Positions 1 to 64,000 of a stretch of DNA of 64,000 nucleotides are shown piece by piece. The translations under genes and the position numbers were made by a program. Position 1 is the first letter of the stretch; the number at the start of each line of letters is the position of its first letter. Below the pieces are notes generated by a model that was not told the DNA's origin, made no database searches, and saw only the letters and a list, made by a program, of their open reading frames with translations. Source of the stretch: a virus; IMG/VR virus record IMGVR_UViG_3300031521_000040, positions 1 through 64,000 of that record, one strand, 5' to 3'.

Positions 1-11
1 ATATTATCAAT

Positions 12-224
12 ATGAATATAGTATCCCCTTTATGTCAAGCTTTGGTTGGAGTCGAAGAATTCAATCACAAGTCTTGTAAGTTTGTTCTTTGGTTCGGAGA
101 ACTGAAGAAAGAAGATAAGCGATTGATTGCTCTGTCTGAAGGACAGTCCGCTAAGTTTAGCGAAAACTTCGTCAAAGTTACAAGGTTTAAACTTAGCAAT
201 CAAGTGTTTTTAGAAATTTACTAA
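12..224 (+). CDS. hypothetical protein, possibly 5'-partial
   Basis: This encodes a 70-residue protein that I do not recognise. It has no membrane segment or obvious motif and its composition looks like ordinary globular protein. The reading frame is open to the first base of the window, so the ATG may be internal to a longer gene. It converges on the tape-measure gene with 63 nt between them and no clear terminator there. The call rests on an uninterrupted frame that no other gene covers. Confidence 0.5.
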   Translation: MNIVSPLCQALVGVEEFNHKSCKFVLWFGELKKEDKRLIALSEGQSAKFSENFVKVTRFKLSNQVFLEIY

Positions 225-287
225 AAAATTTAACATTTATTAACATTTGATAATTTATAAACACTTGATTATTAGCTAATTAATTTC

Positions 288-2810
288 TTAACTACTTTTA
301 CCATTTCTCGCATCAACTTGTTTTTGAATAATGGTATTTGCTTTTAATGTTTTTTGCATAAACTTTTGACCATCGATTTCTAATGTAATATTGCTATACA
401 TATCGACCTTATTGTTAGCAAATTCAACTTTTAATGGATTTTTAAGTATATTAGCTAGATCAGCTAACATGCCACCACCTTTAGTGTTAACCCTTGATAT
501 TGACTCAACAGCATTTTGAACTGCAATAAAATCTTCTTTATTACCAGACATTACTGCATTTATATATTTAAAGGCTTCACCAACTTTTGTTAAATTGTCT
601 GCATGACTTCCTATTATTGTTAATGTTTTACTTAATGATGCAAATCCACCTAACATACCACCTAAAAATCCTATAGTACCAGTTGTTGCCATCGCAAGAT
701 TTAATGCTCCAATACCAACGGCTACCTGAGCTAATCCCCAGCCAGCACCTTTACTTGAATTAACCAATGTTGATAATCCTTCACTCATTTTACCAATACC
801 CCAAGCAGCAGCACCAATTCCAACACCAACACCTACTGCCACTAAACCTAAAGCAGCAAGCCCGGGTGCTGTTACTTCAGCAGCAGCACCGAGTGATATT
901 AATGGTATTGTTGCGATAGCCATTGCACCACCTAATGCTAATATTGTGAATGGTAATGCAGTAAGTTGTGTTGCATCTAATTTTGCCATGGCATCTGCAA
1001 GTTTGCTAACACCAATAGCTGCGACACCTAAACCAGCACCTATACCAACAGCAGCAGCACCTATACCAGCACCTTTGCCTAGGCTTCTCATCCCTTGTCC
1101 TCTTGCTAGTTCAGGAGCACCTTTTCTAATTGCACCTTTTGCTGTGTAAGCACTTCCAACTTGACCAGCAGCTATTCCACCGCCAGCACCAGCTGCATTA
1201 CTAACACCACCACCCATGCCGACACTTCTTACTAGTTTATCAGCACTAAAATTTAGCATTTTACCTACAGCTCTCCATGCAACAGCACCTGCTAATAATG
1301 TTACTGCTGCAACAGCAATTCCACCCCAACCATTATCTGAAAGTTTGCTAAACCATTTTGTTAAATTTAAAATCGGTGTTAGCATAGCATTAACTCCTCT
1401 TAATAATGGTAATAATGTTGCTTTTAGCGTCTCAACCATTGCCTTAAATGCATCTTCAAAAGTTAAAGCTAATTTTGCACGTTCTTCTAATGTAACCTGT
1501 TCTTTAACGAATGATTCTGCCTGTTCTTTTGTTAATGTTGAGATATCTCTCATTTGACCAGCTAATTTCACTTGAAATTTACCTGATTTAGAATCAAATG
1601 TAGCAGCACCCTCAACTAATTCTTTTTCTCTACCAGTTAAACCACTTCCAGCTAGTTCTTTATTCATTTTATCTAAACCAGCACGTCTTTGAGCTATTTC
1701 AGTCATTGCCTCAACACTAATTCCTAACGAATTTGCAACACTTTCAAGTCTTTGTCTGTCTGCTGGACTTATGAATTTTTCAAATGTACCATTACTCATT
1801 TTTCTAAATGTAACAATACCTCTAGTCATTTCAGATATTTTAGCATTTAATTTATCTGGTTCATTACGAGCTAAATACATCCATTCAAACGGGTCTGTTT
1901 TAGCAAATTCACCACCCATTACTTGTAAATTGGCAGCAAGATTAATTGCTTTTTCTAATCCCTTAGCAGCATCAGCAGCACTAAGAGCATCTTTCATATC
2001 AACTTTAAATTTTTCAGCACTCATTGCCATTTCGCCAATGCCCTTACTACCTGCTTTGAAACTATATGTATTTAATTTTTTAAAATTATCATTAATACCT
2101 TTTAATACTCTAGTTGGACTAACGCCTAATTTTTCTGATATATCTACAATATTTTGTACAAATTCTGATGTTCTTCTAGCATCAATTCCCATAAATTCAT
2201 ATTGTGCTGCTAATTTGGTTGCTTGTTCTATACCAATACCAGTACCTTTGCCGATTAATAATATATCTTTAACCATTTCTTCAGATAATGCACGTGCTCT
2301 ACCTGTTTCATCAGCAAATCCTTCTTGTATTAATGATATATCCTTTAACGTACCACCAAGCATGGTAGCGAAACTAGCACTTTTCTCAAACGATACTCGC
2401 ATCATGTCGGCTTTAGTGCCTGACATTCCTAAATTAAGAATTGTTGACTTTATTACCTTATCTTGTTCCTGTAAATATTTCCAACCTGTTTTTAAGTCCT
2501 GACCTATTTGAGCAAGAAGGTCATGACCTATTTTTCTTTGTACATTAATTTTCTTTTCAGCTTCTAATTGATCAGCTAAGTCTTTTTTTAAACTAATTAA
2601 TAATTTTTTTTCATCATCACCTAATACAGCGAAATTTTTTTTTAGCTCATTTATAAGTCTTTGATTTTCAAGATTAGTTTCTTGTTGTCTTGCTCTTTCA
2701 GCTTCAACCTGACCGATTTGATTATTAATTATTAATTCTTCTCTAAGAAAATCAGTATACTTCTTAGAATCGATAAGCATTTGTTTTATATCTTCTAAAC
2801 TAGCAGCCAT
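288..2810 (-). CDS. tail tape measure protein (T4 gp29-like role)
   Basis: An 840-residue protein expected to run through the tail tube lumen, set tail length and be ejected with the DNA. The first ~110 residues are charged and helical (QQETNLENQRLINELKKNF). A helical middle follows. Past ~residue 515 come hydrophobic and very Ala/Gly-rich segments (GIAVAAVTLLAGAVAWRAVG and several later), the membrane-active stretches usual in tape measures. T4 gp29 is 590 residues, so a longer tail is implied if the family rule holds. It lies directly downstream of the gp26-like gene and its frameshift extension, the usual place for a tape measure. It has its own upstream AGTATTTATA-type motif, with a terminator between it and the preceding gene. 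Identification rests on size, composition and position. Confidence 0.82.
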   Translation of the reverse strand: MAASLEDIKQMLIDSKKYTDFLREELIINNQIGQVEAERARQQETNLENQRLINELKKNFAVLGDDEKKLLISLKKDLADQLEAEKKINVQRKIGHDLLAQIGQDLKTGWKYLQEQDKVIKSTILNLGMSGTKADMMRVSFEKSASFATMLGGTLKDISLIQEGFADETGRARALSEEMVKDILLIGKGTGIGIEQATKLAAQYEFMGIDARRTSEFVQNIVDISEKLGVSPTRVLKGINDNFKKLNTYSFKAGSKGIGEMAMSAEKFKVDMKDALSAADAAKGLEKAINLAANLQVMGGEFAKTDPFEWMYLARNEPDKLNAKISEMTRGIVTFRKMSNGTFEKFISPADRQRLESVANSLGISVEAMTEIAQRRAGLDKMNKELAGSGLTGREKELVEGAATFDSKSGKFQVKLAGQMRDISTLTKEQAESFVKEQVTLEERAKLALTFEDAFKAMVETLKATLLPLLRGVNAMLTPILNLTKWFSKLSDNGWGGIAVAAVTLLAGAVAWRAVGKMLNFSADKLVRSVGMGGGVSNAAGAGGGIAAGQVGSAYTAKGAIRKGAPELARGQGMRSLGKGAGIGAAAVGIGAGLGVAAIGVSKLADAMAKLDATQLTALPFTILALGGAMAIATIPLISLGAAAEVTAPGLAALGLVAVGVGVGIGAAAWGIGKMSEGLSTLVNSSKGAGWGLAQVAVGIGALNLAMATTGTIGFLGGMLGGFASLSKTLTIIGSHADNLTKVGEAFKYINAVMSGNKEDFIAVQNAVESISRVNTKGGGMLADLANILKNPLKVEFANNKVDMYSNITLEIDGQKFMQKTLKANTIIQKQVDARNGKSS

Positions 2811-2824
2811 AAAATATTGTTTAG

Positions 2825-2833
2825 TATAAATAC
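2825..2833 (-). promoter_or_regulatory. late-type motif GTATTTATA before tape measure
   Basis: Read on the minus strand as GTATTTATAC, 14 nt before the tape-measure ATG and just after a hairpin terminator. One of 28 similar sites in the window. Confidence 0.6.
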
Positions 2834-2868
2834 AAAAGACCTAGATTTTAATCATCTAAGTCTTTTTA
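2834..2868 (-). terminator. rho-independent terminator after gp26-like unit
   Basis: On the minus strand AGACTTAGAT and ATCTAGGTCT pair (one G-U) around a 7-nt loop, followed by TTTTG. It separates the gp26-like/frameshift gene from the tape measure, which has its own promoter-like motif just beyond. Confidence 0.7.
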
Positions 2869-2874
2869 TATTAT

Positions 2875-3036
2875 TTATCGTTTTTTATTAGCCCTCTCTT
2901 GCATTTTTTCGATTTCTTCATTCTCTTTTTGAAGTAGATATAAAAAATGTCGTCTTCTATATACAGGTAAATTTTCTATGTATTCTGCCTGAAATTTAGC
3001 ATGTTTGGTTAAGATATATATTTCTTCATCCACCAT
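2875..3036 (-). CDS. -1 frame extension of the gp26-like gene (or small separate ORF)
   Basis: The frame is open from the T9C4 run at 3063-3075 to a TAA at 2875-2877. If translation slips -1 at TTTTTTC it continues the upstream protein with PQHLTGEYKK and then 53 further residues, giving a product of about 361 residues instead of 301. Read alone from the ATG at 3034-3036 it is a 53-residue protein, charged and helical, with a central LPVYRRRHFLYLL and a Glu-rich end. It sits between the gp26-like gene and the tape measure, exactly where lambda places the T part of gpG/gpGT. Known: many tailed phages make a tape-measure chaperone this way. Inference: this gene does the same. Confidence 0.68.
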   Translation of the reverse strand: MVDEEIYILTKHAKFQAEYIENLPVYRRRHFLYLLQKENEEIEKMQERANKKR

Positions 3037-3053
3037 CTTCTTATATTCACCCG

Positions 3054-3959
3054 TTAGGTGTTGGGGAAAAAAAAATCTATTCCAACAGTTAAACTTGCAA
3101 AAAATTTATATCCATCATTGGCTACAAATTCATATGACATGTTTACATTAGGACTTACATCCGATATTTTTCTACGAATAGTATAGGCATCTAATGCAGG
3201 CATAGCATCAACAAATTTATCAATATATGATCTATCCATATTATCATTAATTGATACAATTGATGCTTTTAATTTTAATGTATTATTTTGGCTAAACTCT
3301 TCACCATAAGCTTCTTGAATTGCTTTAGCTTGGTTATCAATGCTAATATCTTCACCAGATGTTAATAATCTAAAAACAACACTTTTTTTACGCATCGGTA
3401 TCTGAACTAAAAAATGTCCTTTAGCATCTGGAAATTCAGTAAGTTCTTTATATGTTAATCTTAGTAGATCAACCTTAGTTGTAAATGGAATACCGCTTCT
3501 AGGGTCAGTTACTTGTACTGTATAATCAGCGCCATAGCTTGAAGTACGTAGAAATAATAATATTGCATTTCTATCGCCAGCCAACAAATCCTTAATTGCA
3601 ACATTAGGCGTTTTTATTTTTCTTCTTAGTAAAATATCTAAAACAGTACCGTTTTCAATTAGCGATGGTGTAGTTAATAAATCTTCATCTTTGGAAGTCA
3701 TATACTCAACAGCTACTTCCGATATACCATTATTATAGAACAAACCTTTTGATGGTAATTTAATAATTTCATATGAAGTCATTAAATCGGGGTCGGTTTC
3801 CTTGGACATGGTTTTTTCAAAATCGTTTTGATTAAACGGTTGTATTTTAGGAATTGAAGCATTTATTACAGGATTTGATTCAGTTTCGGATTTAGATGCG
3901 TTTTTATAGTTGTTTAATGCATCACCTATTGATTCTTTTTTGGGCGTGTTGTTTTCCAT
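3054..3959 (-). CDS. gp26/gp51-type baseplate protein, probable tape-measure chaperone
   Basis: A 301-residue protein with the features of the T4 gp26/gp51 baseplate family: a disordered N-terminus (~1-60), then EIIKLPSKGLFYNNGISEVA (the LPSKG-x-FY start of the domain), followed by TSKDEDLLTTPSLIENGT. In T4 these proteins act in assembly of the central hub; related proteins are thought to escort the tape measure. Its neighbours fit: the next minus-strand genes are a short -1 frame extension and the tape measure. The frame ends at a T9C4 tract, so the normal end (FFFPNT) is reached only without slippage. An AGTATTTATT motif lies 25 nt upstream. The family call is moderately firm and the chaperone role is inferred. 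Confidence 0.72.
   Translation of the reverse strand: MENNTPKKESIGDALNNYKNASKSETESNPVINASIPKIQPFNQNDFEKTMSKETDPDLMTSYEIIKLPSKGLFYNNGISEVAVEYMTSKDEDLLTTPSLIENGTVLDILLRRKIKTPNVAIKDLLAGDRNAILLFLRTSSYGADYTVQVTDPRSGIPFTTKVDLLRLTYKELTEFPDAKGHFLVQIPMRKKSVVFRLLTSGEDISIDNQAKAIQEAYGEEFSQNNTLKLKASIVSINDNMDRSYIDKFVDAMPALDAYTIRRKISDVSPNVNMSYEFVANDGYKFFASLTVGIDFFFPNT
3066..3072 (-). other. candidate -1 ribosomal slippery heptamer TTTTTTC
   Basis: On the minus strand the zero-frame codons are gat ttt ttt ttc ccc aac acc taa. The heptamer T TTT TTC has the X XXY YYZ form for tandem -1 slippage. The -1 frame is then open for 63 codons. A homopolymer sequencing error in T9 or C4 is the main alternative. Confidence 0.62.
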
Positions 3960-3984
3960 ATTATTATAAATTTTTATTATTTTT

Positions 3985-3994
3985 AATAAATACT
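3985..3994 (-). promoter_or_regulatory. late-type motif AGTATTTATT before gp26-like gene
   Basis: Minus-strand AGTATTTATT, 25 nt before the ATG of the gp26-like gene. It differs from the consensus only in the last base. Confidence 0.55.
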
Positions 3995-4092
3995 AATAAA
4001 AAAATTTTGTAATAAATCAAGATTTCATAATATATCTCGTATAATGGTATATGAGCAAGATTTTTTAAATAATAAATATAAATATATAAAAT

Positions 4093-4881
4093 ATGGGTCG
4101 AGACAGAATTAAGGAAGAAAAGAATTTTAATGAAATTATGTCAGTAAATAGTGCTACTGAAATATTAAAAATAAAAAGTGAAATAGGCTCATTGTTACCT
4201 AGTGAAGTAAAAATCATGGCAAAAAATGATAGTCAAAAAAAATTGATTAGCTCGATAAAGAACAATGAAATAACAATTTGCGCAGGACCTGCAGGTTCTG
4301 GTAAGACGTTTGTTGCTCAGGCTTATGCACTTAGTTTATTAAAGAATAATAATAATAGGTATAAACGATTATATTTGATAAAATCAGTAACTACTTTAAA
4401 GAATGAAGAATTGGGATATCTTAAGGGTGGCATAAACGAGAAAATAGACCCGTTTATGTGGAGTTTTTATATTAATATGGAAAAAATAATATTTGAATCA
4501 TCCATTAAAACATTAGTGGAAAGAGAAATAATTAGACCATTTCCATTAGCATTTATAAGAGGTTGTAGTTTAGATGATTGTATAATTTTAGCGGATGAAG
4601 TTCAGAACATATCAATGGATAATGCACGTACTTTATTAACAAGAATAGGAAGTAACTGTAAATTAATATTACTTGGTGATATTAAACAAATCGATTTAAA
4701 AAATAAGCATGAAAGTTCATTAGAAAAATTATTGGAAATGTTTGATGGTGTTGAGAATATCGGAACAATTATGATGAGTAGTGAAGATACCAACGTGAGA
4801 AATCCTATCATAACTATAATAGAAGAAAAATATGATGAATATTTAATAAATAATGAAAATAAAAAACATAAACATGAATAA
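4093..4881 (+). CDS. phoH: PhoH-like ATPase
   Basis: A 262-residue single-domain PhoH protein. Walker A is GPAGSGKT at residues 65-72, and Walker B is IILADEVQN near residue 160, the DE-x-QN form of PhoH. The LGDIKQID segment further on is also typical. PhoH proteins are common in large phages and are P-loop ATPases linked to RNA metabolism; their exact role in phages is unsettled. The gene starts a plus-strand run and overlaps the next gene by 8 nt. No AGTATTTATA motif precedes it, so it is likely expressed outside the virion-gene class. No Shine-Dalgarno is present; the leader is A/T only. Confidence 0.93.
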   Translation: MGRDRIKEEKNFNEIMSVNSATEILKIKSEIGSLLPSEVKIMAKNDSQKKLISSIKNNEITICAGPAGSGKTFVAQAYALSLLKNNNNRYKRLYLIKSVTTLKNEELGYLKGGINEKIDPFMWSFYINMEKIIFESSIKTLVEREIIRPFPLAFIRGCSLDDCIILADEVQNISMDNARTLLTRIGSNCKLILLGDIKQIDLKNKHESSLEKLLEMFDGVENIGTIMMSSEDTNVRNPIITIIEEKYDEYLINNENKKHKHE

Positions 4882-5152
4882 TATATTGGTTATATATATA
4901 GGTGTTGCAGGTATACGTTCTGAAGATATAGCAGAATACGTTGCAAAGGTTACAGCAAAGATTTCACCAACAGTTTTCGAAGGTGAAATTATTGTTATCC
5001 CCGTTCAATCACATGATACTAAAGTAGAATGTATTAATCCTTATTATGTTACTGATATTGATTTAATTAAGGAAAATACAGAAAAATTAAAAAAATTAAA
5101 AGATGAGCTTATATATCAAGCAGGACTATTAAAAATGAAAAACAATGAGTAG
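4874..5152 (+). CDS. hypothetical protein
   Basis: About 92 residues from the ATG at 4874. An in-frame ATG at 4853 would lie deeper inside phoH, so the downstream one is preferred. It begins NNILVIYIGVAGIRSEDI, a hydrophobic beta strand then helix, and ends in a Lys-rich helix. There is no recognised domain. It overlaps phoH by 8 nt and the HAD-like gene by 8 nt, so the three are probably translated from one message. Confidence 0.72.
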   Translation: MNNILVIYIGVAGIRSEDIAEYVAKVTAKISPTVFEGEIIVIPVQSHDTKVECINPYYVTDIDLIKENTEKLKKLKDELIYQAGLLKMKNNE

Positions 5153-5888
5153 AAAATTAAAAGTAGGTATTGATATTAATGAAGTATTTCGAGCTAAATG
5201 GAGTCAATTTGATAAATTCTATGTTGAAGAATTTGGCGAAGATGGTGTTCCTAAAGAACAGCCATATGTATATGACTTCTTCAATAAATATAAATTTGAA
5301 GATAAGGTTGAAATAACTAAAGAACTTAAAGAACCTGATGAAATGCCTGAAAATATTAATCCTTTGGATTATCAGGTTGACGAAAGATTAAAGGAAGCAC
5401 CAGCTGATGCCTTTTTATTTAAAGCACCTGAGAAGAAAGTGTTATTGGCTAAAGAAGTATATAATCGTTTCATGTATGAAGATTATGTATTTGAAATTCA
5501 TGGTTCAGCACCTGTTATGTATAGAAACATGGAAGTTGTTGTAAATAACTTTAATCAAAAATATACAGATACTGTCAATTTCACATTATTTTCAGTTGAA
5601 AACAGGTTCAGTATTCCATCAACGTTATTTTTCTTAAGTAAAATGGTTAGCAGATTTAAGAACATATCATTTGTTGATAAAGCAGTTGATATGTGGAACG
5701 ATGTTGATGTATTAATGACGACAGACCCTGAACTATTAGAATTGGGCGCACCATGGGGGAAAAAAATGATTAAAATCATAAGACCTTATAATGAGCACAT
5801 TAAAACAAGTGGGTTAGAAGTAATTGACATATCTGATTTAATTGATAACAAATATTTTGAAAAAATAATTAAATATAAAAAACAATAA
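5145..5888 (+). CDS. HAD-like protein with altered DxN motif
   Basis: A 247-residue protein opening KLKVGIDINEVFRAK, which matches motif I of HAD-superfamily phosphatases and phage 5'(3')-nucleotidases (hhhDxD), but the second Asp is Asn. A later segment DVLMTTDPELLELGAPWGKK fits the strand and conserved Lys region that follow in HAD folds. The middle (~40-95) is an acidic insert. Loss of the second Asp usually weakens phosphatase chemistry, so it may bind a substrate or act on an unusual one. It is followed 4 nt later by a glycosyltransferase-like gene and then a second one, which suggests a shared sugar or nucleotide-sugar task. The fold call is moderate and the function is open. Confidence 0.55.
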   Translation: MSRKLKVGIDINEVFRAKWSQFDKFYVEEFGEDGVPKEQPYVYDFFNKYKFEDKVEITKELKEPDEMPENINPLDYQVDERLKEAPADAFLFKAPEKKVLLAKEVYNRFMYEDYVFEIHGSAPVMYRNMEVVVNNFNQKYTDTVNFTLFSVENRFSIPSTLFFLSKMVSRFKNISFVDKAVDMWNDVDVLMTTDPELLELGAPWGKKMIKIIRPYNEHIKTSGLEVIDISDLIDNKYFEKIIKYKKQ

Positions 5889-5892
5889 CAAT

Positions 5893-7050
5893 ATGAATGA
5901 AGAAATAAAAACAGCAGTAGAACAAGATAATCTAGATAAGATTAATAAAATCAAAGCATCTTTAGATAAGCTAAAAAATAAAAAATCTAAGTTTATTTTC
6001 TGTGTGCCAGAAGCACAAAGTCCAGCAGCCAGTGTATATGAAATTTATTTTCATGCAACTGTTGTAAAAAACATGGGCTATGAGGTTGTAATGCTCGTTG
6101 AAAGAGGTGATTATGTTCCGCCAGTTTGGATTGAAAGAGAATTGACAAATCATGTACACATATCAATGGCTGAACCAAAGAATCTTATGGTCGGTCCTGA
6201 AGACATTATGATTATTCCTGAAGTTTTCTCAAATGTAATGGAGAAAACATTTAAAGATAAATTACCATGTGTTAGAATTGGTTTATTACAATCAGTTGAT
6301 TATATGGTAAATTCATTAATCCCGGGTATTGATTGGACTGCATTTGGCATTCACGATATTATAACAACATCACCAACATTAAAGGAATGGGTTGAAACAT
6401 ATTATGGTTTAAACAAATATAATATTAAAACATATAATGTTGGAATTCCAGAGTATTTTGAAAAAACAGAAATTCCACAGAAGCCAATCGTTTCAATCAT
6501 GGGAAGAAATGCTAATGAGATATCTAAATTTGTAAAGTTATTCTTTGCTAAATATCCTCAATATTCATGGTTAACCTTTGATCCTATGCTTACCAAAAGC
6601 AAACCAGCTCAATCAATGCGTAGAGTAGATTTTGCTAAGAGATTACAAGGCAACTTTGCTGCAGTTTGGATTGACAGAATTTCATCATTCGGTACATTTC
6701 CACTTGAATGTATGAAATCAGGTGTTATTCCAATCTGTCTTAAACCAGATATTATGCCTGAATTCATGCTTGAAAGAGACGAAGAAGGTAATGTTGTTAA
6801 AGTTGTAGAAGGCGCTGGTGTTTGGACTGATAACTTTTATGATTTGCCTATTTTAATGGGTGACGTATTAATTAAGTTTTTGGATGATAGCGTAACTGAT
6901 GCATTATATGAATCAATGGATAATGTTGTTTCAAGATTTAATCAAGTAGCATCAGAAAAAAGATTATCTGAAATATATCAAGAATATCTCAACGATAGAA
7001 TTAAACTATTTGAATTAGCATTACAACCTAAAGTAGAAGAAGCAAAATAA
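5893..7050 (+). CDS. GT-B-type glycosyltransferase-like protein
   Basis: A 385-residue protein with a two-lobed layout. The N-terminal half (~35-200) begins KFIFCVPEAQSPAASVYEIY, as in GT-B proteins. The C-terminal half from ~205 begins KPIVSIMGRNANEISKFVKL and has the late signature SSFGTFPLECMKSGVIPICL near residue 270, the acidic E-x7-E-like sugar-nucleotide site of GT4/GT1 enzymes. It should transfer a sugar from a nucleotide-sugar donor to an unknown acceptor (virion protein, DNA base or host surface). It sits in a tight plus-strand run between the HAD-like protein and a GT-A-type enzyme. No late motif lies upstream. Confidence 0.7.
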   Translation: MNEEIKTAVEQDNLDKINKIKASLDKLKNKKSKFIFCVPEAQSPAASVYEIYFHATVVKNMGYEVVMLVERGDYVPPVWIERELTNHVHISMAEPKNLMVGPEDIMIIPEVFSNVMEKTFKDKLPCVRIGLLQSVDYMVNSLIPGIDWTAFGIHDIITTSPTLKEWVETYYGLNKYNIKTYNVGIPEYFEKTEIPQKPIVSIMGRNANEISKFVKLFFAKYPQYSWLTFDPMLTKSKPAQSMRRVDFAKRLQGNFAAVWIDRISSFGTFPLECMKSGVIPICLKPDIMPEFMLERDEEGNVVKVVEGAGVWTDNFYDLPILMGDVLIKFLDDSVTDALYESMDNVVSRFNQVASEKRLSEIYQEYLNDRIKLFELALQPKVEEAK

Positions 7051-7073
7051 TAATATATATAAAATATTTAAAT

Positions 7074-7880
7074 ATGAAAAATATTACTGTAATAATTCCA
7101 GTACACGAATTTAATGAAGTTGTTGAGGGCTATTTAGATAAAGCCATTGAGTCTGCGCAAAAACAAGAAAAAGTAACTGAGCAGCCAGAAATAATTATCG
7201 TTCATCCTGAAAATTTAACCGATGTTATGAATGAGCATAGTAAAAAGCATCTTGGTGTGGTTTATGGCGTAAATAAAGGTTTCGCTGACTATCAATCGCA
7301 AGTAAATCATGCTGTTGATCATGTTGATACCGATTATTTCACAGTTTTAGAATTTGACGATGAATTAGGAACTACGTTTATCAAAAACGGTAATCAATAT
7401 ATTAAGGCATATCCAGAAGTAGACGTTTTTCTAACCATGTTAATTGAAGTTAATGAAAAAAACGAAGGAATTAAAATGACCAATGAAACAGTATGGTCTG
7501 AAAACTTCGTAGGTGAAAATGGTGAAATGGGTTATCTTAATGTAAACGCACTTAAACAATATACTGATTTTAAATTGTCTGGTGCAATCATTAAAAAATC
7601 TGAATTTATCAATATTGGTAAATATAAGATTAATATTAAATTAGCATTCATGTATGAATTTATGCTTAGAGCATTGAATAATGCATGTAAAATAATTACG
7701 ATATCTAAAATAGGTTATAAGCATTTAGCAACCAGAGAAGGTAGTTTATTTGATACATATTTGAAGACTATGCCTATGAATGAAAGAAAATTTTGGTTTG
7801 ATACTGCAACGAATGAAGCTAATTTTATGAGTGATAGAACTATTGATATGTCAAGATTGAGTAAACAAATAATAGTCTAA
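7074..7880 (+). CDS. family 2 glycosyltransferase-like protein (GT-A fold)
   Basis: A 268-residue protein. It starts NITVIIPVHEFNEVVEGYLD, the classical first strand and helix of GT2 enzymes, and has a DxD-like site in FTVLEFDDELG near residue 100. It ends after a helical region without a membrane anchor, so it is likely soluble. It lies 23 nt after the GT-B-like gene, so the two probably act in one glycosylation pathway. Acceptor and donor cannot be read from the sequence. Confidence 0.75.
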   Translation: MKNITVIIPVHEFNEVVEGYLDKAIESAQKQEKVTEQPEIIIVHPENLTDVMNEHSKKHLGVVYGVNKGFADYQSQVNHAVDHVDTDYFTVLEFDDELGTTFIKNGNQYIKAYPEVDVFLTMLIEVNEKNEGIKMTNETVWSENFVGENGEMGYLNVNALKQYTDFKLSGAIIKKSEFINIGKYKINIKLAFMYEFMLRALNNACKIITISKIGYKHLATREGSLFDTYLKTMPMNERKFWFDTATNEANFMSDRTIDMSRLSKQIIV

Positions 7881-7910
7881 AAATAACATTAAAATTCATT
7901 TATATGTGGA

Positions 7911-8663
7911 ATGATTGAAAACGAAGATAGTGCACCATATTTTGGAGAAAGAGAGGAAAAGGCTGTTTTAGATTATATTAATTCTGATTCCCAAGAAGAA
8001 AAGAATAGAATATATAATGAAATTCTAATAGAACCTTTTCGTAAAATGAAGGAGTCTATTTTAAGGCGCTACCCTATTCATATCGGAAATTATGATATGG
8101 AGGAAGTTGAATCAAATGCATTAACTCATTTGATTGAACATATGATTAAATTTAATCCAGATAAAATTACTAAATCGGGTAATAAAACAAAAGCTTATAG
8201 TTATTGTCAAACAATAATAAGAAATTATTATAAAGATCATAGCAAAAAAAGTTACATGGAGAAAAAGGTTAATCTATGCTTTGATGATTATGCTGAAGAA
8301 ATTAATGAAAGCCTTGATTATAGTTATGAGATAGAGTTAGAAAGCCAACATCATCTTGAAAAGTTGATTAACGGTGTAATCGCAAAAATAGATAATAAAA
8401 TCAGTTCTGATACATCAATGAAGAAAAATGAAATAATTGTTGGCGATGCAATTATTAATGTGCTAAGAAATTGGCATATACTCTTCATGGAAGATAGTCC
8501 TGATGGTAAGTATAACAAAAGAGTTACTAATAAATTTGCAAAAAACAAAATATTGTTCTTCTTAAAGGAACAAACCGAATTATCTACTAAAGAGATTCGA
8601 ATTGCAATTAAGCCGTTTAAGGAAATATATTTTATTGAAAAATTAAATTACTTAGATGATTAA
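7911..8663 (+). CDS. sigma-like factor, candidate late transcription sigma (T4 gp55-like)
   Basis: A 250-residue protein, hydrophilic and helical. Residues ~30-115 resemble the core-binding region 2 of phage late sigma factors: IYNEILIEPFRKMKESILRR, then a DMEEVESNALTHLIEHM helix, FNPDK, and KAYSYCQTIIRNYYKD. T4 gp55 is a short sigma that, with the sliding clamp, directs host RNA polymerase to late promoters. The window has a repeated AGTATTTATA motif before virion genes that would suit such a factor. The gene overlaps the next by 8 nt. The ATG was chosen because the alternative at 7905 is out of frame. The assignment rests on pattern recognition of a divergent family. Confidence 0.6.
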   Translation: MIENEDSAPYFGEREEKAVLDYINSDSQEEKNRIYNEILIEPFRKMKESILRRYPIHIGNYDMEEVESNALTHLIEHMIKFNPDKITKSGNKTKAYSYCQTIIRNYYKDHSKKSYMEKKVNLCFDDYAEEINESLDYSYEIELESQHHLEKLINGVIAKIDNKISSDTSMKKNEIIVGDAIINVLRNWHILFMEDSPDGKYNKRVTNKFAKNKILFFLKEQTELSTKEIRIAIKPFKEIYFIEKLNYLDD

Positions 8664-9192
8664 AGTATATCAAACAATTATTGATAAAGGACATGGCAAC
8701 TGCATGCAAGCTGTAGTTGCCAGCCTTTTAGAACTGCCATTAGAAGAAGTACCTAATTTCATTGAAATTAAGGAAGGTAGTTGGTTTCTTACTATGGAAC
8801 ATATGTTCGATGATCGTGGCTATGATCTTTGTACTATTGGTAGAGGTGGAAATACTGATACTGAAATGTTAAAAAAAATAGCTAAATTTGATGGTGGTGT
8901 TAATGGTTTTCTTTATGCTTCAGTACCATCCATGACTTTTGAAGGCTGTGGTCATGCCGTTATTGTAGATACTGATCTTAACATAGTACATGACCCCAAT
9001 CCCAATCAACTAGCTCTACAGCTTACTGCTGATGATATTGATTCTATAATGGTTTACCATGATATGCGAATTGGTAAAACAGGTAAATGTTTTACTCTTG
9101 AACAATGGGATAATTTATCTATTGAAGAAAAGGATACTAATACTTATAAAACAGTATATGATAAAGATGGAAAGGTTATAGGCAGTATATAA
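8656..9192 (+). CDS. predicted C39/papain-like cysteine peptidase-fold protein
   Basis: A 178-residue protein with the layout of C39-like papain-fold proteins: a Cys before a helix in GHGNCMQAVVASLLELPLEE (Cys16), a His before a strand in GCGHAVIVD (His100) and an Asp in NIVHDPNPNQ (Asp113), giving a plausible Cys-His-Asp triad. There is no signal peptide. Proteins of this type occur in many phages without a known substrate. It overlaps the sigma-like gene by 8 nt, which suggests co-expression. It could process a virion or host protein or be a transferase of the same fold. Confidence 0.55.
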   Translation: MIKVYQTIIDKGHGNCMQAVVASLLELPLEEVPNFIEIKEGSWFLTMEHMFDDRGYDLCTIGRGGNTDTEMLKKIAKFDGGVNGFLYASVPSMTFEGCGHAVIVDTDLNIVHDPNPNQLALQLTADDIDSIMVYHDMRIGKTGKCFTLEQWDNLSIEEKDTNTYKTVYDKDGKVIGSI

Positions 9193-9207
9193 TAATTTTA
9201 AATAATT

Positions 9208-9217
9208 AGTATTTATA
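9208..9217 (+). promoter_or_regulatory. late-type motif AGTATTTATA before baseplate operon
   Basis: Full-consensus AGTATTTATA ends 19 nt before the ATG at 9237 and is the only such motif before the five-gene run to 12481. Confidence 0.65.
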
Positions 9218-9236
9218 TGTACTAAAACTAATAACA

Positions 9237-9632
9237 ATGGCAAGACCTTTAAGAAGAAAATTAAAATTTGATGAAGAAAGTGTAAATAAGCTATTACAGG
9301 AAGTATATGACGATGCATTTAACATAAAAGCTAAAATAGCCAGACTTTTTACTAAATGGGAAACCAAGATAAAGGAAGGTGGTGAAATTGCTGCAATTGG
9401 TGATCAGGTTATTAAACTTATAGCAGCTGAAGCTAAAAATCAAGATCAAAAAATCATGTTGTTGAAATACTTAAAAGAAGTCGTTTTTGATAATAAAAAT
9501 CCTAACAACATTGATGTTACAACAAAGTCTAATGAAAACGATGGAACTATTAGCTCTGAAAAAAAGAGCGAGTTAATGAACTATGTTCGTGAAGAAGTAG
9601 AACGTGCTGAAAGAGAAAAAAACAATAAATAA
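9237..9632 (+). CDS. hypothetical structural-operon protein
   Basis: A 131-residue, highly charged, helical protein. Residues 10-85 look like a compact helical domain; the end (MNYVREEVERAEREKNNK) is a charged helix. It is the first gene after the late-type motif and its stop overlaps the next start by one base. Because the operon ends with an OB-fold spike gene, a baseplate or assembly role is likely, but nothing in the sequence proves it. Confidence 0.75.
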   Translation: MARPLRRKLKFDEESVNKLLQEVYDDAFNIKAKIARLFTKWETKIKEGGEIAAIGDQVIKLIAAEAKNQDQKIMLLKYLKEVVFDNKNPNNIDVTTKSNENDGTISSEKKSELMNYVREEVERAEREKNNK

Positions 9633-10963
9633 TGAGTTTAGCTGACGATAAAAGAAGTGTTTTTACAACTATTGGTGCATATACATCCTTTAATGGACAA
9701 AACAAGTTACCGAGAGTTGGTGAGTTATATCCATCCATAAACAATAAGAAGGATGTTGTTCCGTATTTGCTTGATCTGTTAAAAACAGTAGCAGGTAGTG
9801 AAGCATTAAAGAAGTTGATGGGTGATATGATTACTAAATTAGTTGTTAATTCCGAAGCTACCATAAAGACAGCGCTAAAGAATCAATTTACTCAATTCAA
9901 TTCAGGGGATAATCTTCCAACTAATTTTAAAACTAATGGTATTGATTTGCCAGTTAAAAATATTGATATAAATGGTAAATTCAAATTAAGCCCAACATCC
10001 GATAGTGGACAATTGTTATATAATAACATAACCCCTAACTTCGATAAAATTGCACACGATGCTATATCAAGTGAAGGAACTTCAATATCGTTTGCTGGTA
10101 TGAATATGGATATTAAATATAGCGAATCTAGTGATAGTTTTAATATAAAGCCACCTGCAGGAATTAACACTAGCATTGGTGAATATTTTAATAACTATAT
10201 TGATAAAGCAGAAATTATCAATAAAAATGAATTTGTAACGAACATCATGGATAGTATCTATGGTGTTTTATCTAAAAAAAATAACAAAACACCTGCTCAA
10301 ATACTTGAAGAACTTAAAGTTGAACAATTACTTGAACAAGTTATTAATGGTGATGATTCTTTTGTAATATTACCTAAAGATTTTGATTCATTATTGCAAA
10401 GAGCAGATGAATTATCAAATGGAATTATTAATTATGATATGGGGTGTGGTCTTATGGCTGCATCATTATCGTTTGATTCACTGAATGCATTAATTAATAC
10501 TATATCTGGCTCAACCGATTCTTTTTTAGTTAGTAATGCTATAGATGCAACGATTGATCAAAGCACCACTGGTAATACACAAACAACAGCCGAAAATAAA
10601 GAAACCATCAAAGATGGATTTTTTCAACGACTAATAAAAATATTTACGGTGCAATTATTACGTGCTGCAACAACAGCACCACAAATACGTGCTTTATTAG
10701 CTATAATGAGTTTTTTTCAGAATAACGGAACTGTTCTAATAGGTAATGCAGTTGATGACATGAAAAAGTTTAAGACGTTAATTAAGTGTATGGCTAATGA
10801 AATTATTAAAATGATTGCCGAATTCATATTTAATCTTGTTGTATCATATTTATTAGTGCTTCTATCACCAATAATTAAAAAAATATTAAAAGAAAAAATA
10901 AATCAGTTTGTTAAGATCATAAAAAGTTTAACAAGCGTTAATAAAGTAATAGGTTCTGGTTAA
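9632..10963 (+). CDS. hypothetical baseplate-operon protein
   Basis: A 443-residue protein that I do not recognise. The N-terminus has SVFTTIGAYTSFNG, the middle (~80-280) mixes strands and amphipathic helices, and the last ~130 residues are hydrophobic and helical, with FIFNLVVSYLLVLLSPIIKK near residue 400. That segment could cross a membrane, or be a buried helix in a tail part that contacts one. It is translationally coupled to the gene before (overlap of one base) and 11 nt from the gene after. Its place ahead of the spike suggests a baseplate component. Confidence 0.75.
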   Translation: MSLADDKRSVFTTIGAYTSFNGQNKLPRVGELYPSINNKKDVVPYLLDLLKTVAGSEALKKLMGDMITKLVVNSEATIKTALKNQFTQFNSGDNLPTNFKTNGIDLPVKNIDINGKFKLSPTSDSGQLLYNNITPNFDKIAHDAISSEGTSISFAGMNMDIKYSESSDSFNIKPPAGINTSIGEYFNNYIDKAEIINKNEFVTNIMDSIYGVLSKKNNKTPAQILEELKVEQLLEQVINGDDSFVILPKDFDSLLQRADELSNGIINYDMGCGLMAASLSFDSLNALINTISGSTDSFLVSNAIDATIDQSTTGNTQTTAENKETIKDGFFQRLIKIFTVQLLRAATTAPQIRALLAIMSFFQNNGTVLIGNAVDDMKKFKTLIKCMANEIIKMIAEFIFNLVVSYLLVLLSPIIKKILKEKINQFVKIIKSLTSVNKVIGSG

Positions 10964-10974
10964 AACATAAATAT

Positions 10975-11382
10975 ATGGCTGTTGATTTTAGTAGTATTGA
11001 TTCAATTATTGAAGGTTTTAATAAAATATTAAACCTCTCATCTATAGGCGGTCCGCCCCCTGTACCAACACCATTAATTTTAGTGGGAGTACCTCAACGT
11101 ACTGGTTTATCACCAACAAAAATTGCTTCACGCATTATTGCAAGAAAAAGTGAAGCTGGTTTACCTGTTGGCGCTTTACCTTCAGGTGCTATAAGTCCTG
11201 ATGAAATTATGGAACGCATTAGAATTGAAGAAATTATTAGTGCACTACAACTTGAAGCAATCATTACTGTGGGCATACCACCCGGGATAACAATCAGTGC
11301 TGCAGGTGTTTCACCAACAGGACCTGTTTCCGTCTTTGGCTCAACAATAACATTTTCTAAAGGATATGCAGTAATACAATAA
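10975..11382 (+). CDS. hypothetical Pro/Gly-rich baseplate-operon protein
   Basis: A 135-residue protein with a Pro-rich stretch (IGGPPPVPTPLILVGVPQRT, ~24-43) and a Gly/Thr/Ser-rich beta-type end (VGIPPGITISAAG and SVFGSTITFSKGYAVIQ). The repeated short beta strands suggest a small spike or tip-like part. No PAAR signature could be confirmed. It lies in the spike operon, 5 nt before the next gene. Confidence 0.68.
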   Translation: MAVDFSSIDSIIEGFNKILNLSSIGGPPPVPTPLILVGVPQRTGLSPTKIASRIIARKSEAGLPVGALPSGAISPDEIMERIRIEEIISALQLEAIITVGIPPGITISAAGVSPTGPVSVFGSTITFSKGYAVIQ

Positions 11383-11387
11383 ATAAT

Positions 11388-11594
11388 ATGGAAAATTTAG
11401 CGCAATATACACCAACAGAATTACTTTCAATGGTTAATAGAACACATGAGCTTCATGAGACTTTAAAACAGAACATTATTGATTTTAGCATTGAGCTAGA
11501 TGAACTTGAAGCTAAAATCAATGAAAAACTAAGGCTATTGGATGAAGTTGAAAAACAATATATTGAATTAGTTGAAGAAATAAATAACCGATAA
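11388..11594 (+). CDS. small coiled-coil protein
   Basis: A 68-residue protein that is almost entirely one helix with heptad-like spacing of Leu and Ile (ELDELEAKINEKLRLLDEVE). It overlaps the OB-fold spike gene by one base, so translation is probably coupled. A role as an assembly helper or clamp in the baseplate is inferred from position. Confidence 0.7.
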   Translation: MENLAQYTPTELLSMVNRTHELHETLKQNIIDFSIELDELEAKINEKLRLLDEVEKQYIELVEEINNR

Positions 11595-12481
11595 TGTACG
11601 ACAAACCTATAATACACACATCTAATCCTTACAAACAAGAAGGAAGCTCAACAGAAATCACCAGAACAATTTACTATGGCGAAGTGATATCAATTGATGA
11701 TGCTACCGATGGTGGTATTATAAAAGTACGAATACAAGGTTTGGATAATAAAACAGCAAATGTAGACTTGCCTGCATGTTATCCGTTATTACCTAAATTT
11801 TTTCATTTATATCCACAAATCGGAGAAGTTGTTAGAATCTTTATTGAGAATATAAGATACCCTGAACGAAGTAGATTTTGGATTGGTAGTGTTATATCAC
11901 AACCACAAAAAATAGGCTTAGATTTGATCTATACTGCTTTATCGACCACTAATATAGGTGTTACCTCTCCAGAAAGAGCACCATCGACATATCCAGATGC
12001 TGATGGTGTGTTTCCATTGAAAACAGATGTTGCAATTGTTGGTAAAATTAACACTGATATTATTCTACGCATAAATGAAGTTCATATTCGTGCAGGTAAA
12101 CATGAAAATGATAATATTTTAAAGTTAAATACTAAAAATCCAGCTGAAATTAGTTTAGTGTTTGAAAAAACAAGTGATAGCACCGATTTTCAAAGCAGTG
12201 CTATCATAACCAGCGATAAAATTGCTTTGATATCACATACTGGAAATCCACAATTTAAAGCTGTTCGTGTTGATAGCGCAGAAAGAGAACGAATCTTTGC
12301 TGAAGGTCATCCAATTGCCAGAGGCGATGTATTGGTACAGGCATTAGAAATCATTCGTAATGCATTGATTAATCATATTCACGGCTATTCTGGCTTAGGA
12401 GCAGACAAAACATCAGTCATCAATGACTTAGAAAAATTAAATTTTGAGGGTATCTTACAAAAAAACATTGTAACTAATTAA
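11594..12481 (+). CDS. baseplate spike protein with gp5/VgrG-type OB fold
   Basis: A 295-residue protein. Residues ~25-105 match the OB fold of T4 gp5 and VgrG hubs: TIYYGEVISIDDATDGGIIK, then CYPLLPKFFHLYPQIGEVVR and a strand ending SRFWIGSVIS. The rest is beta-rich and ends in a short helical tail with HIHGYSG. T4 gp5 carries a lysozyme between the OB and the needle; none is visible here, and the large hub gene at 45.6-50.4 kb carries an M23 peptidase instead. It is the last gene of the operon. The next gene has its own host-type promoter. Confidence 0.75.
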   Translation: MYDKPIIHTSNPYKQEGSSTEITRTIYYGEVISIDDATDGGIIKVRIQGLDNKTANVDLPACYPLLPKFFHLYPQIGEVVRIFIENIRYPERSRFWIGSVISQPQKIGLDLIYTALSTTNIGVTSPERAPSTYPDADGVFPLKTDVAIVGKINTDIILRINEVHIRAGKHENDNILKLNTKNPAEISLVFEKTSDSTDFQSSAIITSDKIALISHTGNPQFKAVRVDSAERERIFAEGHPIARGDVLVQALEIIRNALINHIHGYSGLGADKTSVINDLEKLNFEGILQKNIVTN

Positions 12482-12498
12482 TTAAATTAGTATTTTTG
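12467..12498 (+). promoter_or_regulatory. host-type promoter (ATTG-N20-TATTTTTG)
   Basis: ATTG, 20 nt, then TATTTTTG fits the Bacteroidota -33/-7 pattern TTTG/TAnnTTTG with one mismatch at -33. The -7 box ends only 4 nt before the ATG at 12503, so that message may have almost no leader. Confidence 0.5.
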
Positions 12499-12502
12499 CC
12501 CC

Positions 12503-13297
12503 ATGAATATATCAATACCCATACCGCAGGAGTTATTCACTGCTTTTAATGACGTTACGTTTTTTGACGAACCGCATAAGTATTATGTGAATAATAGGGA
12601 ATTGATTTCTGTTACTACATTAATTCACCAATATCAAGGTGATTTTGAATCTGATTATTGGTCTGACTATAAGGCAAAACAGTTTAACCTCAAGCAATAC
12701 CAAATATTACGAGCATGGAACTTTATAAATAAGAAAGGTACTGTTAAAGGTTCTGCTATTCATGATTATGCTGAAAATTTATTTCAAAATAAAAAATATG
12801 AATATCCAAAAAATATCATATTAAAAGAATTTGGATTTGATCCTGTTATAAATGAATACATGAAAACCAAATCACATGTAAACAACTTCTATAACGATGT
12901 ACAAGGTAGATTGATTCCAATTAGAGCCGAATTAGTAATGTATGATAAGGAAACATACATCGGGGGAATGCTCGATATGTTATTCTATAATGTGAAGGCA
13001 AAGGAGTTTCAAATTTGGGATCATAAAACTAATAAGGATTTTACATATGAAGAACCATCAAGACACTTATTAGATGAATTATTTTTACTGGAAGATTGTG
13101 ATTTAGAGGTTTATTCGTTACAACTTGGTTTATATAAGTATATTATAGAGAAAAATGTGCCAATAAAATTAGGAAAATCGTATTTAATATGGTATTCGCA
13201 CAATAATGAAAATTATGAAATAATTGAATGTAAGGATAGAACATATTATGTAAATAAAATCATTGAGAAAAGAATTGAAGAAATTAAAGGTCTTTGA
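12503..13297 (+). CDS. PD-(D/E)XK nuclease (Cas4/RecB-like)
   Basis: A 264-residue nuclease of the RecB/Cas4 exonuclease type. Motifs in order: AIHDYAENLF (His, near residue 88), IGGMLDMLF (Asp, near 155), IWDHKTNKDF (D-x-K, near 172) and QLGLYKYIIE (the Q-x3-Y motif, near 215). Such enzymes resect DNA ends in replication and recombination. The gene has a host-type promoter rather than a late motif, consistent with use during replication. It ends 14 nt inside the convergent LAGLIDADG endonuclease gene. Confidence 0.82.
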   Translation: MNISIPIPQELFTAFNDVTFFDEPHKYYVNNRELISVTTLIHQYQGDFESDYWSDYKAKQFNLKQYQILRAWNFINKKGTVKGSAIHDYAENLFQNKKYEYPKNIILKEFGFDPVINEYMKTKSHVNNFYNDVQGRLIPIRAELVMYDKETYIGGMLDMLFYNVKAKEFQIWDHKTNKDFTYEEPSRHLLDELFLLEDCDLEVYSLQLGLYKYIIEKNVPIKLGKSYLIWYSHNNENYEIIECKDRTYYVNKIIEKRIEEIKGL

Positions 13298-14087
13298 ATT
13301 GTATTCTTTTTCTTAACAATCCCAATTCATATATGTCGTAATCAAAATACAGATAATTTTCGAATTTTAATAAATCTTTTTTATTTGATACTCTTATTTG
13401 TGATGACCTTCCACCTCTACTCATAATAATTCTATATTTAAAATTTTCAATTTTTATTTTTTTGAAAAATTGAATAATGAAAGCCCAATCTTGTTCTGCA
13501 TGTCCAGTAAACGCTATTGAATGATGTCCTTTATTTTTTATTGTTACCGACCCATCCCCATCAAAAAATCCTCTAAACCAATAAACTCTTAAATCATCAG
13601 GTATTTTATTTAAAATTTTTTCAGGAGATTTTAGTTTATTTTTATAATCGTGTTCAATTAAATAATCACCTATTTTTCTATCAGATATCCAATTAGTATT
13701 AATTAATTTTTTCTCATTAGCAAAACTTCCTTTATTTACCGACTGAAATGTATTCCATTTACCTATTTCGTTTAGCGTTTTTAAAAAATATATGTTATCA
13801 TCTGGTTTGGATGAATGTTTTATAATAGGTGTTTTTGCATTGTTATTAGAATATGCAATATGACCGTCAGCCCATAATAATCCTAAAATATATGCAACCT
13901 CTTTTGTTGTAATGTTTTCAAATTGTTCGAAATTAACGTGTCTGTTTTTGTGTAAATTCAATGTAGCCACTTTTGCTTTTATTGAGTACTTTTCCTTGTT
14001 TAACGTACTGACACAGTAGTCAAGACCATGTTTAGGATACTCGTTTTTGATGAATTCTATTTCTTTATCGCTATAAGTATTTTTCAT
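13284..14087 (-). CDS. LAGLIDADG homing endonuclease (free-standing)
   Basis: A 267-residue protein with two LAGLIDADG motifs, YILGLLWADGHIA at ~66-78 and FRGFFDGDGSV at ~171-181, after an N-terminal DNA-binding part (~1-55) whose KEIEFIKNEYPKHGLD segment resembles a small helix-turn-helix. It is monomeric by layout. It sits between the PD-(D/E)XK nuclease and the tail-tube gene, in the minus orientation, downstream of the tail-tube terminator. No intron is evident around it. The 14-nt tail-to-tail overlap with the nuclease gene suggests late insertion. Confidence 0.9.
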   Translation of the reverse strand: MKNTYSDKEIEFIKNEYPKHGLDYCVSTLNKEKYSIKAKVATLNLHKNRHVNFEQFENITTKEVAYILGLLWADGHIAYSNNNAKTPIIKHSSKPDDNIYFLKTLNEIGKWNTFQSVNKGSFANEKKLINTNWISDRKIGDYLIEHDYKNKLKSPEKILNKIPDDLRVYWFRGFFDGDGSVTIKNKGHHSIAFTGHAEQDWAFIIQFFKKIKIENFKYRIIMSRGGRSSQIRVSNKKDLLKFENYLYFDYDIYELGLLRKRIQFKDL

Positions 14088-14123
14088 TAATATTTGTATT
14101 AGTTTCCCATTATTTAATTAATT

Positions 14124-14146
14124 AAAAGTCACTATTAGTGACCTTT
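14124..14146 (-). terminator. hairpin terminator downstream of tail tube gene
   Basis: On the minus strand GTCACT-AAT-AGTGAC is a perfect 6-bp hairpin followed by TTTTAATT. It would end transcripts from the tail-tube gene before the endonuclease gene. Confidence 0.6.
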
Positions 14147-14190
14147 AATGTATTCCGAAGGCTACATTATCATAGCGCAACTCTTATACC

Positions 14191-14206
14191 GTAGCCCGAA
14201 GGTTAC
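14191..14206 (-). other. UUCG-loop hairpin overlapping the tail tube stop codon
   Basis: Minus-strand GTAACC-TTCG-GGCTAC folds on a UUCG tetraloop with one A-C mismatch and includes the stop codon. A related TAGCCTTCGG occurs about 50 nt downstream. It may stabilise the 3' end of the message. Confidence 0.4.
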
Positions 14207-14694
14207 ATATTAAGAATACAGCGATATGGCTGAATTTCTAATGTTATGTTGGTTAGTTCATCTGAACCATAGTCATTATCACCAAAATCAATTGATGTGA
14301 TCATACATTGTTCCAAGAACCATTTTTCAACTTCAACGCCTGTTGGGTCTAATGCTTTTAATAGAATATTTTTAGCATAACCTGCTTTATATCCCATACG
14401 ACCTGAAATTGACTCTGCATGTAAACGAACCCATTCCATAAGTTGCTGTGAGGTAGAAGGACCGATTGGGTCAAGAAATGTAATCGACATTGCTTCCCAA
14501 TTATATCTACCAGCAACATAGTTGCGTTCATTCATATAATCAATTTGTACTGAATTTATTTTCATAGAAGGTCTTTTAAACTTTTGTACCTTCCATACTT
14601 CGATTCCTAATTCATCAGCGAACTCAACAAAGAATCGATTAGTTCTTTTAGGTTCATATGTAAACGGAATTCCACGAATCATTTCTCCTGCCAT
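14203..14694 (-). CDS. gp19: tail tube protein (T4 gp19-like)
   Basis: A 163-residue protein, the same size as T4 gp19. It opens with GEMIRGIPFTYEPKRTNRFF and contains the family features of a KRPSMKINSVQIDYMNERNY loop, then YNWEAMSITFLDPIGPSTSQ and an end rich in strands. It polymerises as hexameric rings around the tape measure to form the inner tail channel. Its message appears to start at a late-type motif 65 nt upstream, a longer leader than usual here, and to end at the hairpins at 14191-14206 and 14124-14146. The sheath gene lies upstream on the same strand, separated by an endonuclease and a repeat-protein gene. Confidence 0.92.
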   Translation of the reverse strand: MAGEMIRGIPFTYEPKRTNRFFVEFADELGIEVWKVQKFKRPSMKINSVQIDYMNERNYVAGRYNWEAMSITFLDPIGPSTSQQLMEWVRLHAESISGRMGYKAGYAKNILLKALDPTGVEVEKWFLEQCMITSIDFGDNDYGSDELTNITLEIQPYRCILNM

Positions 14695-14759
14695 AATATT
14701 TATTATTAAAATAGTGTTATATTTTGCAATTTATTTTTTATCCTTGCATTTTATTTTTA

Positions 14760-14769
14760 TATAAATACT
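14760..14769 (-). promoter_or_regulatory. late-type motif AGTATTTATA before tail tube
   Basis: Minus-strand AGTATTTATA, 65 nt before the tail-tube ATG, the longest leader among these sites. Confidence 0.62.
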
Positions 14770-14792
14770 ATGCGATATAAAAAACAATAACA

Positions 14793-15194
14793 TTATCTGC
14801 CTGTTCTTCTAAAACTTCTAAGTTCACTGATTGACGGTACTGGTACTTCAATTTGCATTGTTTCTGGCTCATGAAAGAACCCAAGCAATACTTTTTCTTC
14901 AACAGGTTCTGGCTCTATAATCGTTTCTTCACTAATTAATTCGTTACTATCTGTTTCTTCACTAATTAATTCGTTACTATCTGTTTCTTCACTAATTAAT
15001 TCGTTACTATCTGTTTCTTCACTAATTAATTCGTTACTATCTGTTTCTTCACTAATTAATTCGTTACTATCTGTTTCTTCAGCGATTAGTTCATTATCAT
15101 TAGTTTTATTTGTAATTAATCCATCGCTGTTTTCAGTCAACAACGTGGTTTTGGTTTCTGGATTGATTAAGTCTGAAATTACTTTTTTTTTCAT
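14793..15194 (-). CDS. acidic repeat protein (ELISEETDSN repeats)
   Basis: A 133-residue protein. Residues ~37-92 are tandem copies of the decapeptide ELISEETDSN, with five perfect DNA copies, preceded and followed by degenerate ones. The repeat gives about 30 acidic side chains in 60 residues and is likely disordered. The C-terminal 40 residues (EPVEEKVLLGFFHEPETMQI onward to RSFRRTGR) look like a short binding segment. It lies between an endonuclease and the tail-tube gene and has its own late-type motif 16 nt upstream, so it is probably made with the tail. Function unknown; a small decoration or assembly protein is one possibility. Confidence 0.75.
   Translation of the reverse strand: MKKKVISDLINPETKTTLLTENSDGLITNKTNDNELIAEETDSNELISEETDSNELISEETDSNELISEETDSNELISEETDSNELISEETIIEPEPVEEKVLLGFFHEPETMQIEVPVPSISELRSFRRTGR
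14923..15072. repeat. five perfect 30-bp tandem coding repeats
   Basis: The unit begins GTTTCTTCACTAATTAATTC on the plus strand and repeats five times without a base change, followed by a diverged copy to about 15102. It is in frame and encodes ten residues per unit, so copy number can change without a frameshift. Confidence 0.95.
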
Positions 15195-15210
15195 AATATT
15201 AATATTTTTA

Positions 15211-15220
15211 TATAAATACT
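15211..15220 (-). promoter_or_regulatory. late-type motif AGTATTTATA before repeat protein
   Basis: Minus-strand AGTATTTATA, 16 nt before the ATG of the acidic repeat protein. Confidence 0.65.
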
Positions 15221-15229
15221 TAAAAACAT

Positions 15230-15254
15230 AAAACCCACCAATTTGGTGGGTTTT
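15230..15254 (-). terminator. palindromic terminator after the endonuclease gene
   Basis: AAAACCCACCA-ATT-TGGTGGGTTTT is a perfect 11-bp stem with T-runs on both strands. It lies 10 nt after the stop of the EDxHD endonuclease gene on the minus strand. Confidence 0.85.
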
Positions 15255-15264
15255 GACATAGTTA

Positions 15265-16839
15265 TTAAATATTATTTATAAACATATATTTGTTATTTCC
15301 ACAATCATATATTCTAGGTATTTTCCTCTCCAACATTATTTCATGCTCTGTTTTGCTATTATCAAAGCCGTTGGTTACTAAGACATCTTTTCTAAATAAA
15401 AATCTGTGTTTTCTTTCTTTACCCACGACATACCAATAGTTAGGACTTGTAGTGTAAAGATATTCAAATTTTAATTGTTTATAGAGATTTCCATTGCTAT
15501 ACCGTTTATTGGCGAAGGTGATTACTGTTTTAGGTATGTAATGCAACAAAAAATATTTAAATAACTTAGATGCTGCACCTATATTACTATGATTTATTTT
15601 ATTACAAAATCTTAGCATTTCATAGTCATTCTCGTCGTTTTTCGTTTTGTTTCCTAAAACATTTCTGAGTTTACCAAACGTCATTAATGATATTAATTCA
15701 TTATTATTAAACAAGCCGATTTTTATTGATGAATTAACATTACCTTGTATGTGATTATTGTTTAGAAATTCCAGAGAGGTTTTACTATCAATTTCCCTTA
15801 TAATACATTTTCTAGCAAATATTTTGTGACTTGTTAAATTTAGTTTATTTTTTATAATTGATAATATGACATCATATTTTTCCAACAGCTCGTCTTCAAA
15901 GAAGTGTAATAATTGAATATTCTTTTCTTCACACATTTTAGTTTTTTTAATATGATAATCATCATCTATGTAGTATTCGGAGTGCCAATATAGTCCATCG
16001 ATTTCAATGGCTAAACGATAATCAGGAATGTAAATATCAAGCTCCAATCCAATAGTCTTTCTGTCGTTAGGAATATATGTTATATTACTTTCCTTTAAAA
16101 AATTACACAGTTTTCTTTCAAATGTTGTCCTAGGTGAACCAATTGGCTGTATTGTAGTGGATAACTCAACATTATGATTTAATCTGTTGTTGATCTGTTT
16201 TCTATTGCCAATAAAAACATGTCCATCCGGATGCAACACTTTTATGTTTTCATTAATAAATTCAAGTATTTTATACCCGCTTTCTTCAAATTTTTTTGAA
16301 AGAGCCAGTTGTCTTTTTATCTCTAATTTGGCTAATATATTTTTATGTATTTCAGCACCTCTTATTTTATATGTTTTTCTAAGATTACCCAAAGCTTTTA
16401 ATCTAACCTCTTCAATTTGAAACGTGTTATCAACGCCATATTTTTCAAAAACAGCTTTTTGTGTGGCTTTTATTCTTAATATAATATTTTCGGGTCTAGC
16501 CTGCCACTCAACTCTACATTTTTCACTGCAAAACATTCTTTCATGTGTAATCTTCTCAACAAACAATTCACCACAGATCAAGCATTTTCTAGTTTCTCTA
16601 GAATTAATTTTTTTTGCTTCATCCGAGCATAGTCGTGAACAATATCTAGTGTTGAATTTTTTTTTCGATCTAAATATTATTCCACAGCGCTCACATGGTT
16701 TTTCGATATAATATTTTTCATCATTTTTTTCTCTAAAATTTAGTTTACATTCTTTTGAGCAAAACATTGTTTCACGTCCTTTTTTAACATGAAATTCATT
16801 GCTGCAATGTTTACATACTAATTTAATAACTGTTGCCAT
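15265..16839 (-). CDS. EDxHD-type homing endonuclease with zinc fingers and Mom/GNAT-like domain
   Basis: A 524-residue protein. Residues 9-110 hold three CxxC...CxxxC zinc-finger-like units (CKHC/CSKEC, CERCG/CSRLC, CLICG/CSEKC). A helical spacer follows. The Vsr-like nuclease covers ~240-320, with ELDIYIPDYRLAIEIDGLYW and H286 supplying the E-D-x-H pattern of the I-Bth0305I family. From ~345 it has a GNAT-like domain resembling phage Mom proteins (NHIQGNVNSS, SLMTFGK, TFANKRYSNGNLYKQLKF, KHRFLFRKD). A second protein at 53.4-54.8 kb shares the nuclease and this domain closely. It lies between tail genes, with its own promoter-like motif and terminator, as a mobile unit would. Confidence 0.85.
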   Translation of the reverse strand: MATVIKLVCKHCSNEFHVKKGRETMFCSKECKLNFREKNDEKYYIEKPCERCGIIFRSKKKFNTRYCSRLCSDEAKKINSRETRKCLICGELFVEKITHERMFCSEKCRVEWQARPENIILRIKATQKAVFEKYGVDNTFQIEEVRLKALGNLRKTYKIRGAEIHKNILAKLEIKRQLALSKKFEESGYKILEFINENIKVLHPDGHVFIGNRKQINNRLNHNVELSTTIQPIGSPRTTFERKLCNFLKESNITYIPNDRKTIGLELDIYIPDYRLAIEIDGLYWHSEYYIDDDYHIKKTKMCEEKNIQLLHFFEDELLEKYDVILSIIKNKLNLTSHKIFARKCIIREIDSKTSLEFLNNNHIQGNVNSSIKIGLFNNNELISLMTFGKLRNVLGNKTKNDENDYEMLRFCNKINHSNIGAASKLFKYFLLHYIPKTVITFANKRYSNGNLYKQLKFEYLYTTSPNYWYVVGKERKHRFLFRKDVLVTNGFDNSKTEHEIMLERKIPRIYDCGNNKYMFINNI

Positions 16840-16883
16840 ATATTCCGATATTTAACTTAATCCAACAGGGTTAATCTTGCAAA

Positions 16884-16893
16884 TATAAATACT
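16884..16893 (-). promoter_or_regulatory. late-type motif overlapping a TATATTTG box
   Basis: Minus-strand AGTATTTATATTTG joins the late-type motif to a host-type -7 TATATTTG, with a TTTG 16 nt before it. It lies 44 nt before the endonuclease ATG and could serve both polymerase forms. Confidence 0.5.
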
Positions 16894-16901
16894 TAATATA
16901 A

Positions 16902-16938
16902 CAAAAAAAAGACAATTAAATAAATTAATTGTCTTTTT
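16902..16938 (-). terminator. bidirectional terminator after the tail sheath gene
   Basis: GACAATTAA and TTAATTGTC pair around a short AT loop, with A8 before and T5 after on the plus strand, so it can act in both directions. It ends the sheath message on the minus strand. Confidence 0.8.
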
Positions 16939-16964
16939 AGTAATATGTTGTAAATTATTGTTTA

Positions 16965-19757
16965 TTAGTCAGTAAAAGATGCACCAGATGGACTAATGGT
17001 GAACGTTATTCCTATGAATTCAACAGCACGTGTTGGTTTTAGTTGAATTTCACCATAGAGTTCATTTCTATCATTACTTTCTGTTGTATTATTACTACTA
17101 TCCATTTTGATTCTAAAATCAAGTAAGCCTCTTTCTCTCTTGATTGTATCTAGAATAGGTGTTGCTTTTGATAAGAATTGATCGATAGTTGTCTGATCGT
17201 TTTGCTCGAAAACAAGTCTGATTGCGATATTAGCAATAAGTACTTTAATTTGAAGTAATAATCTACGAACATTAATCCTATTAAGTGCAGTTTCTTTAAC
17301 TTGCAATGTTTTTTGTCCGAAGATTGCAGTTCCAGTATCAGCGAAGTCAGCCATTGGGTTAATTCTGCCAGCATATAAAATATCTCTTGCTTCTTGTGAT
17401 AATTTATATTTAGATTTTCTAGCATTAGTAACGCCTCTATTCAAACCTGCTGGCGCAAACCATGGAAATGATGAATTATCTGTAAATGCCATTGCTCGTA
17501 CTACTTCACCTGTAGGTGGAATATAAACGTTTACATTATTTTGAGTATCCCTCAACTGAATCCATGGAAAATAAGTACATGAATAGCTACTATCAATACC
17601 TGCAGTATCCAATAAATCAACAATATCTTGTGCTGCAATAACATCTGCTTTACCGTTGTCTCCAACTGCAATGCTGACATTTACATCAGGTGTATCGATA
17701 ATATATAACGTATCGGTTCTTTGTGTTTCAATCATTTCGATTGTATCTTGAATGATTATATTGTTATCAGACCAGTTTATGCCCGGGGTTGCAAACAAGT
17801 TAATTGTAACTTCTTCAGGATTTGCAAATACGTTAATAGCTGTTTCCCATGCTTGGAAGTCGTTTGTTGGACTACCGTTTGGTACTACGCCATCATAAAG
17901 TCCGTTTAAACGATATAAATCACCATATGAACGACCATCCCTATTAACGTCCCATCCATCAAAACCACCAGCAGGCGCTAATGTGAATTTTCTTGTGTTA
18001 ATATCATAATATGCCGATGTTGAATCAGTTACATCATTAATCGTTTGGAATGTATCAATACCACCGTCAAAGCTATAACCATTTGAGGTTACACCAGAAG
18101 CATGTATGTCCATATGGAAACCTTGTGTTTCAATGTGACTACCAGTACTAATTTGCCCATTAAAATTAAAATAGTTTTGGTTAATACCTACACCTTTAAC
18201 ACTTGGGCTGCTATATGCTGTTTCAGAAATACCTAAGAATACTTTCTTTATTCTGTCATCAGCATTATAATATGTTTTATAGAAAACTTGTGGAGCAATA
18301 CCTGCAATTACGCCAGCTGTGCTACCAGATGTTGTTGCTGAAACTGCATAGTTATTAAATAAGTATCCTTCAAAACCAGCTGGAAAATCACCAATAGTTA
18401 AATCGCTTGCGACTTCAACCATAACGAATTTACTTAACAAGTCATAATCACCATCAATAGTACCGATTCTCTGACCAATATAGTTATTCTGCCCTTTAAT
18501 TATGCTACATCTTGAAAATGTTTCTAATACACTTACATTATCATCAGTATCGTTGAAATCACGAATGATTACATCAAATTCTAATGATATTGGGTTAATG
18601 TTAGCAATACTAATTTTAATTTCTTGATTAGCTGCATTTCCATCTGAAATACTAATAAACTTGAATAATCTGCTAACAGAATTACCTTTAATCTGACTTA
18701 CTACCCATGGAGTTTCAGGTGTTTTAAATTGTGTTTTATAGTTGCTAAAGAAACTAGTATTACATGCGATAATTTTAGTGTTTACACCAAATGCATATGG
18801 CGAAATACCAGAAATTCCATATATTGCCCATTGACTACCAAAAGTAGCACCATCGCTATCAAGTTTCTTTATCAAATCAGGATAAACTGCTTCAGCCCAA
18901 ATTTTAGTTGTTTTATCTTTTGCATCAAATCCGATTACGTTAGGTATAAAGCTACTTGCATCAGGATTTAATGAAACAACATACATTTCTTTTGTTGAAC
19001 CGCTTATTGCATTTAAATTAAACGTGCCGAATAAGTTGCCAATGCCCGTTGATGTTGTGTTTCCTGAAATAGTTAACGTTGTTGCATCAAATACTGTTGT
19101 TGAATTGGCATTTACATTATCTACAACATTACCTCTACTTCTAACAACACCTAACACCATATTTTTATAGTCAGTGTATTCAGTGCCATTAAATGTAGTT
19201 GCTGTTATTGAAACAGTACCGCTTCCAGTACTTGCGCTGTAGGTAATTGCTTTAAACGTTTTTGATATTCCACTAAATGCAGTATCACTATATTTAGTAA
19301 ATCCGCCAAATACAACGCCAGTATCACCTGATGCATAAATTGAAACGCCTAAGTAAGTATTATTGGTATATGATGCTGTGGTAACACCTGTAGCACCTTT
19401 ACTTACAGTTGATGGATCAATACCAGCATTTAATGTAAGTGCCCAAGCTTTTCCTGCATTATATCCGCTTAAACCCAATACTCTAGTTACCCATAATTGA
19501 TTAGTTTCTTCCAGATATGAATTAGCTACATATGGTAATTGATATTGAAGATTACCGTTGGTAAATCTTTGGGTTGTTTGTGCTCCAAATCTGTTAGCAA
19601 ATTCAGTTTTGTCCTGTACGTAAACCTTCTCAAAGGCAGGTCCTTTAAGGGTTTCGCCAACAAGTCCTAATGTTGTAATACCTACGTTTCTTGTTACAAA
19701 GGTTAGGTCTTGTTCTTTAAATTTATACCCCGGTGAGGTAAATACAAATTCTGCCAT
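16965..19757 (-). CDS. gp18: tail sheath protein (T4 gp18-like)
   Basis: A 930-residue sheath protein. The start FVFTSPGYKFKEQDLTFVTR and the next strand (TTLGLVGETLKGPAFEKVYV) are typical of contractile sheaths. The conserved C-terminal domain is clear over the last ~250 residues (DIVDLLDTAGID, YAGRINPMADFADTG, IFGQKTLQVKETALNRINVR, RLVFEQNDQTTIDQFL, AVEFIGITFTISPSG). T4 gp18 has 659 residues; the extra ~270 lie in the middle (~100-620), which is Thr/Ser/Gly-rich and beta, so they are probably surface domains on the outside of the tail. It forms the contracting outer tube. A late-type motif lies 63 nt upstream and a terminator follows the stop. Confidence 0.95.
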   Translation of the reverse strand: MAEFVFTSPGYKFKEQDLTFVTRNVGITTLGLVGETLKGPAFEKVYVQDKTEFANRFGAQTTQRFTNGNLQYQLPYVANSYLEETNQLWVTRVLGLSGYNAGKAWALTLNAGIDPSTVSKGATGVTTASYTNNTYLGVSIYASGDTGVVFGGFTKYSDTAFSGISKTFKAITYSASTGSGTVSITATTFNGTEYTDYKNMVLGVVRSRGNVVDNVNANSTTVFDATTLTISGNTTSTGIGNLFGTFNLNAISGSTKEMYVVSLNPDASSFIPNVIGFDAKDKTTKIWAEAVYPDLIKKLDSDGATFGSQWAIYGISGISPYAFGVNTKIIACNTSFFSNYKTQFKTPETPWVVSQIKGNSVSRLFKFISISDGNAANQEIKISIANINPISLEFDVIIRDFNDTDDNVSVLETFSRCSIIKGQNNYIGQRIGTIDGDYDLLSKFVMVEVASDLTIGDFPAGFEGYLFNNYAVSATTSGSTAGVIAGIAPQVFYKTYYNADDRIKKVFLGISETAYSSPSVKGVGINQNYFNFNGQISTGSHIETQGFHMDIHASGVTSNGYSFDGGIDTFQTINDVTDSTSAYYDINTRKFTLAPAGGFDGWDVNRDGRSYGDLYRLNGLYDGVVPNGSPTNDFQAWETAINVFANPEEVTINLFATPGINWSDNNIIIQDTIEMIETQRTDTLYIIDTPDVNVSIAVGDNGKADVIAAQDIVDLLDTAGIDSSYSCTYFPWIQLRDTQNNVNVYIPPTGEVVRAMAFTDNSSFPWFAPAGLNRGVTNARKSKYKLSQEARDILYAGRINPMADFADTGTAIFGQKTLQVKETALNRINVRRLLLQIKVLIANIAIRLVFEQNDQTTIDQFLSKATPILDTIKRERGLLDFRIKMDSSNNTTESNDRNELYGEIQLKPTRAVEFIGITFTISPSGASFTD

Positions 19758-19820
19758 GTCTAATATTTATTTATTTTTTTTATTATTATTTTAATTTTAA
19801 AGCTGTTTCCTGCTTTCTAC

Positions 19821-19830
19821 AATAAATACT
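19821..19830 (-). promoter_or_regulatory. late-type motif AGTATTTATT before tail sheath
   Basis: Minus-strand AGTATTTATT, 63 nt before the sheath ATG. Confidence 0.58.
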
Positions 19831-20037
19831 AAAAAATAACGCAAAAGAAGTTTTAGTAAAATTATTATCACATTGCTATTCTTGCTAATAAACCTAAATT
19901 TTGGATTTTTTTAATTTTTTTTATTCATATTTTTTTCTTTTTTTAGTTTTTATATTTAAAATTTTCGTTTTTTAGCTAAAAAATATTTTTAATTTTTTTT
20001 AAAATAAATTATTGATAGATATGGTTTTCCTAGTTTT

Positions 20038-20047
20038 AGTATTTATA
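20038..20047 (+). promoter_or_regulatory. late-type motif AGTATTTATA before 701-aa structural gene
   Basis: Full-consensus AGTATTTATA ending 18 nt before the ATG at 20066. Confidence 0.65.
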
Positions 20048-20065
20048 ATAAACGTTTAAATAATC

Positions 20066-22171
20066 ATGAACAAATCACAACAAATTTATTTTGATAGTGG
20101 CAATACTGGAAATGATATTCATACAAAGATAAGACTTGAACAAAATATTAATAGTATTGAATTTCTTAGCTTAAGCATAAGCGCTGAAGATGCTTATCAA
20201 AATTTTAATGCTGATTATGGCGTATTAATTGGAAGGGTAATTGCTAATGGTGGTATTGGCGTTCCAAATGCAAAAATAAGTATCTTCATTCCAATTAGTG
20301 ATACCGATTCATTGAATGGTGACATTGCTAGTGTCTATCCATATAAAACACCTAGAGATAAAAATAATGAAGGAAAAAGGTATAATCTATTACCACGAAC
20401 TTCAAAAATTAGCCCATTGACAGGTCAATGGTCGCCTAAACAGCCATTTGGCTCGTTTCCAATTAAAGAAGAAGTTGTAACTAATGATATATTACTAAGT
20501 GTTTATAAAAAATATTATAGATATACTGCATTAACTAATGATTCGGGCGATTATATGATGTTTGGCGTTCCCATAGGAACTCAAACAGTACATATGAGTG
20601 TAGATATTACTGACATTGGAAGATATAGTATGAATCCAGCATCAATGGTAACTAATTTAGGATACTCACCTAATTTATTTACTGCCGATAAAACCAAAAT
20701 AAAACCTAATAATGACCTAAACGATTTACCTAATATTGAAACACAGGAAATTGATGTGGATGTTATACCTTTTTGGGGTGATGCTACTAATTTCGAAATA
20801 GGTATAACTCGACAGGATTTTAGAATTAGATCAGTAATTGCAAATACTTTCGTTATTTTTGGAAGCGTGTTTACTGATGGTGATAATGCAATGTGGGGTG
20901 CTAATCCTAGTGGAAGTAGACGAATTTCGGAATTATTTCGTGCTAGAGACGATGCGAATACGACTATCGGCATATTCTCAAAGAGAACAGGTAAGGTTAC
21001 CGAAAAAATATATTACTATCCATCTAGCGTTAGTGATGATACAATCGATTCTGGAAATGCTAAGAATGATGGTAGCGACATGTTATTGTTAGACCCTAGT
21101 GAATATTCATTATATAGTGAAAATGGTAATTTTGTTGCCATAATAAATTGTAACAGAAATAAAGTTATAACGAATAATGGTGTTGAAACACCTGTTGCTG
21201 ATAATTCGCCTAATGGAGTATATACTAAATTTAGGGGATTTATGACAATTGAAATATTACCAGATGACGTACAAATGAATTTCACTGGTGATATTGGCGT
21301 TGATACGACACTTGTACCATTCAGATATATCTTAAAATTTCCACAATACGCTGAAAGAAATCAATCATTTATACAGCCAGATAGGTCAACAAGTAAAGAT
21401 TTTCCCAATACGAATCAATGGAGAAAGCAATCATACACTTTTACAGGTGGAAGCTTCTATAGTTTATCTAAATTTCATGGAACAGTATATAATGACTCCG
21501 CAACTGATGCTAATCAGGGTACAAATAATGGATTTTATAATCACGATACAATTAATAAACCACTCAATCAAGACCCTTTCTGGAATGTAGGTATTATTGC
21601 TACAAATACTTATGATGAAAAGTATCCTAACGATGCACTTAAGTTTCCAACTAATTCTAATATTACTGGCACATTAAAAACATTTGGTGCGAATTGGATG
21701 AATTTAAGTATTTATCTACCACAAGTTGGATTTCTGCAGGATGGCTCTAAATTTGTTTATCGTGTTAGATCAGCAGATCATTTCACACGTCAAATTCCAG
21801 ACGATAACGATCAGGGAAACAATGCATATTATTTTTACGATAACGATCAAAAAATTGCTGCTGGTGATATTAATACTAAATGGTTTGCACGTTCAGATTT
21901 AAACTGGACTGACTTTATCAATGTGCCAATTAATGATATTGTATATATGAAGGGCAAAGATAAGGGATTTAAGACTAATACGTTTGAATTAAGTGGTAAA
22001 TATCGAAACGGTACAATAATACCTCATGGATGGTCACACCCATGTCCAATGGATGGTGGAAAACTTGATGGTGATCCATTAATGTCAGCAGACCCTGCAA
22101 TCTATTTTTATAAAGGATTGGATGAAGTAGACTGTATTGAGTTTTTATATAAGTTAGGACTAATTAATTAA
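20066..22171 (+). CDS. large virion protein with carboxypeptidase-regulatory-like domain
   Basis: A 701-residue protein. Residues ~50-180 contain YGVLIGRVIANGGIGVPNAK and later TNDSGDYMMFGVPIGTQTVH, the paired strands of a carboxypeptidase-regulatory/transthyretin-like beta sandwich, interrupted by a loop. The rest is Asn/Tyr/Thr-rich and beta, as in baseplate or fibre proteins, with a WSHPCPMDGG segment near the end. It is followed closely by two more structural-looking genes, and all three share one late-type promoter region. I infer a baseplate-periphery or fibre-attachment role; no T4 counterpart is recognised. Confidence 0.7.
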   Translation: MNKSQQIYFDSGNTGNDIHTKIRLEQNINSIEFLSLSISAEDAYQNFNADYGVLIGRVIANGGIGVPNAKISIFIPISDTDSLNGDIASVYPYKTPRDKNNEGKRYNLLPRTSKISPLTGQWSPKQPFGSFPIKEEVVTNDILLSVYKKYYRYTALTNDSGDYMMFGVPIGTQTVHMSVDITDIGRYSMNPASMVTNLGYSPNLFTADKTKIKPNNDLNDLPNIETQEIDVDVIPFWGDATNFEIGITRQDFRIRSVIANTFVIFGSVFTDGDNAMWGANPSGSRRISELFRARDDANTTIGIFSKRTGKVTEKIYYYPSSVSDDTIDSGNAKNDGSDMLLLDPSEYSLYSENGNFVAIINCNRNKVITNNGVETPVADNSPNGVYTKFRGFMTIEILPDDVQMNFTGDIGVDTTLVPFRYILKFPQYAERNQSFIQPDRSTSKDFPNTNQWRKQSYTFTGGSFYSLSKFHGTVYNDSATDANQGTNNGFYNHDTINKPLNQDPFWNVGIIATNTYDEKYPNDALKFPTNSNITGTLKTFGANWMNLSIYLPQVGFLQDGSKFVYRVRSADHFTRQIPDDNDQGNNAYYFYDNDQKIAAGDINTKWFARSDLNWTDFINVPINDIVYMKGKDKGFKTNTFELSGKYRNGTIIPHGWSHPCPMDGGKLDGDPLMSADPAIYFYKGLDEVDCIEFLYKLGLIN

Positions 22172-22182
22172 CAAAATGTTGA

Positions 22183-22192
22183 GGTATTTATA
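22183..22192 (+). promoter_or_regulatory. late-type motif variant GGTATTTATA
   Basis: GGTATTTATA ends only 4 nt before the ATG at 22197, closer than most. Transcription from it would give nearly no leader, so it may be a chance match. Confidence 0.35.
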
Positions 22193-22196
22193 GAAT

Positions 22197-23351
22197 ATGG
22201 ATAATCAAGTTAAAATATTACTTAATAGCAATCAGAATGTTAATTCTGTCAATGTAGATATGTATGAAAAAGTCAGTTTAAATAATAATATTTCCGAAAT
22301 CAATGAATATGATATTAGAAATAGTATTAGCGCAACTGAAATATTTGATATTGAGAGAAATAGAAATAGTATCTATAGAATATATGGAAAAATTGAATAT
22401 TTATCATTACTTAATGGACTTCGTAACAACTATAGTAAATTTGAGGATTTTTTTTCACCACAAATAAGTGATGGTAAAAGTATATTAAATTCATTTGATT
22501 TTTATTTAGTGAGAGCAACAACTGGATATACTAAGATTGTGGGAAGTGGCTCAACATGGGTTAGATATTTTAATGTTGTGTCAACACCAAAAGATTTCGA
22601 ACTATTTCCAGTAGGATTTTCTAATAATATATATGGTGAACAAGAATATTCATTTAATTTTAATGCTGATTTTAATGTTTCTAAATATTATGACGAATTT
22701 GGATTTCCAGTTACCGAATTATTTCTATATGCTCAATATAAAAAGGCTGCCAATCCAGTAGAAACATTATATTCTACAATGTGGTCAAGCTATGGCATTT
22801 CGGGAAAAACAATAACAAATACAATTCCATTAAACATTGGTGATTATGTAAAAAACAGTGTAGGTCAAAAGATTGGTGACTTAATTGAATATATTAAAGA
22901 TGATTTCAGTCAGATAGAACTATTTCCACAGGTTTATTATATAACAACGCCATGGACAGGCGGTAGTCTTCAATGGTGCTACAATCCGTTTATACCAATA
23001 AGACTAAGATATTTAACAGATAATGTATATACTGCTAATACGGGGAGTACTACATATGATCTAGTTGAATCCATACCATCATATGCAACAAAAATTGATA
23101 ATAATGGAAATTTTGTTTGGAGAGATATCATGCCTGAAGGATTTATTGATCCATTAACTGGAATAGGTACTGACTATCCGTTTATTAATGGAAAAAGATA
23201 TTTATTTACATCGATCATATTTGATATTATTCCAAATCTGGAAGATGCAGTAACAGCACACGCATTTAGTGATGTATGGTATACAAGGAACGCTAATAAT
23301 TCAAGCATAACACCAACAGGTAATATTAATGATATAGGTAAGCCATGTTAA
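22197..23351 (+). CDS. hypothetical virion protein
   Basis: A 384-residue protein that I do not assign to a named family. It starts NQVKILLNSNQNVNSVNVDM and continues with a beta-rich, aromatic body (PVGFSNNIYGEQEYSFNFNA, VTELFLYAQYKKA, TPWTGGSLQWCYNPFIPIRL). That composition fits a baseplate or tail-fibre network protein. It lies 25 nt after the 701-residue gene and overlaps the following frame by 7 nt if the upstream ATG there is used. It is most likely part of the same late structural unit. Confidence 0.7.
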   Translation: MDNQVKILLNSNQNVNSVNVDMYEKVSLNNNISEINEYDIRNSISATEIFDIERNRNSIYRIYGKIEYLSLLNGLRNNYSKFEDFFSPQISDGKSILNSFDFYLVRATTGYTKIVGSGSTWVRYFNVVSTPKDFELFPVGFSNNIYGEQEYSFNFNADFNVSKYYDEFGFPVTELFLYAQYKKAANPVETLYSTMWSSYGISGKTITNTIPLNIGDYVKNSVGQKIGDLIEYIKDDFSQIELFPQVYYITTPWTGGSLQWCYNPFIPIRLRYLTDNVYTANTGSTTYDLVESIPSYATKIDNNGNFVWRDIMPEGFIDPLTGIGTDYPFINGKRYLFTSIIFDIIPNLEDAVTAHAFSDVWYTRNANNSSITPTGNINDIGKPC

Positions 23352-23383
23352 TAAAAGAAACAATATTTAATAGAGGAATTGAT

Positions 23384-24124
23384 ATGAGCTTAAAAATTAA
23401 TATAGGCTCAAATGATAGCTTTTTAGGATATCAGCAAGAAATTGATAATATTGTTGAAGAAGTATCAGCAGGATTAATTAACTCAATTGTTGATGCGGAA
23501 AAACGAAAATTTAGTTTAAATTCTACAATACCTAATACCAAATTGCAATTTAATTTTAATGGTTTTAATACATTTATTGGTGCTGGCTTTACTGTTAAGG
23601 AAGTAATAACTAATAGCCAGACAATGCTAAACAGTTTTTTTATATTAGATTTTTACGATACGTTTGACCCTAACACACAGCAAAAAATATTCACCACATA
23701 CTTGACTAAGGTTGGTTATATACCGAACTATAATATTAGCGCAAGCACTAGTAATCAATTATACTATTGGTATATACCAATTTCATATACAACTGTACAA
23801 ACAGGCAGTACAGCGATTGGTTATGTTAAATTTAGTTTCTATAATGCTAAGTCAGGCATAACCACGCAATTTTATAACCAATATAATTCAAGTTTAACAA
23901 CAGCAGAGAAAATGTACTTCAAATGCGAACTAAATCTTTTAGATAAAACATGGAGATTTTTGAATATGCCTAATTCAGTTGTAATTGCTAACGAATTAAC
24001 GAACAGTATATTATATAACGATAAAATCAATAACACATATAATACGTTTAATAAAACAATACAGGTTTTTCCAACAGGTAATAGCTATAATTATGTTGAT
24101 AACAAATATAGGCTAATTACATAA
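23384..24124 (+). CDS. hypothetical virion protein
   Basis: About 246 residues from the ATG at 23384. That start is preferred over the in-frame ATG at 23345 because it follows AGAGGA by 6 nt, one of very few Shine-Dalgarno-like sites here, and because the extra 13 residues lie mostly after the previous stop without other support. The protein is Asn/Thr/Tyr-rich and beta in character (NTKLQFNFNGFNTFIGAGFT, LYYWYIPISYTTVQTGSTAI). It ends 8 nt inside the convergent tail-terminator gene. Likely the third member of the structural unit that begins at 20066. Confidence 0.66.
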   Translation: MSLKINIGSNDSFLGYQQEIDNIVEEVSAGLINSIVDAEKRKFSLNSTIPNTKLQFNFNGFNTFIGAGFTVKEVITNSQTMLNSFFILDFYDTFDPNTQQKIFTTYLTKVGYIPNYNISASTSNQLYYWYIPISYTTVQTGSTAIGYVKFSFYNAKSGITTQFYNQYNSSLTTAEKMYFKCELNLLDKTWRFLNMPNSVVIANELTNSILYNDKINNTYNTFNKTIQVFPTGNSYNYVDNKYRLIT

Positions 24125-24881
24125 CGCTATAACCAATTCTTGGCTTTCTCATTGTTTTAACTATTTCAAATTCTTTTTCGTCTTGAATAAAGCCTAGAAT
24201 TTTTAACGCATATTTTGAAACGAAAAATCTATCGCCATCAATATTTTCAATAGGATTTGATTCTGCAAATCCTTCAAACAGTAATGGCAATGGATTACCC
24301 TTTATATATACGTATTCTTGTTGTGATGCAAAGTTCTTCAATACTTGTTCATCATACTGATTTACATCAACTCTATATTTAGTAAATAGAGTAACTTCAT
24401 ATGTCATATCAACGTTTGTTGGTTCAGGCATTTTAAATCGCAAGTATATAATTTCGCCATTATCTAATATAGGTACATCTAAATACCTGAATTTACGTGG
24501 CTGTGGAATTCTATTTTTATTACCAATTCTAGTACCTCTTTGTTTATCAATACGCCTGACAGTAACGTAAGGCGTTGGAACGTTTTTATCATTATCCACG
24601 AATTTCCATGTTTTACTGAATTCTCCCCAACGATCATTTTCTAAATAGAAAGTAGGTACTGGTGTATTATCAATTACTGGCTTCATATTTCCAGTATCAA
24701 CATATGAAAAAACTGCTTGATCTAAATCTTCTAATAATATAGTTCTTGGCAAATATTTGGTATTAACATCGGTTTCGTTCATAAGTTCTTCTATCCTATC
24801 CATTCCATAGTGAAGGTATTCAGTACCGATTTTGGGTGGATTAACATCTAAGGTTAGTTTAACTTTTTTTGGTAGTGCCAT
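24117..24881 (-). CDS. tail terminator / sheath stabiliser (T4 gp15-like)
   Basis: A 254-residue protein, close to T4 gp15 (272). The core segment DMTYEVTLFTKYRVDVNQYD lines up by eye with the IYELSIFTRYEDDM region of gp15, preceded by a strand-rich part (YLDVPILDNGEIIYLRFKMP) and followed by a helix and a RFFVSKYALKILGF strand. gp15 forms the hexameric ring that caps tube and sheath and joins tail to head. A full-consensus late motif lies 13 nt upstream. It is the only minus-strand gene in its neighbourhood. Confidence 0.68.
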   Translation of the reverse strand: MALPKKVKLTLDVNPPKIGTEYLHYGMDRIEELMNETDVNTKYLPRTILLEDLDQAVFSYVDTGNMKPVIDNTPVPTFYLENDRWGEFSKTWKFVDNDKNVPTPYVTVRRIDKQRGTRIGNKNRIPQPRKFRYLDVPILDNGEIIYLRFKMPEPTNVDMTYEVTLFTKYRVDVNQYDEQVLKNFASQQEYVYIKGNPLPLLFEGFAESNPIENIDGDRFFVSKYALKILGFIQDEKEFEIVKTMRKPRIGYSVM

Positions 24882-24894
24882 ATTAATATTTTTA

Positions 24895-24904
24895 TATAAA
24901 TACT
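24895..24904 (-). promoter_or_regulatory. late-type motif AGTATTTATA before gp15-like gene
   Basis: Minus-strand AGTATTTATA, 13 nt before the ATG. Confidence 0.65.
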
Positions 24905-24973
24905 TGTGTGGTAATATTATTTTAAACGAAGTAATAAGTATAAAAATAATTATCAGGTATTTTATAATAATCC

Positions 24974-25004
24974 TTTGACTTTAAATATATAATAGTTACA
25001 TTTG
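24974..25004 (+). promoter_or_regulatory. host-type (Bacteroidota) promoter TTTG-N19-TACATTTG
   Basis: TTTG, 19 nt, TACATTTG is a perfect match to the Bacteroidota primary-sigma consensus TTTG/TAnnTTTG. The -7 box ends 17 nt before the ATG at 25022. It probably drives the nucleotide-metabolism run up to the terminator near 29600. Confidence 0.8.
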
Positions 25005-25021
25005 CGTTATAATTTAATATT

Positions 25022-25363
25022 ATGCTAATAGAACGTAAAGAATTCGTAGAAGAAAGTGGAAAAATTGGGTACGTTGAGTCAGTATTTGAATCAGGCAACG
25101 TACTAAAAACAACATATTTTCCTGAATCACAAAGACTCTATATTGCATTCAATAGAGGTCACACGTATTCATATGGTAATATATCGCAGGATATGTATAA
25201 TGAATTTGAAAGTAATGAATCGCAGGGAATTTTCTTTCAGAAAAGGATAAATAATAATAGTCGATATCCCTTCCGTAAAGAATTTACATTATATCCTACG
25301 GAAGTTACACTTCTAAAAGAAATCATCACTAAAAAACGAGCTGAAAATGACAACAATGAATAA
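25022..25363 (+). CDS. KTSC-domain protein
   Basis: A 113-residue protein whose residues ~15-85 fit the KTSC domain: IGYVESVFESGNVLKTTYF, then LYIAFNRGHTYSYGNISQDM, EFESNESQGIFFQKRI and a YPFRKE end. KTSC domains are small beta domains found in lysyl-tRNA-synthetase-like and phage proteins; the function is not established. It is the first gene after the host-type promoter and overlaps the next frame by 8-17 nt. Confidence 0.72.
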   Translation: MLIERKEFVEESGKIGYVESVFESGNVLKTTYFPESQRLYIAFNRGHTYSYGNISQDMYNEFESNESQGIFFQKRINNNSRYPFRKEFTLYPTEVTLLKEIITKKRAENDNNE

Positions 25364-25619
25364 TATAGAAGATTACCAAAACCTAGTTGAATTACTTAAA
25401 ATGGCACTAGAATTTTATGGTAATGCTGAGAACTATAAAACAGAAAGAGGTGTATTTAATATAATTAATATTGATGGTGGTTCACAAGCTCGTTTTGCGC
25501 TGGATAAGATTAAAGAATTAGAAAAAACATACGTTGATATGAAAACCGAATATGTTGACGTAGGTAATAAAACACCTGAAGAAATTTTTAATATAATTGA
25601 TAAATTAAAAAATGGATAA
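25356..25619 (+). CDS. hypothetical protein
   Basis: About 87 residues, starting MNNIEDYQNLVELLKMALEF (an in-frame ATG at 25347 is also possible). Mainly helical and acidic, with GGSQARFALDKIKELEKTYV in the middle. It overlaps the KTSC gene at its start and the MazG-like gene at its end by 8 nt, so the three are probably translated together. No family recognised; many phages carry a similar small helical protein near replication genes. Confidence 0.7.
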   Translation: MNNIEDYQNLVELLKMALEFYGNAENYKTERGVFNIINIDGGSQARFALDKIKELEKTYVDMKTEYVDVGNKTPEEIFNIIDKLKNG

Positions 25620-25995
25620 AATAAAAACATTTGGGGAATATCAGGCTAAGGCGGTTGATTTAAAATTTTCGCTGAATAAATTAGTTGAAAAGCATCCAGA
25701 CTTAGATAGAAACATATTATTCATTCTAGCTGTTAATTATGACTGCTTAGGACTTGGAGAGGAAGCTGGTGAGGTATCAGGTAAGGTTAAAAAAATCATA
25801 AGAGATAAAGGTGGTATATTCACTGATAAAGATATAATCGAAATAAAAAAAGAAATTGGTGATACTTTCTGGTATTTAACATCTTTATGTGAAACACTTG
25901 AAATTACAATGGAAGATGTTGCAACTGCGAACATTGAGAAATTACAATCAAGGCATGCACGTGGGACAGCTCATGGAAGCGGAGATAATCGTTAA
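25612..25995 (+). CDS. mazG: MazG-like nucleotide pyrophosphohydrolase
   Basis: A 127-residue single-domain protein of the all-alpha NTP pyrophosphatase (MazG/dUTPase-2) group. The Mg-binding pattern is present: CLGLGEEAGEVSGKVKK (E-E-x2-E) near residue 45 and IKKEIGDTFWYLTSL (E-x2-D) near residue 85. The C-terminal SRHARGTAHGSGDNR is the usual tail of phage MazG-like proteins. It should hydrolyse dNTP or NTP species and clean the nucleotide pool. Two dUTPase paralogues and ThyA follow on the same strand. Confidence 0.88.
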   Translation: MDKIKTFGEYQAKAVDLKFSLNKLVEKHPDLDRNILFILAVNYDCLGLGEEAGEVSGKVKKIIRDKGGIFTDKDIIEIKKEIGDTFWYLTSLCETLEITMEDVATANIEKLQSRHARGTAHGSGDNR

Positions 25996-26007
25996 AAACA
26001 TACATAT

Positions 26008-26460
26008 ATGAAATATAATATAAGTGAAGATAGTGGCACATCAATAACAGTAGCCCCTACACAGATAAAATTTAAGAAATTAATACCTGAAGCACAAGTG
26101 CCATTTAAAAAATATACACCTGATGCTGGATTTGATCTCTATTGTACTTCAATAGTTAAAAAGAATAAGTATATAGAATATCACACAGGACTTGCTATGG
26201 AAATACCTGTTGGTATGGTTGGTATTATCGTCCCAAGAAGCTCGATAACCGACTATGATTTAATGCTTAAAAATTCTTTGGGTATTATTAATTCAGGTGT
26301 TTCAGAAGAAATTATTCTATATTTCAGTGATGTTAAGGAATATAGTATGACACAAAAGAAAGAAATTTATAGTGTTGGTGATAGTATTGGTGTTATTTTT
26401 TTTATTGAAGTACCTAATGTTAATTTATGTGAAGTAGAGGACTTCGATGAAATACAATAG
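26008..26460 (+). CDS. degenerate dUTPase-like protein
   Basis: A 150-residue protein with dUTPase motif 1 (DAGFDLYCTS, ~40-49) and motif 2 (GIIVPRSSITDYDL, ~73-86) but a changed motif 3: GIINSGVSEEIILYF replaces the G-x-D-x-x-Y-R-G-E pattern, so the catalytic Asp and the uracil-pocket residues are missing. It ends at DFDEIQ, before the glycine-rich motif 5. A complete dUTPase is encoded 0.7 kb downstream. It could be a non-catalytic partner, a regulator as described for some phage dUTPases, or a decaying copy. Confidence 0.78.
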   Translation: MKYNISEDSGTSITVAPTQIKFKKLIPEAQVPFKKYTPDAGFDLYCTSIVKKNKYIEYHTGLAMEIPVGMVGIIVPRSSITDYDLMLKNSLGIINSGVSEEIILYFSDVKEYSMTQKKEIYSVGDSIGVIFFIEVPNVNLCEVEDFDEIQ

Positions 26461-26506
26461 ATTAATGAAAAATTTACATGTAATTATTGATTATTCAATA
26501 ACACCT

Positions 26507-26516
26507 AATATTTATA
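26507..26516 (+). promoter_or_regulatory. weak late-type motif AATATTTATA before HNH gene
   Basis: AATATTTATA lies 23 nt before the first codon of the open HNH frame. Only two bases short of the strong consensus sites, but the gene it would serve has no clear start there. Confidence 0.25.
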
Positions 26517-26539
26517 ATAAATAAAAACATTATTGTTGA

Positions 26540-27154
26540 GAAAAATGTAAAATATGTGGAATAGATTTTTCTGTAATTAACAGTAGAAAAGATAGTGCAA
26601 AATATTGTTCAAGGAAATGTTCCGCATTAGAGAAAAGAAGTCATGATAATATAATATGTACCGAATGCGGTGAACTTTTCCATATGAAAGAGTCTCGTAT
26701 TAAAAGATATAAGAGGACACAAGGATGTTTTTGCTCAACAAAATGCGTAGCTGATTTTCGAAAAAAGGCATATATAGGTGTTAATAATCCTAATTTTAGA
26801 AATGCTGAAAGAGATGGTAAATATCTATTAGATAAATTGCCGAAATTTGGGCGAATTAAATTACATCATAAGGTTGCATTCGAGTGTCATAATATCGATA
26901 AAATACCTGACAACCATTGTATTCATCATAGAGATTGTATTATTGATAATAATGATGAAGAAAATTTGGTTTTAATAACTTGGAGTGATCATAGATGGTT
27001 ACATAAGAATTTTGGTAATGCTACATTATGGGCATATATAAATAATAAAGTAACTCTGGATGAATTATGTACGTGGTGTAAAGAGCCAAATAAAGCGAGA
27101 TTATTATTACCGTTAAACATAATACAACAAAAAATACTATATGAAAAAAGTTAA
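26540..27154 (+). CDS. HNH homing endonuclease with missing or unusual start
   Basis: The open frame runs from a TGA at 26537-26539 to 27154. It encodes two zinc-finger pairs (KCKICGIDF/YCSRKC and CTECGELF/CSTKC) followed by an HNH domain: LHHKVAFECHN, NHCIHHRDCIIDNNDEEN, LVLITWSDHRWLH. The only ATG, at 26684, lies after the first zinc finger and between the cysteine pairs of the second, so a 156-residue product would lack part of the conserved protein. No ATG, GTG or TTG exists in the earlier part. Either the start was lost by mutation, an ATT/ATA start is used, or the short form suffices. It sits between the two dUTPase paralogues, as a homing insertion would. Confidence 0.72.
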   Translation, partial: EKCKICGIDFSVINSRKDSAKYCSRKCSALEKRSHDNIICTECGELFHMKESRIKRYKRTQGCFCSTKCVADFRKKAYIGVNNPNFRNAERDGKYLLDKLPKFGRIKLHHKVAFECHNIDKIPDNHCIHHRDCIIDNNDEENLVLITWSDHRWLHKNFGNATLWAYINNKVTLDELCTWCKEPNKARLLLPLNIIQQKILYEKS

Positions 27155-27566
27155 AATAAAATATTTAAATGCTAACACTTGTTTGCCTAAAAAGGCTATT
27201 GATGACGATGCTTGTTATGATGTGGTAGCTGTATCTAAAAAGGAATATGGCGATGGAAGAATTGAATATGGATTGGGATTTTCATTGGAACTACCCCTAA
27301 ACACTCAGCTTGATCTAAGACCTAGAAGCTCTATACATAAAACTGGACTTATTTTGAGTAATTGCATTGGAACTGGTGATGAGGGGTATCGTGGTGAATA
27401 TAAAGCAGTTTTCTATCATATAATACCAACATTAAAGCCATATGATGTTGGAGATAGAATATTACAAATACAATTGAGAACTAGAGAAGATATGAATTTA
27501 ATAGTATCAGAAGATTTGTCTAATTCACAAAGAGGTGATGGCGGATTTGGTCATTCAGGCAAATAA
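27141..27566 (+). CDS. dut: dUTPase
   Basis: A 141-residue trimeric-type dUTPase with all five motifs in order: DDDACYDVVAVSK (1), RPRSSIHKTGL (2), GTGDEGYRGEYKAVFY (3), GDRILQIQL (4) and QRGDGGFGHSG (5). It converts dUTP to dUMP and diphosphate, which keeps uracil out of DNA and feeds ThyA just downstream. It overlaps the HNH gene by 14 nt. The motif-1 Asp-rich start is slightly divergent, but catalytic positions appear intact. Confidence 0.93.
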   Translation: MKKVKIKYLNANTCLPKKAIDDDACYDVVAVSKKEYGDGRIEYGLGFSLELPLNTQLDLRPRSSIHKTGLILSNCIGTGDEGYRGEYKAVFYHIIPTLKPYDVGDRILQIQLRTREDMNLIVSEDLSNSQRGDGGFGHSGK

Positions 27567-27599
27567 TTAAAAAGTATAAAACAATAAAAACTATAATAT

Positions 27600-27788
27600 A
27601 TGTCACTACTAAAATTAAGAAGAGAAACAGCAAAACAAAACCTAGAAGCACAGCTTTTACGTGGAAATAAACCTGAAAAGGTTGATGGTAAAACAACAGA
27701 TAAGCACATCCCGCTTTCAACACATGATATTGAGCGAATCAATCGTGAAATTGAAGCAATAAATAATCCTAAGAAAAAAACTGCATAA
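27600..27788 (+). CDS. small helical hypothetical protein
   Basis: 62 residues, mostly charged helices (LLKLRRETAKQNLEAQLL and DIERINREIEAINNPKKK). It lies between dut and a 53-residue gene with only 1 nt to the next start. No family recognised. Its conservation cannot be judged here; support is the tight packing within the nucleotide-metabolism run. Confidence 0.65.
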   Translation: MSLLKLRRETAKQNLEAQLLRGNKPEKVDGKTTDKHIPLSTHDIERINREIEAINNPKKKTA

Positions 27789-27789
27789 C

Positions 27790-27951
27790 ATGAGTTCGTA
27801 TCAAAAAGAGGTATCTGATGCTGATATAAGATATCAGCAATATCTGGAAAAACTTGCAGCAGCTAAGAAGTCATATGCTCAAGATATAAACAATGAGCCG
27901 ATTCCAATGGATTTTGAGCCGATTAGCAAAGAAGAATATTTAAGATCATGA
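27790..27951 (+). CDS. small hypothetical protein overlapping thyA
   Basis: 53 residues (start MSSYQKEVSDADIRYQQYLE, end SKEEYLRS). A Lys/Ala-rich helix is followed by an acidic Pro-containing tail. The stop overlaps the thyA start in ATGA, so translation is probably coupled. No function can be assigned. Confidence 0.66.
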   Translation: MSSYQKEVSDADIRYQQYLEKLAAAKKSYAQDINNEPIPMDFEPISKEEYLRS

Positions 27952-29054
27952 AGCAATATTTGGATTTAATCGACAACATCATCACGAATGGCGTTGAAAA
28001 AGAAAGCGGTAGAGCCAACATGCCTAATACTATTGGAATATCACATGGCGTTATTAAAATGAATTTAGCTGATGGATTTCCATTGCTAACAACAAAAAAA
28101 ATGTACTGGAAAGGTGTTGTGCACGAATTACTATGGTTTCTCAGAGGCGAAACCAACATCAAATACTTAGTAGATAATAGTGTAAACATCTGGAATCCTG
28201 ATTCTTATAGATGGTATCTGAAGCAATGTAAAGATAATAATCTTGAAGTTTATTTTGATACGATTGAAAAATTTGTTGATTTTATAAAAAATGATAGCCT
28301 TGCGTATTACACGAATCTTACTAATAGAGAGTTTAAAGTAATTGATGGTATACACGATATGAGTCTGATAAGTCATATCATGAATTTGAGTCAATTTAAT
28401 TATATTATTGGTGACTTAGGTAAAGTTTATGGTTATCAATGGAGAAATCAAAACGGTGTTGATCAAGTTAAAGACGTTATTGATGGCTTGAAAGCTAATC
28501 CGTTTAGTAGATATCATATTATTGATGGATGGAATAAAGCAGATTTTAATGAAATGGCATTACCACCATGTCATCTGTTATATCAATTTATTGTCAGACC
28601 AATAACTCTTAGCGAGAGACAAAACATATTACATTATTCTGACGATTATGTTGACATATATAATGATACTGAGGAAAGCTTAGATACTCTCAATGTACCA
28701 AGATTCTATCTTGATCTTAATATGTATCAACGTTCTTGTGATTCGGCATGTGGAATTCCATTCAATATTGCATCAATGAGCTTATTATTAATGTTATTTG
28801 CTAAAGCAAGTAATATGATTGCTGGCGAAGCAACGTGGATTGGTGGTGATACACATCTATATTTAAGCCACATTGAAACAGCCAAGGAGCAGTTAAAAAG
28901 AGAACCATTTAAACTACCTGAATTGATTATAAATAAGGATTTATATGATCTTGATGACATATTAAATTTAAATATTGATGATTTTGAACTCCTTAATTAT
29001 GAATCACATCCTGCGATAAAATATGAATTATTTGTCGGACTGAAAAAAAAGTAA
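27948..29054 (+). CDS. thyA: thymidylate synthase ThyA
   Basis: A 368-residue ThyA that makes dTMP from dUMP with methylene-tetrahydrofolate. The catalytic site is ALPPCHLLYQF (Cys208). Other landmarks are GFPLLTTKKMYWKGVVHELLW (~43-63), GDLGKVYGYQWRN (~155-167), CGIPFNIASMSLLL and the terminal folate-site region. It is about 100 residues longer than bacterial ThyA because of two insertions, around 85-150 and 220-255; these lack intein or endonuclease features. With the MazG-like protein and dUTPase it forms a dTTP supply unit. Confidence 0.95.
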   Translation: MKQYLDLIDNIITNGVEKESGRANMPNTIGISHGVIKMNLADGFPLLTTKKMYWKGVVHELLWFLRGETNIKYLVDNSVNIWNPDSYRWYLKQCKDNNLEVYFDTIEKFVDFIKNDSLAYYTNLTNREFKVIDGIHDMSLISHIMNLSQFNYIIGDLGKVYGYQWRNQNGVDQVKDVIDGLKANPFSRYHIIDGWNKADFNEMALPPCHLLYQFIVRPITLSERQNILHYSDDYVDIYNDTEESLDTLNVPRFYLDLNMYQRSCDSACGIPFNIASMSLLLMLFAKASNMIAGEATWIGGDTHLYLSHIETAKEQLKREPFKLPELIINKDLYDLDDILNLNIDDFELLNYESHPAIKYELFVGLKKK

Positions 29055-29069
29055 ATATAACTACATTGA

Positions 29070-29312
29070 ATGACAATATTATATATAATAATCTTTATGT
29101 TGTTAGTGATAATTTCATTACTCTCACTAACGTTATATGTTTTCATAAGGAAAAATGTATATATTTCCGATAAAGAAAAGGAATTCATTTTCTTTGTAAT
29201 TGATATTTTTAGAGATTTTGGTTCAGAATTGGGAATTCAATCGAAAGAACAACACGAAAAATTGGTTGAAGAATTAGAAAAAATTAAAAATAAATATAAT
29301 AAAAAATTATGA
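29070..29312 (+). CDS. small membrane-anchored coiled-coil protein
   Basis: 80 residues. One N-terminal membrane helix (ILYIIIFMLLVIISLLSLTL, ~3-22) followed by a charged helix with Glu/Lys heptads. Topology is probably N-out/C-in, or a signal anchor with the helix outside. It overlaps the next gene by 4 nt. It could be a lysis accessory or a host-envelope modifier; nothing more can be said. Confidence 0.66.
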   Translation: MTILYIIIFMLLVIISLLSLTLYVFIRKNVYISDKEKEFIFFVIDIFRDFGSELGIQSKEQHEKLVEELEKIKNKYNKKL

Positions 29313-29587
29313 CTAAATTAGAAATCATATACGAGCAATATCCTGATGAAGTATTCATGTCGGCAGATGGATTCGATGCTGCGGTTATTGGCGTTACCAC
29401 AAATAAAGCAACATCTGAATTAGTTCTGGTTTATTCCAGAAGCTTAGCCTTAATGGTTTTAATGTTAAATATGCCGTATGAAGAAGCTATAGAATATTTT
29501 GATTTTAATGTCGAAGGCGCATATATGGGCGATAAAACACCGATATGGGTTGACGATGAAATGTTTACTGATATGATGGAAGAATAA
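29309..29587 (+). CDS. conserved phage hypothetical protein
   Basis: 92 acidic residues with the pattern DGFDAAVIGV...YSRSLALMVLMLNMPYEEAIEYFDFNVEGAYMG, split here for length, then TPIWVDD. Short proteins with this DGFDxAxIG and ExAxEYxxFNxxxAYxG arrangement are widespread in large phages, with no known function. It is the last gene before a strong bidirectional terminator. Confidence 0.72.
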   Translation: MTKLEIIYEQYPDEVFMSADGFDAAVIGVTTNKATSELVLVYSRSLALMVLMLNMPYEEAIEYFDFNVEGAYMGDKTPIWVDDEMFTDMMEE

Positions 29588-29617
29588 AAAGGGAAGCTAA
29601 TTTAGCTTCCTTTTTTA
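29586..29617. terminator. bidirectional terminator
   Basis: GGAAGCTAA and TTAGCTTCC form a near-perfect palindrome with A-rich left and T6 right flanks. It separates the convergent nucleotide-metabolism run and the minus-strand gene ending at 29620. Confidence 0.9.
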
Positions 29618-29619
29618 TT

Positions 29620-30432
29620 TTATAATGTGAAAACACTATCATCCTTATTCCAATTATCCCAATTGAATGGGTCAATACCTTGCTTTTGTAAATATTTTGT
29701 TGTTACAACAGCAACATCTTTAGGATTAATCTGCATATCTCTTATATCATTGAAAAACCAACTATTTTTACCTGTTTTTAAATCTTCTGAATCATATCCT
29801 CTATAATCCCAACCATTTACAATCTTATTTGTGCCTTTAATCACTGCAAAATGAGTGTATCCTCTGAACACGCCATTACCTTTATCATGAGCAACATCAT
29901 CACGCATTCCTCTTGGCTTCGTTCCAATCATTTTCTCATTCATGCTAGGGTTAAATGCTTTACTATTGTTTCCTGATGCATTAATATAAACCCTTCCATC
30001 ATCACCAACGTATATATCTGCTTGATTGAATTTCTTTGCAATTTCTTGTAATTGATCATTATTATCATCAAAGAAGCCAGCGCCATGACCGTTCCTACTT
30101 AGCCAAAAATTATGACCAATACCAGTTGCATCGTATGTGTTTAATTCATCAGGTGCTTGCTGTTTAGCAATTTGTAAAAATTGAATAATATCGTTTTTAG
30201 CTTCTTGTATACTAGCTTTATCGAATTGATAAACCGTTTTTGAATATAATTCGTTATTTTCATCGCTTTCAGCCCACAATGCTGTTTCCAGATAACTATT
30301 CAACACTTCATCTACATTAAGATTGGTTTCTGTTGGTTGAGTATTAAAATCTTCATTTAATTTAGGCTTAAATGTTTTATCAAGTCTGCCCATAACTTCC
30401 ATTATTCTATTTTTGCTACTGTTGGTTTTCAT
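29620..30432 (-). CDS. conserved phage protein of unknown function
   Basis: A 270-residue protein. Residues ~43-150 match a domain common in phages and plasmids: YLETALWAESDENNE, then KNDIIQFLQIAKQQAP, GHNFWLSRNGHGAGFFD and ADIYVGDDGRVYI. Its function is unknown. The remaining C-terminal ~120 residues add a second part (FRGYTHFAVIKGTNKIVNGW, TTKYLQKQGIDP) not usual for that domain. The N-terminal ~40 residues are disordered. A late-type motif 13 nt upstream suggests it is made with virion proteins, and the domain may therefore be packaged here. Confidence 0.72.
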   Translation of the reverse strand: MKTNSSKNRIMEVMGRLDKTFKPKLNEDFNTQPTETNLNVDEVLNSYLETALWAESDENNELYSKTVYQFDKASIQEAKNDIIQFLQIAKQQAPDELNTYDATGIGHNFWLSRNGHGAGFFDDNNDQLQEIAKKFNQADIYVGDDGRVYINASGNNSKAFNPSMNEKMIGTKPRGMRDDVAHDKGNGVFRGYTHFAVIKGTNKIVNGWDYRGYDSEDLKTGKNSWFFNDIRDMQINPKDVAVVTTKYLQKQGIDPFNWDNWNKDDSVFTL

Positions 30433-30445
30433 GTTTAAAATTTTC

Positions 30446-30455
30446 TATAAATACT
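30446..30455 (-). promoter_or_regulatory. late-type motif AGTATTTATA
   Basis: Minus-strand AGTATTTATA, 13 nt before the ATG of the 270-residue conserved phage protein. Confidence 0.65.
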
Positions 30456-30532
30456 TTATTATTTTAAAATTACATGGCGTTTTATCCTTTTTGATTTTAA
30501 TTACATGATTTCTCTCCAATAAAAAAATTTCT

Positions 30533-30542
30533 AGTATTTATA
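30533..30542 (+). promoter_or_regulatory. late-type motif AGTATTTATA before GIY-YIG gene
   Basis: Plus-strand AGTATTTATA, 8 nt before the ATG at 30551 and 14 nt before a second in-frame ATG at 30557. Confidence 0.6.
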
Positions 30543-30550
30543 TAAAACAA

Positions 30551-31594
30551 ATGATTATGATTGAATTAAATTGCTGTGGAATATATAAAATAACTAATAA
30601 TATCAATGGTAAATATTATATTGGTTCATCACATGAAGTAAAACATAGAATACAAAAACATTTTGAATTATTGAAACGTAAATGTCATCATAGTATACAT
30701 TTTCAAAACGCATATAATAAATATGGAAAGGACGTATTTAGTGTTGAAATATTGGCTGAGTGTAAGAGAGATGAGCTGTTTATTTATGAACAGCAATATT
30801 TTGATGAAATAATAGATTGGCAGTGTACATATAATATGTCTAAAATTGCTGCTGGTAGTAATTACGATTTAAATAATCATCCTAATGAAAAGGAAATCAG
30901 TAAAAAAATAAGCCTCGGCAATACAGATAAACATACCAAACCATTCTATATTAATGGCATTAGATATGAAAAATTAATAAATGCTGCTGTTGTTTTTAAT
31001 GTAGATATTAAAACAATATCAAACAGGATAAAAGATTGGAAAACTAAAAATTATTATTATGAAAATAAACCGAAAATTGGTGAATACGATAAAATCATAA
31101 ATAATATCTATACTAATAAATTATTTAAAGAAAAACATAAACATGTTTATAGATGTGAATGTGGGGTGGAAATAAGTAAAGATTCTAAGTTCTGTGTTGG
31201 CTGTCGTAAAACAAGAAAAGATAATAGAAAATATATTAATCCTGTTACAATAAATAATGTAAAATATGATTCTGCTAAAGAAGCATCAAAAATACTAAAT
31301 ATTGAATATGCCACTCTAATATATAGAATTAATACAAATACCATCACATATAAGGATTATTTTTACACTAATAATCCTAAAAACATTTATGAGTTAATTA
31401 CAATTAACGAAATAAAAATCAAGGCATCAACAACAAAAATTGATAATAATAGTTCGAACAACAAAAAGTCTTTCATTATTGACGGAATTCAATATTTAAC
31501 ACTTGGTGATGCATCAATAAAACTTAATTTAAGAAAACAACTTATATGGGATAGATTAAGAAGCAAAAAGTTTAAAAATTATATATATGTTTAA
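30551..31594 (+). CDS. GIY-YIG homing endonuclease with NUMOD-type repeats
   Basis: A 347-residue protein. The GIY-YIG nuclease is at ~8-105 (CGIYKITNNINGKYYIGSSH, with the R-x3-H and Glu of the active site further on). A zinc-ribbon-like CECGVEISKDSKFCVGC lies near residue 200. Three NUMOD1-like helical DNA-binding units follow the pattern of INGIRYEKLINAAVVFNVDI, INNVKYDSAKEASKILNIEY and IDGIQYLTLGDASIKLNLR. It is free-standing, on the opposite strand from its neighbours, 2 nt from the convergent gene at 31597. Confidence 0.9.
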   Translation: MIMIELNCCGIYKITNNINGKYYIGSSHEVKHRIQKHFELLKRKCHHSIHFQNAYNKYGKDVFSVEILAECKRDELFIYEQQYFDEIIDWQCTYNMSKIAAGSNYDLNNHPNEKEISKKISLGNTDKHTKPFYINGIRYEKLINAAVVFNVDIKTISNRIKDWKTKNYYYENKPKIGEYDKIINNIYTNKLFKEKHKHVYRCECGVEISKDSKFCVGCRKTRKDNRKYINPVTINNVKYDSAKEASKILNIEYATLIYRINTNTITYKDYFYTNNPKNIYELITINEIKIKASTTKIDNNSSNNKKSFIIDGIQYLTLGDASIKLNLRKQLIWDRLRSKKFKNYIYV

Positions 31595-31596
31595 AA

Positions 31597-32151
31597 TCAG
31601 TCGCCTTTTTCTCCGTTATTAAAGAAAGCTATTACATCACTGTGGACAGGAACACCCGTTACTCGCTTCCAGTAATTTTTAAATCCACCGATGGTTTTTT
31701 TTGTTTCGGCTGAAACGTTATTAGCACTCTCAACCTCATAATATCTGCTCTTTTCACCACTCATATTATATTCAATAACATCCCCACGACTAATTTCTAA
31801 ATGCTTTTCTTCTAGTTCTTTAAGATATACACCGAATGAAATATTACCACTATCATCACGTGCTATACCACCCTGACCTGAGCCGTAATTCTCTTGCTTA
31901 CCATCTTCAACATTAACCATTACACTTATTCTAACAGGTGGCATAAACTTTTTATCCTTAGCTTTTGCTTGACCGTATAATGTATGTGTTTTGGTTTCAA
32001 TAACGTTTATCCTGTGAATTATTACTTCTTGTGCATTATCTGTTTCTAAGAAATTTCTTCCATACATAACGTCTAGGTCGAATGAGTTATCCGACATGAA
32101 TAAGCCATACCTTTGATTCTCTAAATCGATTATTTGTTTTTTTTGTTTCAT
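31597..32151 (-). CDS. hypothetical late protein, possible neck component (gp14-like)
   Basis: A 184-residue protein. The body is beta-rich with DVMYGRNFLETDNAQEVIIH, MPPVRISVMVNVEDG, and SRGDVIEYNMSGEKSRYYEV. The order of a YGxxF start, a strand block, then a GDxIxY...YEV pair is reminiscent of T4 gp14 (neck), but similarity is low. It lies 1 nt after the polynucleotide kinase gene and in the same direction as the gp13-like gene. If gp14-like, it would be part of the portal-tail connector. Confidence 0.62.
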   Translation of the reverse strand: MKQKKQIIDLENQRYGLFMSDNSFDLDVMYGRNFLETDNAQEVIIHRINVIETKTHTLYGQAKAKDKKFMPPVRISVMVNVEDGKQENYGSGQGGIARDDSGNISFGVYLKELEEKHLEISRGDVIEYNMSGEKSRYYEVESANNVSAETKKTIGGFKNYWKRVTGVPVHSDVIAFFNNGEKGD

Positions 32152-32152
32152 T

Positions 32153-32689
32153 TTATTTCATAATCTTAAACCCTTCATCTTCTAATTTATGTATGTTTGC
32201 CATATATGATTGATATTGGCTATCAATTGCTTCTGGTGGAACATTTGCTCTATCCACACCATTAGCTAAATCATTGGCAATTCTTTGTTTACTTACTTCT
32301 GGATTTCCTTCAAATATTTTAGCATATAAATCAAAATCAGTAGATGTGTTATCTTTAATATATTCGATATTTTTTCTACGACCTCTTGAGCTAACATTTA
32401 ATGCATCTAATACCACATTCTTTCCAGCATTTAGCGCATCGATAATTCTTTTATATGCGATTGCTCTTACTTCTTCACTTGTACTATGATCATTAACATC
32501 ACCAGTTAATTCTCTTCTTAAATTATCAAACGATACTATTACATAATCGTTTTTACTTAACGAATTAATCCATGTAGATTTACCACTTCCAGATATACCT
32601 ACTGTAAATATTAATTTTGGCTTTGCCTGTGTAAAATTGGTATTTGTCATTTCCATTAATTCAAATAATCGTTGTTTGTTGTTTTTCAT
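32153..32689 (-). CDS. polynucleotide kinase-type P-loop kinase
   Basis: A 178-residue protein with the kinase fold of T4 PNK: Walker A GISGSGKSTW at 31-40, the acceptor-side Asp in VIVSFDNLRRELTGD (~47-61), VVLDALNVSSRGRR (~93-106) and a lid region with RIANDLANGVDRANVPPEAI. It should phosphorylate 5'-hydroxyl ends of RNA or DNA. The 3'-phosphatase domain of T4 PNK is absent. A ligase partner is not in this window. Its late-type motif lies 52 nt upstream. Confidence 0.85.
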   Translation of the reverse strand: MKNNKQRLFELMEMTNTNFTQAKPKLIFTVGISGSGKSTWINSLSKNDYVIVSFDNLRRELTGDVNDHSTSEEVRAIAYKRIIDALNAGKNVVLDALNVSSRGRRKNIEYIKDNTSTDFDLYAKIFEGNPEVSKQRIANDLANGVDRANVPPEAIDSQYQSYMANIHKLEDEGFKIMK

Positions 32690-32741
32690 ATTAACTATAT
32701 ACGTATTAATAGCATAAAATGTTACAAGGTATTGTTTTAAA

Positions 32742-32751
32742 TATAAATACT
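32742..32751 (-). promoter_or_regulatory. late-type motif AGTATTTATA before kinase gene
   Basis: Minus-strand AGTATTTATATTTA, 52 nt before the kinase ATG. Confidence 0.6.
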
Positions 32752-32810
32752 GATTAATAAAAGATAATTTGGAAAATTTGGTGGTTGTTATACTTTTTAA
32801 CTACGATGCG

Positions 32811-32820
32811 AGTATTTATG
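32811..32820 (+). promoter_or_regulatory. late-type motif AGTATTTATG before endonuclease start
   Basis: AGTATTTATG lies inside the TTG-started frame and 14 nt before the ATG at 32835. This spacing argues that the ATG is the true start. Confidence 0.45.
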
Positions 32821-32834
32821 ATAAATATTATACC

Positions 32835-33992
32835 ATGGATAGAAATGAACTTAAGAAATATTTAGAATCAGATAACAAGTCTGGATATAAAACACGTGAA
32901 AAACACATAAAATATAAATTTCCTGAAACATATGAGAATATTGTTAATATTTGTCATGAGCATTGGTTTACTGATTTATATAATTTTGTTAATAATGTTA
33001 GTGGTAAGACATGTGCTGAATGTGGTAAAGCTTTAGAGGTTAAAATTTTTAATCTTGGCTATCCTCAGTTTTGTTCTGTTATTTGTAAGAACCAAAATAC
33101 TGGTTTTAAAGAAAAGGTGAAAAAATCTGTTTTTTTAAAATACGGTGTCGATAATCCAAGTAAGTCTGATATTGTTAAGAAAAAAATAAAAGATAAGTTA
33201 TTTACTGATGGAAAATGGTATGTTGAAACAGATGAGTATAAGAAAAAATCGAAAGAGACTTGTACTAGTAAATATGGCACTGATTCGTATAGTAAACTCG
33301 CTGAATATCATGAAAAGGTAAAACAAACCAGTGTTGATCGATATGGAGTTGATTCATATAATAAAACAGACGAATATAAGGAATATTGTAAAACAAAAAA
33401 TTTGGAAAAATACGGCACTGAATGGTTTCAATCTACTGAAGAGTTTAAAGAAAAATCAAAAAAAACTAATCTAAAAAAACGTGGTGTTATAAGTCATACT
33501 AAAACGGATGAATATAAATTGAAAATGAAAGCATATTATTTAAATAAATATGGCATTGAACATCATATGCAAACGGAAGAGGGAAAGAAAAAGGTCTACG
33601 ATGCTATGATTGAAAAATATGGAGAATTATGGTTAAAACATATTCCATCATATAACGCTAACTCCATTATCTATTTAGATATGCTCTCAGAGAAACTAAA
33701 ATTACCGATACAACACGCATTGAATGGCGGTGAGAAGAAATTTATTAGATATTGGGTTGATGGTTATATTCAAAAATATAATATTTGTATTGAATGGGAT
33801 GAAAAGCATCATAACTCAGAACGCCAAAAAATACGTGATGCTAATAGAGAAGAGTTTCTCATTAGCAATTTTAATTGTAAAATTTTTCGAATTAATGAAA
33901 GAGAATTTTTTAAAAATATAGTGACCAGCATTGATGATATTGCTGGTCACATAATAAATTATATTGCTATGATCGGGAACATGGGTGGCTGA
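32835..33992 (+). CDS. endonuclease-like protein with YG-repeat domain and PD-(D/E)XK end
   Basis: About 385 residues from the ATG at 32835 (a TTG at 32769 would add 22). A zinc-finger pair (CAECGKALEVKIFNLGYPQF then CSVIC) comes first. Five to six repeats of ~28 residues follow with the core K-YG-x-D-S/NxxKTDEYK (YGVDNPSKSD, YGTDSYSKL, YGVDSYNKTDEYK, YGTEWFQSTEEFK, YGIEHHMQTEEGK), probably for DNA recognition. The C-terminal ~90 residues look like a Vsr-like nuclease: RYWVDGYIQKYNICIEWDEK, then HHN and FNCKIFRI. A free-standing homing type is likely. Its 3' end overlaps the neck gene by 34 nt. Confidence 0.75.
   Translation: MDRNELKKYLESDNKSGYKTREKHIKYKFPETYENIVNICHEHWFTDLYNFVNNVSGKTCAECGKALEVKIFNLGYPQFCSVICKNQNTGFKEKVKKSVFLKYGVDNPSKSDIVKKKIKDKLFTDGKWYVETDEYKKKSKETCTSKYGTDSYSKLAEYHEKVKQTSVDRYGVDSYNKTDEYKEYCKTKNLEKYGTEWFQSTEEFKEKSKKTNLKKRGVISHTKTDEYKLKMKAYYLNKYGIEHHMQTEEGKKKVYDAMIEKYGELWLKHIPSYNANSIIYLDMLSEKLKLPIQHALNGGEKKFIRYWVDGYIQKYNICIEWDEKHHNSERQKIRDANREEFLISNFNCKIFRINEREFFKNIVTSIDDIAGHIINYIAMIGNMGG
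33921..33950 (-). terminator. hairpin terminator of the neck gene, inside the endonuclease 3' end
   Basis: GTGACCAGCA and TGCTGGTCAC are perfect 10-bp arms with a 10-nt loop. On the minus strand it follows the stop of the gp13-like gene by 8 nt and leads into TATATTTTTAAAA. On the plus strand it is coding. Confidence 0.65.
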
Positions 33993-35077
33993 TATTGCAA
34001 ATGTTTGTTTACATTCTCAGCTATTTTAGCTCTGTTTTCGGTTAAGATAACTTGACTTATGTTTGTTAGTTGTTCCAATATGATTTTTTCAGTATCTTCT
34101 TTTAACTTAGTACCTTCATCAAGCAAATGACGATAATCCATTGTAAGTTGTTTTTCAGCTACACCTAATTCGCCTGTATAAAAACCACGTACACCACCAA
34201 TAACCATTTTAACCTTAGCAATAAGTAAATTTCTTATTTGTTGTTTAGCAACATCATTTAAATTAGTCCATTGAAGTATTTGTGTAGGTGGGTCTGATGG
34301 AAGTCTTACGATATCATTGTTAGCTTCTAAACATTCATCCCTGTTAGATGGATTTGTTTCATAATACCAGTAATACACTCGTCTGCCACTATAATGTTTT
34401 CCCCATGCACTGGAAATCTCGTATCTATCCCCGGGAATTGGGTACAGATGCAGTATTTTTTCACCATTAGCAGTACCTGTTATTCTATATGTTAAGATTG
34501 ATTGCAATATTCTTTGTTTCATACGTCGATCTTGTGCAGATAATAACATTGAAAAAGTTGGTTGGACGTATTGTGATGGACGACCATTCATCGACCAACC
34601 CATCATGCCAGAGGATGTTGTATTCATCGCAAACGGGTCCATTAATCCACCATCAATTTGTGGTGGAGTTTCCCATAGTACTTCATTAACTTCTCTACCA
34701 GCAGGTATTATATAATGTTGTGTATCCTCAGTAGTTGTAATAAAATCACGTTTAAGTTCCCACCCTGCCGATGCAGGTGCATTAGTTCCTTGCCCAACTT
34801 GTTTAGAATATGCATACGTAAACGATTCCATATAATGATTCGATTTGTTAGTATATGCTGAAAGAAAATCACCATTTTCCTTGCTAAGTCCTTCTAATCC
34901 AATCCATTGTTGCTGAATCAACCAGTTGTTTAGTATTGATGAATAGTCTTCAACAACCATTTCGAGATATGAATCCATCATTTCGTCTTTTAATTCGAAA
35001 GGTCTTAAAGGGAAACCTAATTCATGTTTTATGTGGAGATATAATTTATTTTTATCAACCGTTGCTATTATTCCCAT
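33959..35077 (-). CDS. neck / head completion protein (T4 gp13-like)
   Basis: A 372-residue protein. The N-terminal part LYLHIKHELGFPLRPFELKD is typical of neck proteins. The conserved helical end (ALNDVAKQQ-type helix, then KVKMVIGGVRGFYTGELGVA and LTMDYRHLLDEGTKLKEDTE) fits T4 gp13, which has 309 residues. gp13 closes the portal vertex after packaging and joins head to tail. The full-consensus late motif lies 19 nt upstream, and the hairpin at 33921-33950 ends the message. Homology is distant, so gp14-type or other connector roles remain possible. Confidence 0.68.
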   Translation of the reverse strand: MGIIATVDKNKLYLHIKHELGFPLRPFELKDEMMDSYLEMVVEDYSSILNNWLIQQQWIGLEGLSKENGDFLSAYTNKSNHYMESFTYAYSKQVGQGTNAPASAGWELKRDFITTTEDTQHYIIPAGREVNEVLWETPPQIDGGLMDPFAMNTTSSGMMGWSMNGRPSQYVQPTFSMLLSAQDRRMKQRILQSILTYRITGTANGEKILHLYPIPGDRYEISSAWGKHYSGRRVYYWYYETNPSNRDECLEANNDIVRLPSDPPTQILQWTNLNDVAKQQIRNLLIAKVKMVIGGVRGFYTGELGVAEKQLTMDYRHLLDEGTKLKEDTEKIILEQLTNISQVILTENRAKIAENVNKHLQYQPPMFPIIAI

Positions 35078-35092
35078 AATTATTTAATTTTG
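35061..35092 (+). promoter_or_regulatory. possible host-type promoter (GTTG-N20-TAATTTTG)
   Basis: GTTG, 20 nt, TAATTTTG fits the Bacteroidota pattern with one mismatch in the -33 box; 28 nt follow before the ATG at 35121. It would drive the helicase run. Confidence 0.4.
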
Positions 35093-35096
35093 TAAT

Positions 35097-35106
35097 TATA
35101 AATACT
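35097..35106 (-). promoter_or_regulatory. late-type motif AGTATTTATA before neck gene
   Basis: Minus-strand AGTATTTATA, 19 nt before the gp13-like ATG. Confidence 0.65.
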
Positions 35107-35120
35107 TAAACAGATTGATT

Positions 35121-35603
35121 ATGCTAAAAATAGAATACAAAATTGATTTAAACAAATCTGGCAGACCATGTATTGATTTGCCTATGGACTATGAGCATAG
35201 ACCAGAAGATAAATTTTTCGCTATTGAAATGGCTAGATATTTTTTACAATCAATATCACCTAAGACAATTGGATTGCTCGATGAACATACACATAATAAA
35301 TTAAATGAAAGTATTGGCTTGTTGGGACAACTTGGTGATCAAATGGCTGAAATCGTTTATAATAATCTAAAATCATTGGGCGATATGCACTCCATGATAA
35401 ACAATGATTATGATTTCAGTGTTGAAACCATTAATGACTTGAATAAATTAGGTGATCGTATAATTACTGATGGTAAAATATATGAAAAACATCAAGGCTT
35501 AAAAGTTTTCGTGGTTGAAAATAATAAAACATATAGGTTATATGTAGACGATAATTGGATAGAGGTTGAAGATGATGATACAACAGAATATAGAACTAGA
35601 TAA
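35121..35603 (+). CDS. hypothetical protein
   Basis: About 160 residues from the ATG at 35121 (a TTG at 35115 would add two). Opens LKIEYKIDLNKSGRPCIDLP with RPEDKFFAIEMARYFLQSI, then helices, and ends in a short beta part (GLKVFVVENNKTYRLYVDDN). The pattern suggests a small mixed alpha/beta protein. It precedes the helicase by 14 nt and shares its direction, so it may be a helicase partner, but no family is recognised. Confidence 0.7.
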   Translation: MLKIEYKIDLNKSGRPCIDLPMDYEHRPEDKFFAIEMARYFLQSISPKTIGLLDEHTHNKLNESIGLLGQLGDQMAEIVYNNLKSLGDMHSMINNDYDFSVETINDLNKLGDRIITDGKIYEKHQGLKVFVVENNKTYRLYVDDNWIEVEDDDTTEYRTR

Positions 35604-35617
35604 TTTATAATAACTCA

Positions 35618-38164
35618 ATGGATCACAAGCCTACTCCTGAACAAGAAAGAATATTCCTTTTTATAAAGAAAAGAACTGAAAACATTGTTATTAAAGCCTT
35701 TGCAGGCACTGGTAAAACTTCTACCATAGTTGAAGCAGTTAAGCTGCTGCCCAAAGACAAGCAAATCATGTTCTTAGCATTTAATAAGCACATCCAAGTC
35801 GAATTGCAGGAAAAGTTACCCAGCCACGTGCGCACTTACACTACTTATGGTTTAGGTACATCAGCCATTAAAAGGAAATATGGTGATAGCATTCAATTTG
35901 ATGAATTTAAAATAGATAAAATCATCCAGAAGAAAGCTAAGTCATGGGATTTAGACGATGAGTTTAAAACAGAAGAAGAAATATTTGTTTATTTAAACAA
36001 CATTAAGAAATTAGTTAACCTTTGCAGACTAACACTTACTTTAAAGCCCGAATACGTGCCTTACGTGGCAGAACGTTATGAAGTTAATATAAGCAAGCCA
36101 AATGATATTAAAAGGGTTCTAAAGGTCTTAAATGATGCAACGCTGGATAGGAAGTCTTTTGATTACACCGATATGATATATTTACCAGCAGTTGATAACA
36201 GTATTTGGATGTTTCCACAAGATTATGTGTTTATTGATGAATGTTTGCCAGCTAAAACATATATTTCAACAATAGAGGGTAAAAGACAATTAGGTGCGCT
36301 TTATTATTTGAGCAAGAAAAATATTACATTACCTGATATTATTACTTATAATGAAAAAACCAGCCTTTTTGAAAACAAAAAAATTAATAAAATTTGGTGT
36401 ACAGGGAAAAAAGATGTTTATTATGTTGTTTTAAATGGAAAAAGAAAATTAAAATCGACTGTTAATCATAGATTTTTAACATTATCTGGCTGGAAAAGAT
36501 TAGATGAACTAAAAATTGGTGATTCTGTAATTTCAAATTATAATAATCAACCATATCATGAAATATTCAATGAAACCCAAAAGAATATAGTAATCGGATC
36601 AAAGCTTGGTGATGGACATCTTGGAAAAATTTCTGATGACATATATAGACTAAGTGTAATACATGGCGAAAAGCAGAAAGAATATTGTGAATGGAAAGCA
36701 TCCTTTTTTGATTCTAAAATAAAAAATTTAAAAAATAACGGCTATGCGAAAAAGCAAGCATATTCCTTTACGACCAAAGGATTTTATTTTAATATATGTG
36801 AAAGTGAAATCATCAATAACATGTCACTACAATCATTAGCGATATCTTGGATGGATGATGGTAATTTAGCAAAAAATGAATTGAGTTCCACTCTTTACTC
36901 AACAGCTAAGAGTGTGAGATTGTCTCAATTACTTTCCGATAAAATTAATGGTCTTTGGAATATTTCATCAACAGTTAGAAAATCTAAAAGCTCAACAACA
37001 AAAAACCCATATTATCGGTTATTGTTTAATAAAGAAAATACTCAAAAAATTTCAAGTCTTTTGGCGCAGTATATTCACCCAAGCATGGGGTATAAGTTAT
37101 GTACTAATGATAGAAATAAATTTAATGAAACACTATGGCTTAATGAAAAAATAAATTTAGGATGTATGGTTGTTACATCTGAGCATAAATTTTATAAATA
37201 TGAAAATACTTATGATATGTCCGTTGAAGATAATCACAATTTCATTGTAACATCCGAAAGTTACATAAATGGTGCTGCTGGAAATTTTGGAATAATAACA
37301 CATAACTGTCAAGACCTTAACAGATGTCAGATTAAAATCATTGAGAAAATATTGAAAAGAGATAAACTAAGCGGAAAAATTACTGGCAGACTGATTTCTG
37401 TTGGTGATTATTTTCAAGGAATTTATGGTTTCAATGCAGCGGATGATAAATCTTTCGAATGGTTTGAAAAATTCCCCAATACTAAGGTATTGCCTTTGTC
37501 AGTATCATTCAGATGTGCTAAAAATGTTATACTAAAAGCTCAAGAGATCGTCCCTGATATTAAAGCATTAGATGATGCACCCGATGGACTTGTAAGGGAT
37601 GGAAATGTGCTTACAGAGGCTGAAAGCGGTGATTTCGTTATATGTAGAACGACAATGCCATTGGTTAAGCTATTTTTCGAGTTTCTAACACAACATAAAA
37701 AAGCAGTTATTAAGGGTAGTGATATTGGCATTCAATTAATTGAATTAATAGGTAAAATCGATACGATTGATAAGCTTAAAACATTTTGGGAAGGTGAGCT
37801 ACATTCGTTTAAAAAAGAGTTGAAATCAACAGGCATATTGAATCCATCAGAGCATAGTGGATATTCAGCATTAGAAGATAAAGTAATGACATTGTTGTTT
37901 TTAGCTAAACTATCCACTAACATTACCGAATTAAAATTAAACATCAGAACTATTTTTACTGATGAAATTGTGGGAATATGCTTAAGTACAGTGCATAAGA
38001 TCAAAGGACTTGAAGCTAATCGTGTTTTTATAGTAAGACCCGATTTACTGCCATTACCCAATGCTCATGGTTGGCAATCTATACAAGAAAAGAACCTAGC
38101 CTACGTAGCGTATACGAGAGCTAAGCTAGAACTTATATTTGATAGAGAATGGAGCGATGAATAA
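35618..38164 (+). CDS. SF1 (UvrD-like) DNA helicase interrupted by an intein
   Basis: An 848-residue precursor. The helicase host protein would be 493 residues after splicing. Its motifs are: Q-like PTPEQERIFLFI, motif I KAFAGTGKTSTIVEA (~28-42), Ia LAFNKHIQVEL, motif II VFIDE/CQDLN (split by the intein after Glu208), III GDYFQGIYGF, IV SVSFRCAKN, V STVHKIKGLEANRVFI and VI NLAYVAYTRAKLELIF. It should unwind DNA with 3'-5' polarity in replication or repair. The downstream gene starts in the overlapping TAATG. The intein must splice to restore the Walker B motif. Confidence 0.92.
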   Translation: MDHKPTPEQERIFLFIKKRTENIVIKAFAGTGKTSTIVEAVKLLPKDKQIMFLAFNKHIQVELQEKLPSHVRTYTTYGLGTSAIKRKYGDSIQFDEFKIDKIIQKKAKSWDLDDEFKTEEEIFVYLNNIKKLVNLCRLTLTLKPEYVPYVAERYEVNISKPNDIKRVLKVLNDATLDRKSFDYTDMIYLPAVDNSIWMFPQDYVFIDECLPAKTYISTIEGKRQLGALYYLSKKNITLPDIITYNEKTSLFENKKINKIWCTGKKDVYYVVLNGKRKLKSTVNHRFLTLSGWKRLDELKIGDSVISNYNNQPYHEIFNETQKNIVIGSKLGDGHLGKISDDIYRLSVIHGEKQKEYCEWKASFFDSKIKNLKNNGYAKKQAYSFTTKGFYFNICESEIINNMSLQSLAISWMDDGNLAKNELSSTLYSTAKSVRLSQLLSDKINGLWNISSTVRKSKSSTTKNPYYRLLFNKENTQKISSLLAQYIHPSMGYKLCTNDRNKFNETLWLNEKINLGCMVVTSEHKFYKYENTYDMSVEDNHNFIVTSESYINGAAGNFGIITHNCQDLNRCQIKIIEKILKRDKLSGKITGRLISVGDYFQGIYGFNAADDKSFEWFEKFPNTKVLPLSVSFRCAKNVILKAQEIVPDIKALDDAPDGLVRDGNVLTEAESGDFVICRTTMPLVKLFFEFLTQHKKAVIKGSDIGIQLIELIGKIDTIDKLKTFWEGELHSFKKELKSTGILNPSEHSGYSALEDKVMTLLFLAKLSTNITELKLNIRTIFTDEIVGICLSTVHKIKGLEANRVFIVRPDLLPLPNAHGWQSIQEKNLAYVAYTRAKLELIFDREWSDE
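36242..37306 (+). mobile_element. 355-residue intein with LAGLIDADG endonuclease in helicase Walker B
   Basis: The intein starts at Cys209 (CLPAKTYISTIEGKRQLGAL) and ends THN before Cys564 of the downstream extein. Splicing block B is TVNHRFLTL, and the C-terminal blocks are YDMSVEDNHNFIVTS and FGIITHN, with the penultimate His and terminal Asn present. Between them are two LAGLIDADG-type motifs, VIGSKLGDGHLGK and LAISWMDDGNLAK. All residues needed for Cys-type splicing are there. The insertion joins FIDE to CQDLN, which disables ATP hydrolysis until it is removed. Confidence 0.95.
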
Positions 38165-38451
38165 TGGAGTTTAAGCTAACAAATGAAATATTAAAAAGTT
38201 ATAAGTCATATGATGACTTATTAAATGTAATCATTCAATCAAAATCGGCTGAATGTTGTGAATTTTGCCTTGATTATGATGGAATATGGAAAAGACTAAC
38301 CTTAAAATGGATGATTGATTATTTTATTGAAAAGGAAGAGTATGAAAAATGTATTATTGTTAATAATTATATACTGACTGATTATATTGCTAACGATTTA
38401 AGACAAGATGAATTAAATACAAAGTTGAATGAAATTACAAAAGCCCTTTGA
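38164..38451 (+). CDS. hypothetical protein
   Basis: 95 residues, start coupled to the helicase stop (TAATG). It has FCLDYDGIWKRLTLKWMIDY in the middle and is mostly helical with several Cys (ECCEFC, KCIIV). No recognised family. The adjacent position suggests a helicase accessory or another replication-run protein. Confidence 0.7.
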   Translation: MEFKLTNEILKSYKSYDDLLNVIIQSKSAECCEFCLDYDGIWKRLTLKWMIDYFIEKEEYEKCIIVNNYILTDYIANDLRQDELNTKLNEITKAL

Positions 38452-38477
38452 TAATTCAATTATTATATATATATTTG
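38447..38477 (+). promoter_or_regulatory. host-type promoter TTTG-N19-TATATTTG
   Basis: A perfect Bacteroidota-type match: TTTG, 19 nt, TATATTTG, then 27 nt to the ATG of the lipoprotein gene. It shows that this gene can be transcribed by unmodified host polymerase. Confidence 0.8.
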
Positions 38478-38504
38478 CATCTTATTAATTATAAACATAA
38501 CAAA

Positions 38505-38708
38505 ATGAAAAAAATCCTAATTCTATTGGTAGCATTAATTGCTATTGTTGCATTTTCATGCAAGCCATCAACAAAGGTTGATGCTAAACAAGTTACAGCT
38601 GACTCAATCGCCAGAGTAGATTCAATTGCTAAGGTTGACTCAATTGCTAAAGCAGATTCAATCGCCAAAGCAAAACCTGTTAAGAAAAAATCAGCTAGGA
38701 GACGATAA
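38505..38708 (+). CDS. small lipoprotein with DSIAK repeats
   Basis: 67 residues. The start MKKILILLVALIAIVAFSC is a signal peptide with lipobox VAFSC (Cys19), so the mature protein should be lipidated and sit on the cell envelope. It is followed by tandem six-residue units (RVDSIA, KVDSIA, KADSIA) and a basic end KKKSARRR. An upstream in-frame ATG at 38448 lies before the promoter and is rejected. It has a perfect host-type promoter and a strong hairpin after it. Such small phage lipoproteins often block superinfection or act in lysis; this is inference. Confidence 0.78.
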   Translation: MKKILILLVALIAIVAFSCKPSTKVDAKQVTADSIARVDSIAKVDSIAKADSIAKAKPVKKKSARRR

Positions 38709-38709
38709 T

Positions 38710-38750
38710 AAATTTGTCCCATATATAATATATATATATGGGACAAATTT
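38710..38750. terminator. long inverted repeat after lipoprotein gene
   Basis: AAATTTGTCCCATATATA pairs with TATATATGGGACAAATTT around a short AT loop. It directly follows the lipoprotein stop. The end is A/T-rich but lacks a clean U-run, so a terminator or mRNA-stability stem are both possible. Confidence 0.6.
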
Positions 38751-38765
38751 AAATAATTATTAATT

Positions 38766-39044
38766 ATGGAATGGAAAGTATTAATTGAAGGAAAACCTAA
38801 TTTAAGAATCATGGTTAAATTTCTTCCACTAACAGAACAAATCGCCTTTATAGGTCAGTTTAAAAGAACTAATTTGGAATGGGTGAATTTTTGCATTGAG
38901 GAACATACTATGTATATTGATTTAGATCAAATCAATGAAATGTTGGTTAAAACATATGATACTATGACGACAAGAATTAATATGTATAATGAAGTTGCCG
39001 AAGGTTTCACTCTTATTAAGGTGATTGAAGTTAAAGAAGATTAA
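38766..39044 (+). CDS. hypothetical protein
   Basis: 92 residues. A beta-rich start (WKVLIEGKPNLRIMVKFLPL) with TEQIAFIGQFKRTNLEW and WVNFCIEEHTMYIDLDQINE precedes a helical end. It overlaps the convergent Mom-like/GIY-YIG gene by 4 nt at the 3' end. No family recognised; similar small beta/alpha proteins are common in large phages. Confidence 0.68.
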   Translation: MEWKVLIEGKPNLRIMVKFLPLTEQIAFIGQFKRTNLEWVNFCIEEHTMYIDLDQINEMLVKTYDTMTTRINMYNEVAEGFTLIKVIEVKED

Positions 39045-40774
39045 TCGGTAATTAATTTAAATTCAAAAAAGTCATAATACCATGGCTTGCCTGTTTTCAG
39101 CTCAATTTGTTTTCTTTTAAATTTTGATTCTAATATAAAATCTGGATATGTTTCGGTAATATGTATGGTCAAACAGCCTGATTTATTTATATAATCAGTA
39201 AATACTCTACCTGTTTTTTTACATGTTAAAACATAATGATTTACTGAATTGTAATTGTCATCGACAGGTTTAGCTCTTTTGGTGAAAATTCCACTGAGCG
39301 TCGAAAAATTAATATCATATTTTCTTGAAATTTCCCTGATTGGCATATTATCTTTTTCATAATCACTATATATGCACTTCAATTCATCCACAGAGAATTC
39401 CTCTAATGTTCTATGTTTTTGAGAACTAAATGATTTTTGTGTGTTATTAATATAGTCCTCTTCGTAGCACCAATAAATGTTTTGATTATTTTTTGTATGT
39501 CCCAAGCATTTCCTCAGAATTTGTTCATGTGATAGTCCATCGATATTATTTCTTCCAGCATCAGCTAAAGATGAATATCTTTCAATAATGGTATCAATAT
39601 TTCTATCAATTTTAATAACAGGCTTGGATACTTGAATAACTCTTTTCTGAATCCATTCTTTACTTTGCTTGACATTTTTTCTAATTCTAGATAATTTTTC
39701 TTTGGTTTCATCATGACTAAAAGACCTTATTCCACCAAATTCAATATTATAACCCAAATTTCTATTAGTTGAGTCGTATTCATAAATATATTTAATTTCT
39801 TTATAGTTTAATTCATCAGTTGTTTGTGCAGTATCTATAATATTAAACTTAAATTTATCGAATCCATATTTGTCGAAAGCTTTTAATACATATAAATTAC
39901 AACACTTAGCTCTGTTTTTGTATTCATTATATCTATCGTTAAAGCCTCTTGTTGTTTGACCTACATATTTTTTATTATTTACAGTATTCTCAATTAAATA
40001 AATTATACCAGCAATTTCGTTGTTTTTTTTAGGGTATTCTAATTTTATGTGCTTAATCGATTCAAGAAATTTTTTATTTTCTACTTTATTACCTATAAAA
40101 TAGAAGTATCTTCTTTTTCTATATTGTGAAAGAAAAATTGCATTAGGATATTTTTCTAATATTACATCTTTTTTAATTGTTCCAAATTCTTTCCTGATAG
40201 AGCGTGAATGTTTCAATTTTCCATCGATAAAAACCGAGAATCTCTTGGTTTCTCTTCCGTTTTTTCCGTAGTTTCCTGTCATGAGACCAACATAGTGCCA
40301 ATTTAGTGATTGATATATAATACCTATTTCACCAGCTGATGGGTCAACACTTGCTGTTATTATTTTATATTCTGTATTTTTTTTAAGCCAATCAGCTGTC
40401 TTAGAAATAAAATAGGAAGCTGTATTTTTTGGTGTCCACCAAAGGCATGTACCTCGACTTAATAATATTATTTTATTTGTATACCCATACTTATCCCAAG
40501 TAGTAGATTTATTTGCTGAGTATTCTTCTGAATATATAACAACGCCACCTAAATGGTATTCATTATCTATATTAAAATATATTCCAAAAAAATATCTATT
40601 AAATAACGGCATTGTTTTAAGCCATTCATATTTTAAAATAATATTTCTCGCTGTGCTAAAATCTATTAGTTCTATTTTTGTATTAGATAATGCAGCTTTG
40701 CCATAATCAAAATCAATTGTTGCGGATTCGATTTCTTCTTGTTTTTTACGTACTTTATATTGATATGCTTCCAT
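39041..40774 (-). CDS. Mom-like GNAT domain fused to GIY-YIG endonuclease
   Basis: About 577 residues from the ATG at 40774; an in-frame start at 40834 lies inside the capsid terminator and is rejected. Residues ~35-250 resemble phage Mom DNA-modification proteins (GNAT fold): GGVVIYSEEY, a central TASVDPSAGEIGIIYQSLNW, HYVGLMTG, FIDGKLKHSRSIRKEFGT, and the C-terminal YRKRRYFYFIGNK...LEYPKK. Residues ~256-348 are a GIY-YIG nuclease (AGIIYLIENTVNNKKYVGQT and a later Glu). The rest has NUMOD3-type (SHDETKEKLSRIRKNVKQSK) and helix-turn-helix segments (REISRKYDINFSTLSGIF). It is either a mom-like gene invaded in frame by an endonuclease or a composite homing enzyme. Confidence 0.78.
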   Translation of the reverse strand: MEAYQYKVRKKQEEIESATIDFDYGKAALSNTKIELIDFSTARNIILKYEWLKTMPLFNRYFFGIYFNIDNEYHLGGVVIYSEEYSANKSTTWDKYGYTNKIILLSRGTCLWWTPKNTASYFISKTADWLKKNTEYKIITASVDPSAGEIGIIYQSLNWHYVGLMTGNYGKNGRETKRFSVFIDGKLKHSRSIRKEFGTIKKDVILEKYPNAIFLSQYRKRRYFYFIGNKVENKKFLESIKHIKLEYPKKNNEIAGIIYLIENTVNNKKYVGQTTRGFNDRYNEYKNRAKCCNLYVLKAFDKYGFDKFKFNIIDTAQTTDELNYKEIKYIYEYDSTNRNLGYNIEFGGIRSFSHDETKEKLSRIRKNVKQSKEWIQKRVIQVSKPVIKIDRNIDTIIERYSSLADAGRNNIDGLSHEQILRKCLGHTKNNQNIYWCYEEDYINNTQKSFSSQKHRTLEEFSVDELKCIYSDYEKDNMPIREISRKYDINFSTLSGIFTKRAKPVDDNYNSVNHYVLTCKKTGRVFTDYINKSGCLTIHITETYPDFILESKFKRKQIELKTGKPWYYDFFEFKLITD

Positions 40775-40810
40775 TATAAATAATTTGATTTTACTCCAGA
40801 AAACAAAGGT

Positions 40811-40842
40811 AAAAAAAGACTTGCATATGTGCAAGTCTTTTT
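40811..40842 (-). terminator. bidirectional terminator after major capsid gene
   Basis: GACTTGCA and TGCAAGTC pair with A7 and T5 flanks. It follows the capsid stop by about 25 nt on the minus strand. Confidence 0.88.
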
Positions 40843-40865
40843 AAAAATATTCATATCAATTAAGA

Positions 40866-42551
40866 TTATTGAAGATCACCGATTCCGAAAGTCTGAAGAC
40901 CATCACAATAGATTCTACCATAATAACGGTTAAGAACCATTTTCTTTGCATAACGTGTCATAATTCCACGAATTGGTGTAAAATCGAATGGGTTATACAT
41001 GACCGGCGTAAGCTGCATTGGTACGTAAGGAGCGTAGATGTAACCTGTTTCCAAGATACTAGTACCCTTATGTCCGATAAGAATTGTGTTTGCTGGTGAA
41101 TATGGGTCACGATACACGATGTAACGACCACTTAAGCTACCGATTTTTTCGATACCCATGTTGTATTTGTCTTCTTCTGGAGAAGCATTGCTAACGTGGA
41201 AATATTCCAAGTCATCAAATACTGCTGATACTTCAGGAGATACAACTACCCAACTAGCGCCACCACGAAGGGTTGCTTTATGAATCTGAGCTGAAATCTG
41301 GTTGATCTTTGTGATAAGAGTCTGATTCCAGTCTTTTTGTGTTCCATAATAAGTATTAGCTTGTCTACGAAGACCATTATAGTCCCAACGTGCAGTCCAA
41401 GCAGCACCTCTACGTAAGTCACGTAAAATCTCACGATCAATCTCAGCAGCCATTTGCTCTGACAATAAAGCTGTTAATTCAGCTTCAGCATCAATATTAT
41501 GAAACGCTGAAACGTCCTGAGCAAGCTCTGGAGTCCACATAGCTCTCATTTTACGTGTTTCAACAGAAACAGTAACTTGATCTAACTGGAATGTTACTTC
41601 TGCCATACGTGAATCTTCTTCAAGATCACTATAGCTTCTGTATTCATAGAAGAAACTTGTTGTTCCTGATGTAACAGCGCTTAATGGCTGATAACCGTTT
41701 GTTCCTGCATATTGAAGGTCAACTACTAATACGATATCACCTTGTTTGTTAACAATAGCTTGTCCGTATTTTTGTACCTTAACATTGAAAGGAAGTGAAT
41801 GTCCTTTAAGAACGTTTTGTTCTGTAAAACCTGCTGGTGCTACAAAATCTTTGTTAGATGTAATTTTCAAACTTGAAAGGAATGATTCAGTGTCCATCTG
41901 AACACCTGCAGGACCTACCAATTTACCTGAGTCGCTTACCAAGAAGCCATGAATAACAACTTGGATGAATTTTTCGCCAACTGTCCATGATGCACCTGTT
42001 GTTGTACCAGTGTGAACTGACATATCGCCTTTTGAACGATCAAACAATGAAGCACCTTCTTCGTTATATTCTGTTGCATAAAATGCATCATACAATGAAC
42101 GAGTTTCGAATTGTGTTCTTTCTCCAGCAGGTTTGTTTGCTGCATTGCCATAAGCACCGTTAGGTGATGTATGTTGATTACCAGCTGTTGTTGTGTGAGT
42201 GTCATCTTGTACTCTAACACTTGCTTTTGGATTTATGTAGTACAATTTACCAATAGGTAAATTAAGTGCCTGTACAGACACGATATCATTTGCTAAAAGC
42301 TTAGCAAATACCCTACGAATAACTGGAAACGCTACTGTTTCGAATTGTCCTGATGAAGCTGAATCTGATGATTCATTGATCATATAAGATAACTGATTTT
42401 CAAAAAGCTGTGCGCAATTTTCTTTCACGTTACCATCTAATCCTTCTAGCAAGCCGATTTTTTCCCAACGGTTTGTAGTTATTTCTCTTTGTTCACGAAG
42501 TTGTTTTAATCCAATATTGCCAACTTCGGCTGATTCCATTAAAAATCCCAT
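40866..42551 (-). CDS. gp23: major capsid protein (T4 gp23-like)
   Basis: A 561-residue capsid protein with an HK97-type core, slightly longer than T4 gp23 (521). Family features are the N-terminal KENCAQLFENQLSYMINESS, FETVAFPVIRRVFAKLLAND (~70-95), the ARKMRAMW-type helix VETRKMRAMWTPELAQDV, EAELTALLSEQMAAEIDREI and the end segment IRGIMTRYAKKMVLNRYYGR. An N-terminal piece of about 60 residues should be removed by the gp21-like protease. It lies 26 nt after the scaffold gene with no motif between, so it is probably co-transcribed, and a strong terminator follows. Confidence 0.96.
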   Translation of the reverse strand: MGFLMESAEVGNIGLKQLREQREITTNRWEKIGLLEGLDGNVKENCAQLFENQLSYMINESSDSASSGQFETVAFPVIRRVFAKLLANDIVSVQALNLPIGKLYYINPKASVRVQDDTHTTTAGNQHTSPNGAYGNAANKPAGERTQFETRSLYDAFYATEYNEEGASLFDRSKGDMSVHTGTTTGASWTVGEKFIQVVIHGFLVSDSGKLVGPAGVQMDTESFLSSLKITSNKDFVAPAGFTEQNVLKGHSLPFNVKVQKYGQAIVNKQGDIVLVVDLQYAGTNGYQPLSAVTSGTTSFFYEYRSYSDLEEDSRMAEVTFQLDQVTVSVETRKMRAMWTPELAQDVSAFHNIDAEAELTALLSEQMAAEIDREILRDLRRGAAWTARWDYNGLRRQANTYYGTQKDWNQTLITKINQISAQIHKATLRGGASWVVVSPEVSAVFDDLEYFHVSNASPEEDKYNMGIEKIGSLSGRYIVYRDPYSPANTILIGHKGTSILETGYIYAPYVPMQLTPVMYNPFDFTPIRGIMTRYAKKMVLNRYYGRIYCDGLQTFGIGDLQ

Positions 42552-42577
42552 GGTTATTTTATTTATTTATAATTTTA

Positions 42578-44071
42578 TTATTTTTTACCTCTATGTTCTA
42601 CGTAATCGATAAGCTTTCTCATTTTGACCATGTGCGCATCGTTTGCATAGGCTGTTTTTTCGACCACTTCTTCAAGTTTTTGTTTTGATGAAGGTTGTAT
42701 TGAGGCAGAAACCTTATTTTCAATACTTTCAGAAATAGTTTTTTTATTATTTTTCATTTCAGATAAAAATGATTTGTATACATTTTGTGAATCAGCAATG
42801 CTATTAACTTTTTTGAATTCATTGATAATCTTGATTTTATCGTCTTGAGTAAGTGCTAGACTTTCATTAACGAAAAGATTATTTGAATGTGCAAGATTAG
42901 TGTTGAAAATTGCCATTTCTTTTAATTGTACACGATATTTACCTAAAGCTGTTTTATATTCTTCATTTAATGAAGTTGATGTCTGAATCTGCTGTTTAGC
43001 TTCGTTTAGTTTTTTTGTTAATTTTTTGTTTTCTTCGATCAAACGACTAAGTTTTTTCTCCGATTCTCCAAAACGTCTTCTATTAGCTTCGCCAGTTGAT
43101 AAATAATCATTGCTTGGAAGTTTACTATTCATTGTTGTTCCAGCTGAGAATGATACTCCGTGTGTTTCGTCTACAGGCATTTCATTTCCGCTTCCACCGC
43201 CACCGATTACTGCCTCAATATCCGCATCTGTAAATTCAGTTTCGCTTAATGACGATAAATCATCTTCACCTTCTTCTTCCATTCCTTGGTTTTGATCGCC
43301 ATTCATACCATTAATCATTTCGTCTAATTTGTTTCTCATGGCTACTAATTCTTTAAATGCGTCTCCGCCTTGATTTGCGGGTGTTCCGTATTTAATACCG
43401 TTTGGGTTTGGAAGGTTTTCACCTAAATTTTCCATTTGTGATATTTCTGCTTCGATTTCATCAATAGTAATAATTTCGTCATCATCATTAGCATTACCCA
43501 ATGCTGAATCTACGCTATTACCATCAAGTCCTGATATATCAAATTCTTCTTTTAGATTTGAAATTGGTTTTTGTTTACCTTTAATATTGATATCAAACGC
43601 AATGCCTTTTTGTTTGCCTTTTTCCTGATTAGGAGTTTCAGCTTCAACATCAGCAACGAAATCTTTTTCACGTTCTTCTTCAATAGCCTGTACGCCTTTT
43701 TTAGTATTAAAAGGATCGCTTTTTCCAACAGTGTTGGTGATTTTAACATCTTCCTTAACTGAAACAGCTTTGCCATCAAAGGGTTTACCTTTTCCAACTG
43801 TATCTATAACCTTTACGGTCTCTTTTACTTGTTTTTCCATATCAGATTCTTTGTTTAATTCATCATCATTTTCAGATTCTTTTGCATTGTCTATTTTTTT
43901 ATAAGACTCTTTAGCCGTTTTATTTTTATTAATTTCTTCTTTCAATAATTTTTCAAAGCTGTTTGGAAATTCTTCAGCCAGCTTTTTCTTTGCATTAATT
44001 GCAGCAGCTTCTACGATTGTATTATAATCAGTCAATGCCTCTTTAATTATTGATGGTTTATCTTCTTTCAT
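42578..44071 (-). CDS. gp22: prohead scaffold/core protein (T4 gp22-like)
   Basis: A 497-residue, highly charged protein. Two near-repeats GKGKPFDGKAVSVKEDVK and TVGKSDPFNTKKGVQ lie at ~90-125, with acidic low-complexity stretches to ~300. A long helical coil (KKLSRLIEENKKLTKKLNEA, then LTQDDKIKIINEFKKVNSIA) and a basic end follow. T4 gp22 (269 residues) forms the inner core on which gp23 assembles and is then degraded by gp21. The gene lies between the protease and the capsid gene as in T4. It is larger than gp22 because of the N-terminal acidic part. A TGTATTTATA motif lies 36 nt upstream. Confidence 0.85.
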   Translation of the reverse strand: MKEDKPSIIKEALTDYNTIVEAAAINAKKKLAEEFPNSFEKLLKEEINKNKTAKESYKKIDNAKESENDDELNKESDMEKQVKETVKVIDTVGKGKPFDGKAVSVKEDVKITNTVGKSDPFNTKKGVQAIEEEREKDFVADVEAETPNQEKGKQKGIAFDINIKGKQKPISNLKEEFDISGLDGNSVDSALGNANDDDEIITIDEIEAEISQMENLGENLPNPNGIKYGTPANQGGDAFKELVAMRNKLDEMINGMNGDQNQGMEEEGEDDLSSLSETEFTDADIEAVIGGGGSGNEMPVDETHGVSFSAGTTMNSKLPSNDYLSTGEANRRRFGESEKKLSRLIEENKKLTKKLNEAKQQIQTSTSLNEEYKTALGKYRVQLKEMAIFNTNLAHSNNLFVNESLALTQDDKIKIINEFKKVNSIADSQNVYKSFLSEMKNNKKTISESIENKVSASIQPSSKQKLEEVVEKTAYANDAHMVKMRKLIDYVEHRGKK

Positions 44072-44107
44072 ATTCTTAAAATATCGTATCTAATACTATA
44101 ATTTTTA

Positions 44108-44117
44108 TATAAATACA
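44108..44117 (-). promoter_or_regulatory. late-type motif TGTATTTATA before scaffold
   Basis: Minus-strand TGTATTTATA, 36 nt before the scaffold ATG. Confidence 0.58.
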
Positions 44118-44189
44118 TAATCTTTGTGAAAAAGTATGTTATTTAAAAAAAATGTTGTTATGTAAATGATAATATGTTACAAAATAACA

Positions 44190-44891
44190 TTATAATAAAA
44201 ATTTGTTAGTTGCTGAAATTATTTTTTTTTCGTCTTCCCTTAGATAAATGCCGTTTTTATTAACGTATGTTTCTGCAAATGTCTGACTGCCTGAATCTGG
44301 TGAAAATAAATATCCACCGGGGGTACTAGGTGTAGTAACCAAATCAAAACCAATTAATTCAAAATCTCCTTGAACAAGGTTTTCACCATTAATTTCTTTT
44401 AATGTTCCTACTCCACGTGATGAAATACCCATCTTGATTTTATTCTGTAGGTATAGCACAATTTTATCGCCTACGACAGAAACAATACCGTACTTAATGT
44501 AACCGGGACTAACAATTATTTTAAGCTGACCATATAAAACATTTTCGTATTCATTCTTACCCCACCACATTTTCGTTATCATATGCGAGATATTCTGTAA
44601 TGAAATTATTGATGATTCGGGATGATCTGCTTCTGAAACAGCACTATTTGTATCGACTAGTTGTTGATATATTAAAACCTGTGGAACTAAGACATCTTTA
44701 GGATATATACGACCATTTTTATTTTTAACTCCCCACTTTTGCAGTATACAGTTAACTAAAACTGGTTCGTTGGGTTTAAGCTCGAATGACTCATTGATAA
44801 ATGTAGGGTTTAAATCAGAATTAACATAACCAGCATCATATTCAATTATAATACCAAATCCGCTTTCCCCTGCTTGTAGTATCTTACTCAT
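44190..44891 (-). CDS. gp21: prohead core protease (T4 gp21-like)
   Basis: A 233-residue serine protease of the herpesvirus-assemblin-like prohead family. Characteristic parts are KWGVKNKNGRIYPKDVLVPQ (~50-70), the His in SEADHPESSIIS (~85-96), the Ser in KMGISSRGVGTL (~155-166) and the hallmark FDLVTTPSTPGGYLF near residue 190. It cleaves scaffold and capsid proteins during head maturation. Its place between portal-side genes and the scaffold follows the T4 order. A variant late-type motif lies 15 nt upstream. Confidence 0.93.
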   Translation of the reverse strand: MSKILQAGESGFGIIIEYDAGYVNSDLNPTFINESFELKPNEPVLVNCILQKWGVKNKNGRIYPKDVLVPQVLIYQQLVDTNSAVSEADHPESSIISLQNISHMITKMWWGKNEYENVLYGQLKIIVSPGYIKYGIVSVVGDKIVLYLQNKIKMGISSRGVGTLKEINGENLVQGDFELIGFDLVTTPSTPGGYLFSPDSGSQTFAETYVNKNGIYLREDEKKIISATNKFLL

Positions 44892-44892
44892 A

Positions 44893-45075
44893 TTAGTATC
44901 TTTCTCTATAAATAGTTTTATTTGTTGCTTTATTTTTGCGAATAAATCTTTTCTTTTTATGTATCATTTTTGCCGTATTATCAACAGTGTTAATAAAAAT
45001 TTGCGTTTCTAAATATTCGTTCATGCTTTTCAGTAACATATTGATTTCTAATAAACTTTCTAATTTAGTTAACAT
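44893..45075 (-). CDS. small basic head-module protein
   Basis: 60 residues: a Leu-rich helical start (KLESLLEINMLLKSMNEYLE) and a very basic end (KKKRFIRKNKATNK). It lies directly upstream of the protease, where T4 has the short core proteins gp67 and gp68. It ends inside the leader of the protease gene, overlapping its late-type motif. Position suggests a core component; the sequence alone does not prove it. Confidence 0.6.
   Translation of the reverse strand: MLTKLESLLEINMLLKSMNEYLETQIFINTVDNTAKMIHKKKRFIRKNKATNKTIYRERY
44907..44916 (-). promoter_or_regulatory. late-type motif variant ACTATTTATA before protease
   Basis: Minus-strand ACTATTTATA, 15 nt before the protease ATG and within the preceding small gene. 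Confidence 0.5.
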
Positions 45076-45080
45076 GATAT

Positions 45081-45494
45081 TTAATATTGTTTAGCATTCT
45101 TTGCAATATGATTATTAATTTCTTCTAGCTTAGCTAAAATTTTTGTTGATTCTAATTTATTAAATTTTTCGCTAAGGTCTAATAGCTCAGATACGCCACC
45201 TAATACATGTAGTGTTTCCTTTTCAGACTCAATCCATTGACGAGTTCTTTCTTCTTCTCGTCTAAGCATTTCCAATCTGATTTTTTCTAATGCTTCTGAA
45301 TGCTCCTTTCGAATAATATCAATTTTAGCTATTTGTTGTTTTAAATCCCGATTATTTTCGTTAGTCTTTTTCAGTAATTTATTACTGAAATAGGCAATTC
45401 CTACCACGCCTAAAAAAATTAGTAGCATTGATACATAGAAAAATCCGTTATTAAATATTGTTAGTGTATCGATTGGAATTGGAGTCTGTGTCAT
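45081..45494 (-). CDS. membrane-anchored coiled-coil protein
   Basis: 137 residues from the ATG at 45494. An earlier ATG at 45575 would read through the promoter-like motif and overlap the divergent gene. After a short polar start it has one membrane helix (FFYVSMLLIFLGVVGIAYFS, ~18-37), then a long charged coiled coil with Arg/Glu heptads. This is the shape of an inner-membrane spanin or of a phage-envelope linker. It lies at the head of the protease run with a variant motif 15 nt upstream, so it is late. Lysis is the leading guess. Confidence 0.62.
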   Translation of the reverse strand: MTQTPIPIDTLTIFNNGFFYVSMLLIFLGVVGIAYFSNKLLKKTNENNRDLKQQIAKIDIIRKEHSEALEKIRLEMLRREEERTRQWIESEKETLHVLGGVSELLDLSEKFNKLESTKILAKLEEINNHIAKNAKQY

Positions 45495-45509
45495 TTCATC
45501 GTTTATTAG

Positions 45510-45519
45510 TATAAATAGT
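45510..45519 (-). promoter_or_regulatory. late-type motif variant ACTATTTATA
   Basis: Minus-strand ACTATTTATACT, 15 nt before the ATG at 45494, and same variant as before the protease. It sits back-to-back with the motif at 45557. Confidence 0.5.
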
Positions 45520-45556
45520 TGAAATGACTCGTTTCTCACTACATTTTTCATTATAT

Positions 45557-45566
45557 CGTATTTATA
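45557..45566 (+). promoter_or_regulatory. late-type motif CGTATTTATA before hub gene
   Basis: CGTATTTATATG: the ATG at 45566 overlaps the motif. The next in-frame ATG at 45581 is 14 nt downstream, the usual spacing, and may be the real start. Confidence 0.5.
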
Positions 45567-48500
45567 TGAAACCAAATGAAATGCCAGTAATCGATTATTT
45601 GAATGACCCCGATAGCGTTAACATTAACCCTAACATAATTAACGCTATTCCACAATATCAAGATATGCATATTTTTGCTGAATTAACAGCATCTAGAAGG
45701 GCTAGAAGTGTTATCGTAATAGGTGGCGACACTCAATCAACACCAGATTTCAAGGTTAATTTCATTGGAAATAATCAAAATCAAAATAATCCGAATTATT
45801 TAAATTTTACGACAAATTATTATGATGGTAGTACACGTGATAATGAGGAACAGTTTGAATCTTTCGGTATTGCGAGTATTAAAGTTGTTGTAAATTCATC
45901 ATATATACCAACTGTGAGTATACAGTTTGTTGATATACGTGGTTTATCTTTTTTCAATAACGAAAATTCTAAATATAGGATTTTATTTGATTTTCCACCA
46001 CCCGTTTTTAATTTAAAAATTAAAGGGTATTATGGTAGAACATTATCATATGATTTGCATTTAGTCAAATACACATCAGAATTTAAATCAGAAAATGGTA
46101 ATTTTGTGATTGATGCCGAATTTGTTGCAATTACATTTGCGCCATTAAGTGATGTATTGTTTAGATATGCAATTAATTTTCCGTTAATCGAGGATTTTAG
46201 AAGCGAAAGCACTATCATAAGTGATCCAAAACTACCACCTAAAAACACATATGAATTCATATTAAAAATAAAAAATTTGCTTCCTGAAATAAAGAACTAC
46301 CTTAATACCGAATCTGAAACAGGTGATTTTAAACGACTTTCAGATCAGCTTACGGCAAATAATTCAACGCTTGCTCTATTATATGCATATAATGAACATT
46401 TAAAACATGGCACTCCATATATATTTACAGTGGACGATTCAGTAATTAACGAACAAGGAGAAACCAATAATTCTTCAGTTAGACCTCTAAATAGTTTCAG
46501 CGATTATGATAAAAATATAAAATCAAACATAACTGGAATAAAATTATATATTGGCTTCATAACGGAATCTAATAGTTCACAAGAAATATTCAGCTTTTCA
46601 GGGTCTACTCAGTCAATGATTAGTACATTACAATCAAATGAATTGAAAGCATATGCAAAAGAATTAAATGATAGGGGCATTAAAGGTAGCGTTGGAAATA
46701 TTGCAACCGAAAGTGAAATTTCCAAACCAGAAATAATTAATAATACGTTTAATATTTCTATTAAGCAACATTCTAATATACAAACATCATATCAAGTAAT
46801 TGATATTACTAGTTTTTATACTAAATTATTTAAAACAAATTATGATATTGCAACCAATAGAACAACCGTTGCAAAATCACTTAACACAAAAATTAATAAT
46901 AATATTATTGGTACATTAGGAATGAACCCTACCATATATAACGTCTTTAAGTTAATATTGGATGATGTAGATACGTTTTTTAGAAAACTACGAAAAACAT
47001 CTCAAGATGCACAAGATCATCATAATAGGGCTGATAATAAAGGAAAAATATTAAATGGTGGTATGAAAGATGTTGGAAGTATGAAGGCTAGTCAGCCAAT
47101 CTATTCTTTTCCGCTATTAATTAAAATAACGTGTGGTAATAAAGAAGAAAAAACATCACCTACAGCTATCAACCAAAAGCTATCACCGACAGAACAATTT
47201 CCTGAATCAATATTAATTAGCGATTTTATAGATACTTTTTCAAAACAAAAACATAATGTAATTAATAATAACATGAAAAACGAAAAAGATTCTGAAGGTA
47301 ATAATATATGGATTCCAATTTCCCCTCAAGATTCAACTATTGTTAGTGGCGATACGAGATCACCATACTTTGGCTTAGATTCTAACACATCACAAATTAA
47401 TATGAATGAGGATAAAATAATAAATCAATATTTAACTGTTATTTTAAATAGATTTTATGTTCTTAGCGAAGGTATAATTCCAGATAAGTTATACGGTGAT
47501 AAAAACAATCCTTACTTAAAATTTTATTCACAATCAGAAGCATTAAATTTAAAGCTATCTGTTTTTAATAAAGATGTTGTAGGAATTCTAAAGAAATTTG
47601 CTTTAGATAATGCTAATTACACTAACTTCTATACTTATTTAAGCACTCACCTTCACAGTTTATATAAATTCCAGAATAATGAAAAATCTGTTATCAATGG
47701 CGTTTATAGTAATAAAGGTGATGTAAACTTTAGAGGTGTTTTTTTATCAGATGGCGTTGTTGATATTCAAGCACCCACTAGTGATACAAATAAACCGATT
47801 AATACTTTTATAACTAAATCACAAAGAAGCTTTTTTGAAAGTCCCTTTAGTGGATCATTGCCCGAAGCATATTTTCAATTTACAGTTCAAAATATTATAT
47901 ATATTTCAGATAATTTTGTGAACAGCAAAGGTAATAGCTCATCTGATGAATCTAAGGTATCTAATGGAATTCATTTGCAAACGAGATTTTTACTCCCATC
48001 TAATTCGTCTACATTTAATTCATCTGAAAGTATTTCACTCTCAAATATTTTAAATCAAGGTAATGCTGCTTTTATTGGATCAAGATCAAGCATCGGCAGT
48101 AAAAACGAATTTGTTGATGTGGTTGATGTATGGGTTAATACACTTGCAGCCAACGATACATTTTTATACGATAAAGTTATAAACACCCATAGTCGTCTCA
48201 GTTCAGTACTATTACTTTCTAATTTTGGTCATACATTAAGTCCGTTCAGTGTTTTCAAGAGCCTAAATAAAACCATTTTTCAAACGCCATCTGTTGTAGA
48301 AGTTCCATATTATCTATCTTCATATGTTGGAGCTTTAGTGTATGTGATTGAAAATAAAATGATAAATGAGTTAATGGATTTTTTTAATTCCAAGAGTAAT
48401 TTGATCAAAATAGGTATATTAATAATTGCAGATATTCATGATATACAAAAATATTTATCAAAAAACGATAAGGCTATGTTTTTAAGCAAATATGAAAATT

Positions 48501-50422
48501 TTTACGATAATAGTTATGTTGGAATAATAAATGATTTAAAATTCGTGTGTGATAAGATAATAAAAATGGATTCTATTAAGGAAAAATATATTGCATATAA
48601 CACATATTTAAATCCACGTGCAACAAATGTTATTAACTATGGAAGTCATTTTAAAGATATTTTAGTTCCATTGTTAACTAAAACAAATGTGATAATTTAT
48701 GGTGAGAATACATTTAAGCCTGTTATCACTACGCAATCATTTTATAAATCATTGTTTTATGTGGATACCGAAAAGGGGGGGGCAAAATTAGATATAAATA
48801 AAATATACTTTAATAGCTTTTGGTCTTCATTGTATGGTCTATTGGATGATAGAGAAAAAGAACTAATAAAAGAGGAGGGCGAACAGAAAAAGCTGAAAGG
48901 AGATGAGGATATTGTTGCTCAAACATACTACTCGTTTAAAACAATAAATGATAAGTGGCTATGTAGTCCAGAAAATAATAGTGACGGATACCCATATAAT
49001 ATTGCAGGAAAAAAATTAATTGATTCGTTTGCGTTTGTTGATCGTGCTATGAATCCTGCTGGTGATATTATAATAAATCCAGAAATATTACTAAATGCAT
49101 ATGATGACACAAATATTTCTGTTTTTTCAATACTATCTCAAATATTATCATTAAATGGATTTGAATTTTTTCCATTGCAAAATTTTATGAATGATGATAA
49201 TGGGTGGAATGATACATTTAAAATAGATACTAATGGCGAAGTGAGTAAACGACCAGCTTTTGTATGTATGTATGTTGGTGGTTCATCTAGTTACCCATCC
49301 AACACATCCAACGGTTTTGAAAATGACGGTATTATTGATATAAATAATGGTGTTCCCAACGATTTTAATGCGGACTGTCAACAAAATCCCGAATCAGATA
49401 TGCAATCCGAAAACAACAAAGACTTTCCGTATCGTAAAATTCGTGCTTTTAATGTAAAATTCGCACAACAAAATCAGTCAATGTTTACTGACATGAAAAT
49501 TGAAAGTAAAGAGTTTCCTGAAACAAATGAATCACTTCAAATTTTAGCAAGATTAGCTGGTGATAGTAGAGATAATCCAGCAATCCCTAAAGGTCAGAAT
49601 CTATATAATTTATATGAAAACCGTGCATACCGAGCTACCATAACTGGTCTAGGTAATGCAATGATTCAACCAACACAATATTTTCAATTAGATAATGTAC
49701 CTATGTTCAATGGAGCGTATTTAATATTATCTGTGGAACACAATATTGTTGCAAATAAAATGACTACATCGTTTTCAGGTACTAAAATATTGAGATACCC
49801 CATGCCAAAAATAATAAATCCTATGTCGGTATTGGATTTTGAGGGGACAAGTGTTTCTGAATATATAGAAGCAGCAGGTACTGTAACATCGGTTGATTCT
49901 CAACCAAATCCCACTACATTCATTCCGTATGTTCCCAATGGGGGCGTAATTCAAATAAATGCGCCAATAAATCCGCAGTTGGTAAGATTCTCTAGTGGAT
50001 ATGGTGAAAGAATAATCAAGGGTGTTAAGGGATTTCATTATGGAAATGATTTTGCTGCAACTAAAGGAACTCCAATTTGGGCTGCTCAAGATGGAAAAAT
50101 TCATAAGCTTTTGCATCAAGGACATGGTGAAGGATTAAGTGGAGGGTTTGGTGAATATGTAACTATTGACCACGGAAATAATATTTATACTGCATATGCA
50201 CATATGATGCAATGGGCAGATAGTTTAAGGGTTGGAACAAATGTGAAGGCAGGTGAAGTAATTGGTTGGGTTGGTGACACCGATTCCCCCAAGGCATTTC
50301 ATTTACATTTTGAATATAGAAATGGTGCTGATAATGAATTTGACGGTCTTAAAGTAACTGCTGTTGATCCTAAACCACACTTATTAAGATCAATGAAATC
50401 TGTATATGCTAAAACTACTTAA
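45566..50422 (+). CDS. giant baseplate hub protein with C-terminal M23 peptidase
   Basis: About 1,618 residues (1,613 if the ATG at 45581 is used). The N-terminal ~230 residues (VNSSYIPTVSIQFVDIRGLS, FNLKIKGYYGRTLSYDLHLV) and a late part (YRATITGLGNAMIQPTQYFQ, YLILSVEHNIVANKMTTSFS, ~1355-1410) resemble gp27/gpD-type hub domains that form the trimeric ring above the spike. Long Asn/Ser-rich segments lie between. Residues ~1475-1600 are a lysostaphin-type M23 endopeptidase: FHYGNDFAATKGTPIWAAQD with H1491 and D1495, and the HLHFEYRNG site (H1579, H1581). It should cut peptidoglycan cross-links during injection, a job done in T4 by gp5 lysozyme. It lies alone on the plus strand inside the head module. 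Confidence 0.85.
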   Translation: MKPNEMPVIDYLNDPDSVNINPNIINAIPQYQDMHIFAELTASRRARSVIVIGGDTQSTPDFKVNFIGNNQNQNNPNYLNFTTNYYDGSTRDNEEQFESFGIASIKVVVNSSYIPTVSIQFVDIRGLSFFNNENSKYRILFDFPPPVFNLKIKGYYGRTLSYDLHLVKYTSEFKSENGNFVIDAEFVAITFAPLSDVLFRYAINFPLIEDFRSESTIISDPKLPPKNTYEFILKIKNLLPEIKNYLNTESETGDFKRLSDQLTANNSTLALLYAYNEHLKHGTPYIFTVDDSVINEQGETNNSSVRPLNSFSDYDKNIKSNITGIKLYIGFITESNSSQEIFSFSGSTQSMISTLQSNELKAYAKELNDRGIKGSVGNIATESEISKPEIINNTFNISIKQHSNIQTSYQVIDITSFYTKLFKTNYDIATNRTTVAKSLNTKINNNIIGTLGMNPTIYNVFKLILDDVDTFFRKLRKTSQDAQDHHNRADNKGKILNGGMKDVGSMKASQPIYSFPLLIKITCGNKEEKTSPTAINQKLSPTEQFPESILISDFIDTFSKQKHNVINNNMKNEKDSEGNNIWIPISPQDSTIVSGDTRSPYFGLDSNTSQINMNEDKIINQYLTVILNRFYVLSEGIIPDKLYGDKNNPYLKFYSQSEALNLKLSVFNKDVVGILKKFALDNANYTNFYTYLSTHLHSLYKFQNNEKSVINGVYSNKGDVNFRGVFLSDGVVDIQAPTSDTNKPINTFITKSQRSFFESPFSGSLPEAYFQFTVQNIIYISDNFVNSKGNSSSDESKVSNGIHLQTRFLLPSNSSTFNSSESISLSNILNQGNAAFIGSRSSIGSKNEFVDVVDVWVNTLAANDTFLYDKVINTHSRLSSVLLLSNFGHTLSPFSVFKSLNKTIFQTPSVVEVPYYLSSYVGALVYVIENKMINELMDFFNSKSNLIKIGILIIADIHDIQKYLSKNDKAMFLSKYENFYDNSYVGIINDLKFVCDKIIKMDSIKEKYIAYNTYLNPRATNVINYGSHFKDILVPLLTKTNVIIYGENTFKPVITTQSFYKSLFYVDTEKGGAKLDINKIYFNSFWSSLYGLLDDREKELIKEEGEQKKLKGDEDIVAQTYYSFKTINDKWLCSPENNSDGYPYNIAGKKLIDSFAFVDRAMNPAGDIIINPEILLNAYDDTNISVFSILSQILSLNGFEFFPLQNFMNDDNGWNDTFKIDTNGEVSKRPAFVCMYVGGSSSYPSNTSNGFENDGIIDINNGVPNDFNADCQQNPESDMQSENNKDFPYRKIRAFNVKFAQQNQSMFTDMKIESKEFPETNESLQILARLAGDSRDNPAIPKGQNLYNLYENRAYRATITGLGNAMIQPTQYFQLDNVPMFNGAYLILSVEHNIVANKMTTSFSGTKILRYPMPKIINPMSVLDFEGTSVSEYIEAAGTVTSVDSQPNPTTFIPYVPNGGVIQINAPINPQLVRFSSGYGERIIKGVKGFHYGNDFAATKGTPIWAAQDGKIHKLLHQGHGEGLSGGFGEYVTIDHGNNIYTAYAHMMQWADSLRVGTNVKAGEVIGWVGDTDSPKAFHLHFEYRNGADNEFDGLKVTAVDPKPHLLRSMKSVYAKTT

Positions 50423-50424
50423 AT

Positions 50425-50452
50425 AAAAAAACCCCGATATCGGGGTTTTTTT
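50425..50452. terminator. strong bidirectional terminator
   Basis: ACCCCGATATCGGGGT is a perfect palindrome between A7 and T7 and lies between convergent genes, so it ends both. Confidence 0.95.
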
Positions 50453-50454
50453 AT

Positions 50455-51231
50455 TTACAACAAACCTTTTTTTAATTCATGTAATTTAATTATATCGTCT
50501 TCAACATCAGTTTTTTTGTATTTCATTTCTTTTATTTTTTGAATTGTTTTTGAAATGTTGTCCTCAACGTTATTCTTATTCAATTTTTCAAGTATTAATA
50601 AATTTTCGTTTTTATATTCTTCTAACAGCGCTTGTTTTTCTTCATTAGTTGATTTGGTTAGTTTATTAAATAGGCTTCTATCGCTTTCATCCAGTGATTT
50701 GTATTTGCTGTTGAACTTATCAACAGCCATTTCAATAATATCATCATTAATTCCTTCGTGTTCAACGCTTTCAATTAGTTTAGTCTTTGGCTCTTTAATG
50801 TGATTTAATACTAATGTAAATGATTCATGTACTATATCAACATCAATTTCATCGTAATTACACAGTGATTCGGTTATTAGATTATCTATTGCATTATAGA
50901 GAGCAATCTTGCTATTCATTGGTATTGTTGCTTCAGTAATAAACGGTTTTAATTTTTTACGCTCAGCATTAATTTCATCAATAGTGTATACTTCAAATAA
51001 CTTTATTGAATTATCAATATATCGTGATGCTGTTAATTCATTATCAATGAATTTATTTTCTATCCCACTAAAGACTTTGAATTCGAGTTGTAGTATAGGC
51101 GAATTTTTCACTATTGAATAAAAATCAAAAGTTTGCTTTTTAGATTCTCCTAGAAGCTTGCTGTCGAAATAAGATTCTTTCAGTTTATTTGAAATCATGA
51201 AATTAACAATTCCAATGTTGATATTTTTCAT
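50455..51231 (-). CDS. hypothetical head-module protein
   Basis: A 258-residue, mostly helical and acidic protein (VDIVHESFTLVLNHIKEPKT, MAVDKFNSKYKSLDESDRSL, then a C-terminal coiled-coil end KTIQKIKEMKYKK). It is the gene after the portal, where T4 has the prohead core genes 67/68. Composition suits a core or scaffold part. A full-consensus late motif lies 19 nt upstream and the strong palindromic terminator follows immediately. No named family recognised. Confidence 0.72.
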   Translation of the reverse strand: MKNINIGIVNFMISNKLKESYFDSKLLGESKKQTFDFYSIVKNSPILQLEFKVFSGIENKFIDNELTASRYIDNSIKLFEVYTIDEINAERKKLKPFITEATIPMNSKIALYNAIDNLITESLCNYDEIDVDIVHESFTLVLNHIKEPKTKLIESVEHEGINDDIIEMAVDKFNSKYKSLDESDRSLFNKLTKSTNEEKQALLEEYKNENLLILEKLNKNNVEDNISKTIQKIKEMKYKKTDVEDDIIKLHELKKGLL

Positions 51232-51250
51232 ATAATTTATTTTGATTTTT

Positions 51251-51260
51251 TATAAATACT
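51251..51260 (-). promoter_or_regulatory. late-type motif AGTATTTATA
   Basis: Minus-strand AGTATTTATA preceded by C, 19 nt before the ATG of the 258-residue head-module gene. Confidence 0.65.
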
Positions 51261-51295
51261 GTATTAATTTGTAAATTATCATTATATTGAATATT

Positions 51296-53281
51296 TTATG
51301 GAATATCAATATGTGTTATATCGATATCATCGTCATCATTATTTTTTTGTTTATTATTAATTGTATCTGAATTCTGAAGCATCTTATCGATTTCTTTGAT
51401 CATACTATGAGCTTTTATGTTCATATCTTCGTTTGCTTCCATGTTTTCACTAATGATTTTTTTATGTTTAGCTTCATTAGCTCTTTTGGGTTCTAGATTT
51501 CCACCAAATACCATCTTCTCAACATGTTTAGTGAATTCTTCTTCACTTAATCTTCCTTGCATTTCAGCTAATGGTGGTAATTCACCACCACTTGCTTCAC
51601 CACCCACTGGTGGCATTCCACCCGCTATCGGTGGCATTCCACCCACTGCTGGCGGTGGTGTTCCCCCTGCTGGTGGCGCTCCTGCTGCTGGTGGCATTCC
51701 ACCTTGAGCAGTTGCTCCACTTGCTTCACCACCCATTACTAATTCGGGTTGAGCAAATCTTTTATCAATATCAGTAAATAAACCTGATTTCTTTATTGTA
51801 ACTGGTGCATCAGCAAGCTCTTGCATAACAACCTTTTCCATTTTCTGTTGTTTAAGGTCATCAACGATTTCCTTATCACTCATATTAAATATAATACGTT
51901 TTGCATTGGTATGTGACATTGCTGCAATTCCGTTTTCACCACGTGTTAATTCAGTATAAGATTGCGCTTTATCACGTAATAGTTCCGATTTAAGCAATTC
52001 TTGCTGTGTTGATGGATTTGTTAATGTTAACTCAAAGCTGTTTAAATCTTCGTTGCTATAACCTAATAAGTATAAATGTATCATAGCCATTTTATTAAGC
52101 TCCTGAATCATTGCTTGTTGAATACGACTTACTTTTTTTGCAAAACGTATATCATATTGTGCCATGTTTTTACCAGCGCCAGCAGCATCTTGAAAACTTA
52201 AAAATGGTTTAGGAACGCCAAGACCAATAAAAAGATTATCTCTTAAATATTCTATATCTTGAATTGCATCGAGATTACTAGCCCCGGGCAATGTATCAAT
52301 ACCTGTTTGTGAATTGCTATTTCTCATTGGAAGGAAATAATCTTCATCATTCCCCAATATATTAAATCTATAGTCGATTTGTCCATCATTAGGATTCACC
52401 TGACCTACTTTTTTAAATTTAGTTGCAACCTTATAAATATAATCTTCAATATCGTCTTCATCGATATTACCAACATCTATCTTAAACACTTTTTTCTCAC
52501 CAGCACGAACAATACGATAGGTTAACATGGCATCTTCAGCCATTACAAGCTGTCTAAAGACCCTACGAACCTTATTTAATATGGAACTACCATAGGGTAA
52601 GTACTTATCATCCCCAAGTAGTCTAAAATGCGCTATTTCAAAGACGTTGAATTCATCACCTGTCATTCTTTCCTTAAATTTGACTAATGGTTTACCGTTT
52701 TGAATTCTTTCAAATCGTTCAATTTCATAGTTAACCATTTGTTTGACGTGTGTTATACCTTTTTTTCTTTCGCCATATAATAAGACAAAATTATCACCAT
52801 ATTTTACAGTATTTCTAACCCAAAATGGTAAATTAACGTTAACATTAACAATATCATAGAAAAATTCTTCCAATAATGATTTAATACGTTCTTTGTTTGA
52901 ATATATATTAAGCATTTTGCCATTAACACCGATGGTTGTGGCTTCTTCCATGAATAAATCCAAGGCTGAGGATATAATTGGGTAATATTCCATACCCTCA
53001 TAGTCTATGTATGCGGGCAGACGTGCTGCCTCATATTGAAGTGCCTTTTGGAATCCTCTATCTGTTGTACGAAAGAATTTACTTTGAAGTTCTTTCTTTT
53101 GTTGTAATTCTAAGCCTTTTTGATGAATTTCTTCAGGTGTATTACCTTTGATGATAATCTTAGTTTCCTTAGCGGGGGTGGATTGTGATACTGATGGTTG
53201 TGTCTGTTGTCCACTAAAATCACCGAGATTAAAAAATCCATTAAGTTGTTGATATATTGTTCCTTTTTTTTCTTCAGCCAT
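51296..53281 (-). CDS. gp20: portal protein (T4 gp20-like)
   Basis: A 661-residue portal protein; T4 gp20 has 524. Family features include YIDYEGMEYYPIISSALDLF, MEEATTIGVNGKML, FEIAHFRLLGDDKYLPYGSS with ILNKVRRVFRQLVMAEDAML (~235-260), AAGAGKNMAQYDIRFAKKVS and the wing/stem helices. The C-terminal ~130 residues are an extra Gly/Pro-rich piece of GGMPP and PPAGG repeats (~545-600) followed by an acidic helical end. It forms the 12-mer through which DNA is packaged. Two late-type motifs lie upstream. Confidence 0.95.
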   Translation of the reverse strand: MAEEKKGTIYQQLNGFFNLGDFSGQQTQPSVSQSTPAKETKIIIKGNTPEEIHQKGLELQQKKELQSKFFRTTDRGFQKALQYEAARLPAYIDYEGMEYYPIISSALDLFMEEATTIGVNGKMLNIYSNKERIKSLLEEFFYDIVNVNVNLPFWVRNTVKYGDNFVLLYGERKKGITHVKQMVNYEIERFERIQNGKPLVKFKERMTGDEFNVFEIAHFRLLGDDKYLPYGSSILNKVRRVFRQLVMAEDAMLTYRIVRAGEKKVFKIDVGNIDEDDIEDYIYKVATKFKKVGQVNPNDGQIDYRFNILGNDEDYFLPMRNSNSQTGIDTLPGASNLDAIQDIEYLRDNLFIGLGVPKPFLSFQDAAGAGKNMAQYDIRFAKKVSRIQQAMIQELNKMAMIHLYLLGYSNEDLNSFELTLTNPSTQQELLKSELLRDKAQSYTELTRGENGIAAMSHTNAKRIIFNMSDKEIVDDLKQQKMEKVVMQELADAPVTIKKSGLFTDIDKRFAQPELVMGGEASGATAQGGMPPAAGAPPAGGTPPPAVGGMPPIAGGMPPVGGEASGGELPPLAEMQGRLSEEEFTKHVEKMVFGGNLEPKRANEAKHKKIISENMEANEDMNIKAHSMIKEIDKMLQNSDTINNKQKNNDDDDIDITHIDIP

Positions 53282-53304
53282 TTCTATAATTTTTTATAGT
53301 TTTT

Positions 53305-53314
53305 TATAAATACA
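53305..53314 (-). promoter_or_regulatory. late-type motif TGTATTTATA before portal (proximal)
   Basis: Minus-strand TGTATTTATA, 23 nt before the portal ATG. Confidence 0.6.
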
Positions 53315-53333
53315 AATATTTTCTGGAAAATAC

Positions 53334-53364
53334 TTTCATATAAATACTATTTGATCTACATTTG
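53334..53364 (+). promoter_or_regulatory. host-type promoter TTTC-N19-TACATTTG
   Basis: TTTC, 19 nt, TACATTTG matches the Bacteroidota pattern with one mismatch. It runs toward the endonuclease gene with 31 nt from the -7 box to the ATG at 53396, which favours that ATG over the TTG at 53351. Confidence 0.55.
53339..53348 (-). promoter_or_regulatory. late-type motif AGTATTTATA before portal (distal)
   Basis: A second, full-consensus minus-strand copy, 57 nt from the portal ATG and overlapping the divergent host-type promoter. Confidence 0.6.
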
Positions 53365-53395
53365 TAAATCTAATTTAATTATCAGGGATATAATA

Positions 53396-54835
53396 ATGAA
53401 GGTCAATAGGTTTATTGAAAGAGGAAATTTAAAACATAATGGATTTTATGACTATTCATTAGTTATTGAAGCACAAATCAGAGAAAAGTTTAAAATTATT
53501 TGCCCAATACATGGCGTGTTTGAGCAAAGAGGTGATGCACATTTATCGGGACAGGGATGTGGTAAATGCAAAAAATCCATATTAAAATCTCAAAATGAAT
53601 TCGTTATAGATGCTAAAATAAAACATGAAAATTATTATGATTATACTCTTGTTAATTATGTAAATTCAAAGTTATGTGTTGACATTATTTGTCCTGTACA
53701 TGGGGTTTTTAAACAAACACCTGATAATCATCTAGCTGGTCATGGATGTGCTAAATGTGCATTTGTATTAAATTCATCTATAATGAAAAATGTTTCAGCA
53801 GATAAATTTGAAAATGAAGCAAACGAAACACATAACGATAAATATGATTATCAAAATTCAATATATACTAGAGCAAAAGATAAGATAAATATTAGCTGTA
53901 AAATACACGGGGAATTTAAACAAACACCGAACGATCATTTATCTGGAAAAGGTTGTCCTAAATGTGGAGTGAACCTATCGATAGGCGAAAATGAAGTACG
54001 TGACTTTATCGAAAATGAATTAGGTTTTAAAACAGATAAAATTAGAATAGAAAGTAAAGAAATTGATATTTTTATTCCAGAAAAAAATGTTGGCATTGAA
54101 TACGATGGTCTATATTGGCATTCGGATAATTTTAGGGATAAAAAATATCATTTAAATAAGACCTTATTATGTGAAGAACATAATATTCAACTACTTCATA
54201 TTTTTGAGGATGAATGGATTAATAAAAAAGAAATTGTTAAATCAATAATCAGGTCTAAATTAGGCGTTGTTAATAATAAAATATTTGCTAGAAAGTGCAT
54301 TGTAAAAGAATTGAAAGTAACTGATGTTACAAAATTTCTGTTTGTGAATCATTTACAAGGCAATGTAGGGGGCTGTGCTAGATATGGATTGTACTATAAT
54401 GACGAGCTAGTGTCATTAATGACATTCGGTAAAAAAAGAGCATCAATGGGTGTTAAGATTAGAATTGATGATGAATATGAAATGATGAGATTTTGTAACA
54501 AACTCAACGCAACTGTTGTTGGTGGAGCAAGTAAATTATTAAAACATTTTATAATAGAACATAATCCTGCCTCAATTCTAACATTTGCTGATAGAAGATA
54601 TTCCAATGGTAATTTATATCTAGAATTGGGTTTCAAGCATGTCGGGTATAGCGACCCTAACTATTTTTATTTTTCTAAAAACAGTCTAAAACGTGAATAT
54701 CGTTTTAAATACAGAAAAGATATTCTTATTAAGCAGGGATTTGATGCATTAAAAACCGAGCATCAAATCATGCAAGAAAGAGGGTATTATAAAATATTTG
54801 ATTGTGGTCATATAAAATTCATCATGCGTTTTTAA
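53396..54835 (+). CDS. EDxHD-type homing endonuclease with Mom/GNAT-like domain (paralogue of 15.3-16.8 kb)
   Basis: A 479-residue protein. Residues ~10-190 are three units of ~55-60 residues, each with a YDY or YDYxL start, a Cys-Pro/Lys-x-H-G segment and an HLSGxGCxKC end (ICPIHGVFEQ, ICPVHGVFKQ, SCKIHGEFKQ), probably zinc-binding DNA readers. The Vsr-like nuclease lies at ~195-275 (EIDIFIPEKNVGIEYDGLYW with H242). The Mom/GNAT-like part follows (FARKCIVKEL, NHLQGNVGG, LVSLMTFGKKR, ASKLLKHFI, TFADRRYSNGNLYLELGF). It is a close paralogue of the other endonuclease beyond the N-terminal domain. It sits between portal and terminase, and has a host-type promoter. Confidence 0.85.
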   Translation: MKVNRFIERGNLKHNGFYDYSLVIEAQIREKFKIICPIHGVFEQRGDAHLSGQGCGKCKKSILKSQNEFVIDAKIKHENYYDYTLVNYVNSKLCVDIICPVHGVFKQTPDNHLAGHGCAKCAFVLNSSIMKNVSADKFENEANETHNDKYDYQNSIYTRAKDKINISCKIHGEFKQTPNDHLSGKGCPKCGVNLSIGENEVRDFIENELGFKTDKIRIESKEIDIFIPEKNVGIEYDGLYWHSDNFRDKKYHLNKTLLCEEHNIQLLHIFEDEWINKKEIVKSIIRSKLGVVNNKIFARKCIVKELKVTDVTKFLFVNHLQGNVGGCARYGLYYNDELVSLMTFGKKRASMGVKIRIDDEYEMMRFCNKLNATVVGGASKLLKHFIIEHNPASILTFADRRYSNGNLYLELGFKHVGYSDPNYFYFSKNSLKREYRFKYRKDILIKQGFDALKTEHQIMQERGYYKIFDCGHIKFIMRF

Positions 54836-54851
54836 TGTTTACATAAAATAT

Positions 54852-56891
54852 TTACTTTTTTTCTTTGATTCCATTATACAGCCAATCATTTACCATATGT
54901 GGATTATATGGTGAATTGCTGTTTGGCGAAATATATGGTTGTGTTCTATCAGCCATTGACCTTTCCTTAACTTGATTAAAACTTATCATAGCGTTGATCA
55001 GTTTTTCACTAAGACTTTTACTTTGTTTAAACCTAACCATATCAAAATTATATGTAAAGAGTCCAATTGCCAATCCCATTATGGAATCATCATGAAATGA
55101 ACGTTTATGGTCTGCAACTCTGTTACCATTAACAGTAACAAATGTTTTTAATTCGTTTAATAATCTTACTGATCTGATTGTTATGTCAGCTAAATTTATT
55201 GCTCTTTGCAATTCTAGCAATACTGATGCACGATTGTTTCCGATAAAGAACCCCGGGATTAAATCCACTGATATTATAGCACCATCAGGCATTGTTTTCT
55301 GTCCTTTTTTGATGTATCCTTGAAGTCTATCTCTTGACGGTTTATGTGTAACTTCTGCATAATGAACGTTTTCATACCCAATTTCAAGTAATTTTTCAAC
55401 TGTTTGAATGCCAATACCTCCTGTTATATCAACAACGCAATATGCATTATTATATCGTTTCCCGAATTGATATGCTATTTCGGATAACATCTGTGGTGTT
55501 ACTTTGCCATAATATTCGGCAACTTGTTCTAACTTATGCCTTTTTATCTTAACATCTTTTGTTTTTCCGTTTTTTGTTATAGACCTGATTTCAATAATTT
55601 CATCAACCTTCATTATGTTAATGGTAGAATTATCCTCACCATGCCCAGCAGATGCATCAATACCCATAATATAGTTTTGATCTGGAATTGCATCTTCCCA
55701 AATCCACATGTTCAAATCAATATATTCTTGACGAATAGGTGTTCTTACTTCAAAATCTTGAATACGTTTAATATATTCTTCAGCAATGAAGTTATCACCA
55801 GAACCAAGGAAACTACATAAAAGTTCTTGTGCGATTGCCTTCATATCTCCATTGGCATCCTTGACTTGTTCTTCAAACCATGGTGAGCTTGCTTCCCAAC
55901 CATCATCCATCATTTGAATTCTTCGTTTAGTATCCCAATTTTCATCAGGTAATCTAATTTCAGTTTCTTTTCCTTTGTTTTTAAGCCATGAAAGATTTTT
56001 ATTATATCTTGGGTCGTTAAACCACCACAACTCAACGGCTTTCCAGTTGTTTTCACCTCTTCTTGCACCATCAAAGTGTTTGTAAAATACTGCATCTAAA
56101 CCAGATGGAGTACTAACCATGATTGCTGCACCACCAGTACCTAATGTTGGTTTAGCTGCTTTCCAAAACTTATCACCCTTTTCTGTCCATGCGGTTTCAT
56201 CCCAAAATATTAAAGTAGGTGTCATACCACGTAGACCTTTAGATGAAAATGCACCTAATCTAGAACCATTATCGTATATTTTTAGCTTTTGAGTATCTTT
56301 AAGATTTTCTTTGGTTTCTCTACCCGTTTTAGGTCTAAGCCATTCAGGACAACCTTCTATAAATAATAAAACATCACTCATGATTTCATCACGTGCTGTT
56401 TCTAATTTATCCGCAACAATAGCTACTTGTCTATTTTCATTAAAACAAATATACCATGCTATATAAGCACACGTTGTTGTTGAAATACCAGCCTGACGAT
56501 ATTTATTGGCAACAACAAATCTATTTTCTCTATAGGATTTAATTAAATCTTTTTGAAAGTCGAATAGGCTAAATGGAACGATTAATCCTGCAGTTCCTTG
56601 TGTTTGGTCAAAGATCGTTAAGTATGTTTCAATGAAGTAAATTGGGTTTATTGCACAACGGACAAATTCTTGTTCTTTTTCTGTTTGTGTTAGTTGAGTA
56701 ACCTTTTTAACAGTACCATCATTGGTTGTGATAATAGGTATTATTTTTCCTGATTTTTTTCTTAATTCTTCGCTTAATTTTCTGGCATCCTCTTTTTGCT
56801 TTTCTCTTTGCGTATTATGAGGTATTATTGGTATATGTTCGGGAAATAAATCATCATCATCAACTTCGGGAACATTTTTATTATCTTTCAT
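54852..56891 (-). CDS. gp17: terminase large subunit (T4 gp17-like)
   Basis: A 679-residue packaging motor. ATPase motifs are an atypical Walker A YRQAGISTTT (131-140), Walker B TLIFWDETAW (226-235) and a coupling motif in MVSTPSGLDA. The RNase-H-like nuclease starts at MGIDASAGHGEDNSTINIMK (~410) with the next acidic site in CVVDITGGIG, and a late DHKRSFHDDSIMGLAIGLF supplying the third. T4 gp17 is 610 residues. It packages and cuts the DNA at the portal. Its late-type motif lies 13 nt upstream. No small terminase subunit was recognised in the window. Confidence 0.96.
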   Translation of the reverse strand: MKDNKNVPEVDDDDLFPEHIPIIPHNTQREKQKEDARKLSEELRKKSGKIIPIITTNDGTVKKVTQLTQTEKEQEFVRCAINPIYFIETYLTIFDQTQGTAGLIVPFSLFDFQKDLIKSYRENRFVVANKYRQAGISTTTCAYIAWYICFNENRQVAIVADKLETARDEIMSDVLLFIEGCPEWLRPKTGRETKENLKDTQKLKIYDNGSRLGAFSSKGLRGMTPTLIFWDETAWTEKGDKFWKAAKPTLGTGGAAIMVSTPSGLDAVFYKHFDGARRGENNWKAVELWWFNDPRYNKNLSWLKNKGKETEIRLPDENWDTKRRIQMMDDGWEASSPWFEEQVKDANGDMKAIAQELLCSFLGSGDNFIAEEYIKRIQDFEVRTPIRQEYIDLNMWIWEDAIPDQNYIMGIDASAGHGEDNSTINIMKVDEIIEIRSITKNGKTKDVKIKRHKLEQVAEYYGKVTPQMLSEIAYQFGKRYNNAYCVVDITGGIGIQTVEKLLEIGYENVHYAEVTHKPSRDRLQGYIKKGQKTMPDGAIISVDLIPGFFIGNNRASVLLELQRAINLADITIRSVRLLNELKTFVTVNGNRVADHKRSFHDDSIMGLAIGLFTYNFDMVRFKQSKSLSEKLINAMISFNQVKERSMADRTQPYISPNSNSPYNPHMVNDWLYNGIKEKK

Positions 56892-56895
56892 TATA

Positions 56896-57087
56896 TTATT
56901 TTATAATAAATACTATAATGTCAGTAAAACCGCAAGGCTCGGCTAATATCTGGATTAGTCGAGCCTCGAAACCTAGTGTTCCGAATAAGGCAACATAGGC
57001 AATTATTAATAATTTAAGCAAAAAACGATGTATATCGTGACACATCGATTTTCGATTTCCTTCCCCCGAATGGTGGGATGAACTCAT
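56896..57087 (-). CDS. small membrane protein in the terminase leader
   Basis: 63 residues. The first 20 are polar with several His/Ser, then a hydrophobic helix FLLKLLIIAYVALFGTLGFE (~23-42) and a second hydrophobic end. It starts 22 nt after a full-consensus late motif and ends 4 nt before the terminase start codon, which supports translation. Its codons also form a 13-bp hairpin. It is not like any protein I recognise, and could instead be a leader RNA that happens to be open. Confidence 0.5.
   Translation of the reverse strand: MSSSHHSGEGNRKSMCHDIHRFLLKLLIIAYVALFGTLGFEARLIQILAEPCGFTDIIVFIIK
56905..56914 (-). promoter_or_regulatory. late-type motif AGTATTTATT before terminase
   Basis: Minus-strand AGTATTTATT, 13 nt before the terminase ATG. 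Confidence 0.58.
56934..56966 (-). other. 13-bp hairpin in the terminase leader region
   Basis: Plus-strand AGGCTCGGCTAAT and ATTAGTCGAGCCT pair with one mismatch around ATCTGG. It is GC-rich in an AT-rich region and lies inside the small ORF. There is no U-run, so it is more likely an RNA structure than a terminator. Confidence 0.6.
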
Positions 57088-57109
57088 TTATGCACAAATA
57101 TAATGCAAT

Positions 57110-57119
57110 TATAAATACT
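57110..57119 (-). promoter_or_regulatory. late-type motif AGTATTTATA with overlapping host-type boxes
   Basis: Minus-strand AGTATTTATA, 22 nt before the small ORF. A TATATTTG box follows it, with ATTG 20 nt before that box, so a host-type promoter overlaps. Confidence 0.58.
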
Positions 57120-57129
57120 ATGCAATAAT

Positions 57130-57618
57130 TTATTTAAGAGATATCGATGTTGTTTCAATAAATTCATTATCTCTTAATATGATTTTTCTTGACTCAAGCA
57201 TTTCTTTTATTTTATCTAGTGATGTGCCATAGTGAAATACCAATAATGGTGAATCATCATTATCACTGCTACTAAACATTTTATCATAATCACTGACACC
57301 ATCATCATCATTTATTGATGGAATTTCATATGCTAGTGCATGTATTGTATGATAGCCATGCATATATTCTCTATCAGTAGCTTCATGTAAACAGAATAAA
57401 TCAAACGACTTGGTTTTTAAGCTAAATATGCCATTAACAAAACTTTCTTCTGGTGGAATTGCATGATCACACGCTGGTGATATATCCCAACACCAACCTT
57501 CCATATCAATATTTGTTTCATCTAATGAAAAAATGAATTCATACAAACCTTCGTCTTTAGAGTTATATCCTATTTTCAATACATATATCAGTTTCAATTT
57601 ATCTCCTTCGTATTTCAT
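57130..57618 (-). CDS. conserved phage hypothetical protein
   Basis: A 162-residue protein with a beta-rich first part (DKLKLIYVLKIGYNSKDEGL, YEFIFSLDETNIDMEGWCWD) and a CDHAIPPEES loop. The second half is helical with an acidic DDDGVSDYDK insert. Proteins with the YEFIFSxD...WDxxPA arrangement occur in many large phages without a known role. It is between the terminase and the 884-residue head-type protein, with its own late-type motif 12 nt upstream. Confidence 0.68.
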   Translation of the reverse strand: MKYEGDKLKLIYVLKIGYNSKDEGLYEFIFSLDETNIDMEGWCWDISPACDHAIPPEESFVNGIFSLKTKSFDLFCLHEATDREYMHGYHTIHALAYEIPSINDDDGVSDYDKMFSSSDNDDSPLLVFHYGTSLDKIKEMLESRKIILRDNEFIETTSISLK

Positions 57619-57630
57619 GATATTGTTTTC

Positions 57631-57640
57631 AATAAATACT
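57631..57640 (-). promoter_or_regulatory. late-type motif AGTATTTATT
   Basis: Minus-strand AGTATTTATT, 12 nt before the ATG of the 162-residue conserved phage protein. Confidence 0.58.
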
Positions 57641-57645
57641 ATCCA

Positions 57646-57678
57646 TAAAAAAAGCCACCACTTTTTTAAGGTGATGGC
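57646..57678 (-). terminator. rho-independent terminator after the 884-residue gene
   Basis: Minus-strand GCCATCAC and GTGGTGGC pair (one G-U) around TTAAAAAA and are followed by T7. Confidence 0.85.
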
Positions 57679-57701
57679 TAGGGTTCTAAGGCGATTCTTT
57701 A

Positions 57702-60356
57702 TTATTTCTTCTTCTTAGCTAACGATTCGTATACTTTGAATCTTTCATCAATCATCGAATCAAGCTTTTTGAATGCATCAGATTTCTTGTTTTCATTTAT
57801 GCTTGGTTTTTTGAGTCCAGCTTTTTCTTCAAGACGACCACGTACATATCTTCTAAGTTTTTGCTCACTCTCATTCAAGTTTTCTTCGAGTTCATTTGGT
57901 GTTGGTTGTCTATCGTCTCTGTTCATGTTTAGATCAGCTTTTATTTTAGGTAAAGCATCTTTTAGTTTTCTCAATGCAAATCCATTAATTTCATGGATAC
58001 CGCCATCTACAATATTATATGAATTACGATCAACAGAAATTGTTGCAATTCCATTTGTATTGTTTGCAGCTACATCAAATGCGATACTATCACCATTTTT
58101 ACGGATATTAGTAAAACCTTGATTTTCCAAATACTGTTTCATTTCTGGATTAATGTATCTACCAAAAGTGGTACTTTGTGATTGACCTATTTGAGCAGTT
58201 ACTGGATCGTTATGATTGTTAGGACCGCTATTTGCATTATACTTATCGAGACCCTTCCAACTTGCATTATTTGCTAAACCAGTTGAAATTTCATTAATCA
58301 TGTTCGTTAATGAACCCAATTGTTTTTTGGCTTCAGCTAATTTAATGTTTATCATCTTGTTTTGACCATCAACATTTACATCAATACCAGTTGTTGGAGC
58401 ACCTATTGGTTTAACAACACCTGCGCCTAATGATTGACCAGCGGGAGCAAATTTGATATCATCATTGAATTCTTCAGTATTTTTCATACCATCAGTATTT
58501 TCAACATTCTCCATGCTTTCGATGTTTTCGATATCGTCCTGTTTTTCATCATCTTCATCACCGTCTTCTTTTAACATTGTTTGTGTCTCAACGTTTGCGG
58601 GATCGATGTTTTCTCTTTGGATTTGACTACCAGCTTTAGTACCAGCTAAGCTAGCACCCTTACCTGCAGTCAATTGATTAGTAATACCTCTTAAAATGCC
58701 TTGTACGTTAACTGGTTCTTGACCAGCTTTAACTAATCTAGCATTTAAAGCAGCTACTTGTGCACCTAAATCAGATGCCATTTTTTCTAATTTTTTTACT
58801 TCCCCACCAACTTCTCCTTGATGGTACGTTTGTTGAATACCTTGTGCAGCATCACCAACAGCATTTACACCAGCCTTAATACCACCAGAAACTGCTTGTC
58901 CTGCTTTACTGATTCCAGAACCAACAGCATTTGCTGCGTTAGCACCTGCTTGCCCAACTCTTTGAGCGCCACCTGCAACTGCACTGCCAACTGCTTGACC
59001 AGCATTACTAATACCAGAGCCAATAGCATTTGCACCAGCTTTTAAGCCACCCATTGCTGCTTTTCCTAATGATTTCAAACCACCAAACAATTCATTTAGT
59101 TTAGCTATATTTTCTTCATCAGTACTTTCATTCATTGAATCAACTTGTGGTTGAAGTTTTTCTGCATATTCTTCATGACCGTAATCATTTTTTAATGTGT
59201 TTAATAACTCAGGATTTATCACCTTTATAACTAAAGCAACACCTTCGAGATCACCATCATTCATGCCATCATTATGTGCATTAGCGTAGCCACTGATAAC
59301 GTTACCAACTTCTTCTTCACCACACTCCATTAATGATTCTGCGCTGTTATAACCTCTTGATTCAGCATATCTTGCGAAAGTACCACATTCTGAACACTGT
59401 GCTTCTTCAACGCCTTGTCCTTCTTCGTGATCTTCAACATTCTGTCCTAAATCCTCGATATCTTCAGGGGGTACAATTTTCAATATTAAATTTGCAATAT
59501 CTTTTCTTTCTTCAATTTCAAGTTCAGGAAGCTTATCTTTAAATGCTTGAATAAATGATTTAAGATATGATTGAGTTTGTGATGGTTCTAAATCAGTTTT
59601 TCTGATTGTATTAGTAATTTTACCAATACCCTTTTCTAATTCTCTAATGCTTTCATCTTCACCTTCACCAGCAGCAGACATTTCTTCGCTACCGTCACCA
59701 GCAGGCATTCCTTCTTCGCTACCATCACCAGCAGGCATTCCTTCGCCACCATCGGGTGCGGGCATTCCTTCTTCGCTATCTGGAGCAGGCATTCCTTCAC
59801 CACCATCAGGAGCTGGCATTCCTTCGCCACCGTCACCAGCTGGCATTTCAGTGCCATCAGCTTGTGCAGGCTCTGCTTCATTACCAGCAGCAAATTCAGC
59901 TGAATTAGTTTGATCTTCAGCAGCAGTTGCAGCATCCAAATCACTTAATTTATTTTCTGCGTTGTCGATTTCCTGACCTGCGATATCTTCATTAAGTCTT
60001 TTTTTGCTACCAGTTTTATTTTGTTTCAAAGAACCAGCTTCATTAATTGTATGCATTATCATATTTCTGTTTTTATCAGCTTCTGACAATGATTTATATT
60101 GAAAATTAGTGATGTTAGCTAGTCCACCAATATATGCAAAATCAGATACATCTGGATCAGATTTGATACCTGCTTTTTTAATATAGTAGTTGTGATTTTC
60201 CTTAATGATACCGTAGGCAACACCATCAGCAGCTCTTTTGTAATCAATTAGATTGCCTAGTGTGCGATTTTTTGTTTCCTTAATCGATTTTTTATTAATG
60301 TCAGCTAAACCTCTTAATCTTTCCAAGTAAGCCTCTCTTGATGTTTGATTTTTCAT
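57702..60356 (-). CDS. large low-complexity late protein, probable head-internal or core protein
   Basis: An 884-residue protein. Residues ~1-110 are basic and helical; ~165-240 are tandem EGMPAPDGG/EGMPAGDGSE repeats; ~240-420 are acidic helices with a CSECGTF pair; ~435-520 are Ala/Gly-rich repeats such as AIGSGISNAGQAVGSAV; a C-terminal beta domain (~705-790, QFGRYINPEM-like region and NGIATISVDRNSYNIVDGGI) and a basic helical end follow. It is made late, beside portal and terminase. Such acidic and low-complexity proteins are typical of prohead cores or proteins packaged with DNA. No family name is claimed. Confidence 0.7.
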   Translation of the reverse strand: MKNQTSREAYLERLRGLADINKKSIKETKNRTLGNLIDYKRAADGVAYGIIKENHNYYIKKAGIKSDPDVSDFAYIGGLANITNFQYKSLSEADKNRNMIMHTINEAGSLKQNKTGSKKRLNEDIAGQEIDNAENKLSDLDAATAAEDQTNSAEFAAGNEAEPAQADGTEMPAGDGGEGMPAPDGGEGMPAPDSEEGMPAPDGGEGMPAGDGSEEGMPAGDGSEEMSAAGEGEDESIRELEKGIGKITNTIRKTDLEPSQTQSYLKSFIQAFKDKLPELEIEERKDIANLILKIVPPEDIEDLGQNVEDHEEGQGVEEAQCSECGTFARYAESRGYNSAESLMECGEEEVGNVISGYANAHNDGMNDGDLEGVALVIKVINPELLNTLKNDYGHEEYAEKLQPQVDSMNESTDEENIAKLNELFGGLKSLGKAAMGGLKAGANAIGSGISNAGQAVGSAVAGGAQRVGQAGANAANAVGSGISKAGQAVSGGIKAGVNAVGDAAQGIQQTYHQGEVGGEVKKLEKMASDLGAQVAALNARLVKAGQEPVNVQGILRGITNQLTAGKGASLAGTKAGSQIQRENIDPANVETQTMLKEDGDEDDEKQDDIENIESMENVENTDGMKNTEEFNDDIKFAPAGQSLGAGVVKPIGAPTTGIDVNVDGQNKMINIKLAEAKKQLGSLTNMINEISTGLANNASWKGLDKYNANSGPNNHNDPVTAQIGQSQSTTFGRYINPEMKQYLENQGFTNIRKNGDSIAFDVAANNTNGIATISVDRNSYNIVDGGIHEINGFALRKLKDALPKIKADLNMNRDDRQPTPNELEENLNESEQKLRRYVRGRLEEKAGLKKPSINENKKSDAFKKLDSMIDERFKVYESLAKKKK
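59695..59860. repeat. imperfect GMPA(P/G)DGG(E) coding repeats
   Basis: Six to seven units of about 24-30 bp encode EGMPAPDGG, EGMPAPDSE and EGMPAGDGSE variants in the 884-residue protein. They are in-frame and not identical at DNA level. Confidence 0.8.
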
Positions 60357-60399
60357 TTTTATATTTTTAGTGTTTTTTGTTATTTATATTACATTTTTT

Positions 60400-60409
60400 T
60401 ATAAATACT
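60400..60409 (-). promoter_or_regulatory. late-type motif AGTATTTATA
   Basis: Minus-strand AGTATTTATA, 43 nt before the ATG of the 884-residue gene. Confidence 0.62.
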
Positions 60410-60435
60410 TAATTGAGAGCAAAAAAATGTTTTAA

Positions 60436-60684
60436 CTATATTATTTCATAATTTTCATTTATTATCTTATGCTTAGTAAGCATTTCGAAAACCTTTGGCG
60501 TAATAAGCATTTTCCTTCTATAATTATCAATCACTGATTGATTTGCTTTTTCATGTGATACATTTTCATTTAGAAGTTTTGTATTCATATGTAAATGTTC
60601 TAATATGTCATAGAAAATTTTATTTGCTTTTCTTCTATCAACATACTCAACTAACTGCTCTTTTTTAACTATAAATTTTTTCAT
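60436..60684 (-). CDS. small hypothetical late protein
   Basis: 82 residues, basic and helical (FIVKKEQLVEYVDRRKANKI, then YRRKMLITPKVFEMLTKHKI). It starts 2 nt after the nucleotidyltransferase-like gene and so is probably co-translated with it. No family recognised. Confidence 0.7.
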   Translation of the reverse strand: MKKFIVKKEQLVEYVDRRKANKIFYDILEHLHMNTKLLNENVSHEKANQSVIDNYRRKMLITPKVFEMLTKHKIINENYEII

Positions 60685-60686
60685 AA

Positions 60687-61559
60687 TTATATCATGAATT
60701 CGTTTAAACTTAATTCGTTTTTTAAGTAATTATTCTTTAATGCAACCAATTTCTCAAGGTATCCACTGTTTCTTAATATTTTAAAAACCAGATTTTCTAC
60801 TGAATATTCACCCTTTTTATCTAATCCTGATTGCCTATACTTTTTTATTTTATTTTTAAGCTGATCAATTTTAATTAAAAAATTAGCTTCATCTTTATTC
60901 GTTTCTAAATCATCAATCGTATTCATAATATCAGCCGATTTTAATTGCACATCAGCAGTATCAATATTAACGATTTTTTTTAACGGTTTGCGAACCCAAT
61001 CATTTTTCATGATTGAATATGTTCCTGATGAATGATGTGGTTCATCGATATCTTGAAAATATAACTCAACATCAAATCCCTTTACTTGAATAGGTAATTT
61101 ATCAGACCATAATTGCTTTTTAAGCTTCAAAAAGTCGCCCACAAATTCTTTGTTTTCAGATATTTGTGAAAAATCGAGTACTATATGTATATCTATATCT
61201 GAATTTTCATTATAATTATAATTTGCCATACTGCCTGTAAATATAATATCCTTAAACTTTAAATTTTCTACATCTGAAAATTCAATAAATCTTTTAGCAT
61301 TTAATAATAATATTTTTCTTATTTCAGGCTTTAGTATTTCGTTTTTATCCCATATTAGCGGACACAGCGTATCGTGCATCTGAATTGACGATACATCAAC
61401 ACTATCAGGCTCAATAACCTCTTTTAGTAAATCAGATATATTGGTTTTAGCCCAATACTTGGATGACCAAAATCTTGGCATCTTAGTGTTTTGCTCGTTA
61501 TTACCATTGATTGAATTACTTGATTGAACGTCACTTTTCTCCACGTTAATAATTTTCAT
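60687..61559 (-). CDS. nucleotidyltransferase-fold protein
   Basis: A 290-residue protein with the Pol-beta-type signature GSMANYNYNENSDIDIHIVL (Gly109-Ser110, Asp121, Asp123) after a helical start, and a third acidic strand in GFDVELYFQD. A conserved EPHHSSGTYSIMKNDWVRKP follows. Proteins of this layout occur in large phages, with unknown substrate. Predicted reaction is transfer of a nucleotide to RNA, protein or a small molecule. The late-type motif abuts the first ATG; a second ATG at 61481 (MPRFWSSKYWAKTN) is a possible start. A 26-residue low-complexity N-terminus supports that doubt. Confidence 0.75.
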   Translation of the reverse strand: MKIINVEKSDVQSSNSINGNNEQNTKMPRFWSSKYWAKTNISDLLKEVIEPDSVDVSSIQMHDTLCPLIWDKNEILKPEIRKILLLNAKRFIEFSDVENLKFKDIIFTGSMANYNYNENSDIDIHIVLDFSQISENKEFVGDFLKLKKQLWSDKLPIQVKGFDVELYFQDIDEPHHSSGTYSIMKNDWVRKPLKKIVNIDTADVQLKSADIMNTIDDLETNKDEANFLIKIDQLKNKIKKYRQSGLDKKGEYSVENLVFKILRNSGYLEKLVALKNNYLKNELSLNEFMI

Positions 61560-61568
61560 ATAAATACA
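61559..61568 (-). promoter_or_regulatory. late-type motif TGTATTTATA abutting an ATG
   Basis: Minus-strand TGTATTTATATG; the motif's last base is the A of the first ATG. If it is a promoter, translation must begin downstream, for example at 61481. Confidence 0.42.
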
Positions 61569-61590
61569 TAATTATTAATTAAAGTAAAGG

Positions 61591-61600
61591 AGTATTTATT
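61591..61600 (+). promoter_or_regulatory. late-type motif AGTATTTATT before LamG-like gene
   Basis: AGTATTTATT ending 16 nt before the ATG at 61617. Confidence 0.58.
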
Positions 61601-61616
61601 ATAAATTCTAGCACAG

Positions 61617-63626
61617 ATGAATTTAGAATGTTTAAACAACATAATTACAGATAACTTAGTAATTGACATTGATTTGACTAATGTTAATTCATGGATTAAT
61701 TTTAACAGCGATTTGACTGCATTTAGCCTTACAAAATGGAGCGAAGCTATTGTTGATAATATTAATTTAAATGATTTTGGGTTAACTGATTACGACAACG
61801 GAAAAACAGATATTATGTGGAGTGGAATCACGCTTACACCTAATAATGATTTATTTTCAGTATATAAAGTTGGATATAACACAGTTATCAATCCAACAAC
61901 AGGTCAAACAAGCGGATTTACATCAACAACACATTTTCTTCCAATTACAGGTATCACAAGTACAACTGGAAATTATTTTAATTTAAATGGCGGATATGTG
62001 CAAGGATTTTTCAAACTACAAGATTATAATTATACGTTATTACCTTCCAGATATGGAAAAGGTATAACAATTGAAACAATACTTAAATTATCGTCTAGTT
62101 CTCATGGTATATTTTATATGATGGGAGCACGTGCTGAAGATAAATATAATTCATATTTTAGTGGTGAAACTAAAACAGGCAGTACTACAACAGGCATAAT
62201 AACTAGTGAGGGAAATTATTTGAACGCTTTGATTGGTGATATTGTTACTAAGAAGAGTTTCCAAAGACCTGAAGAAAATACAGAAACCATTTATAGCGAA
62301 ACAGCTCAAATCAATAATCTGAAAAATAACGTTATTGCATTTGAAATAACAACTGATAGAAGACTTGGTTACAAATACTTGAATAATAACGGACTTGTCG
62401 TAAGTGAAGAATCACCAATAAAGATAACCGCAACTGGTTTTACTATGATTGACTTAACGTTCACGCCATATGAAAACATATATGACTTAGGATTGTTAAA
62501 ATGCATGAAACAAAGAATGGGTACATTAATGTTTTACGTAAATGGTCGTGCTGTTTGGATTATAAAGGATTTTCCTGAATTCTATTTTCATGGTTTCAGT
62601 AATCAAAAGGAAAAGGTATTGGGAATTCCATATTCAATAAGTTGGGGCGGTGGGTCTTTTGGATTGAAATATTCATGGCATTATGATTATCAAAAATATA
62701 ATATATATGATAATCAAGATAATACCTATATTACAACACATTTTTCTGTTCACGATAATCCCTTAGTATCAAATAATTTACTATCTGGAATTTCATTAAG
62801 CGCAAATACTAATGCTTTTAATGCAACAGTAATGGAAATTGTATCGACAGGTGCAACAGGTAATACTTACTTTGTTAAATTTAATAATCCAATCTCTGTT
62901 CTGTCGAATAGGAATTATACATTTACATTATCACTTAATAATCACGGCTTATTTAAAAACACTAATAATATAGGTGAAGCTGTTAATAATAAATTATCTA
63001 TTTTAGCATATAGTGATACTGTTGATGTTAGTTTTATGAATAGCATTGAATATGTATATCCTATTACAAGCCTACGTATGGAGGAAATACAGGCACTAGG
63101 GTTACATCCGTTTCAAGATAACCAAGAATATCAATATATTTATCCTAATGGCGTTATGTATTATGGTGAAACAGGTATCCCCGTTCTCGATGAATTCGGA
63201 AATGAAAATACATTTGGTTATGAAATGCCAATTAATCTAACTGGTAATACTTTATGGTATACAACTGGTGTAGATATGTGGAATGAACTTAAAGCAGTAA
63301 TTAGAACATCTGATAATACAGGTCAGAGCTTTATTAATGTTGGCTTATTGATTGAAACAACTGATACTTTAAATCTTAATAGTCCGCTATTTATCAGCGG
63401 ATTTACATATACTGCATCAGATATCTTAGTACATGATACTAGAAAAAATAATCTAACCATCGAAGAAAATTTCAACACATCGTTTATTGGTGGAATTCAA
63501 AAACTAAGAATATATAATAATGCGCTAACATCGCCAGAGGTGTTGCATAATGCGTTAATGGAAACCAAAGTTAATCCAAATATTATTGTAAGTAAGGGTG
63601 GAAGAATAATAACATATAGAGTATGA
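61617..63626 (+). CDS. large tail/fibre protein with LamG-like domain
   Basis: A 669-residue protein, beta-rich and Asn/Thr/Tyr-rich. Residues ~150-175 (KGITIETILKLSSSSHGIFY) and the end ~615-655 (SFIGGIQKLRIYNNALTSPE, VLHNALMETKV) are typical first and last strands of LamG/concanavalin-like sugar-binding domains, with FYVNGRAVWIIKDFPEFYFH in the middle. It may be a baseplate-attached fibre or host-sugar binder. A late-type motif precedes it. The stop overlaps the next start by 4 nt. Confidence 0.75.
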   Translation: MNLECLNNIITDNLVIDIDLTNVNSWINFNSDLTAFSLTKWSEAIVDNINLNDFGLTDYDNGKTDIMWSGITLTPNNDLFSVYKVGYNTVINPTTGQTSGFTSTTHFLPITGITSTTGNYFNLNGGYVQGFFKLQDYNYTLLPSRYGKGITIETILKLSSSSHGIFYMMGARAEDKYNSYFSGETKTGSTTTGIITSEGNYLNALIGDIVTKKSFQRPEENTETIYSETAQINNLKNNVIAFEITTDRRLGYKYLNNNGLVVSEESPIKITATGFTMIDLTFTPYENIYDLGLLKCMKQRMGTLMFYVNGRAVWIIKDFPEFYFHGFSNQKEKVLGIPYSISWGGGSFGLKYSWHYDYQKYNIYDNQDNTYITTHFSVHDNPLVSNNLLSGISLSANTNAFNATVMEIVSTGATGNTYFVKFNNPISVLSNRNYTFTLSLNNHGLFKNTNNIGEAVNNKLSILAYSDTVDVSFMNSIEYVYPITSLRMEEIQALGLHPFQDNQEYQYIYPNGVMYYGETGIPVLDEFGNENTFGYEMPINLTGNTLWYTTGVDMWNELKAVIRTSDNTGQSFINVGLLIETTDTLNLNSPLFISGFTYTASDILVHDTRKNNLTIEENFNTSFIGGIQKLRIYNNALTSPEVLHNALMETKVNPNIIVSKGGRIITYRV

Positions 63627-63826
63627 GTGTATTAAATGAAATATTTGAAGGTTGGAAAAATCTGATTTTTGAAGATGATAAGGTTGAGGAAGAAGCCAAA
63701 AGAAGAATGGCTATTTGTGTTGGCTGTGATAAATTTACACGTGTAAAATCATGTGAACTATGCGGTTGTTATATGCCAGCAAAAGTACGATCTATGAAAA
63801 GCAAATGTGGTGATAATAAATGGTAA
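63623..63826 (+). CDS. small zinc-ribbon protein
   Basis: 67 residues. An acidic helical start (NEIFEGWKNLIFEDDKVEEE) is followed by a Cys4-type site CVGCDKF...CELCGCYMPAK...KC, which resembles a short zinc ribbon found in phage structural regions. It overlaps the LamG-like gene by 4 nt. Function unknown. Confidence 0.72.
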   Translation: MSVLNEIFEGWKNLIFEDDKVEEEAKRRMAICVGCDKFTRVKSCELCGCYMPAKVRSMKSKCGDNKW

Positions 63827-64000
63827 TTAATTCTTACTGTGCGTTATAACATATGTATCTTCTAAAGCATATGCTTCAAATTCATCAGTATTAAAATACA
63901 TTTTACTATATGATGTAAGCTGTTTCGTGATATTGTTAATAATAAAATCAATTCTTCCTGTTAGACATATTGCAGAATGTACATAATCACGTTTAGCTAA
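63827..64000 (-). CDS. C-terminal end of a hypothetical protein (5'-partial)
   Basis: The minus-strand frame is open from the window edge to a TAA at 63827-63829, giving the last 57 residues of a protein: GRIDFIINNITKQLTSYSKM and DEFEAYALEDTYVITHSKN are in it. It converges with the zinc-ribbon gene, the two stop codons being adjacent. Too little remains for a function. Confidence 0.7.
   Translation of the reverse strand, partial: LAKRDYVHSAICLTGRIDFIINNITKQLTSYSKMYFNTDEFEAYALEDTYVITHSKN

Follow-up and report, generated by a model that had tools for sequence, protein, structure and literature searches.

What is the ten-letter motif that recurs ahead of the virion genes in this stretch of viral DNA (64 kb, called the window below), in which direction is it read, and by what? 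We are fairly confident that it is the -10-type element of a phage-specific promoter of virion genes, probably a late one, and that its likely reader is a sigma-like protein of 250 aa encoded in the window itself, at 7911–8663 on the (+) strand.

The window comes from a virus record of 83,181 bp and belongs to a clade of T4-like (gp23-capsid) jumbo phages. Its virion proteins (a gp23-like capsid, portal, sheath, tube, protease and terminase) are of T4-like type, and 80 close relatives of the capsid protein were retained from viral contigs, several of them 250–365 kb long. The nearest named relatives by capsid, at 31%–40% identity, are LR756508 (an uncultured 484-kb phage), the Flavobacterium immuto phages and Microcystis phage Mel-JY01; 20 kb of the window, used as query for near-identical sequence in the phage collection, gave no match. 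The host of the clade is probably Bacteroidota, because the capsid gene is carried on three contigs of Bacteroidota genomes and because genes are preceded, in the sense direction, by more TTG-N18-22-TAnnTTTG promoters, the Bacteroidota housekeeping form, than chance predicts (25–42 in four relatives versus 3–5 in shuffled sequence). Mel-JY01 (PP395634.1) is annotated as a Microcystis phage; 19 of its genes have Bacteroidota-type TTG/TAnnTTTG promoters, versus 1.4 in shuffled sequence, and its stated host may be wrong.

The exact motif GTATTTAT occurs 27 times in the window, with two further (A)CTATTTATA variants (ACTATTTATA). All sites but one, an intragenic copy at 21708, lie near a start codon and on the gene's own strand, at distances of 8 to about 75 nt that cluster near 22–28. 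Within 100-nt upstream regions, 25 sense copies of GTATTTAT are seen, whereas 1,000 dinucleotide shuffles yield 0.59 on average and never more than 6; AGTATTTATA is seen 14 times versus 0.09, and GTATTTAT is the most enriched upstream 8-mer. An earlier note on this DNA had counted 28 sense sites, mostly 8–65 nt before start codons, and proposed motif discovery against a shuffled background; its list was essentially right, and the enrichment bears it out. Gene starts here are longest-ORF, ATG-only calls. Enrichment of 8-mers proved more reliable than a home-made EM motif search, which when seeded elsewhere often drifted to A-rich leaders and had no success for one relative (G003). E. coli-type sigma-70 promoters do not rise above shuffles (120 versus 124 and 137 versus 137).

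Genes downstream of the motif include much of the virion set. On the (-) strand, sites precede the baseplate-hub-like gene 3054–3959 (AGTATTTATT, 3985–3994), the tail tube gene 14203–14694 (14760–14769), the tail sheath gene 16965–19757 (19821–19830), the gene in the scaffold position, 42578–44071 (44108–44117), the head protease gene 44190–44891 (the variant ACTATTTATA, 44907–44916), the portal gene 51296–53281, which has both TGTATTTATA at 53305–53314 and a second site, AGTATTTATA, at 53339–53348, and the terminase large subunit gene 54852–56891 (AGTATTTATT, 56905–56914). The major capsid gene (40866–42551) has no site of its own; 26 nt separate it from 42578–44071, and it would be served by read-through. 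Among the virion genes that the earlier note had placed behind the motif, the tube, sheath, portal, terminase and scaffold-position genes stand as given; the tape measure site (CGTATTTATA, 45557–45566, (+)) is also real but falls inside the longest ORF, and the true start of that gene is probably the in-frame ATG at 45581, 23 nt downstream of the site as counted from 45558.

Other (-) strand sites precede genes 288–2810 (TGTATTTATA, 2825–2834, 23 nt before the gene, with the motif in five of five orthologues), 14793–15194 (15211–15220), 24117–24881 (24895–24904), 29620–30432 (30446–30455), 33959–35077 (35097–35106), 50455–51231 (51251–51260), 56896–57087 (57110–57119), 57130–57618 (AGTATTTATT, 57631–57640) and 57702–60356 (60400–60409), and one stands at the start of 60687–61559 (TGTATTTATA, 61559–61568). 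The (+) strand equivalents precede 9237–9632 (AGTATTTATA, 9208–9217), 20066–22171 (20038–20047), 22197–23351 (GGTATTTATA, 22183–22192) and 61617–63626 (AGTATTTATT, 61591–61600). Three homing endonuclease genes are also served, 15265–16839 (16884–16893, (-)), 30551–31594 (30533–30542, (+)) and one with its ATG at 32835 (AGTATTTATG, 32811–32820, (+)), as is a polynucleotide-kinase-like gene, 32153–32689 (32742–32751, (-)). Terminators lie ahead of a few of the sites, with no general rule.

No motif is found upstream of phoH (4093), two dUTPase genes (26008 and 27141), thyA (27948) or the helicase gene (35618), an absence that the earlier note had also reported; the mazG gene on the note's list was not identified. 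The two dUTPase-like genes (26008–26460 and 27141–27566) are different from each other, lie close together and adjoin the thymidylate synthase gene. The helicase gene (35618–38164) has a LAGLIDADG-homing-endonuclease-like match at residues 319–387, between its helicase matches, which is perhaps an intein.

The motif is conserved well beyond the window. In four relatives (299–365 kb; G005, G016, G003 and G006, all whole), GTATTTAT is again the most enriched upstream word, standing before 85, 66, 57 and 75 genes, respectively, compared with 3–5 expected and 10–19 in antisense, although counts across these genomes are not independent, since the relatives share ancestry. Of the 201 orthologue groups, 47 have the motif in at least 60% of their members; hub, tube, sheath, portal, terminase and protease are among these, as are many unknown ones. 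Among the distant named phages, immuto has TATTTATA, with A or C ahead, before terminase, gp20, tail sheath and other virion-region genes, and in Mel-JY01 TATTTATA, mostly with T behind, precedes the tail tube gene and the genes lying after terminase, after capsid and before sheath, respectively; in the 150 kb of LR756508 that were read, no TATTTATA class is visible. Overall the motif stands before virion genes and not before replication or nucleotide genes, with exceptions in a tRNA-nucleotidyltransferase-like gene and a DNA-repair-exonuclease-like gene, which also bear it. One motif-served gene of G003 (12430–17862) encodes a 1,810-aa protein with both tRNA-nucleotidyltransferase-like and RNA-ligase-like matches. 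No description of the motif as a phage promoter was found in the open-access literature searched.

A candidate reader emerged from a search for gp55, the T4 late sigma. The PHROG gp55 profile phrog_234 matched short (~110 aa) gp55-like proteins in three relatives and, weakly, a protein of immuto; a search for a gp55 orthologue with phrog_12791 returned nothing. Comparing the short proteins with all genes led to ORF 7911–8663. Orthologues of it occur in G003, G005, G006 and G016, and related proteins, mostly 60%–83% identical, at 74 viral loci; its matches in the phage collection are confined to immuto (hypothetical protein QQO92070.1), LR756508 and Mel-JY01. By profile alignment, residues 13–118 match the T4 gp55 family with a score of 34.9 (E 1.6e-4), compared with a mean of 12.5 and a maximum of 22.3 for 40 column-shuffled controls and 14.3 for the reversed sequence. 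The ordinary profile search is weaker (Pfam Sigma70_r2, E 0.19), and a PDB sequence search gave nothing relevant. Because region 2 of the ECF sigmas of these phages is matched about equally well, the case for sigma homology is stronger than that for a particular link with gp55. In a fold search with the predicted model, which is helical throughout (pLDDT 75, pTM 0.42), sigma factors make up the best PDB match and many of the top viral matches, several being T4-type late sigmas; the E-values are all weak (above 0.001). In T4 gp55, A-12 and A-8 of the promoter sit in deep pockets (PMC7892883). In our own reading of the alignment, gp55 Y97, which stacks on A-12, aligns with an invariant Y98 in the 7911–8663 protein, and gp55 E70 with a nearly invariant E65. 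Neither sigma region 4 nor gp33 finds profile support as the identity of the C-terminal domain. On sequence grounds, we regard the 7911–8663 product as a conserved gp55-like sigma protein, apparently a distant cousin of the T4 late sigma that ordinary profile search detects weakly; this identification is new here. The very short gp55-like protein from which this search set out comprises region 2 only; it is encoded at G005 23376–23702, G006 279582–279923 and G016 98359–98703, and 3 of the 18 viral records have it.

A second promoter class, TTGTAACA-N16-CGTATA, is found in the relatives, with 30–60 sites per genome at a spacing of 16 versus 3–4 at any other. It lies upstream of the genes for rIIA, rIIB, DNA ligase and a DNA-polymerase-like protein. 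Most sites in the record that contains the window have a spacing of 17, as in TTGTAACA-N17-CGTATA at 32698–32727 on the (-) strand, before the polynucleotide-kinase-like gene. Across the four whole genomes, both classes precede the same gene 3 times, versus about 24 expected. Most large relatives encode two ECF-type sigmas (G003 185699 and 294176; G005 62539 and 292628; G006 174168 and 313189; G016 30929 and 145850). Two that were tested have region 2 and region-4-like matches, and one gene of the pair has a host-type promoter about 1 kb upstream in four of four genomes. The second class is probably read by these ECF-type sigmas. In immuto and Mel-JY01 neither a recognisable ECF sigma nor a strong second-class spacing peak is seen; both have TATTTATA together with a protein of the 7911–8663 type. 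Since these distant phages have the latter pair alone, we assign GTAAC/CGTATA to the ECF sigmas and TATTTATA to the gp55-like protein, a pairing to which LR756508, with the sigma-like protein and no TATTTATA class seen in 150 kb, is the exception.

That exception is one reason to consider that the motif is a virion-gene promoter with a different reader, namely an ECF-type sigma, the short gp55-like protein or a host sigma, an option we rate as clearly less likely though worth keeping in view. Most large relatives encode ECF-type sigmas with regions 2 and 4, and for two such sigmas a single bipartite class was detected; however, immuto and Mel-JY01 have the motif with no recognisable ECF sigma, TTGTAACA-N16-CGTATA is the better candidate target, and the late motif lacks the bipartite -35/-10 form with fixed spacing of ECF promoters. 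Against the short gp55-like protein speaks its presence in only the three records mentioned. As for a host sigma, TATTTATA fits six of the eight positions of the Bacteroidota -7 element TAHHTTTG, and resembles the housekeeping promoter in place and AT content, but that promoter (TTG ... TAHHTTTG) carries TTG at -33 and an almost invariant G at -5 (PMC6847099), and the late motif has neither the upstream TTG block nor G at its last position. These phages also carry promoters of the host housekeeping form, one example being conserved ahead of the exonuclease group of 12503–13297.

Returning to the 7911–8663 protein as the reader, its place could be the last in a three-step relay, in which host TAHHTTTG promoters are followed by ECF-type sigmas at TTGTAACA-N16-CGTATA and then by the gp55-like sigma, with its new C-terminal domain, at TATTTATA, with no activation by a sliding clamp. 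This fuller scheme is tentative, and we would put it at somewhat below even. Profiles of the gp45 clamp (PF02916 and phrog_223) gave no match, although a diverged clamp could escape them, and the gp33 profile phrog_254 gave two weak, isolated matches, neither convincing.

The sites themselves indicate how the motif is read. In gaps between genes on the same strand, 236 copies point towards the gene and 5 away from it; the motif is about twice as dense in divergent gaps and scarce in convergent ones. Counted from the motif G over 326 pooled sites chosen for exact GTATTTAT, A is found at +12 in 89% and at +13 in 83%, and no -35 box is conserved. Because translation in Bacteroidota shows a preference for A at positions -12/-13 relative to the start codon (PMC6847099), which could mimic such a pair, sites were split by distance to the ATG; where this lies at least 36 nt away, the A pair still stands at 82% and 80%, and in 110 intragenic copies it is absent (39% and 34%). 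An A pair that stays fixed while the ATG is distant is what a fixed start site would look like. Orientation, the A pair and the lack of a -35 box together argue that the promoter is read towards the gene. In that direction the motif reads AGTATTTATA. It would act as a -10-type element with no -35 partner, the 7911–8663 protein would associate with the core of the host RNA polymerase to melt TATTTATA, and transcription would begin about 12–13 nt after the G, at the conserved A pair, with leaders often of only ~10 nt. The earlier note's call of a late promoter holds for the promoter part, given clade-wide conservation, the 236:5 orientation, the A pair and near exclusion from the second class; we infer late timing from the genes served.

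Could the motif act instead in RNA, as a translation or mRNA-stability signal in the leaders of virion genes? Pooled distances to the start codon do have a mode at 22–25 nt, and Bacteroidota use A-rich leaders (PMC6847099), but those distances cover 8 to 90 nt, the A pair is fixed relative to the motif and not to the ATG, the motif is rare before genes of the second class, and at least one site (15211–15220) has a terminator-like hairpin just upstream (15254–15230), all of which make this reading improbable. Least credible of all is the idea, prompted by the earlier note's remark on the reverse complement, of a T4 late promoter, TATAAATA, used in the opposite sense and firing away from the virion gene, for although the reverse complement of AGTATTTATA is TATAAATACT, with the exact T4 core inside, such a resemblance is cheap when TATTTATA nearly equals its own reverse complement, nearly all transcripts from same-strand gaps would be antisense (236 versus 5, the ground on which we reject the idea), the A pair is conserved on the gene side only, and GTATTTATA reads towards the gene, matching TATAAATA at six of eight positions in the same sense.

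If the motif is indeed a virion-gene promoter, a large and mostly uncultured clade of jumbo phages gains a readable late promoter with a candidate sigma, and some help in telling which of its many unknown genes are virion genes. The motif would also be a natural case of T4-style late control with a changed core, seemingly without a recognisable clamp and co-activator, in which promoter recognition and clamp activation could be studied separately.

Among known systems, the T4 late promoters (TATAAATA; gp55, gp33 and gp45) are the obvious comparison. They too are a single AT-rich 8-bp -10-type element with no -35 box, serve virion genes on both strands and are read by a protein whose region 2 is related to that of our candidate, and the six shared letters include A-12 and A-8. 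Unlike T4, the core here is TATTTATA, usually with G ahead, the candidate reader has 250 aa with an unmatched C-terminal domain, and no gp45 homologue and no convincing gp33 homologue are detected. Variants of the T4 core before virion genes have been described in S-PM2 (NATAAATA) and Aeh1 (a/gC at -13/-12) (PMC2984593, PMC2988020); those keep ATAAATA or its 3' part, whereas here AA at -10/-9 has become TT. In phiEco32 and 7-11, phage-encoded sigmas redirect the host polymerase to structural genes at promoters of the form TAATGTATA (PMC4331800). These phages are unrelated and the late motif here is of another form, but they likewise use a phage sigma for structural genes, and the core of TAATGTATA resembles the CGTATA of the second class.

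Follow-up and report, generated by a model that had tools for sequence, protein, structure and literature searches.

The stretch of DNA analysed here, to which we refer as the window, comprises the first 64,000 nt of an 83,181-base viral contig that carries T4-type head and tail genes (terminase, portal, major head protein, tail sheath and tail tube); the phage is a distant relative of T4. On the minus strand of the window, an open reading frame assigned to a short tail assembly chaperone (TAC-N) ends in the 0 frame with GAT (3077-3075) TTT TTT TTC (3068-3066) CCC AAC ACC TAA (3056-3054), the homopolymer pair at this site being T9 followed by C4. The -1 frame is open for 63 codons, from CCC (3066-3064) to the TAA at 2877-2875, and 64 bases separate its end from a tape-measure-like ORF that begins at 2810. 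The predicted product of the two frames joined by a -1 shift, TAC-NC, is ~361 aa long and reads GIDFFFPQHLTGEYK in the region of the junction. The features of the locus are collected in Table 1.

Table 1. Features of the tail assembly chaperone locus, in window coordinates
Feature	Position	Strand	Remark
TAC-N, short tail assembly chaperone (T4 gp26-like, PF12322)	3054..3959	-	0-frame ORF, 301 aa
Slippery heptamer T_TTT_TTC	3066..3072	-	slip-site Phe codons frozen in relatives
T_TTT_TTT, overlapping T_TTT_TTC	3069-3075	-	
T_TTC_CCC, overlapping T_TTT_TTC	3063-3069	-	
Predicted C-terminal extension of TAC-NC, -1 frame	2875..3066	-	63 codons + stop
Region homologous to the two-part RNA stem of relatives	2994..3059	-	weakened in window phage
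Outer stem pairing	3059-3049 with 3004-2994	-	
Inner stem pairing	3035-3029 with 3012-3006	-	
Local hairpin CACCU-AAC-GGGUG	3048..3060	-	5 nt past slippery heptamer
ATG within extension, potential separate start for gene callers	3034..3036	-	
Putative tape measure protein, 840 aa	288..2810	-	mainly from position

The 0-frame ORF matches PF12322, the family of T4 gp26 and gp51, at 25.1 bits (cut-off 24.5, E 1.7e-5) and the baseplate hub family phrog_150 with E 2.6e-6, and its AlphaFold model (pLDDT 82.8) matches T4-like baseplate hub proteins, for example that of SP-15 (E 4e-18); PF12322 also scores above its cut-off in 12 of 12 relatives. The ORF downstream is regarded as the probable tape measure gene mainly from its position, together with a match of one of seven tape measure homologues to the tape measure family phrog_167 (E 2e-5). 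It has hydrophobic stretches at 494-516 and 580-673, the ORF in the same position in relatives has about 817-864 aa where complete, and no direct match was found between the window protein and the tape measures of immuto, Mel-JY01 and SP-15. A search of bacterial genomes for a clue to the host returned no relative.

Elsewhere in the window, the gene at 35618-38164 (plus strand) encodes a Dda-like helicase with a LAGLIDADG segment, probably an intein, inserted at about residues 210-565. Endonuclease genes occur at 13284-14087, 15265-16839 and 39041-40774 (all on the minus strand), next to the genes for the tail tube, the sheath and the major head protein; the second and third of these endonuclease genes have matches both to homing endonucleases and to Mom-like DNA modification proteins.

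In-frame T_TTT_TTY heptamers are found only nine times in the 16,888 codons of the 36 long ORFs of the window, and the -1 frame remains open for 63-64 codons after the two heptamers at the slip site and for 0-8 codons after the other seven. A scan of viral contigs yielded 80 homologues, and the comparison set consisted of 52 distinct full-length copies, that is, the window and 51 relatives. The three slip-site columns read TTT in 52/52, TTT in 52/52 and TTC in 50/52 copies (every one of the 50 in which Phe is retained), and the Phe columns elsewhere in the TAC-N gene of the same copies contain a mixture of TTT and TTC. In every one of the 52 copies the 0-frame stop lies 3-4 codons past the slip run and is accompanied by a homologous -1 ORF, which has 64-78 codons when the slip run is taken as its start. 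The lengths of the runs vary among copies (T8-9, followed by C1, C3, C4 or C5) at constant phase, the two ORFs of the T8C3, T8C5, T9C3, T9C4 and T9C5 variants always being in -1 register. The arrangement at the slip site is more than chance. An earlier note on this DNA had described a gp26-like frame passing through T TTT TTC CCC, with a -1 slip opening 63 codons before the tape measure, and had named a continuous frame in relatives, or homopolymer lengths that would fuse the two frames, as evidence that would speak against frameshifting. The minus-strand sequence agrees with that description; all 52 distinct copies retain the slippery site and the -1 frame, and neither of the opposing patterns occurs in the clade.

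The extension itself has a median dN/dS of 0.13 (unsaturated pairs, 52 distinct copies), and frames other than -1 are interrupted by stops across it in every case. The LPVYRRRHFLYLL segment, which had been noted earlier for giving the extension a protein-like character, does belong to its most conserved parts. An AlphaFold model of the extension is all-helical (pLDDT 93.6); a Foldseek search with the 63 residues gave no significant match (best E 0.12), with P-HM1 Gp51 and tail assembly chaperones near the top of the nonsignificant list. The 83 kb record contains one PF12322 region and one extension, and eleven relatives of 246-366 kb, whose records come without a completeness estimate, each contain exactly one PF12322 match above the cut-off and one extension, two of the eleven showing an additional sub-threshold PF12322 match. 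Separate genes for a short and a long form, as with gp26 and gp51 of T4, are absent from this record and from all eleven large relatives. Because a single gp26 domain is accompanied by a single extension in the eleven, no other origin of the long protein is apparent. The possibility of a second chaperone gene at another place was also considered and rejected, none being found in the 83 kb record or in the 246-366 kb relatives.

Most relatives have the potential for a two-part RNA stem past the slip site. Its outer part pairs ACUUAGCG with CGCUAAGU, starting 6 nt past the heptamer and with the stop of the 0 frame lying within its 5' arm, and its inner part pairs UGGUC with GACCA. In the clade alignment 88.2% of the cells of this structure are paired compared with 84.5 (sd 0.5) in shuffles, and the covariation score is 0.196 compared with 0.143, a value reached in 0 of 500 shuffles. 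When the partners are slid along the alignment pairing falls to at most 43%, a comparison that favours the structure insofar as it was derived from the same sequences. The covariation signal lies largely at third codon positions and is synonymous, and the three variable third-position pairs of the stem rank 1, 2 and 4 among the 253 possible third-third pairs. Pair 35/56 combines C with G or T with A in all 37 sequences that have those letters, in nearly all cases as GTC with a Leu codon ending in G or as GTT with a Leu codon ending in A, and five or more changes of this pair fall on the tree. The strict test for phylogenetically independent pairs had too few supported pairs for significance; RNAalifold gave a consensus structure on the clade alignment and a second alignment-folding method gave none, and a search of the site against Rfam returned no match. 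Folds of three individual relatives (L002, L028 and L054) have z from -2.5 to -3.0. In the window's own copy of the stem 4 of 17 pairs are broken and the fold has a z of 0.02. The local hairpin of the window has 5 bp (-4.9 kcal/mol; z -1.1, not significant by shuffling) and is a possible substitute stimulator.

A profile search added 69 more distant loci (L102-L170). The first two of these, L102 and L103, have the extension in the -1 frame. In the set formed by the remaining loci, L104-L170, together with L080 and L081, a C-terminal ORF of 50 or more codons lies in the +1 frame, which is equivalent to -2, in 67 of 69, and the shift sites of the set are TTT TTT TGG CCT in 51, TTT TTT TAC CCT in 9, TTT TTT TGG CCA/CCC in 7, and two others. 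The profile of the window-clade extensions finds the +1-frame extensions at up to 61 bits. Phages Mel-JY01, immuto, SP-15, LIS04 and GXN1 belong to the +1 group, and XacN1, PA5oct and LR756511 to the -1 group. In a tree of the N-domain the -1 clade of the window (19 rows, SH-aLRT 100) is nested among the +1 kin, with the distant placements being uncertain. The T run is mostly T7 in the +1 kin, and immuto is without a long run (TTT CTT TGG). In the GenBank records of immuto (L082:4632-4934) and SP-15 (L086:4593-4916) only the end of the chaperone C-domain is annotated, as a short hypothetical ORF, and in both the +1 frame extends upstream of this ORF to the slip site.

We are highly confident that a single gene encodes the chaperone pair TAC-N/TAC-NC by a -1 slip at T_TTT_TTC, in the manner of gpG/gpGT of lambda, because the slip site is conserved, the -1 ORF is under purifying selection, the gene is present in single copy, the RNA of the relatives covaries, and homologous extensions exist in other phages of the T4 supergroup, to which this phage belongs. 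The programmed -1 frameshift of lambda type that the earlier note had proposed for a T4-type phage is thus supported by conservation, selection, copy number and the RNA of relatives; the slippage, its rate and the chaperone mechanism are what we infer from them. Most ribosomes would stop at the TAA at 3056-3054 and produce TAC-N of 301 aa, and a minority would slip back by one base at T_TTT_TTC, just before the stop, and produce TAC-NC of ~361 aa with a helical C-terminal domain. If the analogy with gpG/gpGT of lambda holds, the N-domain common to both forms would coat the tape measure protein, whose gene follows immediately, the C-domain would recruit the tail-tube protein, and TAC-NC would be present in a smaller amount than TAC-N, as in lambda (PMC5009743). 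In most relatives the two-part stem 6 nt downstream would assist the slipping, and in the window phage the weaker stem or the short hairpin may stand in for it.

The two frames could also be joined before translation, by transcriptional slippage, where the polymerase adds a U on T9 and some mRNAs carry the joined frame, with the ribosome never slipping. Bacterial polymerases are prone to slip on long T runs, and T9 is found in most relatives. We nevertheless regard this explanation as improbable, since six distinct full-length relatives have T8 only, and since the run is mostly T7 in the +1 kin, not a long run at all in immuto, and T6 in P-HM1, yet the same kind of domains are linked; moreover, a polymerase located on the run has still to transcribe the covarying stem, which comes after it. 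Two observations favour slipping by the ribosome: the same domains are joined in kin whose run is T6-T8 or that have no long run, and the conserved RNA structure follows the run.

A smaller chance still is given to the extension being a separate small gene that starts from the ATG at 3036 by translational coupling, comparable to the annotated gp51 of cyanophages. This ATG is present in 47 of the 52 copies, and there are short ORFs at the same place in the GenBank records of immuto and SP-15, as well as gp51 of P-HM1. The five other relatives, however, have GTT, ATA, TTA (twice) and TTG in its place; the codons between the slip and the ATG are equally constrained, with a pN/pS of 0.28 for the ten codons before the ATG vs 0.29 after it; the slip-site codons are frozen; and 37 of the 69 distant kin have no Met among the first 25 residues of the extension. 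A separate start at this position was rejected, the ATG not being universal and the codons upstream of it being equally constrained. Judged from its substitution pattern, the extension is under selection at the level of the protein, and it has no conserved start of its own. An error of sequencing or assembly at the T9C4 homopolymer pair, splitting what is a single continuous gene, has a negligible probability and is refuted for the clade by 52 distinct copies from many metagenomes, which share one -1 phase despite their differing T and C counts, with a continuous frame in no relative of the clade.

A history that we consider likely is the following: the direction of the frameshift would have been reversed at one orthologous recoding site (+1 or -2 at TTT_TTT_TGG in the kin, -1 at T_TTT_TTC with a long RNA stem in the nested window clade), and elsewhere, in T4 and separately in L120, gene duplication and fusion would have replaced the frameshift. 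A large clade of the T4 supergroup has the predicted frameshift, close kin have it in the opposite direction, and T4 and L120 have short and fused genes; the changes in how a two-form chaperone is made are therefore traceable within one protein family. The short ORFs annotated as "gp51" or hypothetical at the same place in P-HM1, immuto and SP-15 are probably frameshift extensions, and the records should join the frames.

Frameshifting in tail assembly chaperones is already known, and it has been cited for some T4-like phages as well; the case of the window appears to be an unannotated instance of a known phage trick. A review describes it as widespread in long-tailed phages "except T4" (PMC5009743). 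Vladimirov et al. 2022 are cited in a passage of the PRFect article (PMC10885494) for T4-like phages some of which instead have a fused long gene beside a short one, and in a passage of PMC12846349 for -1 signals of poly-T type in the TAC-N genes of T4-like phages. Our limited literature search found no description of the reversal of direction or of the covarying stem.

The statement of the earlier note that the corresponding genes are separate in T4 holds for T4, with its gp26 and gp51, but a frameshift appears to be used by most of the relatives studied here; the long-form architecture of gp51, the opposite direction in related clades and the RNA structure are beyond what that note had observed. 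PF12322 covers the whole of T4 gp26 (1-206) and residues 1-201 of the 249 of gp51, so that gp51 consists of a gp26-type domain and a C-terminal piece of ~48 extra residues. The logic of a short plus a long form is the same as in the window clade, the two forms being made from two divergent genes in T4 and from one gene with a predicted frameshift in the clade. The direct match between the extension and the C-terminus of T4 gp51 is weak (phrog_634 at best 9e-4; hhalign E 0.075). P-HM1 gp51 is recovered with E 1e-7 by a profile built from all extensions (2,009 sequences searched, 2,000 of them decoys), and phrog_634 is common to the gp51 of P-HM1 (E 8e-25) and of T4 (E 1e-23); the proposed homology of the extension with T4 gp51 depends on P-HM1 as the intermediate.

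The cyanophage P-HM1 resembles the window in having T_TTT_TTC followed by a stop, a continuous -1 frame and a homologous extension: its gp26 ends GAT TTT TTC GTA TAG, and the -1 frame runs unbroken into the annotated gp51. It differs in its slip run of T6, its shorter gp26 (232 aa) and a simple hairpin, 5 nt past the heptamer (z -3.9). The annotated gp26 and 53-aa gp51 of P-HM1 (L175:8677-9557) look like one frameshifted gene, the 53-residue gp51 probably being the frameshift extension. Within the +1 group, L120 has two tandem chaperone genes (L120:2938-4715) that mirror gp26 and gp51 of T4. The short gene has a broken T-run and no extension, and it is followed by a continuous N+C gene of 305 aa; the frameshift site has decayed where a fused gene exists, as the proposed function predicts.

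The Vandenendeviridae phage Adele, as described in part of PMC12846349, is like the window in its poly-T slip and -1 frame upstream of the tape measure; the Vandenendeviridae are other phage families than the window's, and that part of the article describes neither a switch of direction nor a covarying stem. Lambda gpG/gpGT resembles the window in that two ORFs overlap immediately ahead of the tape measure, in a -1 slip, predicted for the window, close to where the first ORF ends, and in the short form being expected as the major product. Unlike lambda, the window has a protein of the PF12322 family (~300 aa), a poly-U slip site and a T4-type phage background with contractile-tail genes.
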